64,000 nucleotides of DNA from contig NZ_CP076853.1 in NCBI RefSeq assembly GCF_018987265.1, positions 1,984,001 through 2,048,000 of the forward strand. Direction: 5' to 3'. The stretch is from Rhizobium sp. WYJ-E13. Lineage in GTDB: Bacteria; Pseudomonadota; Alphaproteobacteria; Rhizobiales; Rhizobiaceae. The position numbers and the translations under genes are program-made. Below are positions 1 to 64,000 of the stretch, piece by piece; position 1 is the stretch's first letter; every line of letters starts with the position of its first letter. The notes under the pieces were generated by a model that saw nothing but the letters and a program-made list of their open reading frames with translations, did not search any database and was not told the DNA's origin.

Positions 1-364
1 CCAGCGCGTGATGCCTGATGTGGCCGAGCGAGGTCTCGGCATCGTCGTCGGCGGGCCTTACAGCTCCGGCGCACTGGTCGGCGGACCGAATTTCGAATAT
101 GCGCCGGCGACCCCGGCAATCCTTGCCAAGGTTGCCGCGATCAAGGCGATTGCCGATCGCCACGGCATTTCGATGAAGGCCGCGGGCCTGCAGTTCGCCC
201 TCGCCAATCCCGCCGTCGCTGCAGTCATACCGGGAGCCAGCCATCCTTCCCGCATTGCCGAGGACAGCGCCGCGCTCGCAGAGACCATCCCGACGGGGTT
301 CTGGCGCGAACTGCGCGAATCTGGGCTCGTCCATCCGGCGGCGCCGCTGCCGATTGCAGACTGA
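1..364 (+). CDS. Aldo/keto reductase, C-terminal part (cut by window edge)
   Basis: The frame is open from base 2, so this is the 3' end of a longer gene. The visible 120 or so residues fit the end of the aldo/keto reductase TIM barrel. They include a segment GISMKAAGLQFALANP, followed by the AAVIPGASHPSRIAED element that contacts the NADP phosphate in this family. The form resembles the pyridoxal 4-dehydrogenase / L-fucose dehydrogenase branch, but that assignment is inference. The catalytic Asp-Tyr-Lys-His part lies outside the window. The convergent LysR gene starts 60 bases downstream on the other strand. Confidence 0.85.
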   Translation, partial: QRVMPDVAERGLGIVVGGPYSSGALVGGPNFEYAPATPAILAKVAAIKAIADRHGISMKAAGLQFALANPAVAAVIPGASHPSRIAEDSAALAETIPTGFWRELRESGLVHPAAPLPIAD

Positions 365-424
365 ACCACACGCTCGTCACTCATACCGGCCGGGTCGCCA
401 TCGCGCCCCGGCCGGTTCAGGCAT

Positions 425-1330
425 TCAACGCGGTTGCAGATATGTCTGCATTCGAGGTATCGCAAAATCCAGGAAGGCGCGGACGCGGGCAGGCAGGAAT
501 TGGGAGCCGCGGTAAAGCGCGTGGACTTCATCCACAATGCCGATATCGCTGTCTGCCAGGATCTCGACAAGCTCGCCGCGCTCGATCGGCCCGCGCAGGT
601 GGTAGTCGGCAAGCCGGATGATACCGACACCGGCGATCGCCATTCGGCGCAGGGTGTCGCCGTTGTTGACCAGCAACGATCCGCTCAACATGCGTTCGAC
701 GATCCGCCCGCCGTCACGCATCGGCCAGACAGGCATTGCCCGGCGGAAATTGAAGCCGAGGCAATTGTGGTTGACGAGTTCGTCCGGCGTCGTCGGCGTG
801 CCGTGGCGCTCCAGATAGGCAGGCGATGCCACGATGCACCGTTTTGTCTCGCCGATCTTTCGCGCCATCAGGTTTGAGTCCGCCAGCTTCCCGACACGGA
901 TCGCAATATCCGTGCGGTCGAGATAGAGATCGACCACCTCGTCCGAAAGCGAGAGATCGACGATGACCTTGGGATAGGCCTCGAAGAACGGCACCAAGAT
1001 AGGTTCTACCGCCGCCGTGCCGAAACTGACCGAAGAGGTGATGCGGATAACGCCTTCGGCCTCGGCCCCACCCTGCGCGATCTGCTGCTCCGTCTCGTCG
1101 AGCTGGGAAAGCAGAGCCTGGCTTCGCTCGTAATAAAACTGTCCTTCGCGGGTCAGCGCCAGCCTGCGGGTCGAGCGTTCGATCAGCCGGACTCCGAGAC
1201 GGGCCTCGATACGGGCCACCAGCTTGGACACCGTCGAGGGCGTCATCAGCATCAGCCGTGCCGCCTCCGAAAAGCTTCCCGCTTCCACGACCCGAACAAA
1301 GACAAGCATTTCGCCTGCGCGGTTATCCAT
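425..1330 (-). CDS. LysR-family transcriptional regulator
   Basis: A 301-residue protein of full LysR length. An N-terminal winged helix-turn-helix (about residues 5-65, with FSEAARLMLMTPSTVSKLVARIE) is followed by a substrate-binding domain (about 90-295). The gene is divergent from the MFS exporter gene at 1529, with about 200 bp between them. The usual LysR arrangement would make the exporter its target, which is inference. The N-terminal form LVFVRVVEAGSFSEAAR belongs to the widespread subgroup that regulates neighbouring efflux or oxidoreductase genes. Start chosen at ATG 1330; the upstream ribosome site is weak. Confidence 0.93.
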   Translation of the reverse strand: MDNRAGEMLVFVRVVEAGSFSEAARLMLMTPSTVSKLVARIEARLGVRLIERSTRRLALTREGQFYYERSQALLSQLDETEQQIAQGGAEAEGVIRITSSVSFGTAAVEPILVPFFEAYPKVIVDLSLSDEVVDLYLDRTDIAIRVGKLADSNLMARKIGETKRCIVASPAYLERHGTPTTPDELVNHNCLGFNFRRAMPVWPMRDGGRIVERMLSGSLLVNNGDTLRRMAIAGVGIIRLADYHLRGPIERGELVEILADSDIGIVDEVHALYRGSQFLPARVRAFLDFAIPRMQTYLQPR

Positions 1331-1376
1331 CTCGAACCTGTGATCTGCTCATAAAGGCCCAAACTTTCTACCAGCA

Positions 1377-1399
1377 AAAGCGCTCCTGTGAAACGCTTT
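1377..1399. promoter_or_regulatory. Inverted repeat in LysR/MFS intergenic region
   Basis: AAAGCG at 1377-1382 and CGCTTT at 1394-1399 form an inverted repeat separated by 11 bases. This is the T/A-flanked dyad size expected for a LysR site, and it lies between the divergent LysR and MFS genes. The assignment as the regulator's operator is inference from position. Confidence 0.35.
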
Positions 1400-1528
1400 C
1401 TCAAATGCTGGGAACGGCCGCTGTCTACTGATCGCGCATCGGATGTGAGATCTGATTGCCGGAGCAGCAAGCCGGACCCGAGTTCCGCAGGAAGACTGTT
1501 CTCCACGCAGTTTCAGAAAGGGACTATT

Positions 1529-2746
1529 ATGGAAATCGTTTCGCAAACCACGACCTATACTCAGGCACCGGCCGATGGTGCCCGCTCCCGGAACCTGACC
1601 TTGCTGGCCCTGGCGCTCGGCAGTTTTTCGATCGGAACGTCGGAATTCGCCAGCATGGGGATCATCCAGCTGTTCTCCGAGAGCCTCGGCGTCAGCATCC
1701 CCCAGGCGACCAGTGCGATCGCCGCCTATGCCTTCGGCGTCGTCATCGGCGCTCCGCTTGTGACGCTTGTCGCGGCACGGCTCAATCGCCGCACGCTGCT
1801 TCTGTTTCTCATGGGCCTGTTCATCCTTGGCAGCGTGCTGTCTGCCATGGCGTCAAACCTCGGCTTCCTGATGGCGGCGCGCTTTATCAGCGGCCTGCCA
1901 CAAGGCGCCTATTTCGGCGCAGGGGCCGTTGTCGCCTCCTATATCGTCGGGCCGGGACAGGCCGGGAAGGCCTTTGCCATTGTCATGACCGGGCTCACCG
2001 TCGCGACGATCTTCGGTTCACCTCTGGCGACCTTCCTGGGACAGACGATCGGCTGGCGTGAGACCTATCTTGCCGTCGCCGCTTTCTCGCTTCTCGCCTT
2101 CGGCGCCATCTTCCAGTGGGTGCCGCGCACCAGGGCGCTTGACGGCGTCCCGGTCATTCAGGAAGTCTCTGCTCTTCGCAAGCCGCAGGTATGGGGCGTC
2201 ATGATCGTCGCGGCCCTCGGTATCGCCAGCATCTTCGCCGTCTACACCTTCATTGCGCCGCTGGTGACTGACGTTGTCAAACTGTCGCCCGAGATGATCC
2301 CCGTCGCGCTCGCCTTGTTCGGCATCGGCATGACGGCCGGCAACATCTATGGCGGCAAGCTTGCCGATCTCCACCCTGCCCGCGGTATCGTCCTCGGTTT
2401 CGGCGCTGCGCTTCTCATCCTTGCGGCGCTGGCAATCGGCGGCGAAAACCCCTGGATCTTCTTCCCCGCCATGTTCGGCGTCGGTGCGACCATGATGGCA
2501 GCGATCCCGACCATCCAGGTGCGGCTGACCCGCTTTGCTCCCGAAGCTCCGAGCCTGATGGGCGCAATGAACCTTGCCTCGCTGAATGTCGCCAATGCCA
2601 TTGGCGCCTGGGCAGGCAGTGTCGCGGTCGGGGCCGGCTATGGCCTCCTGTCGGCCGCTTGGGCCGGCTTTGCCGTCACCCTGCTGGGCCTGCTCGTATT
2701 CGGCCTGACCCTGCTGCAGCGGCAGGTTCTCGCAAAGCAGCGGTGA
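1529..2746 (+). CDS. MFS transporter, DHA1 (AraJ/YdhP-like) exporter
   Basis: A 405-residue, 12-segment inner-membrane carrier. The N-terminal signature IGTSEFASMGIIQLFSESLGVS and the loop ARLNRRTLLL after helix 2 mark the drug:H+ antiporter-1 group (sugar or drug efflux, AraJ/YdhP-like). The frame is open from 1388, but ATG 1529 is preferred. It is preceded by AAAGGGA at good spacing and removes a non-conserved basic leader. The LysR gene upstream on the other strand is the likely regulator. The substrate cannot be read from the sequence. Confidence 0.92.
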   Translation: MEIVSQTTTYTQAPADGARSRNLTLLALALGSFSIGTSEFASMGIIQLFSESLGVSIPQATSAIAAYAFGVVIGAPLVTLVAARLNRRTLLLFLMGLFILGSVLSAMASNLGFLMAARFISGLPQGAYFGAGAVVASYIVGPGQAGKAFAIVMTGLTVATIFGSPLATFLGQTIGWRETYLAVAAFSLLAFGAIFQWVPRTRALDGVPVIQEVSALRKPQVWGVMIVAALGIASIFAVYTFIAPLVTDVVKLSPEMIPVALALFGIGMTAGNIYGGKLADLHPARGIVLGFGAALLILAALAIGGENPWIFFPAMFGVGATMMAAIPTIQVRLTRFAPEAPSLMGAMNLASLNVANAIGAWAGSVAVGAGYGLLSAAWAGFAVTLLGLLVFGLTLLQRQVLAKQR

Positions 2747-2891
2747 AACAGACCAACAGCGAGCCGCCTACCGAAAAGAAGGATGGCGGCTCGATGGAGG
2801 TGGAGATCGCCTGGACTTGCCTCCTACCATTGGTTGACTCACTGACGGTTGAACAATAATTTGCTAATTTGGTCGTTGGGCTTGTCCTCAT

Positions 2892-4598
2892 ATGACGGAT
2901 CAATCTCTTCAGCGTCGCCTTGCCGCCATCGTCGTTGCCGATGTGGTGGGATATTCGCGCCTGATGGAGGCAGACGAAGTCGCAACGCTGGAAAACCTTA
3001 GGGAACTTCGTTCCGGCATTATCGAGCCGGCCGTGAGGCGTCACAAGGGCCGCATCTTCAAGGTCATGGGCGACGGATTCCTGATCGAATTCGGCAGCGC
3101 GGTGGAAGCGGTCGCTGCAGCGTTGGAAATGCAGCGGGCCACCGCTCAAGTCGAGGCTTCCGCAGACCGGCGCCTGCTTCTGCGTATAGGCATCAATCTC
3201 GGAGATGTGATTGACGAGGGTTCAGACGTCCTCGGCGACGGGGTCAATGTCGCGGCGCGCCTCGAGAGACAGGCCGCACCGGGTGGCATCTGCATTTCAG
3301 GCGGCGTACACGGCGAGATCCTCGACAAGATCGACGACCGGTTCTTCGATGCAGGCGAACGCTACCTGAAGAACCTCACCCGCCCGGTCCACCTGTGGCA
3401 TTGGCCGGATGCGCTGCCGAGCATATTGCCGCTGCCGGAATATCCCTCGATCGCCGTCTTGCCGTTCACGAATATGAGTGGGGATGCAGCGGACGAGCCT
3501 TTCGTCGACGGCTTGACCGAAGACCTGATCACCGACCTTTCCCGCACGCCTGGCCTGTTCGTCATCGCCCGCAATTCCGTCTACGGCTACAAGGGCAAGC
3601 CGGTCGATGTACGCCTCGTCGCCCAGGAGCTCGGCGTCCGCTACGTCCTCGAAGGGAGCGCCAGACGCGCAATGGGCCGTGTCCGCATCAATGCCCAATT
3701 GGTCGACGCGCTTGGCGGCGGACACCTGTGGGCCGAGAGGTTCGACAGGACGGTGGAAGATGTTTTCGAATTGCAGGATGAGGTCAACGCCAAGATCGTC
3801 GAAGCCCTCGTCGGCCGGCTGACCACCCCGACACCGCGCAATCGGCCGAAGAATTTCGAGGCCTACGATCTCTGTGTGCGCGCCCGCCTGCTGACGGAAG
3901 AGTCGCCGCAAACCGAGCGTGAGGCCTATATGCTGCTCCAGCGCGCGGTCAAGCTCGAGCCATCCTATGCCGAGGCGCTTGGTCTGCTCGCCTATAACCG
4001 CTGGCTGGCCTGGACGCATTTCGGCGAGCCCGAAGATCCCAACCGTCAGATGGCGGTGACGTCAGCGCAGAAGGCGGTCGACCTGGATCCCAACGATGCC
4101 GGCTGCCGTTACGTCCTGGGGACCATCCTGGCTTATGAGCGGCGATGGGAGGAATCGGAAGCCGCCTTCGCCAAGGCCCTGGAGCTGGACCCCAACCACG
4201 CCGACACCTGGGCCGCCATGTCGGACATTTCGGTGCTGGACGGCAGGGTTGCCGACGGACTGGCGCAGATCAAGAAAGCCCTGCGGCTCAATCCCCGCCC
4301 AGCCTGCTGGTATCTTTGTCATCTCGGGCAGGCGCAATACGCCGCGCGTGACTATGAGGCGGCAGCCGCCACACTGCGCAGGGAAGAGACGTATCGCACC
4401 AACTCCCGCAAATTCCTGGCTGCCACGCTTGCACAGATGGGCCACCAGGAGGAGGCGCGGCGAGAAGCAGAACTGTTCCTGATCGCCCACCCTCATTTCA
4501 CCATCGCCCATTGGCTCAGCTCCCAGCCGCTGCGCGATGCATCGGTACGCGACCACTTTGTCGACGGCTTCCGAAAGGCCGGCCTGCCGGAAATGTGA
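2892..4598 (+). CDS. Class III adenylate/guanylate cyclase with TolB-like and TPR domains
   Basis: 568 residues in three parts. Residues 8-180 are a class III cyclase catalytic domain: metal-binding Asp in VADVVGYS and KVMGDGF, and the transition-state Asn/Arg in GDGVNVAARLE. Residues about 190-310 are a TolB-like/FlgO-like segment beginning IAVLPFTNMSGDAADEPFVDG. Residues about 320-560 are tetratricopeptide repeats, such as AEALGLLAYNRWLAW and ALELDPNHADTWAAM. This cyclase-TolB-TPR form is abundant in rhizobia, which carry many cyclases. No membrane segment or signal peptide is visible, so it is probably cytoplasmic. The product should be cAMP, but its trigger is unknown. Confidence 0.93.
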   Translation: MTDQSLQRRLAAIVVADVVGYSRLMEADEVATLENLRELRSGIIEPAVRRHKGRIFKVMGDGFLIEFGSAVEAVAAALEMQRATAQVEASADRRLLLRIGINLGDVIDEGSDVLGDGVNVAARLERQAAPGGICISGGVHGEILDKIDDRFFDAGERYLKNLTRPVHLWHWPDALPSILPLPEYPSIAVLPFTNMSGDAADEPFVDGLTEDLITDLSRTPGLFVIARNSVYGYKGKPVDVRLVAQELGVRYVLEGSARRAMGRVRINAQLVDALGGGHLWAERFDRTVEDVFELQDEVNAKIVEALVGRLTTPTPRNRPKNFEAYDLCVRARLLTEESPQTEREAYMLLQRAVKLEPSYAEALGLLAYNRWLAWTHFGEPEDPNRQMAVTSAQKAVDLDPNDAGCRYVLGTILAYERRWEESEAAFAKALELDPNHADTWAAMSDISVLDGRVADGLAQIKKALRLNPRPACWYLCHLGQAQYAARDYEAAAATLRREETYRTNSRKFLAATLAQMGHQEEARREAELFLIAHPHFTIAHWLSSQPLRDASVRDHFVDGFRKAGLPEM

Positions 4599-4743
4599 GA
4601 GGGGGTGGGGGCAAGCCCGAGGCGGCGGCATTTGGCGGACAACGACGACGGTCCTGGCTGGCGCCAATTGCAGTTGTTGGCTCCGTATCAGGAGCAAAAC
4701 TCATTGATATTTTATCGGTGGCCACAGTCTTGGTAAGTTGGTT

Positions 4744-6114
4744 ATGCTGCAGCCGTTGTCGGAACGAGGGCCGGACGAGGTGACGGGGAACGGACTGAAC
4801 GATCTCGACCGATCGGTGCCAAACCGAAAAGAACTCCATCCTTCGTTCGGATACTACACGGTCGCCGTTTTATGCCTGACCCTGATATTGTCGTTCATTG
4901 ATCGCTTCGTGATCAACCTGGTCGTAGACCCCATACGCTCTGAGCTGGGGCTTAGCGATGTGGAAATCAGTTTGCTTCAGGGCGCTGGCTTCGCGCTTAT
5001 ATTTGCGCTGGCGGCCCTTCCGGCCGGCAGGCTGGCAGACAGGGTGAATCGACCGAGGTTGATCGCTGCGGGCGTGGTTGTCTGGTCCCTCGCCACGATA
5101 GCATGCGGACTTGCGACCGGTTTCTGGAGCTTTTTCGCCGCGCGAGTCGTCCTGGGATTTGGGGAAGCAGCCCTCATACCAGCCGCCTCCTCGCTGCTCA
5201 TCGACAGCTTTTCGGCAGCGCGCCGCGGTACCGCTCTCGGAATATTCTCGCTTGGCTCGACAAGCGGGAGCGGCATTGCGTTGATCGTCGGTGGTGCGGT
5301 GCTCAGTTATCTTGGGACGGACACCTCGGCCGGCTTGCCGATCATCGCTTCGCTGACGCCCTGGCGACAACTGATGATCGTTATGGGTATCCCCGGCTTC
5401 TTCTTTGTCGCGTTGCTGTTGTTCATTCCAGAACCGGCCCACGGCAACAGGCCTCCCCTGCCTCCTCTGCAACTCTTGTTGCGCAATCTGTCGGCAGAGC
5501 GCGGCCTGGTGCTGCGGCTCTGCTTTGCGAAGGGGGTGATGAGCCTGGCCGACTTCGGTATGGCGGCATGGCTCCCCACCCTCCTCATGCGGCATTACGC
5601 TGCGACGCCTATCGCGGCCGGCGCCACTGTCGGGATTGCTACCGCGCTGGCTGGCATTATCGGTTCGATCGGCGGCGGGATGCTGTCCGATTGGAGCGCT
5701 CCGCGCGGCAGTATCTCGACACGTGTAAAGCTTATCGCGGGGAGTTATCTGGTTGCTCTGTGTGCCGCCATCTCGATTGGCCTCAGTTCTTCAAGTCTTC
5801 AAATCGGCATCGCATTTTCCTTTTGGGTCGCGGGGTCGGTGAGCGGTTCCGTTGTCGGCCGCATTACCATGCAGGAGCGGGTCCCCAGCAATATGCGGGC
5901 AACCACGGTCGCGCTTTCGATCACGATTTCGGCGATCATCGGGATAGCAGCGGGGCCAACTCTCGTGCCGGTCATCGCCGGACGAATGCATGGAACGGAA
6001 AGCGCACTCCAATTCGCAATCGTCGTCGTCGGCGTTATTTCCGTGGTGTCGGCTCTGGTCCTGATCGTCCGGTCGGGATCGACGGTATCGGTGGCATCAG
6101 CGGCAGAAGGTTGA
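4744..6114 (+). CDS. MFS transporter, anion:cation symporter-like or spinster-like
   Basis: About 456 residues with 12 predicted membrane segments. The first is VAVLCLTLILSFIDRFVINLV, with the SFIDR motif after helix 1. The loop PAGRLADRVNRPRLIAAGV between helices 2 and 3 is the MFS signature. The FIDR-type N-terminus and GFGEAALIPAASSLLIDSF resemble spinster/hexuronate-type carriers of organic anions. TTG 4738 is an alternative start; ATG 4744 is preferred. It lies between the cyclase gene and the convergent regulator gene ending at 6136. The substrate is unknown. Confidence 0.9.
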   Translation: MLQPLSERGPDEVTGNGLNDLDRSVPNRKELHPSFGYYTVAVLCLTLILSFIDRFVINLVVDPIRSELGLSDVEISLLQGAGFALIFALAALPAGRLADRVNRPRLIAAGVVVWSLATIACGLATGFWSFFAARVVLGFGEAALIPAASSLLIDSFSAARRGTALGIFSLGSTSGSGIALIVGGAVLSYLGTDTSAGLPIIASLTPWRQLMIVMGIPGFFFVALLLFIPEPAHGNRPPLPPLQLLLRNLSAERGLVLRLCFAKGVMSLADFGMAAWLPTLLMRHYAATPIAAGATVGIATALAGIIGSIGGGMLSDWSAPRGSISTRVKLIAGSYLVALCAAISIGLSSSSLQIGIAFSFWVAGSVSGSVVGRITMQERVPSNMRATTVALSITISAIIGIAAGPTLVPVIAGRMHGTESALQFAIVVVGVISVVSALVLIVRSGSTVSVASAAEG

Positions 6115-6135
6115 AGATTCCGGTGGTTGGATCGT

Positions 6136-8985
6136 TCATGCCGTTCGAGCATGAGCTCGCGCCAACACAGCATGCGCGGCGGCAATATCCGTGCTGCCGC
6201 TGCTGTCGCAGCGATCGCTGATGTCCTTCAGCTGTGCCAAGGACTGCGCAGGGTCGCCGATCTCCGTCGCAAGCTTGACACGGCTCGTTGCTGCGCGCAG
6301 CGCAAAACCAAGAGCGCCGCTCTCACGACCCAGGTCTATCGCATCCTGAAGGCGCCGCATCGCGGAAACGGTATCTCCATCCCGCCAGCACACCAGGCCT
6401 TGAAGATGCAGGAATTCGGCGTCGCACCATCGGTCTCCGCGCTCTCGACAATAGTGCACGCCCTCATCGATGCTCTGGCGAGCAACCTCGATCTGATCGT
6501 GCGCAAGTGCCGCATGAGAGAGCATCACATACCGCAGGGGTAGATGCACAAGGAAATTGCACTCACGAATGGCGTCGATTGCGTGCCTCAAACGCTCGAC
6601 CGCCTCCCGCTCCCCACGTGCGGCATCGATCGCTGCCTGATGAAAGCGGGCAAACGGCGGCCAGGTATCGATCTGGCGCGACTTCAGGCGCTCGACCAGC
6701 ATCGTCGCTCGCTCCTGCGCCAAATCGACCCGTCCGCATAACAGGGCGATCGGCGTGGCAGCGAGTGCGAGCGAATGCGCGCAGGACAGGTCGTGGTCCA
6801 GGGTCAGCGCGGCATTCAGTGCTTCCTTAGCAACCTCGAGCGCACGCCGATGCTTTCCAACCACCCAGGTGGACAATGAAAGATGATTCCGGAAATTGAC
6901 GAACCTGTCGATCTGGAACCTCGAGGTCTGACCACGATTGCCGAAAGTCGCGTGCTCGCGAGCCAGACGCTCAAGACCCGCATGCCCGGATTTGATGTTC
7001 CCTTGATAGAACTCGCACGTAAACAACTCCCGATCGGCATTGGGAGCCGCGGAATAATCGTCTACGGACGCCATGAAGCGGCGGAGATCGGCAATCGTCT
7101 CAAACACCCTTTGATGAAAGCCCATGGCGGTCTGGACCATTGCCAGGCCGATCTTGGTTCGAAGACAATGTTCCACGCTTCCAGCTTCCAAAGCGAGCTC
7201 GAAACCCCTCTTCCAAGTTGCCTCGAGTTCGTCACCGAAAGGATAGCGATAACAAAGATTCCAGCCATGCGCTGCGACCAGCTTCATGCGGAGCGGGAGG
7301 TGATCACCGGGCAGGCCGTCCAGCACGGACAGCGCCTTTTCGACGCGTGACCCGCTTTCCGCCATCGTCGAGAATTCTACCCAGAACGGCAAAGCAGCAA
7401 CGGTCAGCCGTACCCCAAGCTCGGCCTGCCCATCCGAACCATAGGCCCAATCGATCATACGGCGGAGATCCGTGCTCCACCCGCCGTAGAGCGCCACCCA
7501 GTCTTCACGCGGCCGCCACGTCCATTCCTCTTCCGCCCTTTCGAACAGCGCAAGAATGAAGCGGCCATACGCGATCATGGCGGCCTGTTGCTCGCCCTGC
7601 CCAGCGAGCCGTTTGTTGGCGAAGGTTCGGGTACTGTCGAGCAACCGGTATCGGCGACGCCTCCCCGTGTAGTTGACCGACACCATGGATTTGGCCGCGA
7701 GGGCTTCCAGCCACGCGGTAAGGTCTTGCTCATGCGCCAGATGCCCGAAGGCGTCGATGACATCGTCAAGCGCAAAGGTGCCGCCGAAAACGGAAAGGTG
7801 ACGGAGAAGCCAGGCCTCGTTTTCTGAAAGCAGCCGATAACTCCAGTTCAGGGTCGCCGTCAGCGTCTTGTGACGATCCATGCCATCTCCGCGTGATGCC
7901 AGCGCTTCGAAGTCACGTTCAAGCATTTGCAGCAGCCCAGCAGGACCGTTGGCCTGAAGTTGCGGGGCCGCCAGTTCGATCGCCAGCGCAATGCCGTCGA
8001 GACGCCGGCTCAAACTCGTAATCGAAGGGACATCCGCATCCTCCAATCGATAGCCATGTGCCTCCGCACGCCGAACCAGCAATTCGACCGCCGAAAAACC
8101 CATTGCCGACCCGGCATCGAGAACCGCATCTGCGGGCGGATACTGAAGCGGCGGAAGCCGATGGACAGTTTCGAACCTGCATCTTAACGGCTCGCGGCTT
8201 GTCGCGATGATATTCAATCCGTGCAATGCATGGTTCAGTTGATCTGCTATGCCGGCGACGGCCGCCAGGACGTGCTCGCAATTGTCAAGAACGAGAAGCT
8301 GGTTGCGGCCGCGCAGCGCGCCGACGAGACCGTCCACCTCATCGATCGGGTGGCTTTCGATGCCGAGCGCACGACTGATGGCCAAGGCGACGAACTGTCC
8401 TTTCTCGATCGCGGCCAGATCAACGAAGCACACGGCTTGGTGCCCGCCGTTGGCGATCGCTCTTGCGGCCGCGACAGCGATGCTGGTCTTGCCGACGCCG
8501 GCAGGTCCGACCACCGTGAGCAATCGGGTCTGCTGCAGCGCCTCGACAATCGCCGCCAACGCATCGGCGCGCCCGACCAGCGGCTTTGATGGCGGCAGCG
8601 CCCCGTCAATCTCCTTGATCGACGCGGGAAAGGCCGCCTCCCTCGGCCTCACCACCGTCAGCGGTGCGACGAAGCGATATCCGCGGCCCGGGACTGTCGC
8701 TATGCAGGGAATGTCGATGCCGCTTGTCTCCAGCGCACGGCGCAGAGCGGCGATGTTGACCTTGAGATTGCTTTCGTCGACGAACAGGTTGGGCCACGCC
8801 GCTTTGAGAAGTTCGCTTTTGTCGACGACCTGTCCAGGCTGGCGCACGAGCGCATGAAGCAGATCCATTGCGCGCGATCCAAGACGTATCGGGATATCGC
8901 CGCAGAGCAGCGACTGGCGAGCGGGCGTGAAACGGCAGTTGCCGAAGCAATATGTCGTGGCATCGATCATATCGGCCTCTTCCAT
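6136..8985 (-). CDS. Winged-helix regulator with STAND-type ATPase and TPR-like C-terminus
   Basis: 949 residues. Residues about 5-105 form an OmpR/PhoB-type winged helix, with MDLLHALVRQPGQVVDKSELL and the RGYRFVAP hairpin. Residues about 125-450 form an NB-ARC/STAND ATPase with Walker A VVGPAGVGKTS and Walker B LLVLDNCEHV. The rest is helical and TPR-like. This architecture (COG3903-like) is common in rhizobia as a signal-gated activator. Start set at ATG 8985, preceded by AAGGGGGAG; an upstream in-frame start at 9057 lacks one. The gene is divergent from the HbpS/alcohol dehydrogenase/aldehyde dehydrogenase operon, which is its most likely target (inference). Confidence 0.9.
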   Translation of the reverse strand: MEEADMIDATTYCFGNCRFTPARQSLLCGDIPIRLGSRAMDLLHALVRQPGQVVDKSELLKAAWPNLFVDESNLKVNIAALRRALETSGIDIPCIATVPGRGYRFVAPLTVVRPREAAFPASIKEIDGALPPSKPLVGRADALAAIVEALQQTRLLTVVGPAGVGKTSIAVAAARAIANGGHQAVCFVDLAAIEKGQFVALAISRALGIESHPIDEVDGLVGALRGRNQLLVLDNCEHVLAAVAGIADQLNHALHGLNIIATSREPLRCRFETVHRLPPLQYPPADAVLDAGSAMGFSAVELLVRRAEAHGYRLEDADVPSITSLSRRLDGIALAIELAAPQLQANGPAGLLQMLERDFEALASRGDGMDRHKTLTATLNWSYRLLSENEAWLLRHLSVFGGTFALDDVIDAFGHLAHEQDLTAWLEALAAKSMVSVNYTGRRRRYRLLDSTRTFANKRLAGQGEQQAAMIAYGRFILALFERAEEEWTWRPREDWVALYGGWSTDLRRMIDWAYGSDGQAELGVRLTVAALPFWVEFSTMAESGSRVEKALSVLDGLPGDHLPLRMKLVAAHGWNLCYRYPFGDELEATWKRGFELALEAGSVEHCLRTKIGLAMVQTAMGFHQRVFETIADLRRFMASVDDYSAAPNADRELFTCEFYQGNIKSGHAGLERLAREHATFGNRGQTSRFQIDRFVNFRNHLSLSTWVVGKHRRALEVAKEALNAALTLDHDLSCAHSLALAATPIALLCGRVDLAQERATMLVERLKSRQIDTWPPFARFHQAAIDAARGEREAVERLRHAIDAIRECNFLVHLPLRYVMLSHAALAHDQIEVARQSIDEGVHYCRERGDRWCDAEFLHLQGLVCWRDGDTVSAMRRLQDAIDLGRESGALGFALRAATSRVKLATEIGDPAQSLAQLKDISDRCDSSGSTDIAAAHAVLARAHARTA

Positions 8986-9262
8986 TTCTCCCCCTTTCGA
9001 GGCTGCACTTCGAGAGCGCGGTGCCTCGCGGATGCGCGCCCGGACGACGGCGGCCATCGAATGGATTTCAGGGTTGGTCCTGTCCCGATAGCCTTATACC
9101 AGCAGATTTACCTCTTTTAACCAGCTATGCCGGTGCCGCAGTGATATCAAGGTAGCGCGGCAACCGGGTGATGGAGATCCCAAGCGCTCGCGCAGGTTTG
9201 CCTTATTCAAGAGGTTCGAGCTTCAGGTGGTCGTTGTTGGCCATGGCTGCTCGCGCCCCGAA

Positions 9263-9298
9263 CCCGGAGTGATCCCCGGAGTGATCCCCTGAGTGACC
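9263..9298 (+). repeat. Three tandem 12-bp repeats in the leader of the oxidation operon
   Basis: CCCGGAGTGATC occurs at 9263-9274 and 9275-9286, and a two-mismatch copy CCCTGAGTGACC at 9287-9298. They sit just before the ribosome site GAGGAGG of the gene at 9311. The rest of the interval 8986-9310 must hold the divergent promoters, but no convincing box was recognised. Confidence 0.6.
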
Positions 9299-9310
9299 GA
9301 GGAGGCCGCC

Positions 9311-9742
9311 ATGCCCCGCGCCCTGAGCACACTGACATTGTCGGACGCCAAGCGGATGATTGACGCGGCAGAAGCAAAGGCGGCCGATCTCGACATTCCC
9401 TACAACATCGCCGTGGTCGACGTCGGCGGCGCGTTGATTGCGTTCGCGCGTCAGGATGGCGCTCTCGAAGGAAGCATCGATCTCGCCATCGGCAAGGCGA
9501 AGACCGCGCGGATGTTCAACAAGACGACCGAATATCTCGCTGAACTGGCACAGCCCGGAGCGCCGCTGTTCGGGATCGAGCAGAGCAATGCCGGCCATGT
9601 CGTGATTTTTGGCGGCGGTCTGCCCGTCACCATCGACGGCCAGATCGTCGGTGCCGTCGGCACCAGCGCCGGTTCGGTCGAACAGGACATTGCGGTCGCC
9701 GAGGCGGCGGCCGCCGTGATGGCAACAAATCCAAAAACCTGA
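9311..9742 (+). CDS. HbpS/GlcG-family (DUF336) heme-binding-like protein
   Basis: 143 residues covering the whole HbpS/GlcG fold: ALSTLTLSDAKRMIDAAEAKA at the start, VVDVGGALIAFARQDGA in the centre, and GGGLPVTIDGQIVGAVGTSAG near the end. Members often sit beside alcohol, diol or glycolate oxidation genes, as here with alcohol and aldehyde dehydrogenases. Biochemical roles are poorly defined; some bind heme or cobalamin. ATG 9311 has GAGGAGG six bases upstream, so it is preferred over GTG 9293. First gene of a three-gene plus-strand operon. Confidence 0.87.
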   Translation: MPRALSTLTLSDAKRMIDAAEAKAADLDIPYNIAVVDVGGALIAFARQDGALEGSIDLAIGKAKTARMFNKTTEYLAELAQPGAPLFGIEQSNAGHVVIFGGGLPVTIDGQIVGAVGTSAGSVEQDIAVAEAAAAVMATNPKT

Positions 9743-9754
9743 AGGAGACCAGTG

Positions 9755-10810
9755 ATGAGAGCTGCGCGCATTCTAGAATACAGGAAGCCCCTCGTCCTCG
9801 AGGACATCAAGGTTCCGGACATTCAGCCCGACGAGATTCTCGTGAAAGTCGCCGCCTGCGGCATGTGCCGCTCGGACGTGCTGCTGATCGATGGCTTCTT
9901 CCAGGGCTATGGCGATATTCCGCCGCCCGTCATTCCCGGTCACGAGATAACGGGCACGGTCGAGAAGGTCGGCGGTGTCGTGGCCAAGGCTGCGGGACTG
10001 CAGGAAGGTGACCATGTCGTGGTGTCGCCCGGCTGGGGTGATGGCGTCTGCAGGCATTGCCAGGTCGGCAACACGCATATCTGCCCCAATGTCCGCTGGC
10101 CGGGCTTTGGTACTTATGGTGGCTTTGCCGAATATATTCCGGTGCCGGCCCGCTATGCGATCAAGGTCGCCAAACATCTGAAATTCGAGCAGCTTGCACC
10201 CCTCACCGACGCCGGTCTCACCCCTTATCGCGGGCTGAAGAAGATCCGCGATGCCGGCGGGCTCGGCCCGGACCGGGTGATCGGCGTCTTCGGCATCGGC
10301 GGCCTCGGCGCCTACGCCGTCCAATATGCCAAGCTGCTGGGCGCAGGCGGTCCCGTCGTCGCTGTCGCCAGAAACGAGCAGAAACTCCAGGTCGCGAAAA
10401 AATATGGCGCCGACCACATCATTGCGATTGAAGGCAAGTCCTCCGAGGAGGTCGGAAAGGAGCTTAAAAAGGCGACCGGCCAGGACAAGTTCGACGCGAT
10501 CATCGACTGCGCCGGTGCGACCGAGATGATGCAGCTCGCCTTCTCGCGTCTGGCGATCGGCGGGCACTATGTCGATGTCGGTTTCATCGGCGACCGGATC
10601 AACATTCCTCTGTTCCCACGCGTCCACGGCGAGCAGACTTTTCACGGCTCGTTCTGGGGAAACAACGCCGATCTCATTGAGGTCATGGCACTCGCTGCAG
10701 AAGGCAAGATCCAGCACACGATCAAGACGATCTCGTTCAACGATATCAATGAATATATCGATCTCTTGCGGGACAATAAAATCGTCGGGCGTGCGGTCGT
10801 CACCTTCTGA
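9755..10810 (+). CDS. Zinc-dependent NAD(P) alcohol dehydrogenase (MDR family)
   Basis: 351 residues of the medium-chain dehydrogenase family. Catalytic zinc ligands appear in ACGMCRSD and PGHEITG. The structural-zinc Cys cluster GVCRHCQVGNTHIC is present, and the Rossmann motif is GVFGIGGLGAYAVQYAK. It should oxidise an alcohol to an aldehyde with NAD(P), feeding the aldehyde dehydrogenase encoded 170 bases downstream. GTG 9752 directly precedes ATG 9755; the ATG has GAAGGAG at better spacing. It follows the HbpS-like gene by 12 bases, so the genes are almost certainly cotranscribed. The substrate is not readable. Confidence 0.93.
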   Translation: MRAARILEYRKPLVLEDIKVPDIQPDEILVKVAACGMCRSDVLLIDGFFQGYGDIPPPVIPGHEITGTVEKVGGVVAKAAGLQEGDHVVVSPGWGDGVCRHCQVGNTHICPNVRWPGFGTYGGFAEYIPVPARYAIKVAKHLKFEQLAPLTDAGLTPYRGLKKIRDAGGLGPDRVIGVFGIGGLGAYAVQYAKLLGAGGPVVAVARNEQKLQVAKKYGADHIIAIEGKSSEEVGKELKKATGQDKFDAIIDCAGATEMMQLAFSRLAIGGHYVDVGFIGDRINIPLFPRVHGEQTFHGSFWGNNADLIEVMALAAEGKIQHTIKTISFNDINEYIDLLRDNKIVGRAVVTF

Positions 10811-10832
10811 CGGCATCGAACGCGAGACAACC

Positions 10833-10959
10833 ATGACGCGGCATGTCCTGTTTATCGTCACGAACGCCGTCGCATTGCCAAGACTATCTCGCCGGAGTTC
10901 CGGCGTTGGCGGAGCGCTCGGCGCTCGTTCTCGAAGCTGTCGCGCTTGAAGAATAGGGC
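10833..10959 (+). pseudogene. Possible decayed gene remnant between the two dehydrogenase genes
   Basis: ATG 10833 begins MTRHVLFIVTNAV, which resembles the N-terminus of DJ-1/PfpI-type amidotransferase-fold proteins. After about 15 codons the frame loses sense. A second frame (about 10887-10959) reads DYLAGVPALAERSALVLEA and ends at TAG. The two pieces look like the head and tail of one gene with the middle lost, though the tail could belong to another family. Short and speculative. Confidence 0.25.
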
Positions 10960-10981
10960 TGTACGGTACGGAGGATTACCC

Positions 10982-12358
10982 ATGCTTGAGGTGGTGCAAG
11001 CCTATGATCGCGAACATATCGCTGACTTGCCGACCGACGATGCGGCTGCTCTCGAACGCAAGCTGACCGTCGCCCGCAAACGTTTCGAAGACCGGGGCGG
11101 CTGGCTGAAGCCGCACCAGCGGACAGCCGTGCTGCATCGGCTTGCGGATCTCCTTGCTCAGCAGCGCGAGGTCTTCGCGATGCGCATCGCACGTGAAGGG
11201 GGAAAGCCCTATACCGATGCGCTGGTCGAAACCGACCGCGCCACCGACGGGATACGCAACGCAGCCGACCTGCTTCGCACCCGCGGCGGTGTCGAAATCC
11301 CGATGGGGCTGACCCCAGCCAGCGAGGGGCGGCGCGCCTGGACGATCCTGGAGCCCATCGGCGTGGTCGCTGCGATCTCGGCGTTCAACCATCCCCTGAA
11401 CCTCATCGTGCATCAGGTCGCGCCGGCGATCGCCACAGGCTGCCCTGTTATCGTCAAGCCCGCGGCGGCGACGCCGCTTTCCTGCCTGGAACTCGTAAAG
11501 CTCGTCCATGAAGCCGGAATGCCGGAGGGCTGGGTTCAGAGCCTGCTCCCCGAGAGCCGCGATCTGTCGGGCGCCTTTGCGAGCGACCCGAGAGTGGCCT
11601 TCCTGAGCTTCATCGGCTCGGCCGCGGTCGGTTGGCGTCTGCGCGCCAACCTGGCGCCGGGAACACGCTGCGCCCTCGAGCATGGCGGCGTGGCGCCGGT
11701 GATCGTCGACCGCACCGCCGATATCGACGCGATCATCGAGCCGCTCGCGAAGGGCGGCTACTATCATGCGGGTCAGGTCTGCGTCTCGGTGCAGCGGATC
11801 TACGTCCATGAAGCGCTGAAGGATGCCTTCGTCGAACGGTTCGCCGAGCGCGTCGGGCGCCTGCGCGTCGGTGACCCCCGCCTTGCCGAGACCGAGGTCG
11901 GTCCCCTCATCCAACCGGCTGAAGCCGAACGGGTCGCCACCTGGGTTGAGGAAGCCGCGTCAGGGGGTGCCCGCCTGATCGGAGGTGGACGGCTGAGCGA
12001 CACGACGCTGGCGCCTGCTATCCTCGTCGATCCGCCCAGCACATCGAAGGTCTCGCGCGAGGAGGTCTTTGGCCCGCTCACCTGCATTTTCGGTTTTACC
12101 GATCTCGATGATGCCATCCGCGAGGCAAATTCGCTGCCGGTCGCATTTCAGAGCAGCATCTTCACCCGCGATCTCGCCGTCGCGCTCGACGCAGCCGAAC
12201 GCCTCGACGCCTCGGCAGTCATGGTCAACGACCACAGCGCCTTCCGCACCGATTGGATGCCGTTCGCCGGACGAAAGACATCCGGCTATGGGATCGGCGG
12301 CATTCCCTACACCGCCCGCGAGATGACGGCGGAGAAAATGATCGTCTTCAAACAGTGA
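10982..12358 (+). CDS. NAD(P)-dependent aldehyde dehydrogenase
   Basis: 458 residues of the ALDH superfamily. The cofactor-site Asn motif is ISAFNHPLNLIVHQVAPA. The catalytic Cys lies in GGYYHAGQVCVSVQRIYV, and the oxyanion/cofactor Glu in LEHGG and EEVFGPL. The Cys motif GQVCVSVQR is typical of the lactaldehyde/glyceraldehyde-type branch. ATG 10982 has ACGGAGGA upstream; the longer frame from 10946 does not. It is the last gene of the HbpS/ADH/ALDH operon, completing alcohol-to-acid oxidation. The far end of a decayed adaptor-gene copy begins 28 bases downstream. Confidence 0.94.
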   Translation: MLEVVQAYDREHIADLPTDDAAALERKLTVARKRFEDRGGWLKPHQRTAVLHRLADLLAQQREVFAMRIAREGGKPYTDALVETDRATDGIRNAADLLRTRGGVEIPMGLTPASEGRRAWTILEPIGVVAAISAFNHPLNLIVHQVAPAIATGCPVIVKPAAATPLSCLELVKLVHEAGMPEGWVQSLLPESRDLSGAFASDPRVAFLSFIGSAAVGWRLRANLAPGTRCALEHGGVAPVIVDRTADIDAIIEPLAKGGYYHAGQVCVSVQRIYVHEALKDAFVERFAERVGRLRVGDPRLAETEVGPLIQPAEAERVATWVEEAASGGARLIGGGRLSDTTLAPAILVDPPSTSKVSREEVFGPLTCIFGFTDLDDAIREANSLPVAFQSSIFTRDLAVALDAAERLDASAVMVNDHSAFRTDWMPFAGRKTSGYGIGGIPYTAREMTAEKMIVFKQ

Positions 12359-12386
12359 TCGGGATGCGGCTCCCCTGGTCGTCACC

Positions 12387-12620
12387 AGGTCTGGGGCAGC
12401 ACCGCAAACCGCGCCACGGCCCCATCCCCTGGCTCGTGCAGGTGGCCCCTCGCCTACACCTCGCCGGCGGCCCCTCAGTTCGGCTCGCGGGATCGCGTCG
12501 TCCAGCCCGCGCAAGAGCGGATAGAGGAAATACGAGATCACCGTCCGCTGTCCCACCTTGATTTCTGTCGACACGGTCATGCCCGGTAGCAGCCGAACCG
12601 GCACGTCCGAGGCGTTCAGC
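12387..12620 (-). pseudogene. Decayed copy of the 3' end of the T1SS adaptor (HlyD) gene
   Basis: This segment matches 19407-19646, the last 48 codons of the intact HlyD-family gene at 19502 plus about 95 bases beyond its stop, at roughly 90% identity. Read on the minus strand it still encodes VRLLPGMTVSTEIKVGQRT. An extra G in the GCGGGATCGCG stretch (about 12487-12496) disrupts the last codons. The homology stops abruptly at the GTTCAGC at 12614-12620. Both copies have the same orientation and bracket a 6.8-kb block. Confidence 0.85.
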
Positions 12621-12668
12621 CGCTCCCTGGATAAATCAGCAATCCCCTTTTTCGGCCAGCAAAGCCCC

Positions 12669-12711
12669 TTGACGATTCTTTAGCACTGCCTCAAATGTTC
12701 CTCTTATGTTC
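12669..12711 (+). promoter_or_regulatory. LexA-controlled promoter of the SRAP operon
   Basis: GTTC (12697-12700), seven bases, then GTTC (12708-12711) is an exact match to the alphaproteobacterial LexA box GTTC-N7-GTTC. A TTGACG at 12669-12674 can serve as the -35 element, placing the box over the -10/start region where LexA would block transcription. The next genes on this strand are two Cys-rich proteins and an SOS-response-associated peptidase, which supports an SOS operon. Confidence 0.8.
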
Positions 12712-12800
12712 CACAAGACGTGCGGCCGTCTCCGATCAACGCGAACAGGGCAGAACAGGAATGAGTGAAGGTGCCGCCGGTGGTTTTATCGATATCCAGA

Positions 12801-13064
12801 ATGCAGAAAGCCGGTTACGACCGGATTGTAGTCGATTGCCGGATATGCCCCCGGCATGGGGAATATGTCATCGCCCGCCTTCTGGAGCAGTATAGCCCCG
12901 ATCTGCTCGTTGCCGCCTTCGTCAACCGTGCTGCTGCCGATTGTCGGTACAGGTGTGAGCAAGGCCACAAGGAAATCTGCGGCGCCTATTGCGGCGATGC
13001 AGATGCCCTGCAGTCGCAAGCGCCGGCCAATCCCTACGCCAAGGCCAAGGGTGGCGCGCAATGA
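12801..13064 (+). CDS. Small Cys-rich protein, first gene of the SOS operon
   Basis: 87 residues if started at ATG 12801; GTG 12765 is an alternative, and neither has a strong ribosome site. Clustered Cys/His (VDCRICPRHGEY and DCRYRCEQGHKEICGAYCG) suggests one or two zinc sites. No family was recognised. A better-placed ATG with AACAGGA upstream (12761) opens a 44-codon ORF in another frame that ends inside this gene, so translation may be coupled or the 5' end frameshifted. Its stop overlaps the next start in ATGA. It lies about 90 bases downstream of the LexA box. Confidence 0.6.
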   Translation: MQKAGYDRIVVDCRICPRHGEYVIARLLEQYSPDLLVAAFVNRAAADCRYRCEQGHKEICGAYCGDADALQSQAPANPYAKAKGGAQ

Positions 13065-13537
13065 AGGATATGGGGCCGACCTATAAGGGTCGCGTCGGCG
13101 TCATCTGCGAAGACTGCGAGGTTTTGAAATTCTTCGAGCCCGGCGATCTTGAAAAGACCTATCCGGCCGAAGAAGGCATTTCGAGCATCTACATCATGGC
13201 GGAAAAGCTCTTCGGCTGCCCGCGGGTGCGAAACCACTGGTACGACCGCTGTCATATCCACAATCACTTCAGCGCAGCGGAATGGGCGCGGCGCATGGGC
13301 TACATCGACCCCAAGGATTTGAACGCGGCACCCACGGGGCGGATGATCGGCGAGCTTGCGGAATGGGAGCAGATGAAAGCCACCTGCAAGCGGTGCAACC
13401 ACAGCCGCTGGCTCGATCGGTGGGCGCTGCAAAGGCGGTACGGCAAGGGCCTCGCGCTATCAGAGCTTGGCGCGCGACTGAAATGCAGATGCGGCATGAG
13501 GGGTGCCGAAATCGAAATCGGCTATATGTCTCGATAG
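13061..13537 (+). CDS. Cys-rich zinc-ribbon-like protein of the SOS operon
   Basis: 158 residues with paired-Cys knuckles: VICEDCEV near the N-terminus, GCPRVRNHWYDRCHIHNHF in the middle, and TCKRCNH with LKCRCG near the end. The last two form a C-x2-C...C-x-C zinc ribbon. The helical insert between them (RRYGKGLALSELGARL) is the spacing seen in small DNA- or RNA-binding ribbons. The start overlaps the previous stop by four bases and the SRAP gene begins 15 bases after its end, so all three are one unit. Function unknown; DNA-damage handling is inferred from context only. Confidence 0.75.
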   Translation: MKDMGPTYKGRVGVICEDCEVLKFFEPGDLEKTYPAEEGISSIYIMAEKLFGCPRVRNHWYDRCHIHNHFSAAEWARRMGYIDPKDLNAAPTGRMIGELAEWEQMKATCKRCNHSRWLDRWALQRRYGKGLALSELGARLKCRCGMRGAEIEIGYMSR

Positions 13538-13552
13538 GACGGAGGAAAAAGC

Positions 13553-14269
13553 ATGTGCGGAAGAGTATTCGTCAGATCCGATCTGGCAACGCTGATGCAG
13601 GCTTTTGCCTTTGCCGGCCGCGAAGGCGTGCTCGGCATGGCAAACCAGTTTCCGCGCTATAACGGCGCCCCGAGCCTCGAATATCCCATCATCATCATGC
13701 AAGCCGATCGCAGCGGCAAAGTCGGCCCTGTTTTCGAAAGCGCCTCTTGGGGATTGAAGCCGGCTTGGTGGAAAGCCGGTATGCCGACACCGATCAATGC
13801 CCGGTGTGAAGAAGTTGCCAGCAAACCGATGTTCCGGTCGGCTTACCGGTCAACGCGCTGCCTCATCCCGATCGACGGGTTTTTCGAGTGGCACAAGCTC
13901 GATGAAAAGGGAAAGAAGAAGCAGCCCTATGCCATCGCCATGAAGAGCGGCCAGCCCTTTGCGCTCGCGGGCCTTTGGGAGATTTGGCGCGATCGGGAAA
14001 CCGATCTGCAGGTTCGAACTTTCACCATCGTTACATGCGCGGCAAACGAGATCATGGCGACCATTCATGACCGGATGCCCGTCATCCTGCATGAAAAGGA
14101 CTATCAGCGCTGGCTATCCGAAGAGCCGCCGCCGCATGATCTGATGACGCAATTCCCAAGTGAGCTTATGACGATGTGGCCGATCGGCCCGGGTGTCGGC
14201 AATCCAAGGAATGACCGGCCGGATATCATCGAAGAGATCGACCCCGATCCGGAGCCATCTTTCCTCTGA
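13553..14269 (+). CDS. SOS response-associated peptidase (SRAP, YedK/HMCES family)
   Basis: 238 residues. SRAP proteins covalently trap abasic sites in single-stranded DNA through the N-terminal Cys exposed after Met removal. All the expected residues are visible: Cys2 in MCGRV, Asn in RYNGAPS, NARCEE and the Glu of IDGFFEWH, and His in TIHDRMPVIL. The C-terminal tail after PSELMTMWPI is usual. The LexA box at 12697 upstream of this operon fits its family name. Start ATG 13553 has GGAGGAAAA upstream. Confidence 0.95.
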   Translation: MCGRVFVRSDLATLMQAFAFAGREGVLGMANQFPRYNGAPSLEYPIIIMQADRSGKVGPVFESASWGLKPAWWKAGMPTPINARCEEVASKPMFRSAYRSTRCLIPIDGFFEWHKLDEKGKKKQPYAIAMKSGQPFALAGLWEIWRDRETDLQVRTFTIVTCAANEIMATIHDRMPVILHEKDYQRWLSEEPPPHDLMTQFPSELMTMWPIGPGVGNPRNDRPDIIEEIDPDPEPSFL

Positions 14270-14333
14270 TCGGCGGCGGAACGAATCACGGCATCGACAG
14301 TTGAGTCGCAGTTTAATTGCGCGAGGTGTCGAG

Positions 14334-14612
14334 ATGCCCGAGCTATCCCCTGTCCCAATCAAAGAGATATCCGCCCAGATTCACGGCGTCGGCGGCTACA
14401 GGACCGTCCATACAGTCGCCGATCTTGCCGGAATTCTCATGTCGAACAATTGGCCGAAGAAGGCGGGCGATCCGTTTTTTCAACGGGCGATTGCCGCATG
14501 TCTGACTGCGCTGGAGGTGCAGGGTCAGGGCGATAAGGCGCGCCGCGCCTTTGTGAATGCGGCCCGCGAGGCGGGAATTGCCGTGCTTCCGGACGATGCG
14601 GTGAGGCATTAG
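14334..14612 (+). CDS. DUF982 family protein
   Basis: 92 residues resembling DUF982, a small family largely restricted to rhizobia and relatives and usually present in many copies per genome. Typical features are the GGYRTVHTVADLAGILMSNNWP core and the helical AIAACLTALEVQGQGDKARRAFVNAAREAGI. It starts 64 bases after the SRAP stop on the same strand, so it may be the last gene of the SOS unit or independent. Function unknown. ATG 14334 chosen; an upstream in-frame extension overlaps the SRAP gene. Confidence 0.8.
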   Translation: MPELSPVPIKEISAQIHGVGGYRTVHTVADLAGILMSNNWPKKAGDPFFQRAIAACLTALEVQGQGDKARRAFVNAAREAGIAVLPDDAVRH

Positions 14613-14729
14613 CGAATAGCGGCACCAACAACCCGGCCCTGACGCCTCCGGTCAACTCGACCTACGCGACGCCGCCCGCGACCCCCGGCTACCTCCCTGT
14701 CCGACTTATAGATGAGGATTTGGCTGCAT

Positions 14730-16142
14730 TCACAACAATTGTCTCGTTGTCTCCAAAAGGCGCTCGCACGCCCGCAGCACATTTTTAACAGGTGCAGTGG
14801 CGATGCCGAGCAGCAGTCCGGCCTCTGCCGTTCCAGCCGATGCGTACCATGGAGAAAGAGGCGCGGGGAACATGCCGAAGGTGAACGTCTCCCGGGAAAT
14901 GGCCACGTCAGGCGCTCCCTCCGGCAACCTGATCAAGACCGACAGGCCTGGAGCCGACACGCAAGCCGGACCGAGGACATCACGAAAATAGTCGACGATG
15001 GGCTGCCGTGCTGCGGCGTATGCACGTTTCGTTCTCCGGAGGTGACGCATGTAGTGCCCCTCGCGGATAAACTCGGAAATCGCCAACTGGACCGCCGGCC
15101 CAGGAGATGGAACCAGACAGGCCGCCACTTCGGCAAAACGCGATGCCAGTTCTGCCGGCGCGATAACGAAGCCCAGCCGGAGTGCCGGGCTAATCGTCTT
15201 GCTGAACGATCCGATATGGATAACGCGGCCGCTGTTATCGATGGAGGCGAGCGCCGGGGCGGCTCGTCCACTCAACTGGAGTTCGCTCAGGTAGTCGTCC
15301 TCTACGATCCAGGCTCCGTTGCTCTGCACCCAATCGAGAAGCCGAAGACGTCTCTGAAGAGACAAGGTAGCACCGAACGGCGCTTGCTGTCCTGGCGTCA
15401 CGACCACGAGCTTCGCTTCCGAATGATGGCGTATTCCATGATCGACATCCAGGCCTTCGCCGTCGACGGGGATGGGAACCGGAAGCACATCAGCAAGCTC
15501 AAGCGCCCGCCTCGTCCAAGGAAACCCCGGATCCTCGAACCACGCATTGTGGCCGCGTAGACCCAATACGTTGAGGGTCAGTCCCAACCCGCCTGCGAAC
15601 CCGGCGGTGATGATGACCTGAGATGGAGAGCAGTTGATACCCCTGGCCACGGCCAGATAGGCCGAGATCTCCCGCCTCAGTTCGAGCTCGCCACGTGGGT
15701 CCGGGTAAAGCGGCGGAGCGCTCGTCTCCGCACGAATAGCGCTGGCGCGCAGCCGTGCGAGCAATGTCGAGGGAAAGGTGTAGTCCGCCGGGACCCCCAT
15801 CTGAAACAGCGCGGGTCCTTGGGTCATTTCGAGATAAGTCTCAAGGAACGACCCCTCGGCAGGCGGCAGTTCCTTTTTGGACGCAGCGCGGGGACGCTCG
15901 GCCACGTGCGTACCCGCCGCCCTGAAGGCTTCGATTAATTGGGCGGCCGCAAGCTTCTCGTACGCAGTTCGCACAGTTCCTCGCGCTACGCCGAGCTGGA
16001 CCGCAAGATCCTGCCAGGATGGGAGCCGCGCTCCCGGCTGCAGCACGCCTTCCTCGATAGCCTTCGCGATACCTCCGCGGATCTGCTCCGAGAGCGATAG
16101 CTTATTCGACCGGTCTACGGTCAGTCTCAGCGATTTATCCAT
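14730..16142 (-). CDS. MocR/PdxR-type regulator (GntR HTH fused to aminotransferase domain)
   Basis: 470 residues. Residues about 8-78 are a GntR winged helix (LSLSEQIRGGIAKAIEEGVLQPGARLPSWQDLA). Residues about 110-465 are a fold-type I aminotransferase domain, with the PLP-binding Lys in IGSFSKTISPALRLGFV and the Asp/Tyr region in WIVEDDYLSEL. MocR proteins sense PLP-linked ligands and usually control a divergent gene, here the cupin operon at 16236. ATG 16142 is preferred over 16157. The intergenic region has several TTCTT direct repeats (about 16164-16190) that could be its site (inference). Confidence 0.92.
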   Translation of the reverse strand: MDKSLRLTVDRSNKLSLSEQIRGGIAKAIEEGVLQPGARLPSWQDLAVQLGVARGTVRTAYEKLAAAQLIEAFRAAGTHVAERPRAASKKELPPAEGSFLETYLEMTQGPALFQMGVPADYTFPSTLLARLRASAIRAETSAPPLYPDPRGELELRREISAYLAVARGINCSPSQVIITAGFAGGLGLTLNVLGLRGHNAWFEDPGFPWTRRALELADVLPVPIPVDGEGLDVDHGIRHHSEAKLVVVTPGQQAPFGATLSLQRRLRLLDWVQSNGAWIVEDDYLSELQLSGRAAPALASIDNSGRVIHIGSFSKTISPALRLGFVIAPAELASRFAEVAACLVPSPGPAVQLAISEFIREGHYMRHLRRTKRAYAAARQPIVDYFRDVLGPACVSAPGLSVLIRLPEGAPDVAISRETFTFGMFPAPLSPWYASAGTAEAGLLLGIATAPVKNVLRACERLLETTRQLL

Positions 16143-16235
16143 GCGGCCATGGTACACTATTTCTTCGTGTTCTTGGTTCTTTTTTCTGGCTCACAGAAGC
16201 GTCATTTTCTGGGTGTCACTGAAGGAGACAAGACC

Positions 16236-16655
16236 ATGAAACTAAGGATCATCGCCGCTGCCGCCATAGGGGCGATCACCACCGCGATTGCGGGTCCCGC
16301 GCCCGCTCACGACGCCGAACGGGAGACGGTCACGCCGAAGTTTGTCCAGGCGATCGCGAACATTCCCGGCAAGTCGATACGTGTCGTCGAGGTGGATTAC
16401 GCCGCCGGGGCTTCCTCACTCCCGCACACGCACGCCAACTCCGCCTTCATCTACGCCTATGTTCTTTCCGGCGAGGTGGAATCGAAGGTGAACGACGGTG
16501 AGACGCGTCGTTACAAGGCGGGCGAAAGCTGGTTCGAGGCACCCGGCGCGGTTCATTCAATCAGCCGCAACGCCAGCAACACGGCTCCAGCGAAGCTGCT
16601 CGCAGTATTCGTCGTCGATACCGACGACACGAAGCTCACCACACCCATTAAGTAA
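16236..16655 (+). CDS. Exported cupin-domain protein
   Basis: 139 residues with a signal peptide (MKLRIIAAAAIGAITTAIAGPAPAH), so it is periplasmic. The single cupin barrel holds metal-ligand motif 1 (LPHTHANSAFIYAYVLSGEVE) and motif 2 (GESWFEAPGAVHSIS). GAAGGAGA precedes ATG 16236. It is the first gene of a plus-strand operon (cupin, AhpD-like, HD, HD, SDR) divergent from the MocR gene. Such cupins are often found with AhpD-like proteins in rhizobia; the ligand is not known. Confidence 0.9.
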   Translation: MKLRIIAAAAIGAITTAIAGPAPAHDAERETVTPKFVQAIANIPGKSIRVVEVDYAAGASSLPHTHANSAFIYAYVLSGEVESKVNDGETRRYKAGESWFEAPGAVHSISRNASNTAPAKLLAVFVVDTDDTKLTTPIK

Positions 16656-16672
16656 CAGAAGGAACCCGAACG

Positions 16673-17128
16673 ATGACAAGAAGACTGGATTACAATCAGG
16701 TCGCTCCAAACGGCGCCAAGGCGCTCGGCGGCGTCTATGGCTATGTCCTGCAGAGCGGCCTGCCTGCAGAACTGGTGGACCTTGTGTATCTGCGCGTATC
16801 GCAGATCAACAACTGCGCCTACTGTCTCGACATGCACACACGCGAGCTTCTCAAGCGGGGCGTAAAGATCGAGAAACTCGCATTGGTGCAGGCGTGGGAG
16901 GAAGGCGGCAGCCTCTTCAGCGAGGCCGAGCGTGCTGCGCTCGCCTGGGCAGAAAGCGTAACGCTCGTCGCGGAGACCGGCGTGCCTGACAGCGCCTACC
17001 AGGCTGCACGGGAGGTCTTCGATGAGAAGCAGCTCGTCGATCTGACGATCGCGATCAGCTTGATGAACAGCTACAATCGCATGGCGATCAGCTTCCGTAA
17101 CACGCCTCAAGCCGTGCTTGAGGCTTGA
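16673..17128 (+). CDS. Carboxymuconolactone decarboxylase / AhpD-like protein
   Basis: 151 residues, all-helical CMD fold. The CxxC redox pair with its following His lies in RVSQINNCAYCLDMHTREL, the form found in AhpD-like alkylhydroperoxidases. The downstream ALAWAESVTLVAETGVPDSAY is the usual second half. It starts 17 bases after the cupin stop with AGAAGGAA upstream. The role is probably peroxide or thiol redox chemistry, but this branch also includes proteins of unknown substrate. Confidence 0.92.
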   Translation: MTRRLDYNQVAPNGAKALGGVYGYVLQSGLPAELVDLVYLRVSQINNCAYCLDMHTRELLKRGVKIEKLALVQAWEEGGSLFSEAERAALAWAESVTLVAETGVPDSAYQAAREVFDEKQLVDLTIAISLMNSYNRMAISFRNTPQAVLEA

Positions 17129-17141
17129 TGGAGGACGAAGC

Positions 17142-17804
17142 ATGGACGTCGTTGAAATTTCCGGAACAAGGATTCCAGACAGCAGGCTCGCCCGCGAAGC
17201 GACCGAGTTCGTCCGGGAGACGGAAAGCGCGTTACTGTTCGAGCATTCGACACGCGTCTATTTCTGGGGCGCGTTGGCGGGGCACCGGAGAGGTGTGAAC
17301 TTCGATCCGGAGCTTCTCTACACGGCGGCCATGTTCCACGACATCGGCCTGACAGCCGGCTTCAAGGAGAGCCGACTGCGGTTCGAAGTCGACGGCGCGA
17401 ACGCCGCCTGCAACTTCCTTCGCAGCCACGGCATCTCGGAAGACGACATACAGAACGTCTGGCTCGCAATTGCCCTGCACACGACGCCGGGTATTCCTGC
17501 ACATCTGAATCCCATCGCTGCCCTCACCGCCGAAGGCGTGATGATGGACCTCGTGGGTGCCGGCTACGAGCAGTTCACGGAGATGCAGCGCACAGAAGTG
17601 GAAGCCGCATTTCCGCACACTCGCCAGTTCGCAGAAGACCTTCTCCTGGCACTTTACGACGGCCTGAAGCATCGACCGGAGGTCACACAGGGTACGGGTC
17701 TCGCCGACGTGATGGCCGACAAGGAGCCGCATTTCCATCGCCGCGACTTCTGCTGCCTGATGCGAAGCTCCCGATGGGCCTGCACCGATTGCGGCAGCAG
17801 CTAA
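17142..17804 (+). CDS. HD-domain phosphohydrolase-like protein, copy 1
   Basis: 220 residues. The HD metal-binding set is readable: His in FEHSTRVYFWG, His-Asp in AAMFHDIGLT, and His in AIALHTTPGIP. It is closely similar along its length (more than half of residues identical by eye) to the next gene's product, so the pair is a tandem duplication. The C-terminal tail here is Cys-rich (FCCLMRSSRWACTDC), which copy 2 lacks. The start ATG 17142 follows GAGGACGAAGC. The family resembles rhizobial and fungal cyanamide-hydratase-like HD proteins, but the substrate is unproven. Confidence 0.85.
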   Translation: MDVVEISGTRIPDSRLAREATEFVRETESALLFEHSTRVYFWGALAGHRRGVNFDPELLYTAAMFHDIGLTAGFKESRLRFEVDGANAACNFLRSHGISEDDIQNVWLAIALHTTPGIPAHLNPIAALTAEGVMMDLVGAGYEQFTEMQRTEVEAAFPHTRQFAEDLLLALYDGLKHRPEVTQGTGLADVMADKEPHFHRRDFCCLMRSSRWACTDCGSS

Positions 17805-17819
17805 AGGAGGATTTCGGCC

Positions 17820-18500
17820 ATGTTCGAAAAACTACAGGGAATAGGTATTCCCGACAGCAAGATTGCCCGCGAGGTGACCGAGTTCATTCGCGATACCGAA
17901 AGCGATCTGCTCTTTCATCACTCCGCAAGGGTCTATTTATGGGGAGCCATAACGGGAAACCGCAATGGGATGATCTTCGATCCGGAACTGCTTTATACGG
18001 CAGCCATGTTCCACGACCTTGGATTGACCGAGCGCTATCACGACAGCCAAATCCGCTTCGAGATCGACAGCGCCAATGCCGCAAGAGAGTTCCTCCAGAG
18101 CCGCGGGTTCGCAGAACGCGAAATCGAGATCGTCTGGAACGCGGTCGCCCTTCATACCACGCCCGGCATACCGGAATTCATGCGTCCGGAGATTGCGCTT
18201 GTGCAGGCAGGCGCGGGAATGGACGTCGTCGGCCGTGGTTACGACGAATTCTCCGAGGTGCAGCGCGAGGCCGTCCTCGCCGCATTTCCGCGCGAGGACG
18301 ACTTTGCCAATGGCATCATCGACGCCTTCCATCAGGGTATGAAACATCGTCCCCAAAGCACGTTTGGGACGTTCAACGACGACGTCCTTGCTTTCAAGGA
18401 TCCGGAGTTTCAGCGGGTCGACATCTGCATGGCGATATTTACCTCCCGCTGGAACGCCGAGCCTTACCGGTGCTCAGATCAGTGCGACCATGCTCATTGA
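17820..18500 (+). CDS. HD-domain phosphohydrolase-like protein, copy 2
   Basis: 226 residues, paralogue of the preceding gene. Shared blocks include ELLYTAAMFHD, ALHTTPGIP and GMKHRP. The HD ligands are intact (FHHSARVY, MFHDLGLT, VALHTTPG). AAAGGAGG lies eight bases before ATG 17820, a strong ribosome site. Only 15 bases separate the two copies. Retention of the metal ligands in both suggests both are active, perhaps on different substrates (inference). Confidence 0.87.
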   Translation: MFEKLQGIGIPDSKIAREVTEFIRDTESDLLFHHSARVYLWGAITGNRNGMIFDPELLYTAAMFHDLGLTERYHDSQIRFEIDSANAAREFLQSRGFAEREIEIVWNAVALHTTPGIPEFMRPEIALVQAGAGMDVVGRGYDEFSEVQREAVLAAFPREDDFANGIIDAFHQGMKHRPQSTFGTFNDDVLAFKDPEFQRVDICMAIFTSRWNAEPYRCSDQCDHAH

Positions 18501-18602
18501 GAATAAGACGAATTATCATGTTGGGCGACATCTTCGCCTGCGCACTTGCAGATGCTGCCGCGGCCGGCGCCTGCCATATACAACAGTAGGAACAAGCTCA
18601 TC

Positions 18603-19322
18603 ATGATGACACGAACGTTTCTCGTCACTGGCGCGAGCAGAGGCATTGGAAGGGCGCTGTCACATCGCCTTGCCGAGGCCGGCCATCTGATTGTGGGGGT
18701 CGCACGGGGGAAGGATTCTAGCTTCCCTGGAGAACTGGCCTCTATCGATCTGAGAGACGATCGCGTGGCCGGCGAAGCTCTGGCCGACCTCACGAAGAAG
18801 TACTCCTTCGATGGCGTGGTGAACAATGTCGGAATGGCCAAGCTCCACCGTATCGGGAAGATCGACCTGGCCGACGTCGACGACATGCTCCGCCTGAATG
18901 TCCACTCAACAATCCAGGCGACTCAGGCCGTCCTACCAACTCTGATGGAAAAGAGATGGGGAAGGATCGTGAACGTGACGAGCCTGGTCACGACAGGCAC
19001 ACCGCTCAGGAGCGGCTATGCAGCCGCAAAGGCCGCGGTAAACAGTCTCACAAGAACCTGGGCAATGGAACTTGCCGAGACCGGCATCACCGTCAACGCG
19101 GTCGCACCCGGACCGACCGAGACCGAGATGTTCCGGCGCAATACGCCAGCCGACAGCGAGGCGGAGGCACGTTTTCTTTCGATGGTCCCTATGCGCCGCC
19201 TTGGAAAGCCGGAGGAAATCGCCGGTGCGATAGCCTTCCTCCTGTCAGAGGACGCATCCTATATCACCGGACAAATTCTGTTTGCGGATGGCGGCGGGTC
19301 CGTCGGACGAGCTTCGATCTGA
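18603..19322 (+). CDS. Short-chain dehydrogenase/reductase
   Basis: 239 residues of classical SDR length. The cofactor motif is TGASRGIGRAL. The catalytic Ser-Tyr-Lys are in VTSLVTTGTPLRSGYAAAKAA. The NNAG motif reads NNVG, a tolerated variant. The C-terminus GQILFADGGGS is standard. It resembles the FabG-like branch, without residues that fix the substrate. ATG 18603 or 18606 is the start. It is the last gene of the MocR-adjacent operon; a second adaptor-gene 3' repeat begins about 85 bases after its stop. Confidence 0.92.
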   Translation: MMTRTFLVTGASRGIGRALSHRLAEAGHLIVGVARGKDSSFPGELASIDLRDDRVAGEALADLTKKYSFDGVVNNVGMAKLHRIGKIDLADVDDMLRLNVHSTIQATQAVLPTLMEKRWGRIVNVTSLVTTGTPLRSGYAAAKAAVNSLTRTWAMELAETGITVNAVAPGPTETEMFRRNTPADSEAEARFLSMVPMRRLGKPEEIAGAIAFLLSEDASYITGQILFADGGGSVGRASI

Positions 19323-19406
19323 CGCTTCGGGGCGAACGGCCGTAGCGTGGGAGTGCAGCCGCTTCTCCCTCCAACCTCGCGCTCCGGAAACCGCCCCCCC
19401 AAAAAA

Positions 19407-19646
19407 ACAGGTCTGGGGGCGGCCGCCGCAAACCGCGCCACCGCCCCCATCCCCTGGCTCGTGTAGGTGGCCCCTCGCCCTACACCTCGCCTGCGGACCC
19501 CTCAGTTCGGCTCGCGGATCGCATCGTCCAGCCCGCGCAGCAGCGGATAGAGGAAGTAGGAGATCACCGTCCGTTGCCCCACCTTGATTTCGGTCGACAC
19601 GGTCATGCCCGGCAGCAGCCGAACCGGCACGTCCGAGGCGTTCAGC
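19407..19646 (-). repeat. Direct repeat: intact copy of the adaptor-gene 3' end and trailer
   Basis: This is the right-hand partner of the decayed copy at 12387-12620. It includes the last 48 codons of the HlyD-family gene and about 95 bases after its stop. The trailer contains a hairpin with arms GTGTAGG and CCTACAC (about 19462-19490, read on the minus strand), which may act as a terminator. The G-rich hairpin around 19391-19424 lies mostly outside the repeat. Confidence 0.8.
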
Positions 19647-20940
19647 CTTGTATCCGCAAGCAGGATGCGAGCCTTGAAGAAGGGTGCGGCCGGCTGGTTG
19701 GGCGTGGCGGTTTGTTCCGGCTGCTGGCCGGTCATGAACGTGTCCTGGCTGATGGTGCGCACCTCGCCGGAGGCCGTGCCGTATTTCTGGAAGGGATAGG
19801 CATCGAGCTTGATGCGGGCCTCCTTGCCGACGGCGATGCGGCCGATGTCGCGGGTGTTGATCGACACTTCCGCTTCGAGCGGCACGTTGATCGGCACCAG
19901 CGTGACGATCGGTTCGGCCTCGCGCACGACCGAGCCGATGGAGCGCTGGGCGAGATCGAGCACGACGGCATCGGCGGGTGCGGTCAGCGACACCATGTTG
20001 CGGCGCAGCTCCATCTTCTTCAGCTCTTCATCGGCCATGTCGCGCTGGCCGCGCAGCTCCACCAGCTGCTCCATGGCGGCGCGGCGGAAATCCTCGATGA
20101 AGGCCTGGCGGTCGGCCCTGAGCTTGGCATAGGCGTGTGCTGCCTCGTCACCCTTGCCGCGCACGGCGGTGAGATCGGATTCCACGTCGAGGCGGGCGTC
20201 GCGGGAGCCGAGCATGGTGATCAGCGAACCGCTCTGCTTGTCGTAGAGCCGCGTGCGCGCGCCCTCGATCTGCGAGAGCGTATCGCGCCGGTCGATGAGC
20301 ACGGCCTCCTGGTTCTTGGCTGCCGCGAGCGCCGCCGACTGGCCGGCGATCTGCTGCTCGAAATTCTGCAGCTGCGCCATGTAGAAGGCCCGCCGCTGGC
20401 CGAAGAGCTGCACCTGCAGCATCTCGTCGGGCGTCTTGCCGGCCATGGCGGTATAATCGTCGCCGGCAAGTTCCGCCTCGATGCGCTTCACCTGCGCGTC
20501 GAGTGCGGAGAATTTCGCCTGCTGCTGGTCGACATCGGCCTGGCTGAAGGTGGCGTCGAGGGTCGCCAGCGTCTGGCCGGCATGCACCACCTCGCCGGCC
20601 TTCACGTCGATCGTGCGGATGATCGAGGTTTCCAGCGGCTGGACGACGATGGTCGGCTGGGTGGTGACGAGCTTGCCGGGCGCAATCACCACCTCGTCGA
20701 TCTCGGAGACCGAGGCCCAGGTGATCGTGGCGGCAAGCAGCGCCGTCACGCAATAGAGCGTCATGCGCGCAACGCGCGGCGGCGCGCGTTCCTCCAGCTC
20801 GACGGCATCGGACTGGAATTCGGCAATGGCCGGCGGCAGCGGCGGGCGGGCGACGAGCTGCCTTCCCTTTTCCTGGCCCTTCCCCGGACCCTTATCGGAG
20901 GGAACCGGCATGTTTTCGTCGGATTTTCTGACATGCGCGT

Positions 20941-20944
<4 letters not shown>
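19502..20944 (-). CDS. Type I secretion periplasmic adaptor (HlyD/PrsE family)
   Basis: 480 residues. A cytoplasmic N-terminus and one membrane segment (MTLYCVTALLAATITWASV, about residues 61-79) are followed by a lipoyl half-motif, long coiled coil (about 130-310), and a beta-barrel end with the family signature VRLLPGMTVSTEIKVGQRTVISYFLYPL. It bridges the ABC transporter encoded just upstream to an outer-membrane TolC channel, which is not encoded here. Its start overlaps the ABC gene stop by four bases, so the two are translationally coupled. It is the last gene of the minus-strand cluster. Confidence 0.95.
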
Positions 20945-23085
<2,141 letters not shown>

Positions 23086-23127
23086 GGCCCACCCGAAACA
23101 ATACGAGACCGAGGCGATATTTGTTTA

Positions 23128-23436
23128 TCAGTTGAAGTTCGGCGAGGCGTTCGAAGTCCCGGCCTGCGTCGCCTGGATATCGGCGGCCGCGGCAGCCGAC
23201 ATGTCGCCGATGCGGCGAACGGCACCCGCCTCGACGAGCCCGCCGAGCGCCTTCTGCATGAGATCGACCGCATTGGCGAAGGCATCGACCGGCATGATGA
23301 TGCGCTGGCGGAAGATGGGCTTCGGATTGTTGTTGGCATCGCGGTCGGTGGCCGACAGCGACATCAGGTCGATGCGCACGATCGTGCCCGTGATGGTGAT
23401 TTCGCCGATGCCGTCTGCATAAAGTTCGCTGCTCAT
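23128..23436 (-). CDS. Small protein of the type I secretion cluster, unknown function
   Basis: 102 residues: a beta-rich N-terminal half (MSSELYADGIGEITITGTIVRIDLMSL) with a short segment FRQRIIMPVDAFANAVDLMQKAL, then an Ala-rich low-complexity tail. GAGGAGAGAAC gives a good ribosome site before ATG 23436. It sits 42 bases upstream of the ABC gene in the same orientation. No family recognised. The position suggests an accessory or chaperone-like factor of the exporter, but this is inference from neighbourhood. Confidence 0.75.
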   Translation of the reverse strand: MSSELYADGIGEITITGTIVRIDLMSLSATDRDANNNPKPIFRQRIIMPVDAFANAVDLMQKALGGLVEAGAVRRIGDMSAAAAADIQATQAGTSNASPNFN

Positions 23437-23469
23437 TGTTCTCTCCTCTGGTTGATAATCAGAACACCT

Positions 23470-24687
23470 TCACCTGTGGATATCATGCCTCCATGCCGGA
23501 AACGGATCTCGAAGGCCGACGGCCGTCAGCGGATCGAAACCCGTCTCCTCACCGGTGAGACAATCGTCGAGCGCAGCGCGGATCGCCGCCTCGTCGAAGC
23601 CGGAACCGATGAAAACCAGCTCCTGGCGACGATCGCCCCAGACGTCGTCCCAGTGCCGGTCCAGCAACTGGCGGAATTGCGGATGGCGCGGCCAGTGCGC
23701 CCGCGGCACCGACACCCACCAGAATCCTCTCGTATCGATGCGGCACTGCGTGCCGGCAATCGACAGCAGGCCGATCTCGTCCGGCCGGGTCGCCAGCCAG
23801 AAATGCCCTTTCGCCCTGATGATGCCGGGCAATGGCTGCTCGAGGACGCGGGCGAGCCGCGCGGGGTCGAAGGGCCGGCGGCTGCGGTAGACGAAGCTCG
23901 ATATGCCGTATTCCTCGGTCTCCGGCACATGGTCGCCCCAGCCGTAGAGCTCCTTGTGCCAGAGCGGATGGCGGGCGGCCTTCGCCTCGCTGAAGAGGCC
24001 GGTATCCATGATCGCCGAAAGCGGCACCTGACCGAAGACCGCATCGACGACGCGGGCATCCGGATTGAGCGCCGCAATGACCCGGCGGACCTCCGCAAGC
24101 ATCGCGGGCGCCACCTCGCCTGCCTTGTTGACGATGACGACATCGGAAAATTCGATCTGCTCGACGAGCAGTTCGACAAGCTTGCGCTCGTCGTCGCCGT
24201 CACGCCTCTCGCCGCGATCGGCCAGGAATTCACCGCTCCGGTAATCGGCCAGAAGATTGACCGCATCGACGACGCAGACCATCGTGTCGAGCCGCGCCAC
24301 ATCGCAGAGTGCTGACCCGTTCTCGTCGCGGAAGGAGAAGGTGGCTGCGACCGGCAGCGGCTCGGCAATGCCCGTGCCCTCGATCAGCAGGTAGTCGAAA
24401 CGGCCGGTAGCGGCCAGCCGCCGCACCTCGCTCAGGAGATCGTCGCGCAGCGTGCAACAGATGCATCCATTGGTGAGCTCCACCAGCGTCTCGTCCGTGC
24501 GCGAGAGGTCTGCACCCCCCTCGCGCACGAGATCCGCATCGATGTTGACCTCGCTCATATCGTTGACGATGACAGCAACCCGGCGACCCTCTCGATTACT
24601 CAGAACATGATTGAGAACGGTCGTCTTGCCGGCGCCGAGAAACCCGGCGAGGACGGTAACCGGCAATCTGTTGTCTGCACGCATCAT
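23470..24687 (-). CDS. CobW/COG0523-family GTPase (putative metal chaperone)
   Basis: About 405 residues (ATG 24699 would add four). Walker A is [17 protein letters not shown]. The metal-binding CxCC is in [12 protein letters not shown]. Other G motifs are [10 protein letters not shown] and VIVNKAGEV. The C-terminal CobW_C domain is present ([24 protein letters not shown]). This subgroup (ZigA/YeiR-like) delivers zinc or another metal using GTP. It is unusual to find it between a giant secreted protein gene and its exporter. No Zur box was recognised upstream. A role in metal supply to the neighbouring exported protein is speculation. Confidence 0.9.
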
Positions 24688-24752
24688 CGATATCGTCATC
24701 CTTTCCGGATGCCCTGTTTTCCAGGTGCTTGGGCCTCACATGTCAGCGGTGT

Positions 24753-27700
24753 TTACGCCGCAAGCTGCGGTCTGAACGCCACGTCCACATAGTAGTTCGT
24801 GCTGTTGTAGCTGGCGCTCGGGAACAGCCCGCCCGCCCCATAGGCATAGACGCCGTTATTGCCTGATGGCGCCTTGAGATCGCCATTCGTCACATCGGCG
24901 CTGAAGTAATTGCCGGTCGCCGAATAGTTGCCATTGGTCGAATAGGAGACGACGTAGGTCGTATCCGCCGAGATCGCCACCTGCTGGGTGAGCGCGGCGG
25001 TCTGCCAGCCGCTCGCCGTTTCGTTGTTGAAGGTGACGCTGCCGAGAAGCGTGCCCGAGGCGGTCCAGAGATAGCCGTTGTGCGGGCCTGTATTGTCGGC
25101 ACCCTTGTAGAAGCGGATGGCGGTGATCCAGCCTGCCGTATCGGCCTGGAATTTCATGCCGAGATTGACCTGCTGGTTGTCGTTGGTGTTGACGATGGCA
25201 GGCGTCGCATTGGCGGCAAAGAGGGTCTGGTCGGCGCTCTGATTGTTGACGGCAAGCGAGACGCCGGCCGTTGCCGTGCCGCCCTGCCCGTCGGCGATGG
25301 AATAGCTGAAGCTCGCCGGCCCGGAATATCCCGATGTCGGGGTAAACGTGATGGTCTGCGCCTGGCTGTCGAAGGAAACCGAGCCGTTGACCGCGCCGCT
25401 GACACCGGTGATGGAGATGGCATCGCCATCGGCATCGCTGTCATTGGCAATGAGCGCCGACGCCTGGATCGTGATCGGCACGCCCTTATTCGTCGAGAAG
25501 CCGTCGTCATTGGCCGCGACCGGAGCGACATTCTGCTTTGCCTGATAGACCACGTCGACCCAGTAGTTGGTCGCATTGTAGGAAGCCGTCGGGAACAGGC
25601 TGCCCGAGCCGTAGGCATAGACACCGTTGCCGCCGCTCGAAGCACTCGACGGCGCCGTCAGCGAGCCGCTCGTATGGTCCGTGGTGAAATAATTCGCCGT
25701 GGCCGAATAGAAGCCGTTGGAATGGTAGCTCGCCACATAGGTGACGCCGGCCGAAACGGTGATCGGCTGCGCGAAGGTCACCGTCTGCCAGCCGCTTCCC
25801 GTCTCGGCGGTGAAGGTCGCCTGCGCCAGCAGCTGGCCGCTCGCGGTCCAGAGCGAGCCGACATGCGTGCCGGTATCCTGCGCGCTCTTGTAATAGCGCA
25901 GGCCGGTGATCTCGCCGCGGGCGGACGCGATGAACTTGACGCCGAGCTCGACGGACGAATTGTCGGCGGCCGCACCCGCCGGCGCGTCGGAGACGGCAAA
26001 CAGGCCGGAACCATCAGGCTGCGCGCCGACATTGAGGCTGACGGTCGCAGACGCCGTGCCGCCCTGCCCGTCCGAGATCGAATAGGAGAAGCTTGCCGCA
26101 CCCGTATAACCCGTCGTCGGCGTGAAAGTGACGGTATTGGTCTGGCTGTTGAACGTCACCGTTCCGTTGACCGCGCCATTGGCGCCGGTGATGCTGAGCG
26201 GATCGCCATCGGCATCGGTATCGTTTGCCAGCAGGCTGGCTGCGGCAATCGACAGCGCCGTGTTGGCATAGGTCGTATAGCCGTTGTCGTTGGCGGCGAC
26301 CGGCACCATGTTGCCCGTCGACTGGTTGTAGACGACATCGACCCAGTAATTGGTCGACTGGTAGCTCGATGTCGGGAAGGTCGAGCCCGATCCGACCGCG
26401 TAGACACCGTTGCTGCCGGCCAGCGCCGTCAGCGAGCCGTTGGTATGGGCTGTGGTAAAGTAGTTCGCCGTCGCCACATAGCTGCCGGTCGTGTGGTAGG
26501 AGGCGACATAGGTCGCACCCGCCGTGATCTGCAGCGGCGTGGAGAAGGTCGCCGTCTGCCAGCCCGAAAGCGACTCGTTGGTGAAGGTGACCGTGGCGAT
26601 CAGCGTGCCGTCTGCCTTCCAGAGGGAACCGGTATGCACGCTCGTATCGCCGGCGGCCTTGTAGAAGCGGATGCCCGATATCGTGCCGCTTGACGAAGCG
26701 ACGAACTTCATGCCGAGTTCCATCGCCGTATTGTCGTTGAAGCTGCCGCCGGTCGGCCCCTCGCTGCCCGTAAATACCGTCTCGCCGGCCGGTCCTGCCT
26801 GGACCGTGAGGCTGACATTGCCTTGATCCGTACCGCCGCGGCCGTCCGACAGCGTATAGGTGAAGCTTGCCGGCCCGGTGTAATTGTTGGCCGGCGTGAA
26901 GATGACGGTTCCGGCCTGCTTGTCGAGGGTGACCGTGCCGTTCAGCGCGTTGCCGACGGCGGTGATGGTGAGCGCATCGCCATTGGCATCGGTATCGTTT
27001 GCCACGAGCGCGGCGATCGAAATGACAAGCGTTCCGTTATGGCCGGTGACCAGCCCGCTGTCGTCGGTCGCGACCGGCGTGCTGTTGGGGCCGGCATCGA
27101 AGACCACATCCACCCAGTAGTTGGCGCCGCCGGAGCTCTGGCCGGGGAACGTGCTGGTGCCGCTGTAGGCGAACACGCCGCCGCCATCGACCACCTTCAG
27201 CAGGCCGCTGGTATAGGGGCTGCTGAAATAATTGTCGGTGACGGAGTAGTAGCCGTTGCCGTGATAGGAGGCCACATAGGTCGTGCCGGCCTGAATCTGG
27301 ATCGGACTGGAGAACATCACCGTCTGCCAGCCGGAGAGCGATTCCCCCGTCGATACGCCGGTCGCCAGCAGCGTTCCGTCGCTCGCCCAGAGGCTGACGA
27401 CATGTTCGCCGATATTGTAAAAGCCCTTGTAGAAGCGGATGCCTTGCACCGAGCCCGCCGTCGTCGCCTGGAAGCGCAGGCCGAGCTCGACCGAGTCACG
27501 ATCGATCGCCACCTCGGTTGCCGGCTTTTCCGCCAGCGTCCACAGGCCCTGCGTGCTGGGCAGCGTAACGGTGACCTGCTTGCCTGCCGAAGGCGTCTCC
27601 AGATTGACGCTGTCGTCGGCGGCGCGCGACATGATCGTATAGGTGCCGCTTGCCTGGACGACCCAGTTATAGCTCCAGTTCTCGCGGCCGGTCGCCTTGA

Positions 27701-30032
27701 ACCAGTGCTGGCCGCCATCGGTGGAGACCTCGACGCCGGCGATGATGCCGCCGCCGAAATCCTGCGCCGTGCCCGTGATCGTCACGTGTTGCCCTTCGAG
27801 GAAGGAGGCACCCACGATGGGCGTTGATATCGACGAGGTGGGCTTCAAGAGGTCGGTCGATTGGGTGGCGAGGATCAGGCTCGCATCCAGCGTCGTCGGC
27901 TGGATGCCCATATCCGCGAACATGTTGACCATCGCCTGCTGCACATTGCGATCGGTCGATGTCGTCGGACCCTGGTGATTGTCGCTCAGGCCCCAGGACC
28001 AGAAGACGGTGCCGGCGCCGAAGACCAGTGCGCCGCTTGCCGCCCGGTACATGGTGAGGCTGTGGGTGGCGACGGCATCGCCGATCGTCTGGCCGTAATC
28101 GCGCAGATACGTATTGACCGCGACCGACGAGAGCGACAGGTTGATCAGTCCAGCCGGACGGAACCCGTTCTCGACATCGGAATCCCATTCGTAGCCGAGC
28201 AGGTTCTGCGTGAGATTGTAGGTATCGCCTTCATTCAGCTCCGAGACCTCGGTGTTGCGCCAGAAGCGCAGGTTCGAATAGTCATAGGGGATGGAGATCG
28301 TATCCTGGCGGTAGCTGTCCACCTGGAACATCGTGCCCGTCAGCGAATTCTCCGGCTCCTGCCCCGGATCGGCATAACGCGGATCGCGCCAGGTGCCGGT
28401 GCCGACACTGCTCGGATCCGTGCTCGAGCCCCAGGTCTCCTTGTAGCAGACCATGGTGCGATAGGTCTGGCCGCTGCCGTCGATGCTGCTTTCCCAGCGA
28501 ACCTTCCAGTAGCACTCGTTGCCGCTCCAGAAGGCGAGGTTGACACCGGAATCGCGTGCGGCCTCGACATTGGCGCGCTGCTCGGCAGACCAGTATTCGT
28601 CGTGGCCGACCGAGAGATAGGCCTGATGGTTGAGCAGCAGGCTGCCGCTGCGCGTCGCATCGACGCCCGAGATGTAGGATACATCGTAGCCGTTCTGCTC
28701 CAGCCATGAGATGGCGGAGGATTCGACGCCGAAGATGAAATCATGCGAACCGCCGGACGGGCTCGTATTGGTGATGATCGGCCTGTTGTAGCTGACGGCC
28801 GAGGCGCGGCCGATCGCGGTCAGCCCGCAGCTGCAGTTCGGCGGCAGGTAGCCGATCATGTCGGCCGGATCGACGGGCACTTCGCCGTAATAGAGGCTGG
28901 CGCCGCCCCAGGCATTATAGGCCTGCCATGTCGTATCCGACGTCTGGAAGACGATATCGCTGGTCGAGGCATCGTCGCGCACGACGAAGGGGATGATGCC
29001 GGCATCCTCGGTGCCATCCTCGCGCACCAGCTTGGCGAAGTAGACGCCGGAGACGGCATCGGCAGGGATCTGCCAGCTGGCGGAAACCGACCAGTTGCCG
29101 CAGTCGATGAGGCCGAGCGACATGTCGACGATCGGATGCGGCTGGATCTGCGCCGTGGTCAGCGATTTCTCGATCGAGTCCACCTTGCGCGCGCCCATAC
29201 CGCCATAATAGCCCATGCGGTAGATATCGATGCGGTAATGGGTGGAATCCGTGGCGATCTTGAAATCGACCGTCTGGCCGATATTGGTGCTGATCTCGGT
29301 GGCGAAGCCCTGGATGGTGCCGTTGCCGTCGCCCTCCAGCCCCCATTCGCTGATGGGGTTGCCCTGCTTCATGTTCTCGAGCGCGATCTTGTTGGGACCA
29401 GCCGCAGCCGCAGCCGCCGCAGGCGCTGCAAGCGTCGCCGTGGCCACGGGGGTCTCGGCGGAAACGCTCTCGCTCGGCTGCAGCGAGATGGAGGCGATCG
29501 AGGTCTGAAAGAGTAACGACTGTGTGCCGGAACCGGCGGCAGGATCGGTCGCAGACGTGGTCGTGCTTGCGGTGCCGGCATCGGTGCTGACGCCTGTCAG
29601 CGTGGGCGCCGCAGGCAGCGTCGCCGCCTCCTGGTACGGGTCCGGGCCGAGCACGGTACGCTCGGTGGACGTGGTCGTCGTCTGCTGCGCCGGCAGGATC
29701 GACGCCGTCTTGGTGGATGTGTCCGGCGCGCCGCCATCGCCCGCGGGCGCTGACATCGCCGTCGGCGACAGGGAGGCGGTCTGCACGCCGCCGAAGGAGA
29801 TCGCTGCGGCAGGCTGCATCATATTGCCTGCGAAGGAGGACGGGACGGCGCCACCGCCCGGATCGGTAAGGCTGCCCTGATTGGCAAAGCTTAGGGAACC
29901 CTCGGTACTCGTGGAAGACACAACCGTCGCGGTTCCCAGCACTGCGCTCCAGGCCGAGGGTGCACGACTGATACTCAACGCCCCACCAAATGTACTCAGG
30001 CACTCAAGACTACTAACGCGAATTTTCCGCAT
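24753..30032 (-). CDS. Giant DUF4082 / cadherin-like repeat protein with DMFase-like domain
   Basis: About 1759 residues from ATG 30032 (AAAGGGGA upstream). The first 230 residues are Ser/Thr/Ala-rich. Residues about 240-760 resemble the N,N-dimethylformamidase beta-subunit C-terminal domain (YRIDIYRMGYYGGMGARK, AYNAWGGASLYYG, VGHDEYWS). An Ig-like segment follows (SSISTPIVGASFLEGQ). Then four DUF4082 units (each with GIRFYK and TTYVASYHGNGYYS-like motifs and ending NYWVDVVF) alternate with three cadherin-like domains carrying NDTDANGD-type calcium motifs. No RTX nonapeptide repeats and no classical signal peptide were seen. It is probably the exporter's surface or secreted substrate, possibly carbohydrate-binding. 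Confidence 0.88.
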   Translation of the reverse strand: MRKIRVSSLECLSTFGGALSISRAPSAWSAVLGTATVVSSTSTEGSLSFANQGSLTDPGGGAVPSSFAGNMMQPAAAISFGGVQTASLSPTAMSAPAGDGGAPDTSTKTASILPAQQTTTTSTERTVLGPDPYQEAATLPAAPTLTGVSTDAGTASTTTSATDPAAGSGTQSLLFQTSIASISLQPSESVSAETPVATATLAAPAAAAAAAGPNKIALENMKQGNPISEWGLEGDGNGTIQGFATEISTNIGQTVDFKIATDSTHYRIDIYRMGYYGGMGARKVDSIEKSLTTAQIQPHPIVDMSLGLIDCGNWSVSASWQIPADAVSGVYFAKLVREDGTEDAGIIPFVVRDDASTSDIVFQTSDTTWQAYNAWGGASLYYGEVPVDPADMIGYLPPNCSCGLTAIGRASAVSYNRPIITNTSPSGGSHDFIFGVESSAISWLEQNGYDVSYISGVDATRSGSLLLNHQAYLSVGHDEYWSAEQRANVEAARDSGVNLAFWSGNECYWKVRWESSIDGSGQTYRTMVCYKETWGSSTDPSSVGTGTWRDPRYADPGQEPENSLTGTMFQVDSYRQDTISIPYDYSNLRFWRNTEVSELNEGDTYNLTQNLLGYEWDSDVENGFRPAGLINLSLSSVAVNTYLRDYGQTIGDAVATHSLTMYRAASGALVFGAGTVFWSWGLSDNHQGPTTSTDRNVQQAMVNMFADMGIQPTTLDASLILATQSTDLLKPTSSISTPIVGASFLEGQHVTITGTAQDFGGGIIAGVEVSTDGGQHWFKATGRENWSYNWVVQASGTYTIMSRAADDSVNLETPSAGKQVTVTLPSTQGLWTLAEKPATEVAIDRDSVELGLRFQATTAGSVQGIRFYKGFYNIGEHVVSLWASDGTLLATGVSTGESLSGWQTVMFSSPIQIQAGTTYVASYHGNGYYSVTDNYFSSPYTSGLLKVVDGGGVFAYSGTSTFPGQSSGGANYWVDVVFDAGPNSTPVATDDSGLVTGHNGTLVISIAALVANDTDANGDALTITAVGNALNGTVTLDKQAGTVIFTPANNYTGPASFTYTLSDGRGGTDQGNVSLTVQAGPAGETVFTGSEGPTGGSFNDNTAMELGMKFVASSSGTISGIRFYKAAGDTSVHTGSLWKADGTLIATVTFTNESLSGWQTATFSTPLQITAGATYVASYHTTGSYVATANYFTTAHTNGSLTALAGSNGVYAVGSGSTFPTSSYQSTNYWVDVVYNQSTGNMVPVAANDNGYTTYANTALSIAAASLLANDTDADGDPLSITGANGAVNGTVTFNSQTNTVTFTPTTGYTGAASFSYSISDGQGGTASATVSLNVGAQPDGSGLFAVSDAPAGAAADNSSVELGVKFIASARGEITGLRYYKSAQDTGTHVGSLWTASGQLLAQATFTAETGSGWQTVTFAQPITVSAGVTYVASYHSNGFYSATANYFTTDHTSGSLTAPSSASSGGNGVYAYGSGSLFPTASYNATNYWVDVVYQAKQNVAPVAANDDGFSTNKGVPITIQASALIANDSDADGDAISITGVSGAVNGSVSFDSQAQTITFTPTSGYSGPASFSYSIADGQGGTATAGVSLAVNNQSADQTLFAANATPAIVNTNDNQQVNLGMKFQADTAGWITAIRFYKGADNTGPHNGYLWTASGTLLGSVTFNNETASGWQTAALTQQVAISADTTYVVSYSTNGNYSATGNYFSADVTNGDLKAPSGNNGVYAYGAGGLFPSASYNSTNYYVDVAFRPQLAA

Positions 30033-30299
30033 AAGCGGCGTCCCCTTTCCCGTCCACCAGCCTCCTGGACCCACCCCATAACCGGCTCCACGAAGCAGCA
30101 TTCCAAGGCTTCATTCTGGCAGCTTTCGCGCGGGAACGAACGACAGCAATCCGGGGTATGAGGGTGGTACCCCCTACGCCCATATGATGACCCCCGCATG
30201 CCCGACTGGCATGGCGGCAAGTTTGCCTGTGAAGGTTGAAAGGAAATTTGGAGTGTTGCATCGAGGTGAGCAATCCTCACCTCTGGCGCGCGCCTGCCC
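30033..30299. promoter_or_regulatory. Promoter region of the giant-protein cluster
   Basis: No gene is supported here. The interval must hold the promoter for the minus-strand cluster that starts at 30032. A partly symmetric element AGGGTGGTACCCCCT (30161-30175) stands out and could bind a regulator. No -35/-10 pair was convincing. Confidence 0.3.
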
Positions 30300-30830
30300 T
30301 CAGGCCGGAACGTAGGTCAGCCTGATCACGTCCTCGTCGATACGATCGCTGGCCACAAGGCGCAGCCGCGGCCGGGGTGCCGTGAAGAATGGCGTGCCGT
30401 GGCCGAGCACGACAGGATGGAAATAGAGCTGATATTCATCGATGAGGCCAAGCTCCGTCAGGCTTCCCGCCAGGTCCGATCCGCCAATGCCGATCTCTCC
30501 GGTAAGCCGGTCCTTCAGTCCGCGGATGGCAGTTTCGAGGTCCCCCTCGACAAGCGTGGCATTAGGGCCGACCGATTTCAGCGTGTGTGATACAACCCAC
30601 TTCTGCCGGCTCCGCCACGCCGCCGCAAACTCGCCTCCCGCGGGTTCCCAGTCCGCATGATCTTCGTCCCAATAGCGCATAAGCTCGTACATGCGGCGAC
30701 CGTAGACGATGGCTGCCGCGCCGCGCACGCTCTCGATGAAGTGACGGAAGAGGACGGGACCGGGCATGAATCTGTCATGGTCGATGTAACCGTCCAGTGA
30801 CACGTTCAATCCGAACACAAGCTTGGCCAT
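30300..30830 (-). CDS. RibD C-terminal / dihydrofolate-reductase-fold protein
   Basis: 176 residues of the YyaP/YwjB type: MAKLVFGLNVSLDGYIDH at the N-terminus, AAAIVYGRRMYELMRYW, then EIGIGGSDLAGSLTELGLIDEYQLYFHPVVLGHG. This is the DHFR-like fold shared with the riboflavin reductase RibD. Its natural substrate is unknown. ATG 30830 follows GGAGGAGGAAGAGG, a strong site. The frame continues upstream to 30950 only because it runs through a dispersed repeat, so that extension is rejected. Confidence 0.9.
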   Translation of the reverse strand: MAKLVFGLNVSLDGYIDHDRFMPGPVLFRHFIESVRGAAAIVYGRRMYELMRYWDEDHADWEPAGGEFAAAWRSRQKWVVSHTLKSVGPNATLVEGDLETAIRGLKDRLTGEIGIGGSDLAGSLTELGLIDEYQLYFHPVVLGHGTPFFTAPRPRLRLVASDRIDEDVIRLTYVPA

Positions 30831-30854
30831 GTCCTCTTCCTCCTCCAGAGTGTC

Positions 30855-30911
30855 CTTTGAATCCACGCATCGGGCCTTCCGAAAATCGATGCCGATTTTC
30901 GAACCGATGCT
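30855..30911 (+). repeat. Dispersed intergenic repeat, copy 1
   Basis: About 57 bases starting CTTTGAATCCACGCATC and containing the hairpin CCGAAAATCGAT...CGATTTTCG. It is the same element as 47161-47217 in opposite orientation, with only scattered differences. Such palindromic units are common in rhizobial intergenic DNA. Confidence 0.75.
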
Positions 30912-31079
30912 GCAAGCGCCGCACCATCGAGATCTGATTGCGCTATACAATCAGTTGCAGGATAGCTCGACTGATTTCAAATCGCAATCAGTTTTGGAAT
31001 GCGCATGAACGCTCGACACCCGGGCTGCTCGCCCGATCCGGCGCTGGAGACGCCGCCGCGCACCTTTCCTGGAATCGCC

Positions 31080-31313
31080 CTAGATATCGGCCATCCTCAG
31101 CTCGATCAGTTCACGCGCCAGCTCGTAGGTTCCGTCCTCGTCGTCGCCGGAGGCTTCATCGATCATCTCGGCGGCGGCGCGGTAGACTTCCCGCTCTTCC
31201 TCGGGGGAAAGCAGACCCCTGTTGCCGAGCACGGAGATGAGAGAGTTCAGAATGGCGGCAGCCGATAGTGTAATTGCCTCGGATGTGAGACGCGTGGATT
31301 CTGAAGACATCAT
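31080..31313 (-). CDS. Small acidic protein of unknown function
   Basis: 77 residues, helical and acidic: LTSEAITLSAAAILNSLISVLGNRGLLSPEEE, then EMIDEASGDDEDGTYELAREL. ATG 31313 or 31310 follows GAGGAATA. The composition and internal hydrophobic spacing look like a real small protein of the kind annotated as hypothetical in rhizobia. No function can be read. Confidence 0.65.
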   Translation of the reverse strand: MMSSESTRLTSEAITLSAAAILNSLISVLGNRGLLSPEEEREVYRAAAEMIDEASGDDEDGTYELARELIELRMADI

Positions 31314-31329
31314 TATTCCTCGATCGATA

Positions 31330-31433
31330 AAGCGTGTCGCGCAAAAGTGTGCGCAGTTTGCGATGACGACACGCGTAAAAACAAAGACCTAAAGCACGGC
31401 GACCGAATCTTGAATATCGTGACGTGCTCTAGA
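31330..31433. repeat. Rhizobial compound palindromic intergenic element (RIME-like)
   Basis: Two successive stems: GCGTGTCG (31332-31339) pairs with CGACACGC (31367-31374), and CTAAAGCACG (31389-31398) pairs with CGTGCTCTAG (31423-31432) with one mismatch. AAAAACAAAGACC lies between them. This stem-linker-stem layout recurs in rhizobial genomes. The rest of 31314-31866 holds no gene I can support. Confidence 0.7.
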
Positions 31434-31866
31434 ACAACGCCTAGACAATACATTGGCCATGCAACAAGTTCCAAGTCGAGGCCGACGTATAGTTCAGGTT
31501 GATCTTATCGCGACAAGAACGGCTGCACCACCCCTGATGATTGCAGGAAACAACCGGGCTCGCCGTCGGACTTCGTCTCGGGGATGCCGAGATATCGGCG
31601 ACCCTGCCGCGGGTTTCGATGCCGCCGTGCAATCTGGTTATGCGACGTCCGAACGATACCGGGAGGCATCGGCCGAGCGCCTGATTGCGACATCAAATTG
31701 CTGATCTTTGAAGCACAATCGGTGTATAATAGTGTCGGAGCCTGCTAGCGGTACATGCCGGGTTCCCATGAAATCGAGGATGCGGTCATGCCTCTGGCAG
31801 GCGCGCGGATCCGGATCGACCCGGTTCGGAATTCGCGTGTCAACCTTATGCTCATGAGGCAACGCC

Positions 31867-32331
31867 ATGAAACTCCTCCACCCAATGCCCACGCTCCTGG
31901 ATGAACGGGCCGGCCTGATCGCCGGCTTCACAGCCACGGTCGCAATGTCCATACTGATGATAGCCCAGAAAGCGGCGGGCCTGATGCCGCAGCTCGATCC
32001 AATCGCAGACATCGCGAATCTGGCCCAACTGCCGGCAGGCACAGCCATGGCCCTGTCGTTCGGCTGGATCGGCCACTTTGCGCTGGGGACAATCATCTGG
32101 GGCACCATCTATGCGGCAATGCACGCAGACCTTCCGGGCCTCCCGGTCGTCAGGGGTCTCATTTTCGGAGCTTTAGCCTGGCTCGCGATGATGATCGTCT
32201 TCATGCCCATGGCCGGCCATGGCCTGTTTGCACTGTCGCTCGGCCTTCGGGCTGTCGTGGCCACCCTTGTTCTTCACCTCGTCTACGGTGCGGTGCTGGG
32301 TGTGGCTTACGCCAGAGCTGCGCATGAATAG
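31867..32331 (+). CDS. Small integral membrane protein (DUF6789-like)
   Basis: 154 residues with four membrane segments: AGLIAGFTATVAMSILMIA, WIGHFALGTIIWGTIYAAM, GLIFGALAWLAMMIVFMPMA and AVVATLVLHLVYGAVLGVAY. The GFTATVAMSILM and YGAVLG motifs match the DUF6789/YagU-like group of unknown function. The start ATG 31867 follows GGCAACGCC without a strong ribosome site. No neighbour suggests a role. Confidence 0.8.
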   Translation: MKLLHPMPTLLDERAGLIAGFTATVAMSILMIAQKAAGLMPQLDPIADIANLAQLPAGTAMALSFGWIGHFALGTIIWGTIYAAMHADLPGLPVVRGLIFGALAWLAMMIVFMPMAGHGLFALSLGLRAVVATLVLHLVYGAVLGVAYARAAHE

Positions 32332-32481
32332 CATCCGAGGCCGGAAAGGCTGAAACCGTTGGCCTGCGTCCGTCGGCGGTGAGGGATGCAGTGGCGCAGG
32401 CTTCCATGTGCGCAATCTTGACCTGTCTGGGGATTGCCCAATAACTGTGCCGGAGTTCGTCATTCAGCCGGGGGAAGCATC

Positions 32482-32955
32482 GTGGAATCCAGTCAGGACC
32501 GGTTCTTTCAGGCCGTGGCGATGAGGCAGATTCCGAGGGTCAGGGTTGCAGGCATCGTGGTCGAGGATGGAAAGGTGCTGGTTCAGCAGCCCGCCGACGA
32601 TCCATCGTCCTGCTATGCCTTCATCGGCGGCGAATATGAAATCGGCGATACGTTCGAGAGCCGGCTGCGCAAGGAGTTCGAGGAAGAGACGAATGCCAGG
32701 GTAAGGCAGGCGCGATATCTCTTCTGCGTCGAGAACCATTTTCGCTATCGCGGCCAGTTGATCCAGCAGGCCGAGCATTATTTCCTGGTGTCGCTCGATC
32801 GGCATGACGTTGTCAGCAACGAGACACACCTGAAGCAATATTGGCTGCCGCTGGAAACGCTCGCGAACGTGGACCTGCGTCCGGTGGTGGTGAGGTATGC
32901 TCTGGCGGATGGGCGCTATTTGACCCAGAGGCATTTCGTGCAGATGGCGGACTGA
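32482..32955 (+). CDS. NUDIX hydrolase
   Basis: 157 residues from GTG 32482, which has GGGGGAAG at ideal spacing; ATG 32521 is the alternative. The Nudix box reads GGEYEIGDTFESRLRKEFEE followed by ETNARV. Against GX5EX7REUXEEXGU the Arg of REU is Lys and the last Gly is Asn, but the metal-binding Glu residues remain. It should cleave a nucleoside-diphosphate-linked compound; the substrate is not readable. Confidence 0.88.
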   Translation: MESSQDRFFQAVAMRQIPRVRVAGIVVEDGKVLVQQPADDPSSCYAFIGGEYEIGDTFESRLRKEFEEETNARVRQARYLFCVENHFRYRGQLIQQAEHYFLVSLDRHDVVSNETHLKQYWLPLETLANVDLRPVVVRYALADGRYLTQRHFVQMAD

Positions 32956-33075
32956 GCTTGCCGTCACCCGCTCAGTCCCGCTACCGTCCCTTGCGCCGCA
33001 TCCAGCGCCCCTCCAAACGCCTCAAGGCATCGCTTGCTCCGCCCTTGCTTTGGAGATGAGTGCCCTCCTCTCCAC

Positions 33076-33217
33076 CCCTCATCCCTGTGCTTGTCACAGG
33101 GATCCAGCCTGCCCAAGTCCTTGGGCAGGAGAGACTTTTTCGCTTGCGGCATGTGAGAGTCATTCACCGCGCGGACGCGCGGTGGCTGGATTCCTGTGAC
33201 AAGCACAGGAATGAGGG
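33076..33217. repeat. 142-bp element with 33-bp terminal inverted repeats
   Basis: The ends 33076-33108 and 33185-33217 are inverted copies with two mismatches in 33. Each end is itself a hairpin (CCTGTG-CTTGT-CACAGG), and the interior carries another (CCGCGCGGACGCGCGG). It has no coding capacity, so it is a MITE-like or RIME-like palindromic element. It fills most of the 300-base gap between the NUDIX gene and the next gene. Confidence 0.85.
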
Positions 33218-33262
33218 AAGTTGGCGTGCCGGTCCCTATCGAGAGGTCGAGTTGCCCAACCC

Positions 33263-33784
33263 TCATCCTCCGCCCAGACCATCCCCCTGCCCGCCATCCA
33301 GCCCCCGCGCAAACGCCTCGAACCGCGCATCATACGCGCCAAACGCCCCCTCCCCATCGAAGATCCCCCAATAGTCCCGGAACGACGGCTTCTCGATCTG
33401 CCGCTTGAGAAACATCTCCCACCCCGGCCAGAAATGCTCCATTATCTCAGGCGTCTTGTGCCGCTCCAGATAGGCGCGCTCGAAGATCGAGATCATCATC
33501 TCGTAGAAAATGTCGCGCCGGTTGAGGTCGGCGAGGGAAAGGTCGGCGGCCTCCTCCTGCCACGGGAAGATGCCGAGATGAGGATATTCGACGGAGAGTT
33601 CCAGGAGCCGGTGATAGGCATCGCTGATCGTCAGGTACGAGCTGTTGAACTCCTGCTCCTTCTCCTTCACATGGTCGCGCCGCGCCTTGATGAGCTCGGC
33701 GACACCGGCGACGATCGCGACGAAAGTGCCGACCGCCGTCAGCAGCGAGATGAGATCGGCATATTCGACCAGCGCGTTGTGCAT
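33263..33784 (-). CDS. Membrane-anchored protein of unknown function
   Basis: 173 residues. One membrane segment near the N-terminus (ADLISLLTAVGTFVAIVAGVAELI) is followed by a basic KARRDHVKEKEQEF stretch and a helical cytoplasmic domain (AYHRLLELSVEYPHLGIFPW, ISIFERAYLERHKTPEIMEHFWPGWE). No family recognised with certainty. The gene ends just beyond the palindromic element and starts 50 bases from the convergent end of the monooxygenase gene. Confidence 0.7.
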   Translation of the reverse strand: MHNALVEYADLISLLTAVGTFVAIVAGVAELIKARRDHVKEKEQEFNSSYLTISDAYHRLLELSVEYPHLGIFPWQEEAADLSLADLNRRDIFYEMMISIFERAYLERHKTPEIMEHFWPGWEMFLKRQIEKPSFRDYWGIFDGEGAFGAYDARFEAFARGLDGGQGDGLGGG

Positions 33785-33834
33785 GAGCACAGGCGACGTC
33801 TTCGCCTCGGCAGGTCAATCGCCGCAGCACTGCC

Positions 33835-34968
33835 TCATCCCTGCCCGAGCTTGCCGGTAAGAAAATCGACCAGCCCATAGGGCGCGCGGTCGCCGACGCA
33901 GAGATCCAGGATGAAGCGGGCGCCTTCCGCCTCTGTTGCGCTGCGGGCAAACATCGGCTCCTCATAGGCGGCAAGCGCTGCTTCGATAGTGTCGGGCTGC
34001 GCGGCGATTGCCGTTGCGAGCTCCGCGCCGTCAAACATGGCGAGGTTTGCCCCCTCGCCCGATGGCGCCATCAGATGGGCGGCGTCGCCGATGAGCGTCA
34101 CGCCGGGGACACGCGGCCACCGGATCGCATCCGGCAGGGCATGGATCAGGCGCGGGGCAAGCGGCGTATCGCTCTCGGTGATCAGTGCGGTCAGCGCCGG
34201 CGCCCAGCCTTCAAATTCCGCGGCGATCCTGGCCTTGGCCGCGGCGGCATCGGAAAAATCGATGCCGGCGATCCATTCCGGCGAGCGGTTCATCTGGATA
34301 TAGGCGTGCAGCACGCCGCCCGCCTCGCGATGGGCGACGATGCCCTTGCCCGGCGAAAGCGCAAACATTCCGCCGCTGCCGACCACATCCGCCGCCGCCG
34401 GATGGCGGACATCGGCATCATGGAGGTAGGTTTCGATGAAGGCCGTGCCGACATAGGCGGGCTTGGCATCCGAAAGCAGCGGCCGCACCTTCGACCACGC
34501 ACCATCGGCCCCGACGAGCAGATCGCTGACGACGCTGGTCCCGTCGGCAAAGCTCAATTCGTGCCGGCCGGCGCCGAGCGCCGCAACGCCAACGAGTTTC
34601 TTGCCCCACCGGATCGTGTCACCAGGCAGGGACTCGATAAGGATGCGGCGGAGATCGCCGCGCAGCACTTCCGGGCGCGAGAGCGTACCGTCATCGGCCT
34701 TCTCCATGAGCACCACGCCATGCCGGTCAAGCGCGCGAGAAGCCTGGGCGCCATGATGGATGATGGCGCGGAACGCCTCGGCGAGGCCGGCAGCCTCCAG
34801 CGCCCGCTGGCCGTTATGCGGGTGAATATCGAGCTGCCCCCCCTGTTTGCGGGCCTCGGCCGAAGACTCCGCCTCATAGACAACAGCCCCTATGCCGTTG
34901 ACGGCGAGGACGCGGGCAAGCGTGAGGCCGCCGAGGCCTGCCCCGACGATCGTGACTGTTGCAGTCAT
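33835..34968 (-). CDS. FAD-dependent monooxygenase (TetX/PHBH-like)
   Basis: 377 residues. The FAD-binding Rossmann motif is TVTIVGAGLGGLTLARVLAVNG, the GG doublet is followed by YEAESSAEARKQGGQLDIH, and the ribose-binding GD motif is VTLIGDAAHLMAPSGEGANLAM. The QGGQLDIHPHNGQ segment is typical of TetX-like flavoprotein hydroxylases. The substrate is a small aromatic or antibiotic-like molecule at best guess. AAAGGAACAC precedes ATG 34968. The gene is divergent from a TetR gene, with two matching operators between them. Confidence 0.93.
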   Translation of the reverse strand: MTATVTIVGAGLGGLTLARVLAVNGIGAVVYEAESSAEARKQGGQLDIHPHNGQRALEAAGLAEAFRAIIHHGAQASRALDRHGVVLMEKADDGTLSRPEVLRGDLRRILIESLPGDTIRWGKKLVGVAALGAGRHELSFADGTSVVSDLLVGADGAWSKVRPLLSDAKPAYVGTAFIETYLHDADVRHPAAADVVGSGGMFALSPGKGIVAHREAGGVLHAYIQMNRSPEWIAGIDFSDAAAAKARIAAEFEGWAPALTALITESDTPLAPRLIHALPDAIRWPRVPGVTLIGDAAHLMAPSGEGANLAMFDGAELATAIAAQPDTIEAALAAYEEPMFARSATEAEGARFILDLCVGDRAPYGLVDFLTGKLGQG

Positions 34969-35017
34969 TGTGTTCCTTTCCGACGATGCTTGGCCGAAGA
35001 TGCCCGGCCGAAGATGA

Positions 35018-35060
35018 ATGGAACAGCGTTCCATAGTTCGTAATTGGAACGTCGTTCCAT
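35018..35060. promoter_or_regulatory. Two TetR operators between monooxygenase and TetR genes
   Basis: ATGGAAC-AGC-GTTCCAT at 35018-35034 is a perfect dyad with 7-bp arms. TTGGAAC-GTC-GTTCCAT at 35044-35060 is nearly identical. The centres are 26 bp apart, and the consensus is TGGAAC-N3-GTTCCA. The position between the two divergent starts fits repression of both genes by the TetR product. Confidence 0.8.
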
Positions 35061-35070
35061 TCATGTCAAG

Positions 35071-35817
35071 ATGCGGCCCATGGAAATCAAGATTCGGCAA
35101 AGCAAGGCTCGTCCCATCAAGACTGAGCGGACCGGAACCCGGCGAAGCGGGCGGCGCACCGACGCTCTCTCCAAGGAAAGGATCGTCGAAGCGGCGATCG
35201 ATATCCTCGACGCCGAGGGCGAAAATGCCCTGACCTTCCGTGCGCTTGCAGCGCGTCTCTCAACAGGCAGCGGCGCGATCTACTGGCATGTCGCCGACAA
35301 GAACGAATTGCTGACCGCCGCCACCGACGCCATCATCGGCGGCGTCCTGACCGGTCTCGCGCCGGATGCCACGCCGGATCAGGCGATCCGCGCCTTCGCG
35401 CTCGGCCTGTTCGACGCGATCGACGCCCACCCCTGGGTCGGTACCCACCTTTTCCGCGAGCCATGGCAGGCGGCGATGCTGGAGATCTTCGAAGCGATCG
35501 GCGGACGGCTGCAGGCGCTCGGCGTCCCCGAAGAGGCGCTGTTCAATGCCGGCTCGGCGCTCGTCAACTACATCCTCGGCGTTGCCGGACAGAATGCCGC
35601 CAATGCCCGCCTGCAGCCGCAAGGCACGGACCGGTCAGCCGTCCTCGGCGCCATTGCCGCAAGCTGGACGGAGCGCGACCCGGCGCGCTATCCCTTCGTC
35701 CACCATCTGGCAACGAAGCTCCGCGATCACGACGACCGCGAGCAATTCCTCGCCGGCATCGACCTGATCCTCGCCGGCATCGGCGCGATCAAAGGGGCGA
35801 ATGAGCCGGGGCGTTGA
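35071..35817 (+). CDS. TetR/AcrR-family repressor
   Basis: About 248 residues. After a basic leader (KIRQSKARPIKTERTGTRRS) comes the TetR helix-turn-helix (KERIVEAAIDILDAEGENALTF, SGAIYWHVADKNELL, about residues 35-85). The rest is a TetR_C-type ligand domain. The TGSGAIYWHVADKNEL form marks the TetR(B)-like subgroup that often controls flavin monooxygenase or efflux genes. ATG 35071 and 35080 are both possible; neither has a clear ribosome site, and TTG 35044 would lie inside an operator. Confidence 0.9.
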   Translation: MRPMEIKIRQSKARPIKTERTGTRRSGRRTDALSKERIVEAAIDILDAEGENALTFRALAARLSTGSGAIYWHVADKNELLTAATDAIIGGVLTGLAPDATPDQAIRAFALGLFDAIDAHPWVGTHLFREPWQAAMLEIFEAIGGRLQALGVPEEALFNAGSALVNYILGVAGQNAANARLQPQGTDRSAVLGAIAASWTERDPARYPFVHHLATKLRDHDDREQFLAGIDLILAGIGAIKGANEPGR

Positions 35818-36003
35818 ATGGGCGGCCCCATTGAGGTCTCGGTTGCCGGATTGATGCGTGCTTCATGTCTGCCTTTGCATTCCGCGGCACGCCAATAGCC
35901 ATCCCCACCCTGCACATTCTTCGCATTGGCCGGTCATTCGCCCTCGCCGCTCGCGACTTCTCCGCTTCCGGGAGGCCAATATTCCTTCCAATCAAATCTA
36001 ACC

Positions 36004-36081
36004 CATTGATCCTGAATAAGAAATCGGATTAGTGCAGCAAAAACGCCCCAAAATCGTGCTAAGTCATTGATTCTGAATAAG
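36004..36081. repeat. Pair of 17-bp direct repeats in AT-richer intergenic DNA
   Basis: CATTGATCCTGAATAAG (36004-36020) recurs with one mismatch at 36065-36081, a spacing of 61 bp. The flank 35818-36178 has no supportable gene and is AT-richer than its surroundings. Function unknown. Confidence 0.5.
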
Positions 36082-36178
36082 TGATCCACTTTCCCTGAAA
36101 ATACGCGTAAAGAAATTCAATTCAGGAGAGAGCGCCGGATGACGAGAAAAATATGAAAGTTTTTTCGCCCCTGATGCG

Positions 36179-36529
36179 TCACTTATTCATTTTCAAGGAC
36201 TTAGACAGTTTCTGCAGCCATGCCGGCAGCATCGTGCCTTGATGGCGCGGCGTCTCCGCCCTCAAAACTCCGCCCGCCGCGGGATGGCGGCGCAAACGAA
36301 GCCGGAAAAAGGAGAAGCGTGGAGGAGGCTCGTCGTCGGTGCGGGCAAAGGCATGGTGGATGTGCTGCGTGTAATACCAGCCGGGCGATGGCGCGGTGAG
36401 CAGGTTTTTGACGACGGCGGGAGGCACGTTGAAATAGCGGCGACGGCCTTTCAGGCGCAGCTTGACGTCGAGGGTCTGCGTCGCCGCATCATAGGTGATC
36501 TCTTGGATCAATCGTGATGAGATTTCCAT
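36179..36529 (-). CDS. KTSC-domain protein
   Basis: 116 residues. The N-terminal 65 match the KTSC domain: SRLIQEITYDAATQTLDVKL, then YFNVPPAVVKNLLTAPSPGW, then YYTQHIHHAFA. KTSC domains occur as small single proteins and in phage-linked settings, with nucleic-acid contact suspected but unproven. The tail is basic and Arg-rich. ATG 36529 is chosen over GTG 36535. It is on the same strand as, and 42 bases downstream of, a second related gene. Confidence 0.8.
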   Translation of the reverse strand: MEISSRLIQEITYDAATQTLDVKLRLKGRRRYFNVPPAVVKNLLTAPSPGWYYTQHIHHAFARTDDEPPPRFSFFRLRLRRHPAAGGVLRAETPRHQGTMLPAWLQKLSKSLKMNK

Positions 36530-36571
36530 CGTCACTATCCGGAAGCGGGTCCCGGGATCCGAGGTGAGATC

Positions 36572-36940
36572 TCAGGACTGCGCCTCGCGCTTTCCTGGCG
36601 CAGCCGCTGCTCTTGCTCTCATGCTCTGGGCTCCCATGCTTATACCTGGCCTGATATGGATGCTCGCTCTGGTGCTCGTATCGGCGATTGCCCTTGCGCC
36701 CGACACTTCGAGGGCGACATTTGCGGGCACGATCTGGGATTCGTAGTAATCCAGCTTATCGGCCGCCACCCGCAGACCGACGATGTAACCCGGCATGACA
36801 TTGAGATGGGTGCGCCTGGTGCCATCGGTGAATTCGATGACCAGCCGGGAAGGTTTTTCGCTATAGCCGATCCAGTTTATCTCCCTCTCACGGTGGTTCT
36901 TCTTGGAAACACCAAGAGATTTTATCAGTTTTTCAAGCAT
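36572..36940 (-). CDS. Possible divergent KTSC-like protein
   Basis: 122 residues. The segment INWIGYSEKPSRLVIEFTDG, then RTHLNVMPGYIVGLRVAADK, then YYESQI follows the KTSC pattern (IGYD..L.V.F..G..Y..VP..V...L..A.S...Y...I). The similarity is weak and seen only by eye. The tail is low-complexity Ala/Arg. GGGAGC precedes ATG 36940. The interval 36941-37251 upstream holds nothing I can support. Confidence 0.6.
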   Translation of the reverse strand: MLEKLIKSLGVSKKNHREREINWIGYSEKPSRLVIEFTDGTRRTHLNVMPGYIVGLRVAADKLDYYESQIVPANVALEVSGARAIADTSTRASIHIRPGISMGAQSMRARAAAAPGKREAQS

Positions 36941-37251
36941 CGTAAAGCTCCCTCTCCTCTCTGCTGCAGTATTATCAAATTGATTTTCTCAGCAACGAAG
37001 AGCTTTTCCTTCGGTTAATAGCGGTCATTAATCCCCGTGGCCGCGATCCGGTCCACACCGGGTGCAGGCATCGTCCGTTCAGGACATGCCCACGGGCTCT
37101 TTCTTCTCCAGCGCCAGGAACGCAGGGAACGAGGTCTGGCAGAAGCGCAAAACGCCACGTGTCCGAAAAAGTTCCTGCATAGGACTTTGGTCCGATATCG
37201 CCTCGACAACCATTGGCCTGCACTCTGTCAGGCAAACCGGGAGCCGATCGC

Positions 37252-37570
37252 ATGAGCGAACTGACGGCGCGCCAGCAGCGCTTCGTGGAAGAATATCTCG
37301 TCGATGCAGTTGGCGCGCACGCGGCGATCAGGGCCGGCTATTCCCCGCGCGGCGCCAAGAAGAGGGCCTGGCTGCTCTTGAAGAAACCCGAGATCGCCGC
37401 CGCCATCGAAACGGCGACCGCGGAGCGCTCCGAGCGCACGAAGATCGATGCGGACTGGCTCTTGAGGCGGCTTGCGGCCGAAGCGGAAGCCGATCTCGGC
37501 GATCTCTATGACGAGAACGGCGATTTCAAGCCGATCAGGGAATGGCCCGCCATCTGGCGGCAGGGGCTGG
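37252..37570 (+). pseudogene. Truncated terminase small-subunit gene (5' copy)
   Basis: These 319 bases match the first 106 codons of the intact gene at 39894 at about 96% identity, with no indels. At GGGGCTGG (37570) homology ends and the frame runs 25 non-homologous codons to a stop at 37647, overlapping the 3' end of the opposing gene. A GGGAG ribosome site precedes ATG 37252, so a truncated protein with the DNA-binding head could still be made. The copies flank a 2.3-kb insert. Confidence 0.85.
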
Positions 37571-37585
37571 GGCGATCTACTGGCC

Positions 37586-39604
37586 CTAGTTCCGGCCAAT
37601 TGCGCCGATATTGGCGCCCGTGCGCTGATCCTGAACCCGCCGGTTGATGATCCGCGATCCGAATATATGTGAGGCTGCCCCAAGCGCCAGCAAGGCCAAA
37701 GATCCCCCTACTCCCGGCAGGAAGATGTTGGCGGCGCCTGCCGCCAGTCCGATCAATGGGTCGACGAGATCGGGACGCGGGCCTACTTGCGAGGTCTGTT
37801 GGGAGGAATTCGATTGGTTGTAGAGTTTCTCCAGATCCTCGATCTTGATCCTCGCGGCAGTGACTTGTTCGGGTCTGAGCCCAAAGAAATTCCTGTACTG
37901 ATCGGAACTAAAGCCGCTGATCAAATGAGCGATCTGCTGATCGACGGAAATTGGAGAATTCGTTGTGGCAGTCTGCGCGGCCGTTGCCGAACCACTGGAT
38001 CCGCCGGCTCCGCGATAGTCGCCGAGCGTCGCGCTTCCCAGCCCAAGCGCGCCAAACACAGATGTGAGGATCGCGACGATTTTCGTCCGATCGGCGTTAA
38101 GGACGATTTGAGATCCCATCCGCCGCAGATCGTCGGCGCTGGCGTTCAGCCGGTCCTCGGATAGGGGGCGATTGGCCGCATTGGCGAGCATGTCCCATGT
38201 CGGGCCATCGACGGTGCCGATATGATCCGTCGGCACGTTGTAATCGATCTGAAAGGCCGCGACCGCACCGACGGTCATCGAACCGTAAATGCCGTCGATC
38301 TTGCCCACCTGATAATTGCGGCGGCTGAGGGCTTCCTGCAGGGCCTGAACAGCCGGCCCGCGATCCCCTGGCTTCAGCGCCAGTTGCGGCATCGGCGATA
38401 TGGCGATCGGGGTCGGAAAAGGCTGCGGGGTCGAAACGCCCAGCCTCTCCCACAGCGCTTCGAGGATCTTCGTAATGTCCCGCTCCTCGCGGGGAATCTC
38501 TATTTGCTTGTCGTCCTGACCTGCAAGAATCCCGTCATATGCAGCAAGAATGGCGACCTCGGACACCTTCTGAAGGCTGGCCCATTCTGCGCGAAGCCCG
38601 GGGACGCTGCGCCCGCGCCGATTGATGAGCATCGTGGCGAGGCGATCCTGCAGATCCGGCGAATAGAGCTCGTTGCCAGTCCGGCCCAGTTGCGTTCTGA
38701 GGCCGCGCAGCGTCTTGCGAACGATCTGATAGCGGCCCAATGCCGAAGAATTCCACTTGTTGTCTGGGTTCTTGAGCATCAGCGTCTGAAGCGCATCGAT
38801 CTGATTGAGGGTCATGTTCGTGAGCTTCTTTTCGCCGCCGATCAGCGCCCCGAAAGCGAGCGATGTATTATATCCGCCACCCGGCTGCTGAGCCGTACCC
38901 TCATGGTTGGCGATAAAATCCAGCAATACCCGAAAGCGTTCAATATGTATTACATCGACCATTGTTTCGGTCTCCCCAAACATCTCTTCTTCAAGCACCG
39001 GATCGATCGGGACATCCGCATCGAAATTCTCATCGTCTTCATCCGGCTTTGGAGAGACCTCCTCCGGCCTTTTGACCGTTCTGTTATCAAGCCCCCTGGC
39101 GAGTTCTTCGGGCGACACATTGATAAAGAAAAAGCCGGCGCTCTTTTTGGTGGGCCTGTCGCCTCCCCAGCCGAAGACCCGCTTCTTGTCGAGCGTTCGC
39201 ACTGCCCTGATGGCATCGATCATATCGGCCGACATGTCGGTGTCTGCGGCATTCTCCAAGACATCGTGAGCTCTCTCCACTTGTGTCAGCTTGGTCGAGA
39301 ACCACACTTTCCGTTTGTCGGTCGTTTGCCTCTGTGGATTTGAAGCAGTGTTGACATTCACGGCAATTCCAAATGATCGAAGATCATTCACAGTCGAATT
39401 CGCGACTTTGGGAGTGTATCCCGACGTCTCGCTTGGGCTTATCCTGTAGTTAAAGGAGTGCATGATAGCTTCGAGAGCGTCCCATGCTGATACAGTCGGC
39501 CTCGCGACTCGTATCAAAGCATCACCGAAATATATCTCGGTCATGAGCTCAATGTTATCTTCATAATCACGCCAGAACCGGCGTTGCTTGCTCTCTATCA
39601 ACAT
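37586..39604 (-). CDS. Multidomain cell-wall-hydrolase-like protein with C-terminal membrane segment
   Basis: 672 residues. Residues about 45-175 resemble an M15 peptidase but lack its zinc ligands (RSFGIAVNVNT where HSFGLAIDIN is usual; SAGFFFINV where D..HF is usual). Residues about 220-350 resemble a lambda-endolysin/GH104 lysozyme (LLDFIANHEGT, SSALGRYQIVRKTLRGL). Residues about 405-475 are a peptidoglycan-binding domain (KPGDRGPAVQALQEALSRR). A C-terminal hydrophobic stretch (GAANIFLPGVGGSLALLALGAA) is holin-like or an anchor. No signal peptide. The DNA is AT-richer than its neighbours, so recent acquisition is likely. Start ATG 39604 has AAAGGCG. Confidence 0.75.
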   Translation of the reverse strand: MLIESKQRRFWRDYEDNIELMTEIYFGDALIRVARPTVSAWDALEAIMHSFNYRISPSETSGYTPKVANSTVNDLRSFGIAVNVNTASNPQRQTTDKRKVWFSTKLTQVERAHDVLENAADTDMSADMIDAIRAVRTLDKKRVFGWGGDRPTKKSAGFFFINVSPEELARGLDNRTVKRPEEVSPKPDEDDENFDADVPIDPVLEEEMFGETETMVDVIHIERFRVLLDFIANHEGTAQQPGGGYNTSLAFGALIGGEKKLTNMTLNQIDALQTLMLKNPDNKWNSSALGRYQIVRKTLRGLRTQLGRTGNELYSPDLQDRLATMLINRRGRSVPGLRAEWASLQKVSEVAILAAYDGILAGQDDKQIEIPREERDITKILEALWERLGVSTPQPFPTPIAISPMPQLALKPGDRGPAVQALQEALSRRNYQVGKIDGIYGSMTVGAVAAFQIDYNVPTDHIGTVDGPTWDMLANAANRPLSEDRLNASADDLRRMGSQIVLNADRTKIVAILTSVFGALGLGSATLGDYRGAGGSSGSATAAQTATTNSPISVDQQIAHLISGFSSDQYRNFFGLRPEQVTAARIKIEDLEKLYNQSNSSQQTSQVGPRPDLVDPLIGLAAGAANIFLPGVGGSLALLALGAASHIFGSRIINRRVQDQRTGANIGAIGRN

Positions 39605-39893
39605 CGCATCGCCTTTGTACTCATCAGAATGTGATGATGTTGCTATTTACGAAAGATCAAACTGAAACGTCATGATCGAGCGGTCTTAATCTATAAAGAT
39701 ATAATTTAGCACATACTTATACGATAGTCAATTCCAGCGTGCGGGAACTCAGAAAATTCAATTTCTACAGCGTAGCGCTAAGATTGCCGGAGACGTTCAC
39801 ACAAATTCTGCCCTGCTCCTGCTCCGGCCTTTTGCCCGTTCACCGCCGCAACCTTCTGCCGGTTATGGCTGCTCGCAAACCGGGGTGTATGAC

Positions 39894-40439
39894 ATGACGG
39901 AACTGACGGCGCGCCAGCAGCGCTTCGTGGAAGAATATCTCGTCGATGCAGTTGGCGCGCACGCGGCGATCAGGGCCGGCTATTCGCCGCGCGGCGCCAA
40001 GAAGAGGGCCTGGCTGCTCTTGAAGAAACCTGAGATCGCCGCCGCCATCGAAACGGCGACGGCGGAGCGCTCGGAGCGCACGAAAATCGATGCGGACTGG
40101 CTGCTGACGCGGCTTGCGGCCGAAGCGGAAGCCGATCTCGGCGATCTCTATGACGAGAACGGCGATTTCAAGCCGATCAGGGAATGGCCCGCCATCTGGC
40201 GGCAGGGGCTGGTGACGGACGTCGAAATCTCCGCGCTCTATGAGGGCACCGGCAAGGAGCGCAGACAAGTCGGCCATGTGAAGAAGGTAAAATTCGCCGA
40301 GCGGCTGCGCCGGCTGGAGTTGATCGGCAAGCATATCCGCATCAACGCCTTCAAGGAGATCGTCGAGCACAAGGGCCTTACCGCGCTCGCCGAGCGGCTG
40401 GAGCGGGCACAAAAGCGCAATGATGGCGGGGCGGAGTAG
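39894..40439 (+). CDS. Phage terminase small subunit
   Basis: 181 residues. The N-terminal terminase_2-like helix-turn-helix domain reads LTARQQRFVEEYLVDAVGAHAAIRAGYSPRGAKKRAWLLL. The C-terminal half (VGHVKKVKFAERLRRLELIGKHI) matches the DNA-recognition subunit of tailed-phage packaging motors. It stops six bases before the large-subunit start, the usual order. GTG 39885 is an alternative start. A 5' duplicate lies at 37252. No phage regulators or structural genes accompany the pair. Confidence 0.9.
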   Translation: MTELTARQQRFVEEYLVDAVGAHAAIRAGYSPRGAKKRAWLLLKKPEIAAAIETATAERSERTKIDADWLLTRLAAEAEADLGDLYDENGDFKPIREWPAIWRQGLVTDVEISALYEGTGKERRQVGHVKKVKFAERLRRLELIGKHIRINAFKEIVEHKGLTALAERLERAQKRNDGGAE

Positions 40440-40444
40440 CGACG

Positions 40445-41941
40445 ATGCTTCAAAAACCCCTGCCCGCCGTCTCGGGCGAAAGCCGCGATCCCAATGACGA
40501 GATCATCGCGCTCGCCGCCTCCTGCCGCTTCAGCCCGAAGCGCTGGAGCCGGCTCGCCTGGGATTGGGGTGTCGGCGAACTCTCGGGTTACGATGGCCCC
40601 CGTCCCTGGCAGGACGAGATCAACGATCTGATAGGCGCCCATCTTGCCGACCCAGCTACCCGCTTCCAGCCGCTGCAGATATCGGTCGCCTCCGGCCACG
40701 GCATCGGCAAATCGGCCGAAATGGGCATGCTCTCCAACTGGGCGATGTCCTGTTTTGCAGACTGCAAGGTGGTCACGACAGCCAATACCGAGGGCCAGCT
40801 GCGCACCAAGACGGCGCCCGAGATCGGCAAGTGGTTCCGGCTCTCCATCACCGCCCACTGGTTCGATGTGCAGGCCATGTCCATCAAGTCGCGCGATCCC
40901 GAGCGCAGCGAAAGCTGGCGGCAGGATTTCATCTCCTGGAGCGAGCACAATACGGAAGCCTTCGCCGGCCTGCACAACAAGGGCCGCATCATCCTGCTGC
41001 TCTTCGACGAGGCCTCGAAGATCCACGACAAGGTCTGGGAAGTGGCCGAGGGCGCGCTGACGGATGAGGACACCGTCATCATCTGGATCGTCTTCGGCAA
41101 CCCGACGAGGAACAGCGGCCGCTTTCGCGAATGCTTCCGCCGCTTCCGTCACCGCTGGATCGGGCGGCAGATCGACAGCCGCTCGGTGCCCGGCACCAAC
41201 AAGCAGTTCCTTCAACGGCTCGTGGACGATCACGGCGAGGACAGCGATATCGTCAAGGTGCGCGTGCGCGGCCAGTTTCCGAGCCAGTCCGCCATGCAGT
41301 TCATCTCCGCGGATGATGCCGACCGGGCACGATCAGTCCACCTGCGCCCCGAGCAATATGGCTTCGCGCCCGTCATCATCGGCGTCGACCCGGCCTGGAC
41401 GGGCGACGACCCGACAGTGATCATGCTGCGCCAGGGGCTTTACGCGAAGCGGCTGGCGACCATCGCCCGCAACGACAACGACATCGAGGTCGCCAATCTC
41501 ATTGCCCGGCTGGAGGATGAATATCAGGCCGATGCCGTCTTCGTCGATGCCGGCTACGGCACCGGCATCGTCAGCGCCGGCACGGTCATGGGCCGCTCCT
41601 GGCAGCTCGTCTGGTTCGGCTCGACCAGGGTGTTGGACCCCGGCTATTACAATATGCGCGCCTATATCTGGGGGCAGATGAAACGCTGGCTGAAGGCCGG
41701 CGGCGCGATCGACCCGGCCAATGAGGCTCTCTATCAGGATCTCGTCGGGCCGGAGACCGTGGCGCGGCTGGATGGCAGAATCCAGCTCGAAAGCAAGGAC
41801 GACATGAAGGAACGTGGGTTGCCTTCGCCCAACGAGGGCGATGCGCTGGCGCTGACATTCGCGCAGCCGGTGGCGAAGAAGCCGCGTCACCGGGCGGGCA
41901 CAGGGGCGAAGGCGGCGGTGGATTATGATGTTTATGGGTAG
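40445..41941 (+). CDS. Phage terminase large subunit (packaging ATPase/nuclease)
   Basis: 498 residues. The ATPase half has Walker A SVASGHGIGKSAEMGML and Walker B IILLLFDEAS, with a coupling-type motif VFGNPTR. The nuclease half has the RNase H-like Asp residues in IIGVDPAWTGDD, AVFVDAGYGTG and NEGDALALTF. It appears intact although no portal, protease or capsid gene follows. Its last 74 codons (425-498, including the third nuclease Asp) are the segment that recurs at 43702, 45141 and 61358. Confidence 0.92.
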   Translation: MLQKPLPAVSGESRDPNDEIIALAASCRFSPKRWSRLAWDWGVGELSGYDGPRPWQDEINDLIGAHLADPATRFQPLQISVASGHGIGKSAEMGMLSNWAMSCFADCKVVTTANTEGQLRTKTAPEIGKWFRLSITAHWFDVQAMSIKSRDPERSESWRQDFISWSEHNTEAFAGLHNKGRIILLLFDEASKIHDKVWEVAEGALTDEDTVIIWIVFGNPTRNSGRFRECFRRFRHRWIGRQIDSRSVPGTNKQFLQRLVDDHGEDSDIVKVRVRGQFPSQSAMQFISADDADRARSVHLRPEQYGFAPVIIGVDPAWTGDDPTVIMLRQGLYAKRLATIARNDNDIEVANLIARLEDEYQADAVFVDAGYGTGIVSAGTVMGRSWQLVWFGSTRVLDPGYYNMRAYIWGQMKRWLKAGGAIDPANEALYQDLVGPETVARLDGRIQLESKDDMKERGLPSPNEGDALALTFAQPVAKKPRHRAGTGAKAAVDYDVYG

Positions 41942-41948
41942 GTGGGAA

Positions 41949-42016
41949 TGGCACGATACGGCGGCAGGCGTGGTTGGGTGACATGACCGGTTTTGTGCCA
42001 CCGGTGGTCATTGCGC
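41949..42016 (+). repeat. Terminase trailer repeat with ATGACC hairpin
   Basis: After the stop, ATACGGCGGCAGGCGTGG leads into ATGACCGG-N10-CCGGTGGTCAT, an imperfect hairpin at about 41983-42011. Similar trailers follow the partial copy at 45287 (45296-45356) and stand alone at 47335-47367. A weaker match is at 51092-51150. Confidence 0.6.
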
Positions 42017-42063
42017 GCTGATAGACCGCCCCTATAATCATTCTACTGCGAGAGGCTGCCGAT

Positions 42064-42483
42064 TTGAAGCTGGTACGAGTATCGAACCAATCTGAATGGG
42101 AGGCGTATCATCAGATTCGACGGCATGTGCTGTTCGATCTGCGCGGATTGTCTGGATACGACGATCACCATCCTGACGACAGAGAGCCGGAGCATCTTCC
42201 GCTGATTTTTGTCGACGGCAATGAGTACGTCGGTGCCGTCCGTCTTGATCTCGATGGGAACGGGAATGGGGTGGTTCGCACGGTTGCAATCGTTGCGGAG
42301 CGCCAGCGGCAAGGTATCGGCCGAGCCATGATGACCGCCGTTGAGAGACTAGCCATGGCTCACGAGGCAGTCAGGCTGGAAACCCACGCAGCGCCCGATG
42401 CAGTGGGTTTCTATTATAAAATTGGCTGGGAAATTATCGATGCACACCGGCCTAATCCCCTTATGGCAAAGCTTTTGAAATGA
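42064..42483 (+). CDS. GNAT-family N-acetyltransferase
   Basis: 139 residues with the GNAT core. Motif A, which binds acetyl-CoA, reads VRTVAIVAERQRQGIGRAMMTAVERLA (Q-x-x-G-I-G). Motif B is AVGFYYKIGWEIID. The start appears to be TTG 42064 with GAGAGG upstream. The substrate is unknown. It is the first gene of the cassette between the intact terminase gene and its first 3' copy. Confidence 0.88.
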   Translation: MKLVRVSNQSEWEAYHQIRRHVLFDLRGLSGYDDHHPDDREPEHLPLIFVDGNEYVGAVRLDLDGNGNGVVRTVAIVAERQRQGIGRAMMTAVERLAMAHEAVRLETHAAPDAVGFYYKIGWEIIDAHRPNPLMAKLLK

Positions 42484-42609
42484 CCGCCTATGGGCCGAGT
42501 AGCAATGCATCAATGGTTAGGCGGTGCTCGCGGCCAAACTCCGCTGAGGCCGGCGGGCTGTCGAATGGGACTGCACAAAGATCGGGAATACTCACTGAGG
42601 GATGAGGCA

Positions 42610-43035
42610 ATGGACGATTTTCATACGAGACGCATGATCCTTGAATTCCTGAGAAAGCACAGCTTGGCGGTCATTGCTACCAGCCATCGCAATGGAACGC
42701 CGGAGGCGGCTGTGATCGACTTCTCGGTGCGCGACGATCTTGAGGCCGTGTTCAGCGCTTTCAAGGAAACGCGAAAGTTCGACAATATCGCGGAGCGTCC
42801 CGGCGTCGCGTTCGTCGTCGGATGGAACGACAACGTCACGGTTCAATACGAGGGTGAGGCAACAAGGGTTCCTGCCGCGGAAATCGAAGAATACCAGGAG
42901 GCCTATCTCGACAGCGTTCCGACCGCGAGGGAGTTCATCGAGAGAGGGGCAGTGATGTTCAAGGCGACGCCGCGGTGGATTCGATATTCCGATTTCAACA
43001 AGGAGCCTCCCGAGCAAATCGTGATTCAATTCTGA
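42610..43035 (+). CDS. Pyridoxamine 5'-phosphate oxidase-like flavoprotein
   Basis: 141 residues with the FMN-binding split-barrel pattern: LRKHSLAVIATSHRNGTPEAAVIDF, then LEAVFSAFKETRKFDNIAERPGVAFVVGWND. Members are flavin-, F420- or heme-binding proteins, usually not true PNPOx enzymes. ATG 42610 was chosen because the longer frame from 42490 adds a low-complexity leader. It lies downstream of the GNAT gene on the same strand. Confidence 0.87.
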   Translation: MDDFHTRRMILEFLRKHSLAVIATSHRNGTPEAAVIDFSVRDDLEAVFSAFKETRKFDNIAERPGVAFVVGWNDNVTVQYEGEATRVPAAEIEEYQEAYLDSVPTAREFIERGAVMFKATPRWIRYSDFNKEPPEQIVIQF

Positions 43036-43115
43036 CAGACGCAACGGCTTCCGCCGCCGTCCGCGGGCGTCGGCTAAATCGTGACACCCGCCTTGAGGGC
43101 GCGCTCCGCGCGATT

Positions 43116-43520
43116 TCACATACCCGCCGACAGCGCTTTCAGCGCCTTGATCGCGCGCGGGGCATTTGCCGCCGGCATGAAGATGTGATCGTGGTAATAC
43201 CCCGCAACAACATTGGCGCTGATCCCTTCTCGCGTCAGTGCCGTTGCAAAGGCGGCGGTCAGGCCGACCGCCTCCAGCGCAGAATGAACATTGAGGGTGA
43301 TCCAGCGCATCGGCGTGCCGATGACAAATCCCCGTTCCAGCGCAACCTCGACCGGCAGGATCACCGTCACGCCCTCCGCCTCGCGAAACAGCCCCAGCGG
43401 CTGCAACGGCTGACAAGCGGCAAGCGCCTCTTCCGAAATCGTACAGAAGACGAATTCCCCCTCCTGCAGTACGGGGTCCATCGTTGCCAGCAATGTCGCA
43501 AGGTCGGTCACGGCCGCCAT
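43116..43520 (-). CDS. ACT-domain protein
   Basis: 134 residues with two ACT-like halves: LATLLATMDPVLQEGEFVFCTI and, later, VHSALEAVGLTAAFATALTREGISANVVAGYYHDHIFMPAANAPRAI. The second half is the ACT ligand-binding signature. These stand-alone proteins (DUF2241/ACT_7-like) have no known reaction. AAGGGGAAG precedes ATG 43520. The gene is convergent with the PPOX-like gene and is the last gene before the first terminase 3' copy. Confidence 0.85.
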   Translation of the reverse strand: MAAVTDLATLLATMDPVLQEGEFVFCTISEEALAACQPLQPLGLFREAEGVTVILPVEVALERGFVIGTPMRWITLNVHSALEAVGLTAAFATALTREGISANVVAGYYHDHIFMPAANAPRAIKALKALSAGM

Positions 43521-43701
43521 ATTCTTCCCCTTCGAAAACTGACGCAGGTCGTGCGGGAAGGCATTCCCATGCCGTCTACACCCATCCGACCTTATCATGC
43601 TTTCCGGAACCCTAGGCACCGACAGTGTGCTGAGGCCGCTTACCGGGCGAGATCAGATAGTAATTGAACACGCTGAGTATGCTGGTAGTCGATGGGTCAC
43701 G

Positions 43702-43925
43702 CCAATGAGCCTCTCTACCAGGATCTGGTCGGCCCGGAGACCGTGGCGCGGCTGGACGGCAAGATCCAGCTCGAAAGCAAGGAAGACATGAAGGAGCGTG
43801 GCCTGCCCTCGCCCAACGAGGGCGATGCGCTGGCTCTGACCTTCACGCAGCCGGTGGCGAAGAAGCAACGTCACCGGGTGGGGATCGGGGTGAAGGCGGC
43901 GGTGGATTATGATGTCTATGGGTAG
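43702..43925 (+). pseudogene. Terminase large-subunit 3' end, copy 2
   Basis: 224 bases aligned without indels to 41718-41941, about 90% identical, covering codons 425-498 and the stop. The frame is still open, and an ATG at 43692 just upstream would give a 77-residue peptide ending AAVDYDVYG. The left boundary (CCAATGAG) is abrupt. The trailer contains a partial ACCGGTCAT. Confidence 0.9.
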
Positions 43926-43967
43926 CGTGGAGATGGCGGATCGATTGCTGGGCCTGTCAGGAACCGG

Positions 43968-44765
43968 TCATGCTTGCGCTTTGATATGAAGCAGCCATGT
44001 CTCCATCTCGGCGACGAACTTCCTGTCGTGCGGCCTGCCAAGGTATTTTTCGGCCCATTCGCCCGTGACCACATATCGGCGCAACCAGGCCTCAAGTGCT
44101 TGCGCGTCCTCGCCCGTCTTGTCGAAAAAGCCAGAGAAATAGTTGCCGGCCTGCGCGGCTAGCTGGGCCATCTCCTCGAGCACTGCCTTCATCAATGGTG
44201 CATCGAAGAACGGCCCCATGACGACTTGGCCGCCACCCGTCGGCCGCATCAGCGTAAAGCCCTGCCACGTCGCATGCGAGGCATACTCGCAGAATAACTT
44301 GTACGCAGCGCCGCGCTTGCCTTCCTTGAAGTTATCGAAATTGTCGAGGAACCTACGAATCTCGATCGGTGCAAAAATCTGCCGGCGCTTCTTGTCGTCC
44401 GATTCCCGCCATTCAGTTATCTTGGCAGGATCGCGGTCGAACCAGCCCCATAAAAAGACAATCTCCATAACGTCGCGCAGGGTGGCCGCTGCAAGCTGAT
44501 AGTAGCCTCGAGTGAGCTGACCATAAGCCGACCCTAGGTCGTTGAATATCCGGGCGCCGAGCAGTTGGATGGTTTCTTGATCGAGGTCGTCGGCATCGAG
44601 CTTCGCAAAGAAATCGATATGATCCATTACCGCTTCAATGAGTTCGACATGATTCAGAAGCGCTTCATCGGCCTCAATCGCGGCAATTGACCGCTTGCGG
44701 ATCAACTCCTCGCCCTCATTGAGCCGTACCATGTTCTCAGGAGTTTTGCGGCGTTGGGCGGTCAT
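43968..44765 (-). CDS. Unknown helical protein in the terminase-copy region
   Basis: 265 residues, largely helical, with no recognised domain. Notable stretches are GSAYGQLTRGYYQLAAATLRDVMEIVFLWGWF and AAYKLFCEYASHATWQGF. The long helices with a conserved-looking R..E and a later H recall DUF5677/AbiV-like proteins, but this is weak. GGAAAGG lies eight bases before ATG 44765; GTG 44774 is an alternative. It stands alone between terminase 3' copies 2 and 3, so it is accessory cargo. A defence role is only a guess. Confidence 0.7.
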   Translation of the reverse strand: MTAQRRKTPENMVRLNEGEELIRKRSIAAIEADEALLNHVELIEAVMDHIDFFAKLDADDLDQETIQLLGARIFNDLGSAYGQLTRGYYQLAAATLRDVMEIVFLWGWFDRDPAKITEWRESDDKKRRQIFAPIEIRRFLDNFDNFKEGKRGAAYKLFCEYASHATWQGFTLMRPTGGGQVVMGPFFDAPLMKAVLEEMAQLAAQAGNYFSGFFDKTGEDAQALEAWLRRYVVTGEWAEKYLGRPHDRKFVAEMETWLLHIKAQA

Positions 44766-45140
44766 GGGCGGCACCTTTCCAGTTCAGCCGAAAGCGGCTA
44801 GCCTCTTCAACATCGTGGGGGCGACGAATTTGCGCAATGTAATCATGATCGGGTTGATCGGAATATTGGTTTTTGTGCTGTGGCGCCTAGGGATGTTGAA
44901 CGCGAGCGATATGCGCTGATAGTCGGCATGTGTCGCGACAAGAGCACCGCAGGCATAGACCTTAGCTGCCTCGAAACCGTCGAACCACGTCAGAACCGCC
45001 TCTGGGACATTTTCTACGGGCTGGCAAAATAAGAGCTGCTATCAATTTCGTGGTGGTAATAGCCGCGAGCCTGCGAGCACATGGAATATCAACAATTCGC
45101 CTATGCACCCCGCCCAGCCGTAGCTCGGTTATTGCAGCCC

Positions 45141-45287
45141 AAGGGAAGACATGAAGGAGCGCGGTCTGCCCTCACCAACGAGGGCGATGCGCTGGCGCTG
45201 ACCTTCGCGCAGCCGGTGATGAAGAAGGTTCGTCACCGGGCGGGGACCGGGGTGAAGGCAGCGGTGGATTATGATGTGTATGGGTAG
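45141..45287 (+). pseudogene. Terminase large-subunit 3' end, copy 3
   Basis: 147 bases match the last 49 codons of the terminase gene, from the CAAGG.AAGACATGAAGG block to the stop. There is one extra G near the start and one base missing in the CCCTCACCAACGAGG stretch, so the frame is broken at its head. The following trailer (to 45356) also matches that of the intact gene. The preceding gap 44766-45140 has no convincing gene. Confidence 0.88.
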
Positions 45288-45361
45288 CGTAGAGATGGCA
45301 ATGCGGTGGCAGGTGCAGCTGGGTGGCATGACCGGTTTGCACTAGAAGCGGTCGTTACTGC

Positions 45362-45401
45362 ATAATTCCTTAAATCGGAATCGATTTAAGGATAAAATTA
45401 T
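45362..45401. repeat. Intergenic perfect hairpin
   Basis: CCTTAAATCG (45368-45377), loop GAAT, CGATTTAAGG (45382-45391) is a perfect 10-bp stem, extended by ATAATT and AATTAT on the outside. It is AT-rich against the local background. The type is seen between rhizobial genes; it could serve as a bidirectional terminator or repeat. Confidence 0.7.
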
Positions 45402-45471
45402 ACGGCTGTTTGTTGCCAGCGTCACAATGCGAAAGGTGGGCATGTTGCTCGATCTGGAGCCTCAGCCTCCA

Positions 45472-45747
45472 TCAGGTGCGATCGTATGTGAACGATGTCA
45501 GCAGCGTGGTGACAAAGTTACTCGCCTTTTCCTTGACAAGTAATTCCGTCCATTCGTTCGTGCCGCGCAGCCGCAGGTCGGAATAAATGCTGTCGACCGC
45601 AGCCTCTTCAATGCGCTTGATGTTCGCCAAAAAGGCAGCCTCTCCGTCCGCATGATAGATGTCGCGGATCACCATCCGCAGGATTTCCTGAATAGCGATC
45701 TGCCAGGCCGTGTTGATTGCCTGGAGTTCGCCGGGGGTTTCTGGCAT
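45472..45747 (-). CDS. Small hypothetical protein
   Basis: 91 residues: AINTAWQIAIQEILRMVIRDIYHADGEAAFLANIKRIEEAAVDSIYS, a helical protein without recognised family. CGAAAGGAGCC precedes ATG 45747, a strong ribosome site that supports it being real. It may precede or be independent of the coiled-coil and cspA genes on the same strand. No function can be assigned. Confidence 0.7.
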   Translation of the reverse strand: MPETPGELQAINTAWQIAIQEILRMVIRDIYHADGEAAFLANIKRIEEAAVDSIYSDLRLRGTNEWTELLVKEKASNFVTTLLTSFTYDRT

Positions 45748-45918
45748 GGAGGCTCCTTTCGGTTTGATGGGGCTTTGGCAGCAGTTTACGCCGTGCCGGC
45801 GGTCGCAGATTGCAAGAGACCGGAGAAACCGCTTGCCGCGCCGGGCGAAGGCCCGGCGGGCCGGATGCGGCAAACAACGTGGGCTTACAGGTCCGATCGG
45901 ATGTCCGAAACCTGGACG

Positions 45919-46299
45919 CTAGGACCGCCTCGCCTTACGGTTGGCATAGCGCCGGTCGCGCTCAGCCTTGCGGATAGCCTCGTCTTCAAGCACCCGGGCG
46001 ATGCGATCTCTTTCCGCCACCTCGCGCGCTTCGGTTTCCGCGCGCGCCGCAGCATCGGCAGCCGCCTGCTGCTCCGCGGCCTCGGCCACCCGGCGTTCGG
46101 CCTCGTCGCGCTTTGACCGTTCGCGTTCAAGGCGCCGCTCTTCCCTGGCAGCGGCGATGGCCATGCGTTCCGCTTGCCTCGCCAATCTGGCGGGTTCGGC
46201 GACACTTCTTGCCGCATGATAGGCCTTCAGGAGAGCGGATTTTGCTTCCGCAGCCGCAGTACGGCGATCGGAAAGGTCGTTGTTTCTGGTGTTCTTCAA
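45919..46299 (-). CDS. DUF6481-like basic coiled-coil protein
   Basis: About 126 residues of Ala/Glu/Arg-rich helix: SDRRTAAAEAKSALLKAYHAA, then ARLARQAERMAIAAAREERR, ending DRRYANRKARRS. This matches the small DUF6481 family found beside cold-shock genes in alphaproteobacteria. TTG 46299 with CAGGA upstream is the suggested start; TTG 46314 would add five residues. Function unknown; basic ends suggest nucleic-acid or ribosome contact. Confidence 0.75.
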   Translation of the reverse strand: MKNTRNNDLSDRRTAAAEAKSALLKAYHAARSVAEPARLARQAERMAIAAAREERRLERERSKRDEAERRVAEAAEQQAAADAAARAETEAREVAERDRIARVLEDEAIRKAERDRRYANRKARRS

Positions 46300-46329
46300 A
46301 TCGTTGTCCTGCAAATCGTGTTGAACGAG

Positions 46330-46554
46330 TCAGGCCTTCCTGGCTCGTTTAGCGATGAGAGAGGCGGTCGCCGCCTCCCGGTCCTTCAGTTCTTTTGCAA
46401 GGCGGGCTTCACGAAGCCGCCGGGTCTTTTCGTCCCGGGCCAGAACGAGGGAATCGAGTTCCTCGACGGCGTTGTTGCGAGCGAAGAATTGTGATTGGGC
46501 ATTGCCGAAGGCAATCTCCGCCTTCTGACGGGATTTGCTGTGTGTCTGTGACAT
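46330..46554 (-). CDS. Small basic coiled-coil protein next to cspA
   Basis: 74 residues: NAQSQFFARNNAVEELDSLVLARDEKTRRLREARLAKELKDREAA, then a basic end. It is compositionally related to the next gene's DUF6481-like product. It starts 38 bases downstream of the cspA terminator, so a separate promoter or read-through is needed. Function unknown. Confidence 0.7.
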   Translation of the reverse strand: MSQTHSKSRQKAEIAFGNAQSQFFARNNAVEELDSLVLARDEKTRRLREARLAKELKDREAATASLIAKRARKA

Positions 46555-46591
46555 GGTCTTTTCCGGATTGGAGGCCGCAAGGTACCGCGGG

Positions 46592-46622
46592 AACAAAAAA
46601 GGCCAGGCAACCTGCCTGACCT
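46592..46622 (-). terminator. Rho-independent terminator of cspA
   Basis: On the minus strand, GGTCAGGCA-GGT-TGCCTGGCC (one G-T pair) is followed by six T. It lies about 70 bases after the cspA stop in the right orientation. Confidence 0.85.
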
Positions 46623-46689
46623 TGCTGGTATCATGCTCTCGACAGTGCCAGTACATCCGTGGTCAACGGAGAGCGGATACCGTGATGAT

Positions 46690-46899
46690 TCAGGCGGCCT
46701 GCAGGTTGCAGGCCGACATCTTGCCCGACTTGTTGTCGCGCTCCAGCTCATAGCCGATCTTCTGGCCTTCCACGAGCTCGCGCATACCGGCGCGCTCTAC
46801 GGCAGAGATGTGAACGAACGCATCGGCGCCGCCATTGTCAGGCTGAATGAAGCCGAAGCCCTTGGTCGAATTGAACCATTTAACTGTGCCAGTGGTCAT
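46690..46899 (-). CDS. cspA: Cold-shock protein CspA family
   Basis: 69 residues, one cold-shock domain. RNP1 is KGFGFIQ and RNP2 is DAFVHIS; the N-terminus is [16 protein letters not shown]. It binds single-stranded RNA/DNA as a chaperone. The long leader (about 140 bases) from the promoter near 47043-47073 is usual for cold-shock mRNAs, and a terminator follows. The C-terminus [12 protein letters not shown] is of rhizobial form. Several paralogues per genome are normal, so the exact number is not claimed. Confidence 0.97.
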
Positions 46900-47042
46900 G
46901 ATGAACCCTTTCATAGCAAGAAGAGAACCACAACGCTCAAGGCGCTGCGGACGGTGATAGCGATTTTTGAAAGAAAAGGTTCGTTCAGGGAGCGGTGTCA
47001 GACGCGCGATAACCAAAGCTCAGCAAGCAAATATCGACTATT

Positions 47043-47073
47043 GGTATATGGACCCTCCCTGTCGGGTTGTCAA
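47043..47073 (-). promoter_or_regulatory. Candidate cspA promoter
   Basis: On the minus strand TTGACA (47068-47073) and TATACC (47043-47048) are 19 bases apart. The predicted start near 47036 would give a leader of about 137 bases before cspA. The spacing is slightly long, so an overlapping hexamer may be the real -10. Confidence 0.5.
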
Positions 47074-47160
47074 CTTTTAGTTTTTTCTCTTCGACCTCAT
47101 CGGCGTTTGGTTGTGATTCCGCAAATCCTTTTCACAACCGGGACTACAGAGCCGAGCTAC

Positions 47161-47217
47161 AGCATCGGCCCGAAAACCGGGATCGATTTTCGGGAAGCCT
47201 GATGCGTAGATTCAAAG
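47161..47217 (-). repeat. Dispersed intergenic repeat, copy 2
   Basis: Inverted relative to the copy at 30855-30911 and clearly homologous over 57 bases, with the CCGAAAA...TTTTCGG hairpin in its centre. An apparent 68-codon ORF across it is an artefact of the repeat. Confidence 0.75.
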
Positions 47218-47334
47218 AGTTAGAGAGCGTCCTTCGTGCGTCCGAATGGACGCACGGCGCTCCAGAAGAGTGACCCGACACATGCCAGTCTGCTTCTCCA
47301 CCCCTTACCCGACATTTTCAGACCAGCCTTCTCA

Positions 47335-47367
47335 TGACCGGTTCGCGCCGATGGTAGTCATTGCTCA
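47335..47367 (+). repeat. Isolated terminase-trailer hairpin copy
   Basis: ATGACCGGTT-CGCGCCGATGG-TAGTCATTGC matches the hairpin after the intact terminase gene (41983-42014) at about 26 of 33 positions. No terminase coding sequence is attached. Confidence 0.5.
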
Positions 47368-47396
47368 GAAGCATCAAAAGCTGACAGGGCCTCCAA

Positions 47397-47642
47397 TTAC
47401 GAACCTGGCGGTTTCACAAGGCTTGCAGCAAAGCCTCTTGCCCGTTCAGTGAAGTCAAGTTCCAGCTCGGATTGTGGATTGAGGCCTGCTACATAGTTCT
47501 CGATACCCGTCAGGGCGCGTCGTCGAATGCCCGGATCAGTTTGACTTGCATGGTCTACCAAAGCCTGGATCACGGTGTTGAGCGCGAGCCGGTACGCGCC
47601 TTCGGCCGTGCCAAATTTGTCCGACTGTTCATTCATCGGCAT
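47397..47642 (-). CDS. Small hypothetical protein
   Basis: 81 residues: EQSDKFGTAEGAYRLALNTVIQALVDHASQTDPGIRRRALTGIENYVAGL. It is helical with sensible amphipathic spacing. ATG 47642 (or 47636) follows GAGG at long spacing. No family was recognised. It lies 85 bases downstream of the lipoprotein gene on the same strand. Confidence 0.6.
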   Translation of the reverse strand: MPMNEQSDKFGTAEGAYRLALNTVIQALVDHASQTDPGIRRRALTGIENYVAGLNPQSELELDFTERARGFAASLVKPPGS

Positions 47643-47727
47643 GTGATGGAACCTCGTCTGTTAAATCGCTGCTGGGTGGTGAGAGCGTTTCCAGCGGAAC
47701 TGGGCTCGGGGTGCGTCCGGAATAGGT

Positions 47728-48012
47728 CTAGTATTCTCCACGTTTCCGTCTGATCTCGCGGAGCATCCTGAGGTTTTCCCTGGCCTGCTGCGAACTGATC
47801 AGGGCTCTTTCCTGGTTCATCAGCTGTTCGCGATCGCGATGGAACTGTTGCTGGTTCATACACGCGGAATAGTGTCGCGAACCGTAGCAGGCTCGGCTGT
47901 CTTCGTAGTGTTGATCTTGAGCGGATACGCAACCAGCAAGTGCAAGAGCGATGAGGCTACCTCCGCACATCGTCGCTACAGCTTTGAGCATAGGCTTATG
48001 AGATTTCGTCAT
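47728..48012 (-). CDS. Small lipoprotein
   Basis: 94 residues. The signal peptide MLKAVATMCGGSLIALALAGC ends in a lipobox LALAGC, so the mature protein should be lipid-anchored at Cys. The rest (CYGSRHYSACMNQQQFHRDREQLMNQERALISSQQ) has a Cys pair and a Gln-rich helix. AAAAGGAG precedes the start ATG 48012. It is 22 bases downstream of the prolyl oligopeptidase gene, so cotranscription is likely. Function unknown. Confidence 0.85.
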   Translation of the reverse strand: MTKSHKPMLKAVATMCGGSLIALALAGCVSAQDQHYEDSRACYGSRHYSACMNQQQFHRDREQLMNQERALISSQQARENLRMLREIRRKRGEY

Positions 48013-48034
48013 TTTTCATTCTCCTTTTGATCAG

Positions 48035-50173
48035 TCATTCCGCAGGTGTGATCTTCAATCCCGTCCAGTACGCGGCAAATGCGTAAAGATCGGCGTTCTG
48101 CGCGACGGCCTTGTCGGTCGGAAGGCCGCTCCCATGCCCGGCACGGGTTTCGATGCGCACCAGCCGCGGCTTGGGGCCAAGGTCGGCGGCCTGCAGTGCG
48201 GCGATGTATTTGAAGGTGTGAGCAGGAACGACGCGGTCGTCGGCATCTGCTGTGGTGGCCAAGATTGCGGGATAGTCCTCGCCATCCCTGATCGTGTGAT
48301 AGGGCGAGTAGGTCAGCAGGTTGCGGAATGATGCCTTATCGGCAGGATCACCGTACTCGCCTCGCCAGAGCGCGCCGCCGGTGAACTTGTCATAGCGCAG
48401 CATGTCCATGACCCCGACACCCGGAAGTGCTACGTCGAACAGATCGGGGCGCTGGTTCGTAACGGCGCCGACAAGCATGCCACCGGCGGACTCGCCCTGG
48501 ATGGCAAGTCCCTTCGGTGTAGTGACGCCCACGCGCTTCAGGAATTCGCCACCTGCGATGAAGTCGTCGAACGTGTTCTGCTTATTCTCGAGCTGACCTG
48601 CGCGATGCCACGCCCGGCCATATTCCCCGCCTCCGCGAATATTGGCGATCGCCAGCACGCCACCCTGCTCGACCAAGGAGAGGTACATGGGGTTGTAGAT
48701 GGGAATCTGGCTGATGCCGAACCCACCATAGCCATAGAGCAGGGTGGGAGCCGGCCCTTTGACATCTTTGCGCCGGCTGATGAACATCGGCACTTCAGTA
48801 TAATCTTTCGAACGATAGAAGCGTTGCTCGACATGGAATTTGCTGAGGTCGATCGGCACTTTCGGCTCCACCCAGGTCGTCACCGTTTCGGAGGCCGTGT
48901 CGTAGTGATAGATCGCGATCGGTGCGTCGTAGCTGGTAAAGACGAAGAAGGCTTCACGGGCATCGCCTTCGAGAAATCGGGCGCTTCCAACACCCGGTAG
49001 ATTCACGGTGCCGTCCGGCTTTCCATCGAGCGTGAAGCGCCGCAGCTCCGTCTTGACGTCGAGCTGATAGTTCACCAGCAGTGTGTCGCCCGCAAGAACC
49101 GCGCTGTCCAAGACTGCGCCATCGGCTGCCTCGGCGATGAGCTCCTTTGGCTTCGGGTTGTCTTCAGCTAGATCGAGCGAGACAATGCGAACGCGCTCGG
49201 CCTCGTGTGTCGTGGCCAACAGAAGCCTTTGCTCATCATTGCCGATCACATACCAAGCAGAATCCATGTCGGCCACGACCGTCCGCGGCTTCCAGTCGTC
49301 AGACTGAAGATCGACGATGGTTAGAGAGCTTTCGTTCGTCCCTGGTGTCGAGGAGATAGTGAGGTAGCGTCCGCCAGAAACCCTGTCGGCTCCGTGCAAC
49401 AGTTCGGGGCGTTCAGGGGTGGCGTAGATGAGGCGATCCTCCGCCTGGTCTGTTCCTAGCCTATGGAAGTAGACGGCGTGGTTGGCAACGACCGCATCGG
49501 CCCTGCCATCCGCTGGCTTCGGAACGCGGGAATAGAAGAAGCCCGATCCATCTGGCGCCCACGCAATGCGCGTGAAGCGCGCCATTTCAACGACGTCATC
49601 AAGTATCTCGCCGCTGTCGACGTCCAGCACCCTAAGTGTCCGCCAGTCGCTACCGTTTGTCTGGATGCCGAAGCCAACGAAACGACCGTCGTCGGATGCG
49701 CTCCATATGGCCAAGGCGTCGGCGCCGTCCTCCGACCAGCTATTCGGATCGATGAGCAATCGGCTATCGCCGAAGACCCCTTCACGGACATAAAGGGACG
49801 GCTGATTTTCATTCCCTTTGATTACATTGAAGAAGTAGCGGTCTCCCCGCTTTCGAGGGACGGTGTAGCGCTCATAGTCGAGCAACTCCGTCATCCGCTT
49901 GCGGAAGTGGTCCCGTCCCGGAAGCGTGTCCAGATAGGATCGCGTAACGGCATTCTGTGCCTCGATCCATGACCGGACTGCGCGGTCCTCGGCAACCTTG
50001 TTTTCCAGCCAACGATACGGGTCCGCGATCGTCTGACCGAAATGCTCTTCGGTCACGTCAATGCGCTTCGTCTCGGGATAGATCATACTTGGCACATTGC
50101 CCTCCAGTTGGTCGGCGGAATGGCTGGTGGCACAGGTGAGCAAAAGGGCGACGAGTGTGGCGGGCGTTCGCAT
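48035..50173 (-). CDS. Prolyl oligopeptidase family serine peptidase (S9A), exported
   Basis: 712 residues with an N-terminal signal peptide (MRTPATLVALLLTCATSHSA). A beta-propeller (about 90-430) begins DPYRWLEN. The alpha/beta-hydrolase domain holds Ser in IQGESAGGMLVGAV, Asp in TADADDRVVPAHTFK and His in RAGHGSGLPT. It should cleave Pro-containing peptides in the periplasm. ATG 50173 is preferred over 50206 because GGAG precedes it and the signal peptide starts cleanly. It is divergent from a TetR gene with two operators between. Confidence 0.94.
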   Translation of the reverse strand: MRTPATLVALLLTCATSHSADQLEGNVPSMIYPETKRIDVTEEHFGQTIADPYRWLENKVAEDRAVRSWIEAQNAVTRSYLDTLPGRDHFRKRMTELLDYERYTVPRKRGDRYFFNVIKGNENQPSLYVREGVFGDSRLLIDPNSWSEDGADALAIWSASDDGRFVGFGIQTNGSDWRTLRVLDVDSGEILDDVVEMARFTRIAWAPDGSGFFYSRVPKPADGRADAVVANHAVYFHRLGTDQAEDRLIYATPERPELLHGADRVSGGRYLTISSTPGTNESSLTIVDLQSDDWKPRTVVADMDSAWYVIGNDEQRLLLATTHEAERVRIVSLDLAEDNPKPKELIAEAADGAVLDSAVLAGDTLLVNYQLDVKTELRRFTLDGKPDGTVNLPGVGSARFLEGDAREAFFVFTSYDAPIAIYHYDTASETVTTWVEPKVPIDLSKFHVEQRFYRSKDYTEVPMFISRRKDVKGPAPTLLYGYGGFGISQIPIYNPMYLSLVEQGGVLAIANIRGGGEYGRAWHRAGQLENKQNTFDDFIAGGEFLKRVGVTTPKGLAIQGESAGGMLVGAVTNQRPDLFDVALPGVGVMDMLRYDKFTGGALWRGEYGDPADKASFRNLLTYSPYHTIRDGEDYPAILATTADADDRVVPAHTFKYIAALQAADLGPKPRLVRIETRAGHGSGLPTDKAVAQNADLYAFAAYWTGLKITPAE

Positions 50174-50219
50174 GGGCAACTCCAATTTCCGATGGGCGAA
50201 TAGCATGAAAAATATTTAG

Positions 50220-50310
50220 TGGCACTAAGTGTCATTATTGTGACCTTCCAAAAACCGTTGATGGTCCCTACATGGAAGCTTGCTCACTATAGATACGGCA
50301 CTAAATGCCG
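50220..50310. promoter_or_regulatory. Two TetR operators between peptidase and TetR genes
   Basis: TGGCACT-A-AGTGTCA (50220-50234) and CGGCACT-A-AATGCCG (50296-50310) are imperfect dyads of the same form, GGCACTAA.TG.C. The first lies about 50 bases upstream of the peptidase start and the second about 40 bases upstream of the TetR start. Confidence 0.65.
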
Positions 50311-50347
50311 TTTATATCTGTGATTTGAAATGCTTTCAGGAGCACGG

Positions 50348-50974
50348 ATGAGCAGAACGATCCCGGACGATGCACATATTGAAGTGGCGCGCAGCGCCGC
50401 TCGCTTATTTCTGCAGAAAGGCGTTGCCGACACGACTGGCGACGAGATTGCGGAAGCCGCCGGCATCTCGAAGCGGACGCTCTGGCGCTACTTCCGCACT
50501 AAAGAAAGCTGTGTCGAACCGCTCTTCGCGCTGGCGTCGCAACGCCTCGCAGTCAGATTTCGCAATTGGCCGACCGACATCTCGGTGGAGCAGTTCCTGG
50601 AGATTGCTTACGACATGACCAAGATCGGCGCGCAGGAAAAGATAGATACTGGGCTCCTCATCCATCTGATCGCTCGCTTGGATGAAGAACCGGCGCTTCT
50701 TGGCCCTTGGCATATGTCTACTCGAAACACTGAAGAGACAATGGCCGAGGTCATTGCTACGCGGCTCGATCTCTCGCCAAAGGATTTCGATGTGATGCTC
50801 TGCGCCGCAACGGTCGCCGCGGCGATGCGCATCGTCGACGAGACCGTCAGCCGAGGCGCGGTAAAATACGGGCAGGCACCGACCGTAGCAGAGACGAACG
50901 ACCGACTGGCCCAAGCGATACGACGCGCAAGCACGCTACCATTCTGCGATCCCGTCACGCCAAGGCCGAGGTGA
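50348..50974 (+). CDS. TetR-family regulator
   Basis: 208 residues. The helix-turn-helix domain (about 10-55) reads VARSAARLFLQKGVADTTGDEIAEAAGISKRTLWRYFRTKESC. The C-terminal region is of the TetR_C ligand type (LTYDMTKIG-like, then a helical core). CAGGAGC precedes ATG 50348. It probably represses itself and the divergent peptidase/lipoprotein unit. Confidence 0.92.
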   Translation: MSRTIPDDAHIEVARSAARLFLQKGVADTTGDEIAEAAGISKRTLWRYFRTKESCVEPLFALASQRLAVRFRNWPTDISVEQFLEIAYDMTKIGAQEKIDTGLLIHLIARLDEEPALLGPWHMSTRNTEETMAEVIATRLDLSPKDFDVMLCAATVAAAMRIVDETVSRGAVKYGQAPTVAETNDRLAQAIRRASTLPFCDPVTPRPR

Positions 50975-51155
50975 AGGATAAGCAATTTTGGCTCGGGCCA
51001 ATTACGATCGGCTGCCGCGACTTCACCTTTTCAGTTAAGCGCGCCCATATGTCCGCAAAGGGCCAAAAGCGGTCGCGGACTTAAACGGCGGGATACGGCG
51101 GCTGGTGCGGCTGGCGGCGTGACACTTCGCGCCGAAAGCGGTCATCGGCCAGACC

Positions 51156-51710
51156 TCAGCGCACAGCCATCCCATCCATGAACACTCCCACGAGACGCGC
51201 GATGTGGGCCTGTGGCGAACTCTCCTGCCCTGTGGCGAGCGAGATGGCGGTTGCTATGCATACGATGTCGTCGAAGCCGATGTCGTGCCGGATAACCCCC
51301 GCCGCCTGCGCATTTTCCAGAAGCCGCAGACCTTCCCTGCTGGTTGCCGCGCAGCCGGGCGTGCCGACCTGCAACACTGTTCCGAGCGACGCGGCGAGGC
51401 CACGATAGACGTTGGTGTGCTGAACGAGTTCTTCCAGATAAGAGCGCATCGCGTTCAGCGGATCACGTCCCGTGTCTCTTGATCGGCTGGTTTCGGCAAG
51501 GGCCAAAAAGCGAGAGCTGTAGGCCGCGGCCAGAAGCTCCTCTCGTGTCGGGAAGCGACGGTAAAGCGTCCCGATGCCGACGCCGGCGCGTTTTGCGACA
51601 TCGTCCAGGGACACGTTGGCCCCTTTCTCGAGAAAGACGTCTTCGGCGGCGGCGAGGATGCGTTCCCGGTTTCGCTGGGCGTCGGCCCGCAATGGGATTT
51701 CGTCAGCCAA
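51156..51710 (-). CDS. TetR-family repressor
   Basis: About 184 residues. The HTH domain reads NRERILAAAEDVFLEKGANVSLDDVAKRAGVGIGTLYRRFPTREELLAAAY. The ligand domain (SBP56-like C-terminal type) follows. TTG 51710 is the suggested start because GGAGG stands eight bases before it; TTG 51725 is the upstream option. The gene is divergent from the SDR gene at 51816, and a strong operator pair lies between. Confidence 0.92.
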   Translation of the reverse strand: MADEIPLRADAQRNRERILAAAEDVFLEKGANVSLDDVAKRAGVGIGTLYRRFPTREELLAAAYSSRFLALAETSRSRDTGRDPLNAMRSYLEELVQHTNVYRGLAASLGTVLQVGTPGCAATSREGLRLLENAQAAGVIRHDIGFDDIVCIATAISLATGQESSPQAHIARLVGVFMDGMAVR

Positions 51711-51749
51711 AAGATTCGCCTCCAAAGATTTGCCTCAACACGACTTGCT

Positions 51750-51794
51750 AAGTGGAGCCTACCTCCATATAGAAAGTGGAGCAATCCTCCACTT
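51750..51794. promoter_or_regulatory. Operator pair of the TetR/SDR divergent unit
   Basis: AAGTGGAG-N5-CTCCACTT (51774-51794) is a perfect 8-bp-arm dyad. AAGTGGAG-CCTAC-CTCCAT (51750-51768) is a second, slightly weaker copy. They lie between the TetR start and the SDR start at 51816. Confidence 0.85.
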
Positions 51795-51815
51795 GATCAG
51801 GAAGCGAGCAACGAC

Positions 51816-52559
51816 ATGGCAAAACGGTTTGATAAAAAGGTTGTGGTGGTTACGGGCGGCACGGACGGCATCGGCCTGGCCACGGCAAAGGCATTCGCAG
51901 CCGAGGGTGCCCATGTATATGTCACGGGGCGCCGGCAGGAGCGCCTGGATGAAGCACTCGAGGAGATCGCGAACGGTGCCATCGGCGTTCAGGGCGATGT
52001 CAGCGATCCCTCGGCCCTCGACAGGCTCTACGCTCGGATAAAGCAGGATCACGGTCGCGTGGATGTGGTCTTCGCCAATGCCGGCATATCCGAGTCCGCC
52101 CCGATCGGCGGTATCGAGGAGGACCATTTCGATCGCGTTTTCGATATCAACGTCAAGGGGACCGTCTTCACGGTGCAGAAGGCTCTGCCGCTGATGTCTG
52201 CCGGCGGTGCCGTCATATTGGCCGGATCGGGCGCCGGCAGCAAGGGCTTCGCCAACCTTTCCGTCTACAGCGCGACGAAGGCAGCGATCCGCTCGTTTGC
52301 ACGAACCTGGACAGTCGATCTGAAAAGCCGCGGAATACGTGTGAACGTCGTCTCCCCCGGCATGGTCCTGACCCCGGCAATGCAGACCTACCTTCAAGAC
52401 AATGCCGGTGCCGAGGAATGGATGAAGCAGGCCATTCCTTTTGGCAGGCTCGCCGAGACCGCAGAGGTCGCCAAGGCGGTATTGTTCCTGGCATCGGATG
52501 AAAGCAGCTTCGTTGGCGGCGAGGAACTGCTCGTCGATGGCGGCTTCGTCGCGGTCTGA
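51816..52559 (+). CDS. Short-chain dehydrogenase/reductase
   Basis: 247 residues. The cofactor motif is VVTGGTDGIGLATAKAFA. NAGI, GSGAG with Ser, then Tyr-Lys in LSVYSATKAAIRSF complete the SDR set. The tail GGEELLVDGGFVAV is standard. The Arg in YVTGRRQERLDE suggests NADPH preference. ATG 51816 follows GAAGCGAGC. It is probably repressed by the divergent TetR protein. The substrate is unknown. Confidence 0.94.
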   Translation: MAKRFDKKVVVVTGGTDGIGLATAKAFAAEGAHVYVTGRRQERLDEALEEIANGAIGVQGDVSDPSALDRLYARIKQDHGRVDVVFANAGISESAPIGGIEEDHFDRVFDINVKGTVFTVQKALPLMSAGGAVILAGSGAGSKGFANLSVYSATKAAIRSFARTWTVDLKSRGIRVNVVSPGMVLTPAMQTYLQDNAGAEEWMKQAIPFGRLAETAEVAKAVLFLASDESSFVGGEELLVDGGFVAV

Positions 52560-52707
52560 CGCAGCCGGTCAGAGCGTCAGGCGCGATCCGCCAATGCGCA
52601 CAAACGTTCAAGACCGTGACGCGGCCCTCGTGTTTCTTCCGGGTCTCCAGTCTTCCGGGTCACCAGGCCACCGGTGAGCCCGGATCTATTTGTCAAAGGC
52701 GAGAAAA

Positions 52708-53064
52708 ATGAAAACAGTCAATCTCGAGGAAAAGCTCGGCTGCTTCTCCAGTCACTGGGATCCCCACGTCATTGCGGATTACAACGAAAATGACGTGATG
52801 GTCGTGAAATTCCTGGGGGAATATCCCTTTCACAAGCATGAAACGACCGACGATTTCTTCCTCGTGCTCGAGGGTGAAATCGAGATCGATATCGAGGGGG
52901 AGCCTTCCCGAACGGTCCGGGCCGGCGAACTGTTCGTCGTCCCCAGGGGCGTCGTTCACCGGCCGCGCGCCGCAAAGGAAGCCAAGGTCCTGCTGATCGA
53001 ACCCAAGGGAGAACCCAACTCCGGCAATTCCGACCGGGCGCCTTCTCCGAAACCGCGGATCTGA
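52708..53064 (+). CDS. Cupin-domain protein
   Basis: 118 residues, single cupin barrel. Motif 1 is YPFHKHETTDDFFLVLEGEIEID and motif 2 is GELFVVPRGVVHRPRA. No signal peptide, so cytoplasmic. This mannose-6-phosphate-isomerase-like branch is of unknown substrate. AAAGGCGAG precedes ATG 52708. It is 150 bases downstream of the SDR gene and may belong to its transcript. Confidence 0.88.
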   Translation: MKTVNLEEKLGCFSSHWDPHVIADYNENDVMVVKFLGEYPFHKHETTDDFFLVLEGEIEIDIEGEPSRTVRAGELFVVPRGVVHRPRAAKEAKVLLIEPKGEPNSGNSDRAPSPKPRI

Positions 53065-53182
53065 TTGCTGCGCTGGCAGGCGCCGCTCAAGCGACGTCAC
53101 CGCCAATAACGGGCGGTCGTCCCGAAACGCGGCGCCATCACGGAGGCAAGCCGGGTCCGCATCTGGTTGCGATGTCCGATCC

Positions 53183-54637
53183 TCATTCAGCCTGCGGAAG
53201 GCCAGCCTGCTTTCGCTCATCCATGCGCTGCACGAGAAGCGAGTAGGCCACGTAATATTTGTAGATATTGCTGACATACTGAACGGTCTCACGACCGACG
53301 ATAGCCGCAGCGCCGTTCTCGACGTTGCCGAACCAGACATTCGCATCGAGCCCCATCACCTTCGCCTTTTCACGGAATTTCCGCAGATTGCCAGGTCCTG
53401 CATTATACGCTGCGAAGGCGAAGAGCTGCCGATCTTTCGGCGTGAGCGTTTCGTCGTCGATATATGTCCGGATCAGATGGCGAAGGTATTTTGCGCCGGC
53501 CTCGACGTTCCGGTCGGGGTCCTTGTCGATGCCGCTGATCCCGATCACCTTGTCCTTGGCCGTCGAAGGGAGCATCTGCATGATCCCGACCGCTCCTCTC
53601 GGAGAGCGTCGGGATTGGTCAAGCTGGGATTCCTGATAACCCTGGGCCATCAGCATCAGGTAATCGAAGGAATAGGTGCCGCCATACTTGCGAAAGATTT
53701 CCACGAGCTTCTGGAAGCGTTCGACATCCGATGGCGAATAGGCGCGTTTGACGATCTTGTCCTGCTTGAAATAGCTGTTTCGCAGGATGTTGCCGAAGGT
53801 GGTGCCGATCTTGTGGGTGGCGACGAAGGCATTCAGCTCGGCCTTCAGTTGCGGACTGTTCTTCCGTAGCGCCCAGGCTATCTTTCCCTGCGACGAGAGG
53901 ACGACGTCGTGGCGCACCTTGATGTCGGGAAACACGTGCGACCAGATGTCGGCCTTATAGGCGTCGACAATCGTGAAAGGCAGCAGGTCGGCGTTGGCCA
54001 TCTCCATCAGGTCTTCGTCTTCCAGGCTTTCATCCATCGGATCGATGATGATCTCCGGCTTGCCGGCGGATGCGAGCTCCTTGTTCCGTGCAAGAAGATG
54101 TTGGTGATAGCTGCTGGAAGGCCGCACGGCGACATGCTTGCCCGAGAGATCGTCAATGCTCGCAACGACGGGGCTGCCGGGGGCCGCGACAAGAACCTCC
54201 TCCGCATCGCTGTACAACGGATCGGTAAAATCGACCTCTTGAGACCTTTCGTCGGTGACGGTCAGGTTGGCCATGACGATATCGCCGAGGCCATCGTTTA
54301 GAGCGGCTAGCAGCTTGTCGCGCGGCATGGGCACGAAGACGATGGTGATGTGGTCGATCTGCTTCTTGCGGTCCTTGTTCAGAACCTTCTCCAGTTCCCG
54401 TCCGAATTCTACTGCTGTTCCGAACTGACGTCCCTTGTCGACGAAGTAGATCGTCTTGCTGAAGGGAACGAGAATGCGCACGATACGGCGCGCTTTCATC
54501 GCATCGAGATCGATGACGTGCTGTTCGATCAGCGCGGGCTTCGACACCGGCACGGGAACCTGGGCGATTCCGACCGCGGGGATGAAGGCCGGAGCCAGAA
54601 GACATGCCCGAAGAAGATAAGCACGTTGCATTGCCAT
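53183..54637 (-). CDS. MltF-like lytic transglycosylase with SBP3 domain
   Basis: 484 residues. A signal peptide (LLRACLLAPAFIPAVGIAQ) leads to a type-3 solute-binding domain (about 55-300: GDIVMANLTVTDERSQEVDFT) and a C-terminal SLT transglycosylase domain. The catalytic Glu is in MAQGYQESQLDQSRRSPRGAVGIMQMLPSTA, and a FAAYNAGPGN motif follows. This is the MltF architecture: wall cleavage regulated by peptide binding. ATG 54637 follows GGGAGG. It is encoded downstream of two DUF1254 genes on the same strand. Confidence 0.93.
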   Translation of the reverse strand: MAMQRAYLLRACLLAPAFIPAVGIAQVPVPVSKPALIEQHVIDLDAMKARRIVRILVPFSKTIYFVDKGRQFGTAVEFGRELEKVLNKDRKKQIDHITIVFVPMPRDKLLAALNDGLGDIVMANLTVTDERSQEVDFTDPLYSDAEEVLVAAPGSPVVASIDDLSGKHVAVRPSSSYHQHLLARNKELASAGKPEIIIDPMDESLEDEDLMEMANADLLPFTIVDAYKADIWSHVFPDIKVRHDVVLSSQGKIAWALRKNSPQLKAELNAFVATHKIGTTFGNILRNSYFKQDKIVKRAYSPSDVERFQKLVEIFRKYGGTYSFDYLMLMAQGYQESQLDQSRRSPRGAVGIMQMLPSTAKDKVIGISGIDKDPDRNVEAGAKYLRHLIRTYIDDETLTPKDRQLFAFAAYNAGPGNLRKFREKAKVMGLDANVWFGNVENGAAAIVGRETVQYVSNIYKYYVAYSLLVQRMDERKQAGLPQAE

Positions 54638-54696
54638 GTCAGCCTCCCAGGCGGCGAGAGGCCCAGGCGCCAGGATGCCCAGGCCTCGATGTGTTG

Positions 54697-56247
54697 TCAG
54701 GTGACCTTGATTTTCGGCGGCTGCCATGACCCGTCGAGGATTGGGTCCTTTCCCCAGTAGGAACGGATGTAGAGCGAAAACTTGCCGTCCGGTGCGGGCA
54801 GCCAGTTCATCTCCTTGTCTTTGCCGGGAGATTTGGCTCCGACATAGAGCGTCAGCGCGCCGTCACTGCCGCGTTTCAGGTTCTTGTTCTTGGTGCCGAG
54901 CGAGTATCGCTTCAGGTCGTTGGCATGGAACAGGTGCTTGTCGTTGTAGAGCGTCAGTGACCAGAACCCGTTGACCGGCGGCTCCTGCCCTTCCGGGAAG
55001 GTGATCGAATAGCTCCCGCTTCCGGACAGCTGTTTGCCGGTTTCGTCGAAGTCCGTATAGAAATACTGTGTCTCGTTCGGCCGGTTATCGAACATGTTCG
55101 ATTTCGAGGTTCCGGTCCGGTTGAAATAGTCGAGGCCGAATTGTGCGTTATTGGTCGACCGGTTCCAGCCGTTGCCGGCCGGTCGGCCATTGTGTTTCCA
55201 CTCGAAGAATGGCCCGATAACATCTTTCTCGGTCTCGACGGCTGTCTGTACGAGCAGCTTCTTGAGGTCGGCGTCCTTTTCCGACGCGTCCATCAACAGT
55301 CGGAATTGGCCGTACATCGCCTCTTCGCCCGGCAGCGGATCGACCATGGAGAGAACTTCGCCGAACTGATCGAAGAATTTTTCAGGGATCACCCACTTCG
55401 TCTCTCCCCCGCCCCCATCGGAGTCGGAGGATTGCGGCACAGGGATGTCCTTCACGGTTGCCCACTCGATCGTCTTCATCTCGCCGGTAAAATCCTCGAG
55501 CGGGTAAAAGACGACCTGGTTGATGGCGGACTGGATCGCCTTCTTGTCTTCCGGCGTATCGTCCTGGAAGATTCGCGGGATTGCGTTTGCCAGCGTCGTC
55601 GGGCATCGGATGATGTCGGTGATCCCGTTCGGCTTCAGGCCGTTCCATCTCGGGCCGACAAGCAGGTAAAAGCCGGGCTTGGTGCCGTAGGGTTTGCCTA
55701 TGCGGCCGAATTGGTCCGTGCGTTGGTCATACAGCGCATAGACCCAGAAGCGGTCGTCGAAATCCGGTACCTGGGCGACCACCGGCTCCTCGTCCAGCAG
55801 AAAGAAGCCCAGCCCGTAGACGACATCCTGGTTGGGGCAGGTCACGAAGGTTTCCGAGGGTTCTATATAGTCGTGCAGCATACCGACCTGGCCGCGCGGC
55901 GCGGCAGGCAGAATGCCTCCCAGCAAACCCGGATACGGTGCCTGCGTTATCTTCGCCTTGCGGTTCAGCATGTTCACCATGGGCCAGCCCCAGACATAGG
56001 CCATCCGGGCTATCGTCCTGGCGTAGCCCGGGTGCATGTCGATGCCGGTGGCGGGCATCGTGACGTCATCGGCGGGCGCGGCAGCTCGTGCCTGCCCACC
56101 GCCGGCGAGCGCTACGGCCGGCGCGGCTGCGAAAGCGGCGGGCACCGACAAGCGCGCACCAAGGGTTGCCAGCGCAGCAGCGCCGAGGCTCGCCCTGATC
56201 GCTTCACGGCGATTGAGTTCGCCGCTGTTTTTCAACTTCGTGCTCAT
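54697..56247 (-). CDS. DUF1254/DUF1214 protein, copy A (Tat-type leader)
   Basis: 516 residues. The leader [22 protein letters not shown], with its twin Arg, suggests Tat export. Residues about 65-250 are DUF1254 ([34 protein letters not shown]) and about 370-510 are DUF1214 ([23 protein letters not shown]). Family function is unknown. The next gene upstream encodes a paralogue, and the two likely share a promoter. The stop is 60 bases before the MltF-like start. Confidence 0.9.
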
Positions 56248-56289
56248 GCGATTTCCTCCACTTCTCAGAATGATCGAACTGCTGCGGCG

Positions 56290-57792
56290 CTACTTCAGCT
56301 TCACGAGATCATCCGGCTTCCAGCTCTGGTCGAAAAATTCGGTGCCGGTGCCGTAGAGACGGAGCGCCGCGAGGAAGTTGCGTCCCTCAACCGTCTGTAT
56401 CCAGTTGCTGTCGGCAGCTTCCGCTGGCTTGCTCGGTCCGAAATAGAGATCGATCGAGCCGTCGTCGTTGGTCTTCACCTTGTTGAAGCCATTGATCGAA
56501 GGCATGAGCTGCTCGGCCGCCGTCATCGTTCCGTCGGTGATATTATAGGCCGTCACCGCCCAGAAGAGTGCGGCTGGCGGATGCGGAGGCAGGTGCAGCT
56601 TGTAAGAATTCGAGCCGTTCAGGAAGTCGCCGTCGGCATCGCGTATTGCAAACGGGTACTTCGAGCCCGCATCGAGGGTGCGCATCACCATCGCCGGAGC
56701 TGAAGAGTAGGCGATCTGGAAATAGGATGCCCGCTGGATGACATCGAGATAGCTGTCCTGCATCCATTCGGCGGTGGCGCCCGCCCATGTATTCACATAC
56801 TGCCGGTCCTTGTAATAGAGATCGCGCTTGTCGGGGCGTCCGAGCTGGCGACCTGCCAGGATCATTTTGGGCGCCGTCTCGACGGCCTTCTGCAGCGCCG
56901 CCGTCTGTTTGTCCGTCGGAGCGAAAGCTTGCCCCTTGATGATGCCGATCGACGCGAGCACGCCTCGCGTCACGGGATCGATCGATGCGACGGGCTCGTA
57001 GTCGACGAATTCCTTCAGTTTCGTCCAATAGGTGCTACCGGTCGGATACATCATGTTGACGGTTTTGCCGCTGCCGTCGGGGAATTCCATCGGCTTGACA
57101 TCCTTCTCCGAAGCCCAGAGCGGGTAGACGCGGGTGCGCTGCGCATTGACAACCGCAGGCACCGGGTCAGGTCCGTTTTCGCCCTTCGCCATGATCGTTC
57201 GGAAAAACAGGAAAACATTGTAGGTCGGCGACTTGAAGGCGAAATATCCCTTCGGGATTTCACCATCGAAATCCGGTGGCAGGAGCAGGTAAAGCCCGCC
57301 ACGGGCGCGATCCGGGCCGATCGCGCCGACATCGGTGATCGTGCGCTGATAAAAATCCGTGAACATCCCGATGACGTTCGGAGGCGCGGCAACGACCAGA
57401 GGCCCGTCCTTCTTCAGGTCGAGGTAGCTCATCGAGTAGATGACGTCGGCGTTGGGTGTCGGCACCCAGGTGCGGCTGTCCATCCTCTCCTTCCAGATCG
57501 GCAGGACATTATAGCCGCCACCGAACACTGCCTCCGACCCGTCCCGCATGCCGATCGTGTTCAGGGCCGGAATCGTCAGGATGTGGGCCTGAATGGCGTT
57601 CTGGTAATAGAGCTCGTCGCGAAGCTGCTCGGCCTCCTGTTCAGCCAGCCAGTTGCCATTGTTGATCTGCTCCATCAGCGGCGGGATTTTGGAACTGGTG
57701 TCCTGCGCAGCGGCAAGGTTGTAGGGCAACACGGAGCCTGAAAGGCATGCCGTCAGAGCGGCCGAATATGCGAATGCTGTCAGTCTGGTCAT
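56290..57792 (-). CDS. DUF1254/DUF1214 protein, copy B (Sec-type leader)
   Basis: 500 residues from ATG 57792, which follows GGGAGAAACG. The Sec signal peptide is LTAFAYSAALTACLSGSVLPYNLAAA. DUF1254 (PNADVIYSMSYLDLKKDGPLVV) and DUF1214 (YKLHLPPHPPAALFWAVTAYN) follow. It differs from copy A in using Sec rather than Tat, so the two may fold differently. It is the first gene of the DUF1254/DUF1254/MltF unit, with a conserved 21-bp site about 100 bases upstream. Confidence 0.9.
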   Translation of the reverse strand: MTRLTAFAYSAALTACLSGSVLPYNLAAAQDTSSKIPPLMEQINNGNWLAEQEAEQLRDELYYQNAIQAHILTIPALNTIGMRDGSEAVFGGGYNVLPIWKERMDSRTWVPTPNADVIYSMSYLDLKKDGPLVVAAPPNVIGMFTDFYQRTITDVGAIGPDRARGGLYLLLPPDFDGEIPKGYFAFKSPTYNVFLFFRTIMAKGENGPDPVPAVVNAQRTRVYPLWASEKDVKPMEFPDGSGKTVNMMYPTGSTYWTKLKEFVDYEPVASIDPVTRGVLASIGIIKGQAFAPTDKQTAALQKAVETAPKMILAGRQLGRPDKRDLYYKDRQYVNTWAGATAEWMQDSYLDVIQRASYFQIAYSSAPAMVMRTLDAGSKYPFAIRDADGDFLNGSNSYKLHLPPHPPAALFWAVTAYNITDGTMTAAEQLMPSINGFNKVKTNDDGSIDLYFGPSKPAEAADSNWIQTVEGRNFLAALRLYGTGTEFFDQSWKPDDLVKLK

Positions 57793-57885
57793 GACGTTTC
57801 TCCCGGAAGAAGGAAAGTCCATTCAGATAGATGACTGCGTATTCGATAGATTGCGGCGAAATATGCGCCTCTGGATTTTTACTGG

Positions 57886-57906
57886 CTATGCGATTAGTGC
57901 CAATCT
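57886..57906. promoter_or_regulatory. Conserved 21-bp site upstream of the DUF1254 unit
   Basis: Twenty of 21 bases match 58923-58943; the core is TTAGTGCCAATCT preceded by CTATGCG and one variable base. It lies about 100 bases upstream of the DUF1254 copy B start and abuts the stop of the first AraC gene. It is a candidate AraC-type activator site. Confidence 0.55.
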
Positions 57907-58862
57907 CAGAGCCACGTTTGCGACAGCTCCCTTCGATGTCGGGCCACCAGCGTTGCGCTCGGCTGTTCTCCGAAGACGTCGCGATACCAGCCCGACATAC
58001 GCCCATGCTCGCCGATGCCCCAGCGATTGCTGCTCGCTACGATCGTCGTGCGTTGGTCTGACAGGAGGTCGCGCCGGATGCGGTGCAGGCGCAGTCTGCG
58101 GACATAGCTGTTCGGCGTTTCGCCAAGAACTTCGAGAAAAGAGCGATAGACGGTACGAACCGAGACGTCGCAGGCCGCAGCAAGGTCTCGCACACGAATG
58201 GGTTCGACGAGGTGTTCGCCGACATAGTCCCGTGCGGACAGGATAACGCGTTCGTGGGGAGCATGCTCGATAAAAGCTGGAAACCCGTCGTCTCTTTCGC
58301 AATGAGCCAGCATCTCGCTCAGAATGGAACGGCCAATGTTGAAGCCGGGAATGGAGGCTTCTCCGCCGTGCAGACGCAGCATTGCCGACGAGATCGCTTC
58401 GATCGACTGGCCGCCCAACGGCCTGCGATGGAACCCGCCTCGCGAGAACCTTCCGACAAGCCTGTGCCCGGCCGCAACGGTCGCCGCCACGTAGAGCGTT
58501 CCCGGCGCAAACAGCATATCGACCTCGTCGCCCGGCCTGACGACTCCAACACAGCCGTTCCAGGCAGGGTGAAGGCAAACGCGCGATCCCTTCCCGCAAG
58601 AGAGCCCAAGCCCGATGGTAACGGCGTCCTCTGAGAGGACGCCCCTGACCCACGCGTTTCCCTCGATCAGGCCGCTGCTGAAGATGACGCCGTTGGCGGC
58701 CGAAAATGCCAACGATCCGCCAATCCTGCGGCCTGCCATCTGGAGGGTATCGAGCCGTGCGCCGAGCACGAGGTTCCGCAGGTCCTCAATCTCTCGCACT
58801 TGAAAAAGCTGCCAATGGTCCTCACGCGGTTCCACCGGCGGCTGCACCAGCACACCTGCCAT
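57906..58862 (-). CDS. AraC-family regulator, copy 1
   Basis: 318 residues. The C-terminal AraC domain (about 205-310) has both HTH motifs: VRDLAAACDVSVRTVYRSFLEVLGETPNSYVRRLRLHRIRRDL, then WGIGEHGRMSGWYRDVFGEQPSATL. The N-terminal domain resembles AraC_binding_2-like sensors. It resembles copy 2 in both halves, so the two form a tandem pair. ATG 58862 is used; TTG 58874 is an alternative. The likely target is the DUF1254 unit on the same strand. Confidence 0.92.
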   Translation of the reverse strand: MAGVLVQPPVEPREDHWQLFQVREIEDLRNLVLGARLDTLQMAGRRIGGSLAFSAANGVIFSSGLIEGNAWVRGVLSEDAVTIGLGLSCGKGSRVCLHPAWNGCVGVVRPGDEVDMLFAPGTLYVAATVAAGHRLVGRFSRGGFHRRPLGGQSIEAISSAMLRLHGGEASIPGFNIGRSILSEMLAHCERDDGFPAFIEHAPHERVILSARDYVGEHLVEPIRVRDLAAACDVSVRTVYRSFLEVLGETPNSYVRRLRLHRIRRDLLSDQRTTIVASSNRWGIGEHGRMSGWYRDVFGEQPSATLVARHRRELSQTWL

Positions 58863-58922
58863 GGCTGCCCCCAAGCTTCGTCGCAGTTCATGTGCAGTAT
58901 GCCCGGAAATGGGCGGCGACCT

Positions 58923-58943
58923 CTATGCGCTTAGTGCCAATCT
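58923..58943. promoter_or_regulatory. Conserved 21-bp site upstream of AraC copy 1
   Basis: Second copy of the element at 57886-57906, about 60 to 80 bases upstream of the AraC copy 1 start and overlapping the stop of AraC copy 2. One mismatch in 21. Confidence 0.55.
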
Positions 58944-59916
58944 AATGGATGACCATGCGCGGGACCGTGCGTTGCGCCTGAGCCAGGGTTTCGCTCGGCA
59001 ACTCGTCGAACATCTCGCGATACCAGCCAGCAAGCCGGCCCAGCTCGCTCACCCCCCACTGATTGGCGACGATTGCGATCGTGCAGGTCCGTTCGCTATC
59101 GCTGGCCAGTCCCTGCCTGATCCTGTGGAGCCGCAATCGTCGGACGTAGCCCTGCGGCGTATCATCGAAGATGTCTGCAAATGCCCGGAAGAGCGAGCGA
59201 CGCGAGGTATAGGCAGCCGCGGCAATGTCATCGAGCGCAATGGGTTCCGCCAGATTCTCCACGATGAAGGTCCTGGCCCGCTCGACGATCTTGGCATGAA
59301 GGTTGCCGTTGGATCTGACGGCATGGTCGTGCGGCGGGCGCCCCAGATGCTCGATCAATGCCCTCAACAGCAGCGAACCGCTGTCCGTTCGCGACGATTG
59401 GCCGTCGTGGATTTTTGCGAACTGTTGCTTCAGCCCCGCGCGCACCTGCTGGGACAAAACCCTGCCGTGGACCCGCGTGCCTCCGAGCGTGGCCCGGTCG
59501 AGAACAAGTTCTTCCTTGGCCGCCTCGTGTTCCAACCGGTCCAAGGATATCGTCGCCGTCGCATAAAGGGCCCCTGCCGTATAATAGGCGTCATGTTCGT
59601 CCCCACCGTGGAAAACTCCGACAGCCCCGTTTTCCACCTCCCGCAGCCAATGTCGGCAAGCCCCCTCGAGGTGCAGGACGGCGCCGATCGTCAGGGCACT
59701 TGCAGACAGCGGCCCCCTGAGCGCAACCCGGCCCTGGATGCTGCCCCCGCTATACACAATGCCCTTGTGTTCGCAGAAGATCAGGCTTCCGGTCATCCTG
59801 CCTGCAGACATCTGGGTGGCCTCGATGCCAGCCCCGTGCACTGCGTCCCCGAGGTCCTCCACCCTCGAGATGGTCATGCGGTGCCACGGTGAAACGATCG
59901 ACGGATTGCCTGTCAT
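58942..59916 (-). CDS. AraC-family regulator, copy 2
   Basis: 324 residues. The AraC domain (about 220-315) carries LDDIAAAAYTSRRSLFRAFADIFDDTPQGYVRRLRLHRIRQGL and WGVSELGRLAGWYREMFDELPSETL. The YVRRLRLHRIR block is identical in copy 1. The N-terminal sensor half is more diverged. ATG 59916 follows GGGGAGGG. It lies upstream of copy 1 on the same strand, 80 bases apart, and the two may act in cascade. Confidence 0.92.
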   Translation of the reverse strand: MTGNPSIVSPWHRMTISRVEDLGDAVHGAGIEATQMSAGRMTGSLIFCEHKGIVYSGGSIQGRVALRGPLSASALTIGAVLHLEGACRHWLREVENGAVGVFHGGDEHDAYYTAGALYATATISLDRLEHEAAKEELVLDRATLGGTRVHGRVLSQQVRAGLKQQFAKIHDGQSSRTDSGSLLLRALIEHLGRPPHDHAVRSNGNLHAKIVERARTFIVENLAEPIALDDIAAAAYTSRRSLFRAFADIFDDTPQGYVRRLRLHRIRQGLASDSERTCTIAIVANQWGVSELGRLAGWYREMFDELPSETLAQAQRTVPRMVIH

Positions 59917-60114
59917 TGCAGCCCTCCCCATCTGCCGGCGTCGATTGAAGGATATAGGTCATGTGCTCGAAAGGAGAATGAGGTCCTGGGGCGCGCAGTA
60001 ACCATGCCGGCAACCATGAATACGCCGCCCTCGGGATAGGTCATGACAACCGCCGGCGCCCGCCCCTGGCGGCTACCGCTGCAGCCTCCAGAGGAGGCAG
60101 AAAACGTGACCATC

Positions 60115-60144
60115 TTGACACGTGACTATTTAGTCACCTATTGT
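60115..60144 (+). promoter_or_regulatory. Leaderless promoter with embedded ArsR-type operator
   Basis: TTGACA (60115-60120), an 18-base spacer, and TATTGT (60139-60144) form a near-consensus promoter. The start would fall at about 60151, the A of the ATG itself. Between the hexamers lies a dyad GTGACTA-TT-TAGTCAC (60122-60137), where a bound ArsR protein would block RNA polymerase. Confidence 0.75.
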
Positions 60145-60150
60145 TGTCAC

Positions 60151-60930
60151 ATGGATGAAATCTTCAACGCCCTGGCGCATCCGCTCCGGCGCGAGCTTCT
60201 GGACCGCCTGCGCGAACGCGACGGCCAGACGCTGAGCGAGCTTGAGCGCGACCAGCCCGTCACCCGCTTCGGGGTGATGAAGCACCTCGGCGTGCTCGAA
60301 GACGCCCATCTCGTCGTGACCCGTAAGATCGGCCGGGAAAAGCTGCATTATCTCAATCCGCTTCCGGTTCAGGAGATCGCGGATCGCTGGATATCGCGCT
60401 TTTCTGCGCCCTTCGCCCGCACGATGAGCGACCTTAAAACCGCTGTCGAGAGAAGGGACGCGACCATGGCACCTGCTGCACCGAAACATGTCTGGGAAAT
60501 GTTCATTCGCGCCACGCCGCAAGAGGTGTGGGCCATCCTGACCGATGACGAGACAACGCCGCTCTGGCAGCACTACAATATGACCTCGAAAACGGAATGG
60601 GTCGCAGGCGGCGCCATTACCTTCCATGTCGGCGACCGCGCGATGATCGTCGGAAAGGTCCTTGACATCGATCCGCCCCGCCGCTTCGTGCATTCCTTCA
60701 GCGCGCAATGGTCGCCCGATGTCGCCGCGGATCCAGCCTCGCGCGTGACCTGGCTGCTGGAACCCGTCGGCGACAAGGCCTGCAAGGTGACGCTGACCCA
60801 TGACGATTTCGGCGGGGAAACCGCCACCAGCAAGGCCGTCGGCGGCGGCTGGCCGGAAGCGCTGTCGCGATTGAAGACGCTCGCGGAAACCGGCGAGCCT
60901 TTCTATGTGCCGGCCCCTGTGTCGGCCTGA
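60151..60930 (+). CDS. ArsR-type winged helix fused to SRPBCC domain
   Basis: 259 residues. Residues 1-90 are an ArsR-type winged helix (DEIFNALAHPLRRELLDRLRERDGQTLSELERDQPVTRFGVMKHL) without the metal Cys pair. Residues about 110-250 are an AHSA1/SRPBCC lipid-like ligand-binding domain (IRATPQEVWAILTDDETTPLWQHYN, PPRRFVHSFSA). The fusion suggests a one-protein sensor in which the SRPBCC pocket receives the ligand (inference). ATG 60151 is used; the frame upstream runs through the promoter and is not coding. Confidence 0.9.
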   Translation: MDEIFNALAHPLRRELLDRLRERDGQTLSELERDQPVTRFGVMKHLGVLEDAHLVVTRKIGREKLHYLNPLPVQEIADRWISRFSAPFARTMSDLKTAVERRDATMAPAAPKHVWEMFIRATPQEVWAILTDDETTPLWQHYNMTSKTEWVAGGAITFHVGDRAMIVGKVLDIDPPRRFVHSFSAQWSPDVAADPASRVTWLLEPVGDKACKVTLTHDDFGGETATSKAVGGGWPEALSRLKTLAETGEPFYVPAPVSA

Positions 60931-60976
60931 TCGGGAACGAACGGATGGTCGCTTCCGCTCTTATCGCGTCAAGCCT

Positions 60977-61210
60977 TCACTCGGCCGAGAATTTGACCGT
61001 CACCCCGCGCTGACGGAAATAGGCCTGCATCAGCTTCCTGCCGGACCGGTTGTTCTGCACGAGCCTGGCGGGGTCGAAGACGGCCTCTTTCAGACCCGCG
61101 CGCGCCAAGGCTGCCTTGAGAGCGGCAATATGCAGGTCGATATCCTCATTATCGGCCCGCAGTGACTCGTAAATGCGGTTCGTCGCATCTTCTACCGTCG
61201 GTTCGCTCAC
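60977..61210 (-). CDS. Small hypothetical protein
   Basis: 77 residues: EDATNRIYESLRADNEDIDLHIAALKAALARAGLKEAVFDPARL, then NRSGRKLMQAYFRQRGVTVKF. GTG 61210 has AAAGGGAGAG upstream, so the longer frame from 61381, which runs through a terminase remnant, is rejected. This conserved-looking helical protein has no assigned family here. Confidence 0.75.
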   Translation of the reverse strand: MSEPTVEDATNRIYESLRADNEDIDLHIAALKAALARAGLKEAVFDPARLVQNNRSGRKLMQAYFRQRGVTVKFSAE

Positions 61211-61357
61211 CGTTACTCTCCCTTTGTTTTCTGGCGCTTGCCGCCCATCTCGGCCCGATCCTATTAAGGCGAAAAATGCCTTCGTCAATCTGAGACCTGG
61301 CTGGAAAGCTGCGTTCGCCTCAAGAAGGCGGCACGCAAAGATGAAGGCGGGGTCATC

Positions 61358-61488
61358 TCCACGCGGCCTGCCCTCGCCCAACGAGGGCGATGCGCTGGCG
61401 CTGACATCAGCGCAGCCGGTGGCAAAGAAGCTGCGTCACCGGGCGGGACCAGGGTGAAGGCGGCGGTGGATTATGACCCGTATGCGTA
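61358..61488 (+). pseudogene. Terminase large-subunit 3' end, copy 4
   Basis: 131 bases match the last 43 codons of the terminase gene (GGCCTGCCCTCGCCCAACGAGGG onward), with small indels in the GGCGGGACCAGGG stretch and changes near the stop (GACCCGTATGCG). It lies 19.4 kb from the intact copy on the same strand. Nothing else in 61211-61860 is supported as a gene. Confidence 0.85.
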
Positions 61489-61860
61489 GCGTGGGGGAAT
61501 GGCGGATTTGGTGTGCGTTTGCGCGTGTGGCCCCCTCACCCTAACCTGACCGGGGTCGAAACCCGTGGCGGGGTGATCATTGAGCTTCGGTCATCTTTCA
61601 GGGTTCTCCAACCGTGCGCGCAAAGTCGCGTTCTCGGTTTCCAATCGCTGCGGTTGTTCACGGAGAGGAGCGACAGCTTGTTCAACCTGCTGTTCGTTGC
61701 AGCGCGGCATGATGTGCTGTGGGCAATTGGATAAGGCATGCCTGTTCTCCCTGCCCAGGCAGGCTCGCATCGTCGTCTCACGGTGCGAGCCCGGATCTAT
61801 CTTTGGATAGCCGAAATCAGTGCTTGGCATTTATATCCTTGAGATCACCGAGAGCAGACA

Positions 61861-62847
61861 TCAGTCCTGCAAGGCCCAGTCTGCGACCTGCCAACGCATC
61901 TCCCCACGATCGGCGACGACACGGCCGAGCCCAGGGAACGGCATGTGCGTGGCAGCGATGAGTGCGCCCTCCGACGCGGCGCGCGGAAAGAAGCGATCAC
62001 GCATGGCTTTCGCAGCGGCACGGTCCTGCTCAAACAGGAAGAACACGTCGGTCGCGGCCGGATGGACGACCGGAAAGACCATATCCGAAACCATGATCAT
62101 GCTCTTGCCGCCATCTTCGACCCGCACGCCGATATGGCCGGGTGTGTGGCCGGTCAGGTCGACGATCGAAACACCGCGCATGATCTCGCGCTCTCCGTCG
62201 ATCGCTTGGAGCCTCGGATATAGCCGCACGACCTCCTCCGTCATCTTGAAGCTCGCCTGCAGGTAATCAGGCGCGCCGTTGCGCTTGGCCGGATCGGTCC
62301 AGTGAGTGATGTCGCGACGATCGATGTAAAGCTCGGCTCCGGGGTAGTTGTTCTTGCCTCCCAGAACCAGCCCGCCCATGTGGTCCTGGTGCATATGCGT
62401 CACGATGACCGCGTCGATCTTGTCGGGCTGCAGACCGAGCGCGGCGAGTGCCTGTGGTAACTGTCCGGTCTGCCCGATCGAACCTGCCGCACCGGCGTCG
62501 ATCAGGATGCGGCGCTCACCATCCTCGACGAGATATTGGTTGAAGAGAAACCGAACCCCACTCGGCCGGGCCGTAAACTGTGCGCTTGCCGCCCTCTCGA
62601 CCTCGGACGCTGAGCGCCCCGGAAAGTAGTCATAGGGCATATCGGCATACCCGTCCGTCAGTGCCGTCACGGTGAACCGACCGATGCGGATCTGTGCGAG
62701 CGGGTTCACCGCAACAGGCGCCTTGGCAGCTTCCTGCGTCGCCGCACGGGCGGTGGTGTCGCCGAGCAGGCCTCCACCGAGGAGGCTTCCCCCGATGAGG
62801 CCGAGAGGCAGGGCGCCGGCAAAGGCGCGACGTGAAAGTTGAGGCAT
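61861..62847 (-). CDS. Exported MBL-fold metallo-hydrolase
   Basis: 328 residues. A Tat-type leader (LSRRAFAGALPLGLIGGSLL) is followed by a metallo-beta-lactamase fold. The HxHxDH motif is VIVTHMHQDHMGGLVLGG; later His in DLTGHTPGHIGVRV and Asp in MVSDMVFPVVHPA complete two metal sites. It resembles quorum-quenching or lactonase-like MBL proteins; the substrate is unknown. GGAGAAAG precedes ATG 62847. It is divergent from a LysR gene, which probably regulates it. Confidence 0.92.
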   Translation of the reverse strand: MPQLSRRAFAGALPLGLIGGSLLGGGLLGDTTARAATQEAAKAPVAVNPLAQIRIGRFTVTALTDGYADMPYDYFPGRSASEVERAASAQFTARPSGVRFLFNQYLVEDGERRILIDAGAAGSIGQTGQLPQALAALGLQPDKIDAVIVTHMHQDHMGGLVLGGKNNYPGAELYIDRRDITHWTDPAKRNGAPDYLQASFKMTEEVVRLYPRLQAIDGEREIMRGVSIVDLTGHTPGHIGVRVEDGGKSMIMVSDMVFPVVHPAATDVFFLFEQDRAAAKAMRDRFFPRAASEGALIAATHMPFPGLGRVVADRGEMRWQVADWALQD

Positions 62848-62982
62848 GACATCTTTCTCCGGGATCAGTAGCACGATGGGAGCTACCTCGAGCCCCTTGA
62901 CGACGCGGATGCTATGACATCCGCAAACAACGCGGTATCGTGGCAATGTGGAAACATTCTTCCCATTTTATGGAAGGCTTCG

Positions 62983-63879
62983 ATGGATCGTCTTGATGCG
63001 ATGGCGGTGCTATTGGCGGTGGTCGACGCCGGCAGTCTTTCTGCCGGGGCACGGCGGCTGAATACGCCGCTCGCCACGGTAAGCCGCAAAGTGGCCGATC
63101 TTGAACAGCATCTCGGCGTCTGCTTGGTCGTGCGCACCCGCCGCGGCCTCGCCTTGACGGAGGAAGGGCGCGCCTTCGTCGCCGCGTCGCGTCGTATTCT
63201 CGAGGACCTGGACGCGGCGGAGCGACAGGCCAGCGGCGATTATGGAGCGCTGCGTGGCGGGCTGCACGTGACCGCGCCGATTGCCTTCGGCGAGCGCCAT
63301 CTGCTGCCAATTGCGCTCGAATTCCTCAAGGAGCAACCCGATATCAACCTGCGGCTGACCCTGAGTGATCGGCAGCTAAGTCTGGCGGATGAGCAAGTCG
63401 ATGTAGCCCTACGGATCGGGCACCTGCCGGACAGCGCGATTATCGCAACACGGGTTGGTGTCGTCCGCCGGGTGATCTGCGCGAGCCCTGACTATCTCGC
63501 CCGCCGAGGAGTGCCGCGTCAGCCGCAAGACCTCGCCCCGCATGATGGCATAAGCTTCCAGGGCTTCGAGACCGCCCCGGAATGGCGATACCGCCGGGAC
63601 GGCGCGGCCTTCGCCGTCGAGCCGCGCCTCAAACTCGCAGTCAACACGACAGAGGCTGCCATTCAGGCTGCGCTGGCCGGGATCGGCATTATTCGCGTGC
63701 TTTCTTACCAGATCAACGAACATTTGCGCTCTGGGGCTCTGCAGGAATTGTTGGCGGAGTTCGCACCGGAGCCGCTACCCGTCAATGTTATTCACGGACC
63801 AGCCGATCCGCTGTCGCTGAAGGTGCGATGCTTCCTTGACTGGATCGGCCCACGCCTGCGCGCGCGGATGGCATCCTAG
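62983..63879 (+). CDS. LysR-family transcriptional regulator
   Basis: 298 residues. The N-terminal HTH reads MAVLLAVVDAGSLSAGARRLNTPLATVSRKVADLEQHL. The C-terminal substrate-binding domain covers about 88-292. The LSAGARRLNTPLATVSRKVADLE form belongs to the DNA-binding subgroup paired with neighbouring oxidoreductases or hydrolases. ATG 62983 is used since the extension from 62914 crosses the intergenic region. A partial dyad CTTCCCAT-TTT-ATGGAAG lies just before the start (about 62959-62976). Confidence 0.93.
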   Translation: MDRLDAMAVLLAVVDAGSLSAGARRLNTPLATVSRKVADLEQHLGVCLVVRTRRGLALTEEGRAFVAASRRILEDLDAAERQASGDYGALRGGLHVTAPIAFGERHLLPIALEFLKEQPDINLRLTLSDRQLSLADEQVDVALRIGHLPDSAIIATRVGVVRRVICASPDYLARRGVPRQPQDLAPHDGISFQGFETAPEWRYRRDGAAFAVEPRLKLAVNTTEAAIQAALAGIGIIRVLSYQINEHLRSGALQELLAEFAPEPLPVNVIHGPADPLSLKVRCFLDWIGPRLRARMAS

Positions 63880-63944
63880 CGTTCCGCCTATCAGACGCGC
63901 CTCCGTTGATGGCTGTCAGGCTCACTGATCGTCGATCGTCCTGC

Positions 63945-64000
63945 ATGACGACGCGCTGGCGCTGGACTTTGCGCAAGCTATGTCACGGGGTGATGTCTAT
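63945..64000 (+). pseudogene. Possible terminase large-subunit 3' end, copy 5 (window edge)
   Basis: GACGCGCTGGCGCTGGACTT, then TGCGCAAGC, and GTGATGTCTAT at the very end resemble the NEGDALALTFAQ...YDVYG part of the terminase gene with the middle lost. The match is short and is cut by the window edge. Confidence 0.45.

What the first reader, a model, noticed from the sequence alone, without database searches (positions are those of the whole stretch)
41718..64000. Serial direct copies of a terminase gene 3' end bracket accessory gene cassettes
The last 224 bases of the terminase large-subunit gene (41718-41941) recur at 43702-43925 (full 224 bases, no indels, about 90%), 45141-45287 and 61358-61488, and probably at 63945-64000. 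All are plus strand, all share the right end at or near the stop, and all have ragged left ends. Between copies lie GNAT/PPOX/ACT genes, one unknown gene, a 16-kb region, and an MBL/LysR pair. This looks like repeated insertions or recombinations at one 3' end, each leaving or bringing a copy, as islands do at tRNA 3' ends. Here the target would be a phage packaging gene. No integrase is visible, so homologous recombination between drifting copies is the alternative.
Basis: partly seen in the sequence, partly recalled or inferred. Interest (0 to 1): 0.8.

Follow-up and report, generated by a model that had tools for sequence, protein, structure and literature searches.

The report
Scattered phage genes with gene cassettes
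The repeated terminase gene ends are scars of bacterial genes inserted beside one block of a short-tailed phage particle gene set that some Rhizobium species keep largely intact but spread over about 100-150 kb of chromosome, so it may now build particles that carry bacterial DNA.

Summary
The repeats are real: 3' ends of terL recur at 43701-43937, 45144-45338 and 61361-61503, with a worn copy near 63945-64000. Related genomes show the cassettes come and go: in L014 terL joins the right anchor within 92 bp, and the close pair G116/L013 differs by one cassette bounded by a 147-bp terL 3' copy. A mosaic junction and low dS in cassettes favour homologous recombination; no tyrosine integrase lies near. 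Outside the window, terS-terL proves to be the first of at least four collinear blocks of a podovirus-type virion gene set spread over 97-146 kb in seven genomes; close terL, portal and tail B occur in the same 14 of 148 genomes. Capsid dN/dS is 0.035, portal 0.063. One degenerate 16-nt motif has four matches in the 6.9-Mb genome, one before each of four blocks. The locus exceeds related phage genomes (38-63 kb), so one particle probably cannot carry it. Best reading: a domesticated podovirus, candidate gene transfer agent, whose blocks serve as homology arms for cassette exchange. Packaging and transfer are untested.

The parts
37232..37570 (+). truncated copy of the terS 5' end (about 327 nt of gene), left scar
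   Evidence: 95% to 39875-40212; its upstream is 96% like the sister genome G098, the upstream of the intact terS only 74%
37586..39604 (-). left cassette: gene with a PG_binding_1 domain, shared with G101
39839..39858 (+). promoter-like motif TTCACCGCCGCAACCTTCTG, 55 nt before the predicted terS start at 39894; its 16-nt core is one of four in the genome
39885..40439 (+). terS, terminase small subunit
   Evidence: phrog_51, E 8.7e-34
40445..41941 (+). terL, terminase large subunit, intact, 498 aa; source of the 3' copies
   Evidence: phrog_2 and phrog_5902; open in 14 of 14 genomes, median dN/dS 0.11
42007..43667 (.). cassette A: GNAT 42064-42483 (+), PPOX 42490-43035 (+), ACT 43116-43520 (-)
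   Evidence: PPOX and ACT shared with G101 at dS 0.22 and 0.14 against 0.37 for terL
43701..43937 (+). terL 3' copy 2
   Evidence: 89%
43968..44774 (-). cassette B: gene without a Pfam, PHROG or PADLOC match
   Evidence: also directly behind terL in L013
45144..45338 (+). terL 3' copy 3, homology running 52 nt past the stop
   Evidence: 84%
45339..61360 (.). cassette region C, composite: 45919-47159, 51131-53067 and 60758-61489 are adjacent (0-83 bp apart) in G098
61361..61503 (+). terL 3' copy 4
   Evidence: 85%
61861..63879 (.). cassette D: MBL 61861-62946 (-) and LysR 62914-63879 (+)
   Evidence: dS to G134 0.11-0.12 against 0.32 (terL) and 0.30 (97-aa anchor gene) on either side
63945..64000 (+). 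eroded terL 3' copy 5 against the right anchor, running a few bases past the window end
   Evidence: by eye, not by BLASTN; clear copy at the same place in L010, L012, L023

Best explanation
The window holds one edge of a domesticated, dispersed podovirus. SHOWN: a collinear, same-strand virion gene set (terS-terL; portal, protease/scaffold and capsid block; tail tubular A/B and internal virion block; tail fibre) lies over 97-146 kb of chromosome in seven genomes, with ordinary bacterial genes between the blocks. Close relatives of terL, portal and tail B occur in the same 14 of 148 genomes, and median dN/dS of the 13 genes tested is 0.035-0.33. Four blocks share an upstream motif that has exactly four matches in this genome. 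SHOWN: cassettes next to terS and terL come and go, with partial gene-end copies at their borders. INFERRED: cassettes enter by homologous recombination in the conserved phage gene, with the far side joined non-homologously inside the old gene copy, which leaves a displaced 3' (or 5') fragment. Once a cassette is flanked by such fragments it can move into another terL end by homologous recombination on both sides, or be lost by recombination between the direct repeats. INFERRED: the blocks are expressed together and assemble a particle that cannot hold its own locus, so it packages host DNA, i.e. a gene transfer agent (GTA). Particle-borne DNA from other strains would supply the cassettes.
For: Four terL places genome-wide, all here. 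Empty or filled sites in L014, G098, G116/L013 and L012. Cassette D dS 0.11-0.12 against 0.30-0.32 on both flanks. Mosaic terS junction: upstream of the intact terS is 74% like the sister G098, the gene itself 95-99%; the displaced fragment is 96% sister-like upstream. Portal 96-99% and tail B (C-terminal 517 aa) 92-97% in all 13 other genomes with the close terL. Order and strand kept in seven. Median dN/dS: MCP 0.035, portal 0.063, tail B 0.086, terL 0.105; ten ordinary genes in the span (4-8 genomes each) 0.076-0.194. Motif: four matches in 6.9 Mb, all just before blocks, reversed-pattern control 0. In 10 of 12 distant loci scanned the top motif score lies within 400 nt before terS, the 77-aa gene or tail A. 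No integrase in the region. Virion genes identified by PHROG/Pfam.
Against: No evidence here of expression, particles, packaging or transfer. Inheritance is not cleanly vertical: phage-gene and host-gene trees share 5 of 11 splits (all five sister pairs) and the AU test rejects each topology for the other data set; on a 23-genome tree of the left host marker the terSL label needs 5 changes, though well-supported branches force only 1. Portal of G134 has one in-frame TGA, and g107 in G089 and g170 in G049 gave no open frame in the matched stretch. Some virion genes evolve faster (g107 dN/dS 0.33, protease 0.22). The strict motif is absent from the spans of G147 and G089 and from the three compact loci, no motif precedes the fibre in the compact loci, and many scores are no higher than the maxima of shuffled, ten times longer sequence (11.9-18.4). 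Replication and lysis genes were not searched systematically; the T7-type RNA polymerase search had no working control. PPOX/ACT, B and the left cassette are closer to terL in divergence, so for them old vertical inheritance with repeated loss is also possible.
Confidence: 0.6

Rival explanations
1. A decaying prophage that has been broken up by neutral insertions and is retained by chance; the terL copies are debris and nothing is made.
For: Insertions are many and large; one portal (G134) carries a stop; terS and small genes evolve faster.
Against: terL, portal and tail B retained in 14 of 14 genomes with median dS 0.37-0.42 and low dN/dS; gene order and strand kept in seven; upstream motif kept at the portal, tail and fibre blocks in 7 of 7 relatives.
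Confidence: 0.22
2. A particle used for something other than DNA transfer, for example killing of related strains or delivery of a protein.
For: Virion genes conserved without evidence for transfer; an endolysin-like 844-aa protein and fast-evolving esterase and fibre genes.
Against: Terminase, portal and capsid are among the best conserved genes, which a killing device would not need (the link to killing devices is recalled knowledge).
Confidence: 0.1
3. Site-specific integration of small elements into the 3' end of terL, each restoring the gene and displacing the old end, as islands do at tRNA genes.
For: Intact gene on the left, displaced 3' ends on the right, all one strand.
Against: No tyrosine integrase near; displaced ends of about 40 to 236 nt; terS 5', HlyD 3' and two further genes show the same kind of partial copy.
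Confidence: 0.06
4. Tandem duplication of the terL region followed by deletion and drift, without gene gain.
For: Direct repeats on one strand.
Against: Cassettes have different gene content in different genomes, and cassette D is younger than both flanks.
Confidence: 0.02

Closest known systems
Alphaproteobacterial GTAs: RcGTA (Rhodogtaviriformidae) and BaGTA (Bartogtaviriformidae)
   Same: Tailed-phage virion genes fixed in a host chromosome, slow evolution, genes in several loci for RcGTA (definition and RcGTA loci: passages and the discussion section of PMC9662315).
   Different: Short-tailed podovirus proteins (PF12236 portal, PF20911 capsid, tail tubular proteins), whereas PMC2697382 (passages) calls the Bartonella portal and terminase lambda-like and says GTAs are usually encoded by about 15 kb. 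Here the locus is 97-146 kb with bacterial genes between blocks. DNA transfer not shown. No sequence comparison with RcGTA or BaGTA proteins was run.
Podoviruses with PF12236/PF20911 virions, including 45-49 kb IMG/VR contigs
   Same: Same genes in the same order; capsid 88% in L131 (45.9-kb contig); motif-like sites before blocks.
   Different: Compact: terL to the portal block is 0.35 kb in L131 against 27-67 kb here. No INPHARED record reaches 60% identity (0 of 91 for capsid, 0 of 368 for TerL). IMG/VR also holds 97-100% capsids, on contigs of at most 21 kb; the seven of these examined carry the portal block but no terL or tail block, so they look like pieces of this bacterial locus.
Temperate Autographiviridae of Rhizobium leguminosarum (vTRX32-1 group, PMC8631192, passages)
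   Same: Podoviral prophages in Rhizobium.
   Different: Those are compact temperate phages with a phage RNA polymerase; sequences not compared here.
Islands at tRNA 3' ends (recalled)
   Same: Gene end restored on one side, old end displaced on the other.
   Different: No integrase near, variable displaced lengths, protein-coding phage gene as target.

Membership tests
Gene transfer agent (features as listed in PMC9662315, passages read) | particle proteins derived from tailed phages | tested here: met
   PHROG/Pfam matches for terS, terL, portal, capsid, tail, internal virion and fibre proteins
Gene transfer agent (features as listed in PMC9662315, passages read) | mostly packages random host DNA | not testable with these tools
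   needs particles
Gene transfer agent (features as listed in PMC9662315, passages read) | fully endogenised, often in several loci | tested here: met
   four or more blocks over 97-146 kb in seven genomes; left host marker on the same contig within about 35 kb of terL in 9 of 14 genomes, on another contig in the other 5
Gene transfer agent (features as listed in PMC9662315, passages read) | own genome cannot be fully packaged | tested here: inconclusive
   span 97-146 kb against at most 48.8 kb for IMG/VR contigs with a related capsid and 38-63 kb for the 30 INPHARED rows shown; actual head capacity not measured
Gene transfer agent (features as listed in PMC9662315, passages read) | mostly vertical, co-diversifies with host | tested here: inconclusive
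   all five sister pairs shared, 5 of 11 splits, but the AU test rejects identical topology both ways; terSL label needs 5 changes on a 23-genome marker tree, 1 forced
Gene transfer agent (features as listed in PMC9662315, passages read) | packaged DNA is delivered to other cells | not testable with these tools
   needs a transfer assay
Integrase-borne island at a gene 3' end | integrase in or beside the island | tested here: not met
   six PF00589 places in the genome, nearest at C1:2343760, 179 kb beyond the 221-kb region and 296 kb beyond the window; other recombinase families not searched
Intact prophage | contiguous phage genome of packageable length | tested here: not met
   terL-to-tail B distance 87.5-136 kb in seven genomes, with ordinary bacterial genes between

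The most novel reading that the evidence does not exclude
A gene transfer agent of separate, podoviral origin whose gene set has been spread over more than 100 kb by the same traffic it mediates: its conserved virion blocks act as universal homology arms, so particle-borne DNA from other strains drops cassettes beside them, and the partial terS and terL ends left behind become the ready-made arms that let those cassettes move on. A shared promoter-like site keeps the scattered blocks working as one unit.
Probability: 0.35. Interest if true: 0.92.

Novelty: new variant of a known kind. Interest (0 to 1): 0.78.

Why it matters
In PMC9662315 (passages and discussion read) the alphaproteobacterial GTAs are two types, the numerous RcGTA-like ones and BaGTA. 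A third, podoviral case in Rhizobium would make GTA origin directly comparable: a phage-like contig (terL to portal block 0.35 kb, L131), compact chromosomal loci (terL to portal 2.4-2.6 kb), an intermediate (6.4 kb, L019) and the exploded form (27-67 kb) exist side by side. The terminase scars give a layered record of gene gain, and the four-site motif gives a handle for testing whether scattered phage genes still act as one regulon. My searches for GTA with Rhizobium, podovirus, short-tailed or scattered listed no paper whose title or abstract start names such a locus; the lists were capped and, apart from passages of three papers, no full text was read, so this is not proof that it is unpublished.

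Tried and rejected
tRNA-like integration: no tyrosine integrase near, variable displaced lengths. Defence-island reading: 10 sequences scanned with PADLOC (nine cassette proteins and one meaningless 20-aa piece given by mistake); only short partial matches of the MBL protein (best E 2.7e-8 over 54 residues). Plasmid origin of the cassettes: 349 plasmid records match parts of 41600-46000, none covers 80% of it; GNAT and PPOX relatives occur on rhizobial plasmids (20 of 349 rows seen). Short intergenic repeats of about 80-110 bp in the region were not pursued. Free-phage source of the close terL: no INPHARED record above 60%. T7-type RNA polymerase search was uninformative, its controls being silent too. 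A family-wide sample of 394 genomes found the capsid in 3 including this genome; it contained none of the 13 other carriers, so it says little about spread. Comparing copy identities to decide which cassette entered last was inconclusive: copy 2 is not closer to the sister genome than copy 1. PWM circularity: the four motif sites of this genome and the sites of seven relatives trained the matrix, so their high scores are not independent, and the 16-nt pattern was written from the four sites; what is independent is the absence of other matches and the distant loci, for which no chance rate was computed.
Full report
OBSERVATION. The 224-base end of terL has four matches in the whole 6.9-Mb genome at E <= 0.001, all plus strand and all inside this window. 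With flanks they are 41717-41952, 43701-43937 (89%), 45144-45338 (84%) and 61361-61503 (85%). The copy at 63945-64000 is eroded and below BLASTN reach, but relatives L010, L012 and L023 keep a clear 38-64 nt terL end at the same place, against the same right-hand sequence. The first 327 nt of terS are likewise duplicated at 37232-37570, to the left. Of 352 gene-end tiles in 221 kb, 13 have a same-strand partial copy; no other tile has three well-separated ones, the one gene with more (75887-77233) having internal repeats.

VARIATION BETWEEN GENOMES. 13 of the other 147 genomes in the genus sample carry a close terL (88-91% over the 3' end in eleven, 87% and 85% in G129 and G130). A terL 3' copy lies downstream in 9 of 14 loci (this genome, G098, G147, G116, G096, L010, L012, L013, L023); none was found in G101, G049, L014, L017 and L016, the last ending 181 nt past terL. 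Where the right anchor follows on the same contig (10 loci), the distance from terL is 92 bp in L014, 1.6 kb in G147 and L023, 2.2 kb in G049, 3.3-3.4 kb in L012 and L010, 4.6-4.9 kb in G098 and G096, 8.9 kb in G101 and 22.1 kb here. G116 and L013, 96-97% identical here, differ by cassette B: G116 has terL then E; L013 has terL, B, a 147-bp terL 3' copy, then E, and the last 60 nt of that copy match G116 with one difference. G098 lacks A, B and D; L012 has D behind terL with one further small gene between.

MECHANISM OF THE SCARS. Cassette D (MBL/LysR) has dS 0.11-0.12 to G134 (= L012), while terL and the 97-aa anchor gene on either side have 0.32 and 0.30: the cassette is younger than both flanks and must have moved. 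In the left cassette, the displaced terS fragment has an upstream region 96% like the sister genome G098, whereas the upstream of the intact terS is 74% like G098 and 81-84% like G101 and G147; from inside terS onward the intact gene is 95-99% like G098 over the stretch compared. One side therefore looks like homologous recombination within the phage gene, and the other like a join inside the resident copy. The same cassette and the same join occur in G101 but not in G098, as if fragment plus cassette travel as a unit; at 89% identity this transfer, if it was one, is old. Partial 3' copies also sit near the 97-aa gene in G096 and the 214-aa gene in G101 and G089. A host gene in the window, HlyD 19502-20944, has its 3' end again at 12386-12621, 91% over 241 columns, so the signature is not special to terL. 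No Phage_integrase match lies between C1:1944001 and 2164999; the nearest is at C1:2343760.

THE LARGER STRUCTURE. A portal from a Mesorhizobium locus (L021) finds an intact 566-aa homologue (68%) about 67 kb downstream of terL on the same strand. In window coordinates (C1 minus 1984000), outside the window, the blocks are: 109300-114149 (77 aa, portal PF12236, 117 aa, protease phrog_458, capsid PF20911, 136 aa, 107 aa), esterase-like 114328-116142 with a paralogue at 122156-123754, 159832-166058 (tail phrog_394, tail phrog_376, internal virion phrog_308 and phrog_418, 844 aa endolysin-like), and the tail fibre 170175-171773. Portal is found in 20 of 148 genomes: 14 at 96-100% (this genome and the 13 close-terL carriers), five at 67-68%, one at 37%. 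Tail B (C-terminal 517 aa) is found in 24 of 148: the same 14 at 92-100%, five at 74-75%, five at 28-36%. In seven genomes with terSL, portal block and tail block on one contig, all are on one strand and in one order. Gaps terL-portal block / portal block-tail block in kb: this genome 67/46, G098 48/44, G096 43/55, G147 57/73, G101 42/41, G116 52/66, G089 27/54. From terS to the end of the fibre region the span is 97-146 kb. Three compact chromosomal relatives have 2.4-2.6 kb (terL to portal) and 5.0-7.8 kb, L019 has 6.4 kb between terL and the portal block with GNAT and other ordinary genes there, and the phage-like contig L131 has 0.35 and 2.7 kb. Three of the seven assemblies have only three contigs, so the arrangement is unlikely to be an artefact of draft assembly.

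SELECTION AND INHERITANCE. TerL is open in 14 of 14. Median pairwise dN/dS: capsid 0.035 (13 rows; not recovered from G134), portal 0.063 (13; G134 dropped for a stop), tail B 0.086 (14), terL 0.105 (14), 170-aa 0.091 (13; G049 dropped), protease 0.22 (13), 107-aa 0.33 (12; G089 dropped); ten ordinary genes of the same span, 4-8 genomes each, 0.076-0.194. Phage and host trees of 14 genomes share all five sister pairs and 5 of 11 splits, but the AU test rejects either tree for the other data. On a 23-genome tree of the left host marker the terSL label needs 5 changes, 1 forced by well-supported branches. Inheritance looks vertical near the tips, with exchange or loss deeper down.

SHARED SITE. 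Upstream regions of terS, the portal block, tail A and the fibre share TCASCSCSRCAACCWT. The whole genome holds exactly four matches, these four, with none for the reversed control pattern. Strict matches in the relatives' spans number seven (G098 2, G116 2, G096, G101 and G049 1 each; none in G147, G089 or the compact loci), all before blocks. With a matrix trained on these sites, the best site lies at -107 to -123 before the portal block (7 of 7) and at -54 to -57 before tail A and the fibre (7 of 7 each). Before terS it scores above 18 in 4 of 6 genomes with terS in the span; G116 scores 12 at -55, G096 12.7 elsewhere. In the compact loci it scores 13.6-23 before tail A (3 of 3), 18 and 5 before terS (2 found), and about 0 before the fibre. 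In 12 distant loci not used for training, the top score lies within 400 nt before terS, the 77-aa gene or tail A in 10; many of these scores are modest. The site is therefore probably phage-derived and kept when the blocks were driven apart. That it is a promoter is inferred.

INTERPRETATION. I read this as a domesticated podovirus, probably a gene transfer agent. By the published definition (PMC9662315, passages and section 10 read), two sequence-based criteria are met (phage-derived proteins; endogenised in several loci), two are inconclusive (cannot be packaged whole; co-diversification), and the two experimental ones are untested. The terL copies in the finding are the record of gene gain and loss at the edge of its first block.

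Noticed in passing
window 12386-12621 and 19502-20944 (-): The 3' end of an HlyD-type gene is duplicated 7 kb downstream, with SRAP, GntR/aminotransferase and HD-domain genes between: the same displaced-end signature at a host gene.
   Followed up: partly
genome C1:2048369-2048662 (window coordinate 64369-64662): A 97-aa gene without Pfam or PHROG match lies in a 646-nt stretch found in 13 of 148 genomes, namely this one and 12 of the 13 others with the close terL; in G116 it is on another contig of a 3-contig assembly.
   Followed up: partly
L096-L097, L109-L110, L115-L116 (G109, G146, G081): Compact relatives at another chromosomal place also look domesticated: capsid 98-100% aa between three species, and small insertions between terL and portal.
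   Followed up: partly
L024, 12348-14180: In Rhizobium sp. J15 a 610-aa protein whose N-terminus reads like an OLD-type ATPase (by eye, no family search) sits between terL and the portal.
   Followed up: no
window coordinates 114328-116142 and 122156-123754 (outside the window): Two esterase-like phage paralogues (76% nt) flank a block of other genes in this genome and in G089; the other six relatives examined match only about 260 nt of the first.
   Followed up: no
window coordinates 33067-33231, 86292-86474, 89425-89515, 137529-137589, 159570-159770; 30855-30914, 47155-47262, 105778-105886, 114166-114280, 145187-145300 (partly outside the window): Two families of about 80-110 bp intergenic repeats, some at block edges.
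   Followed up: no
G257 contig 34, 109113-110141: A 64% capsid relative in a 1.5-Mb genome of another genus in the family.
   Followed up: no
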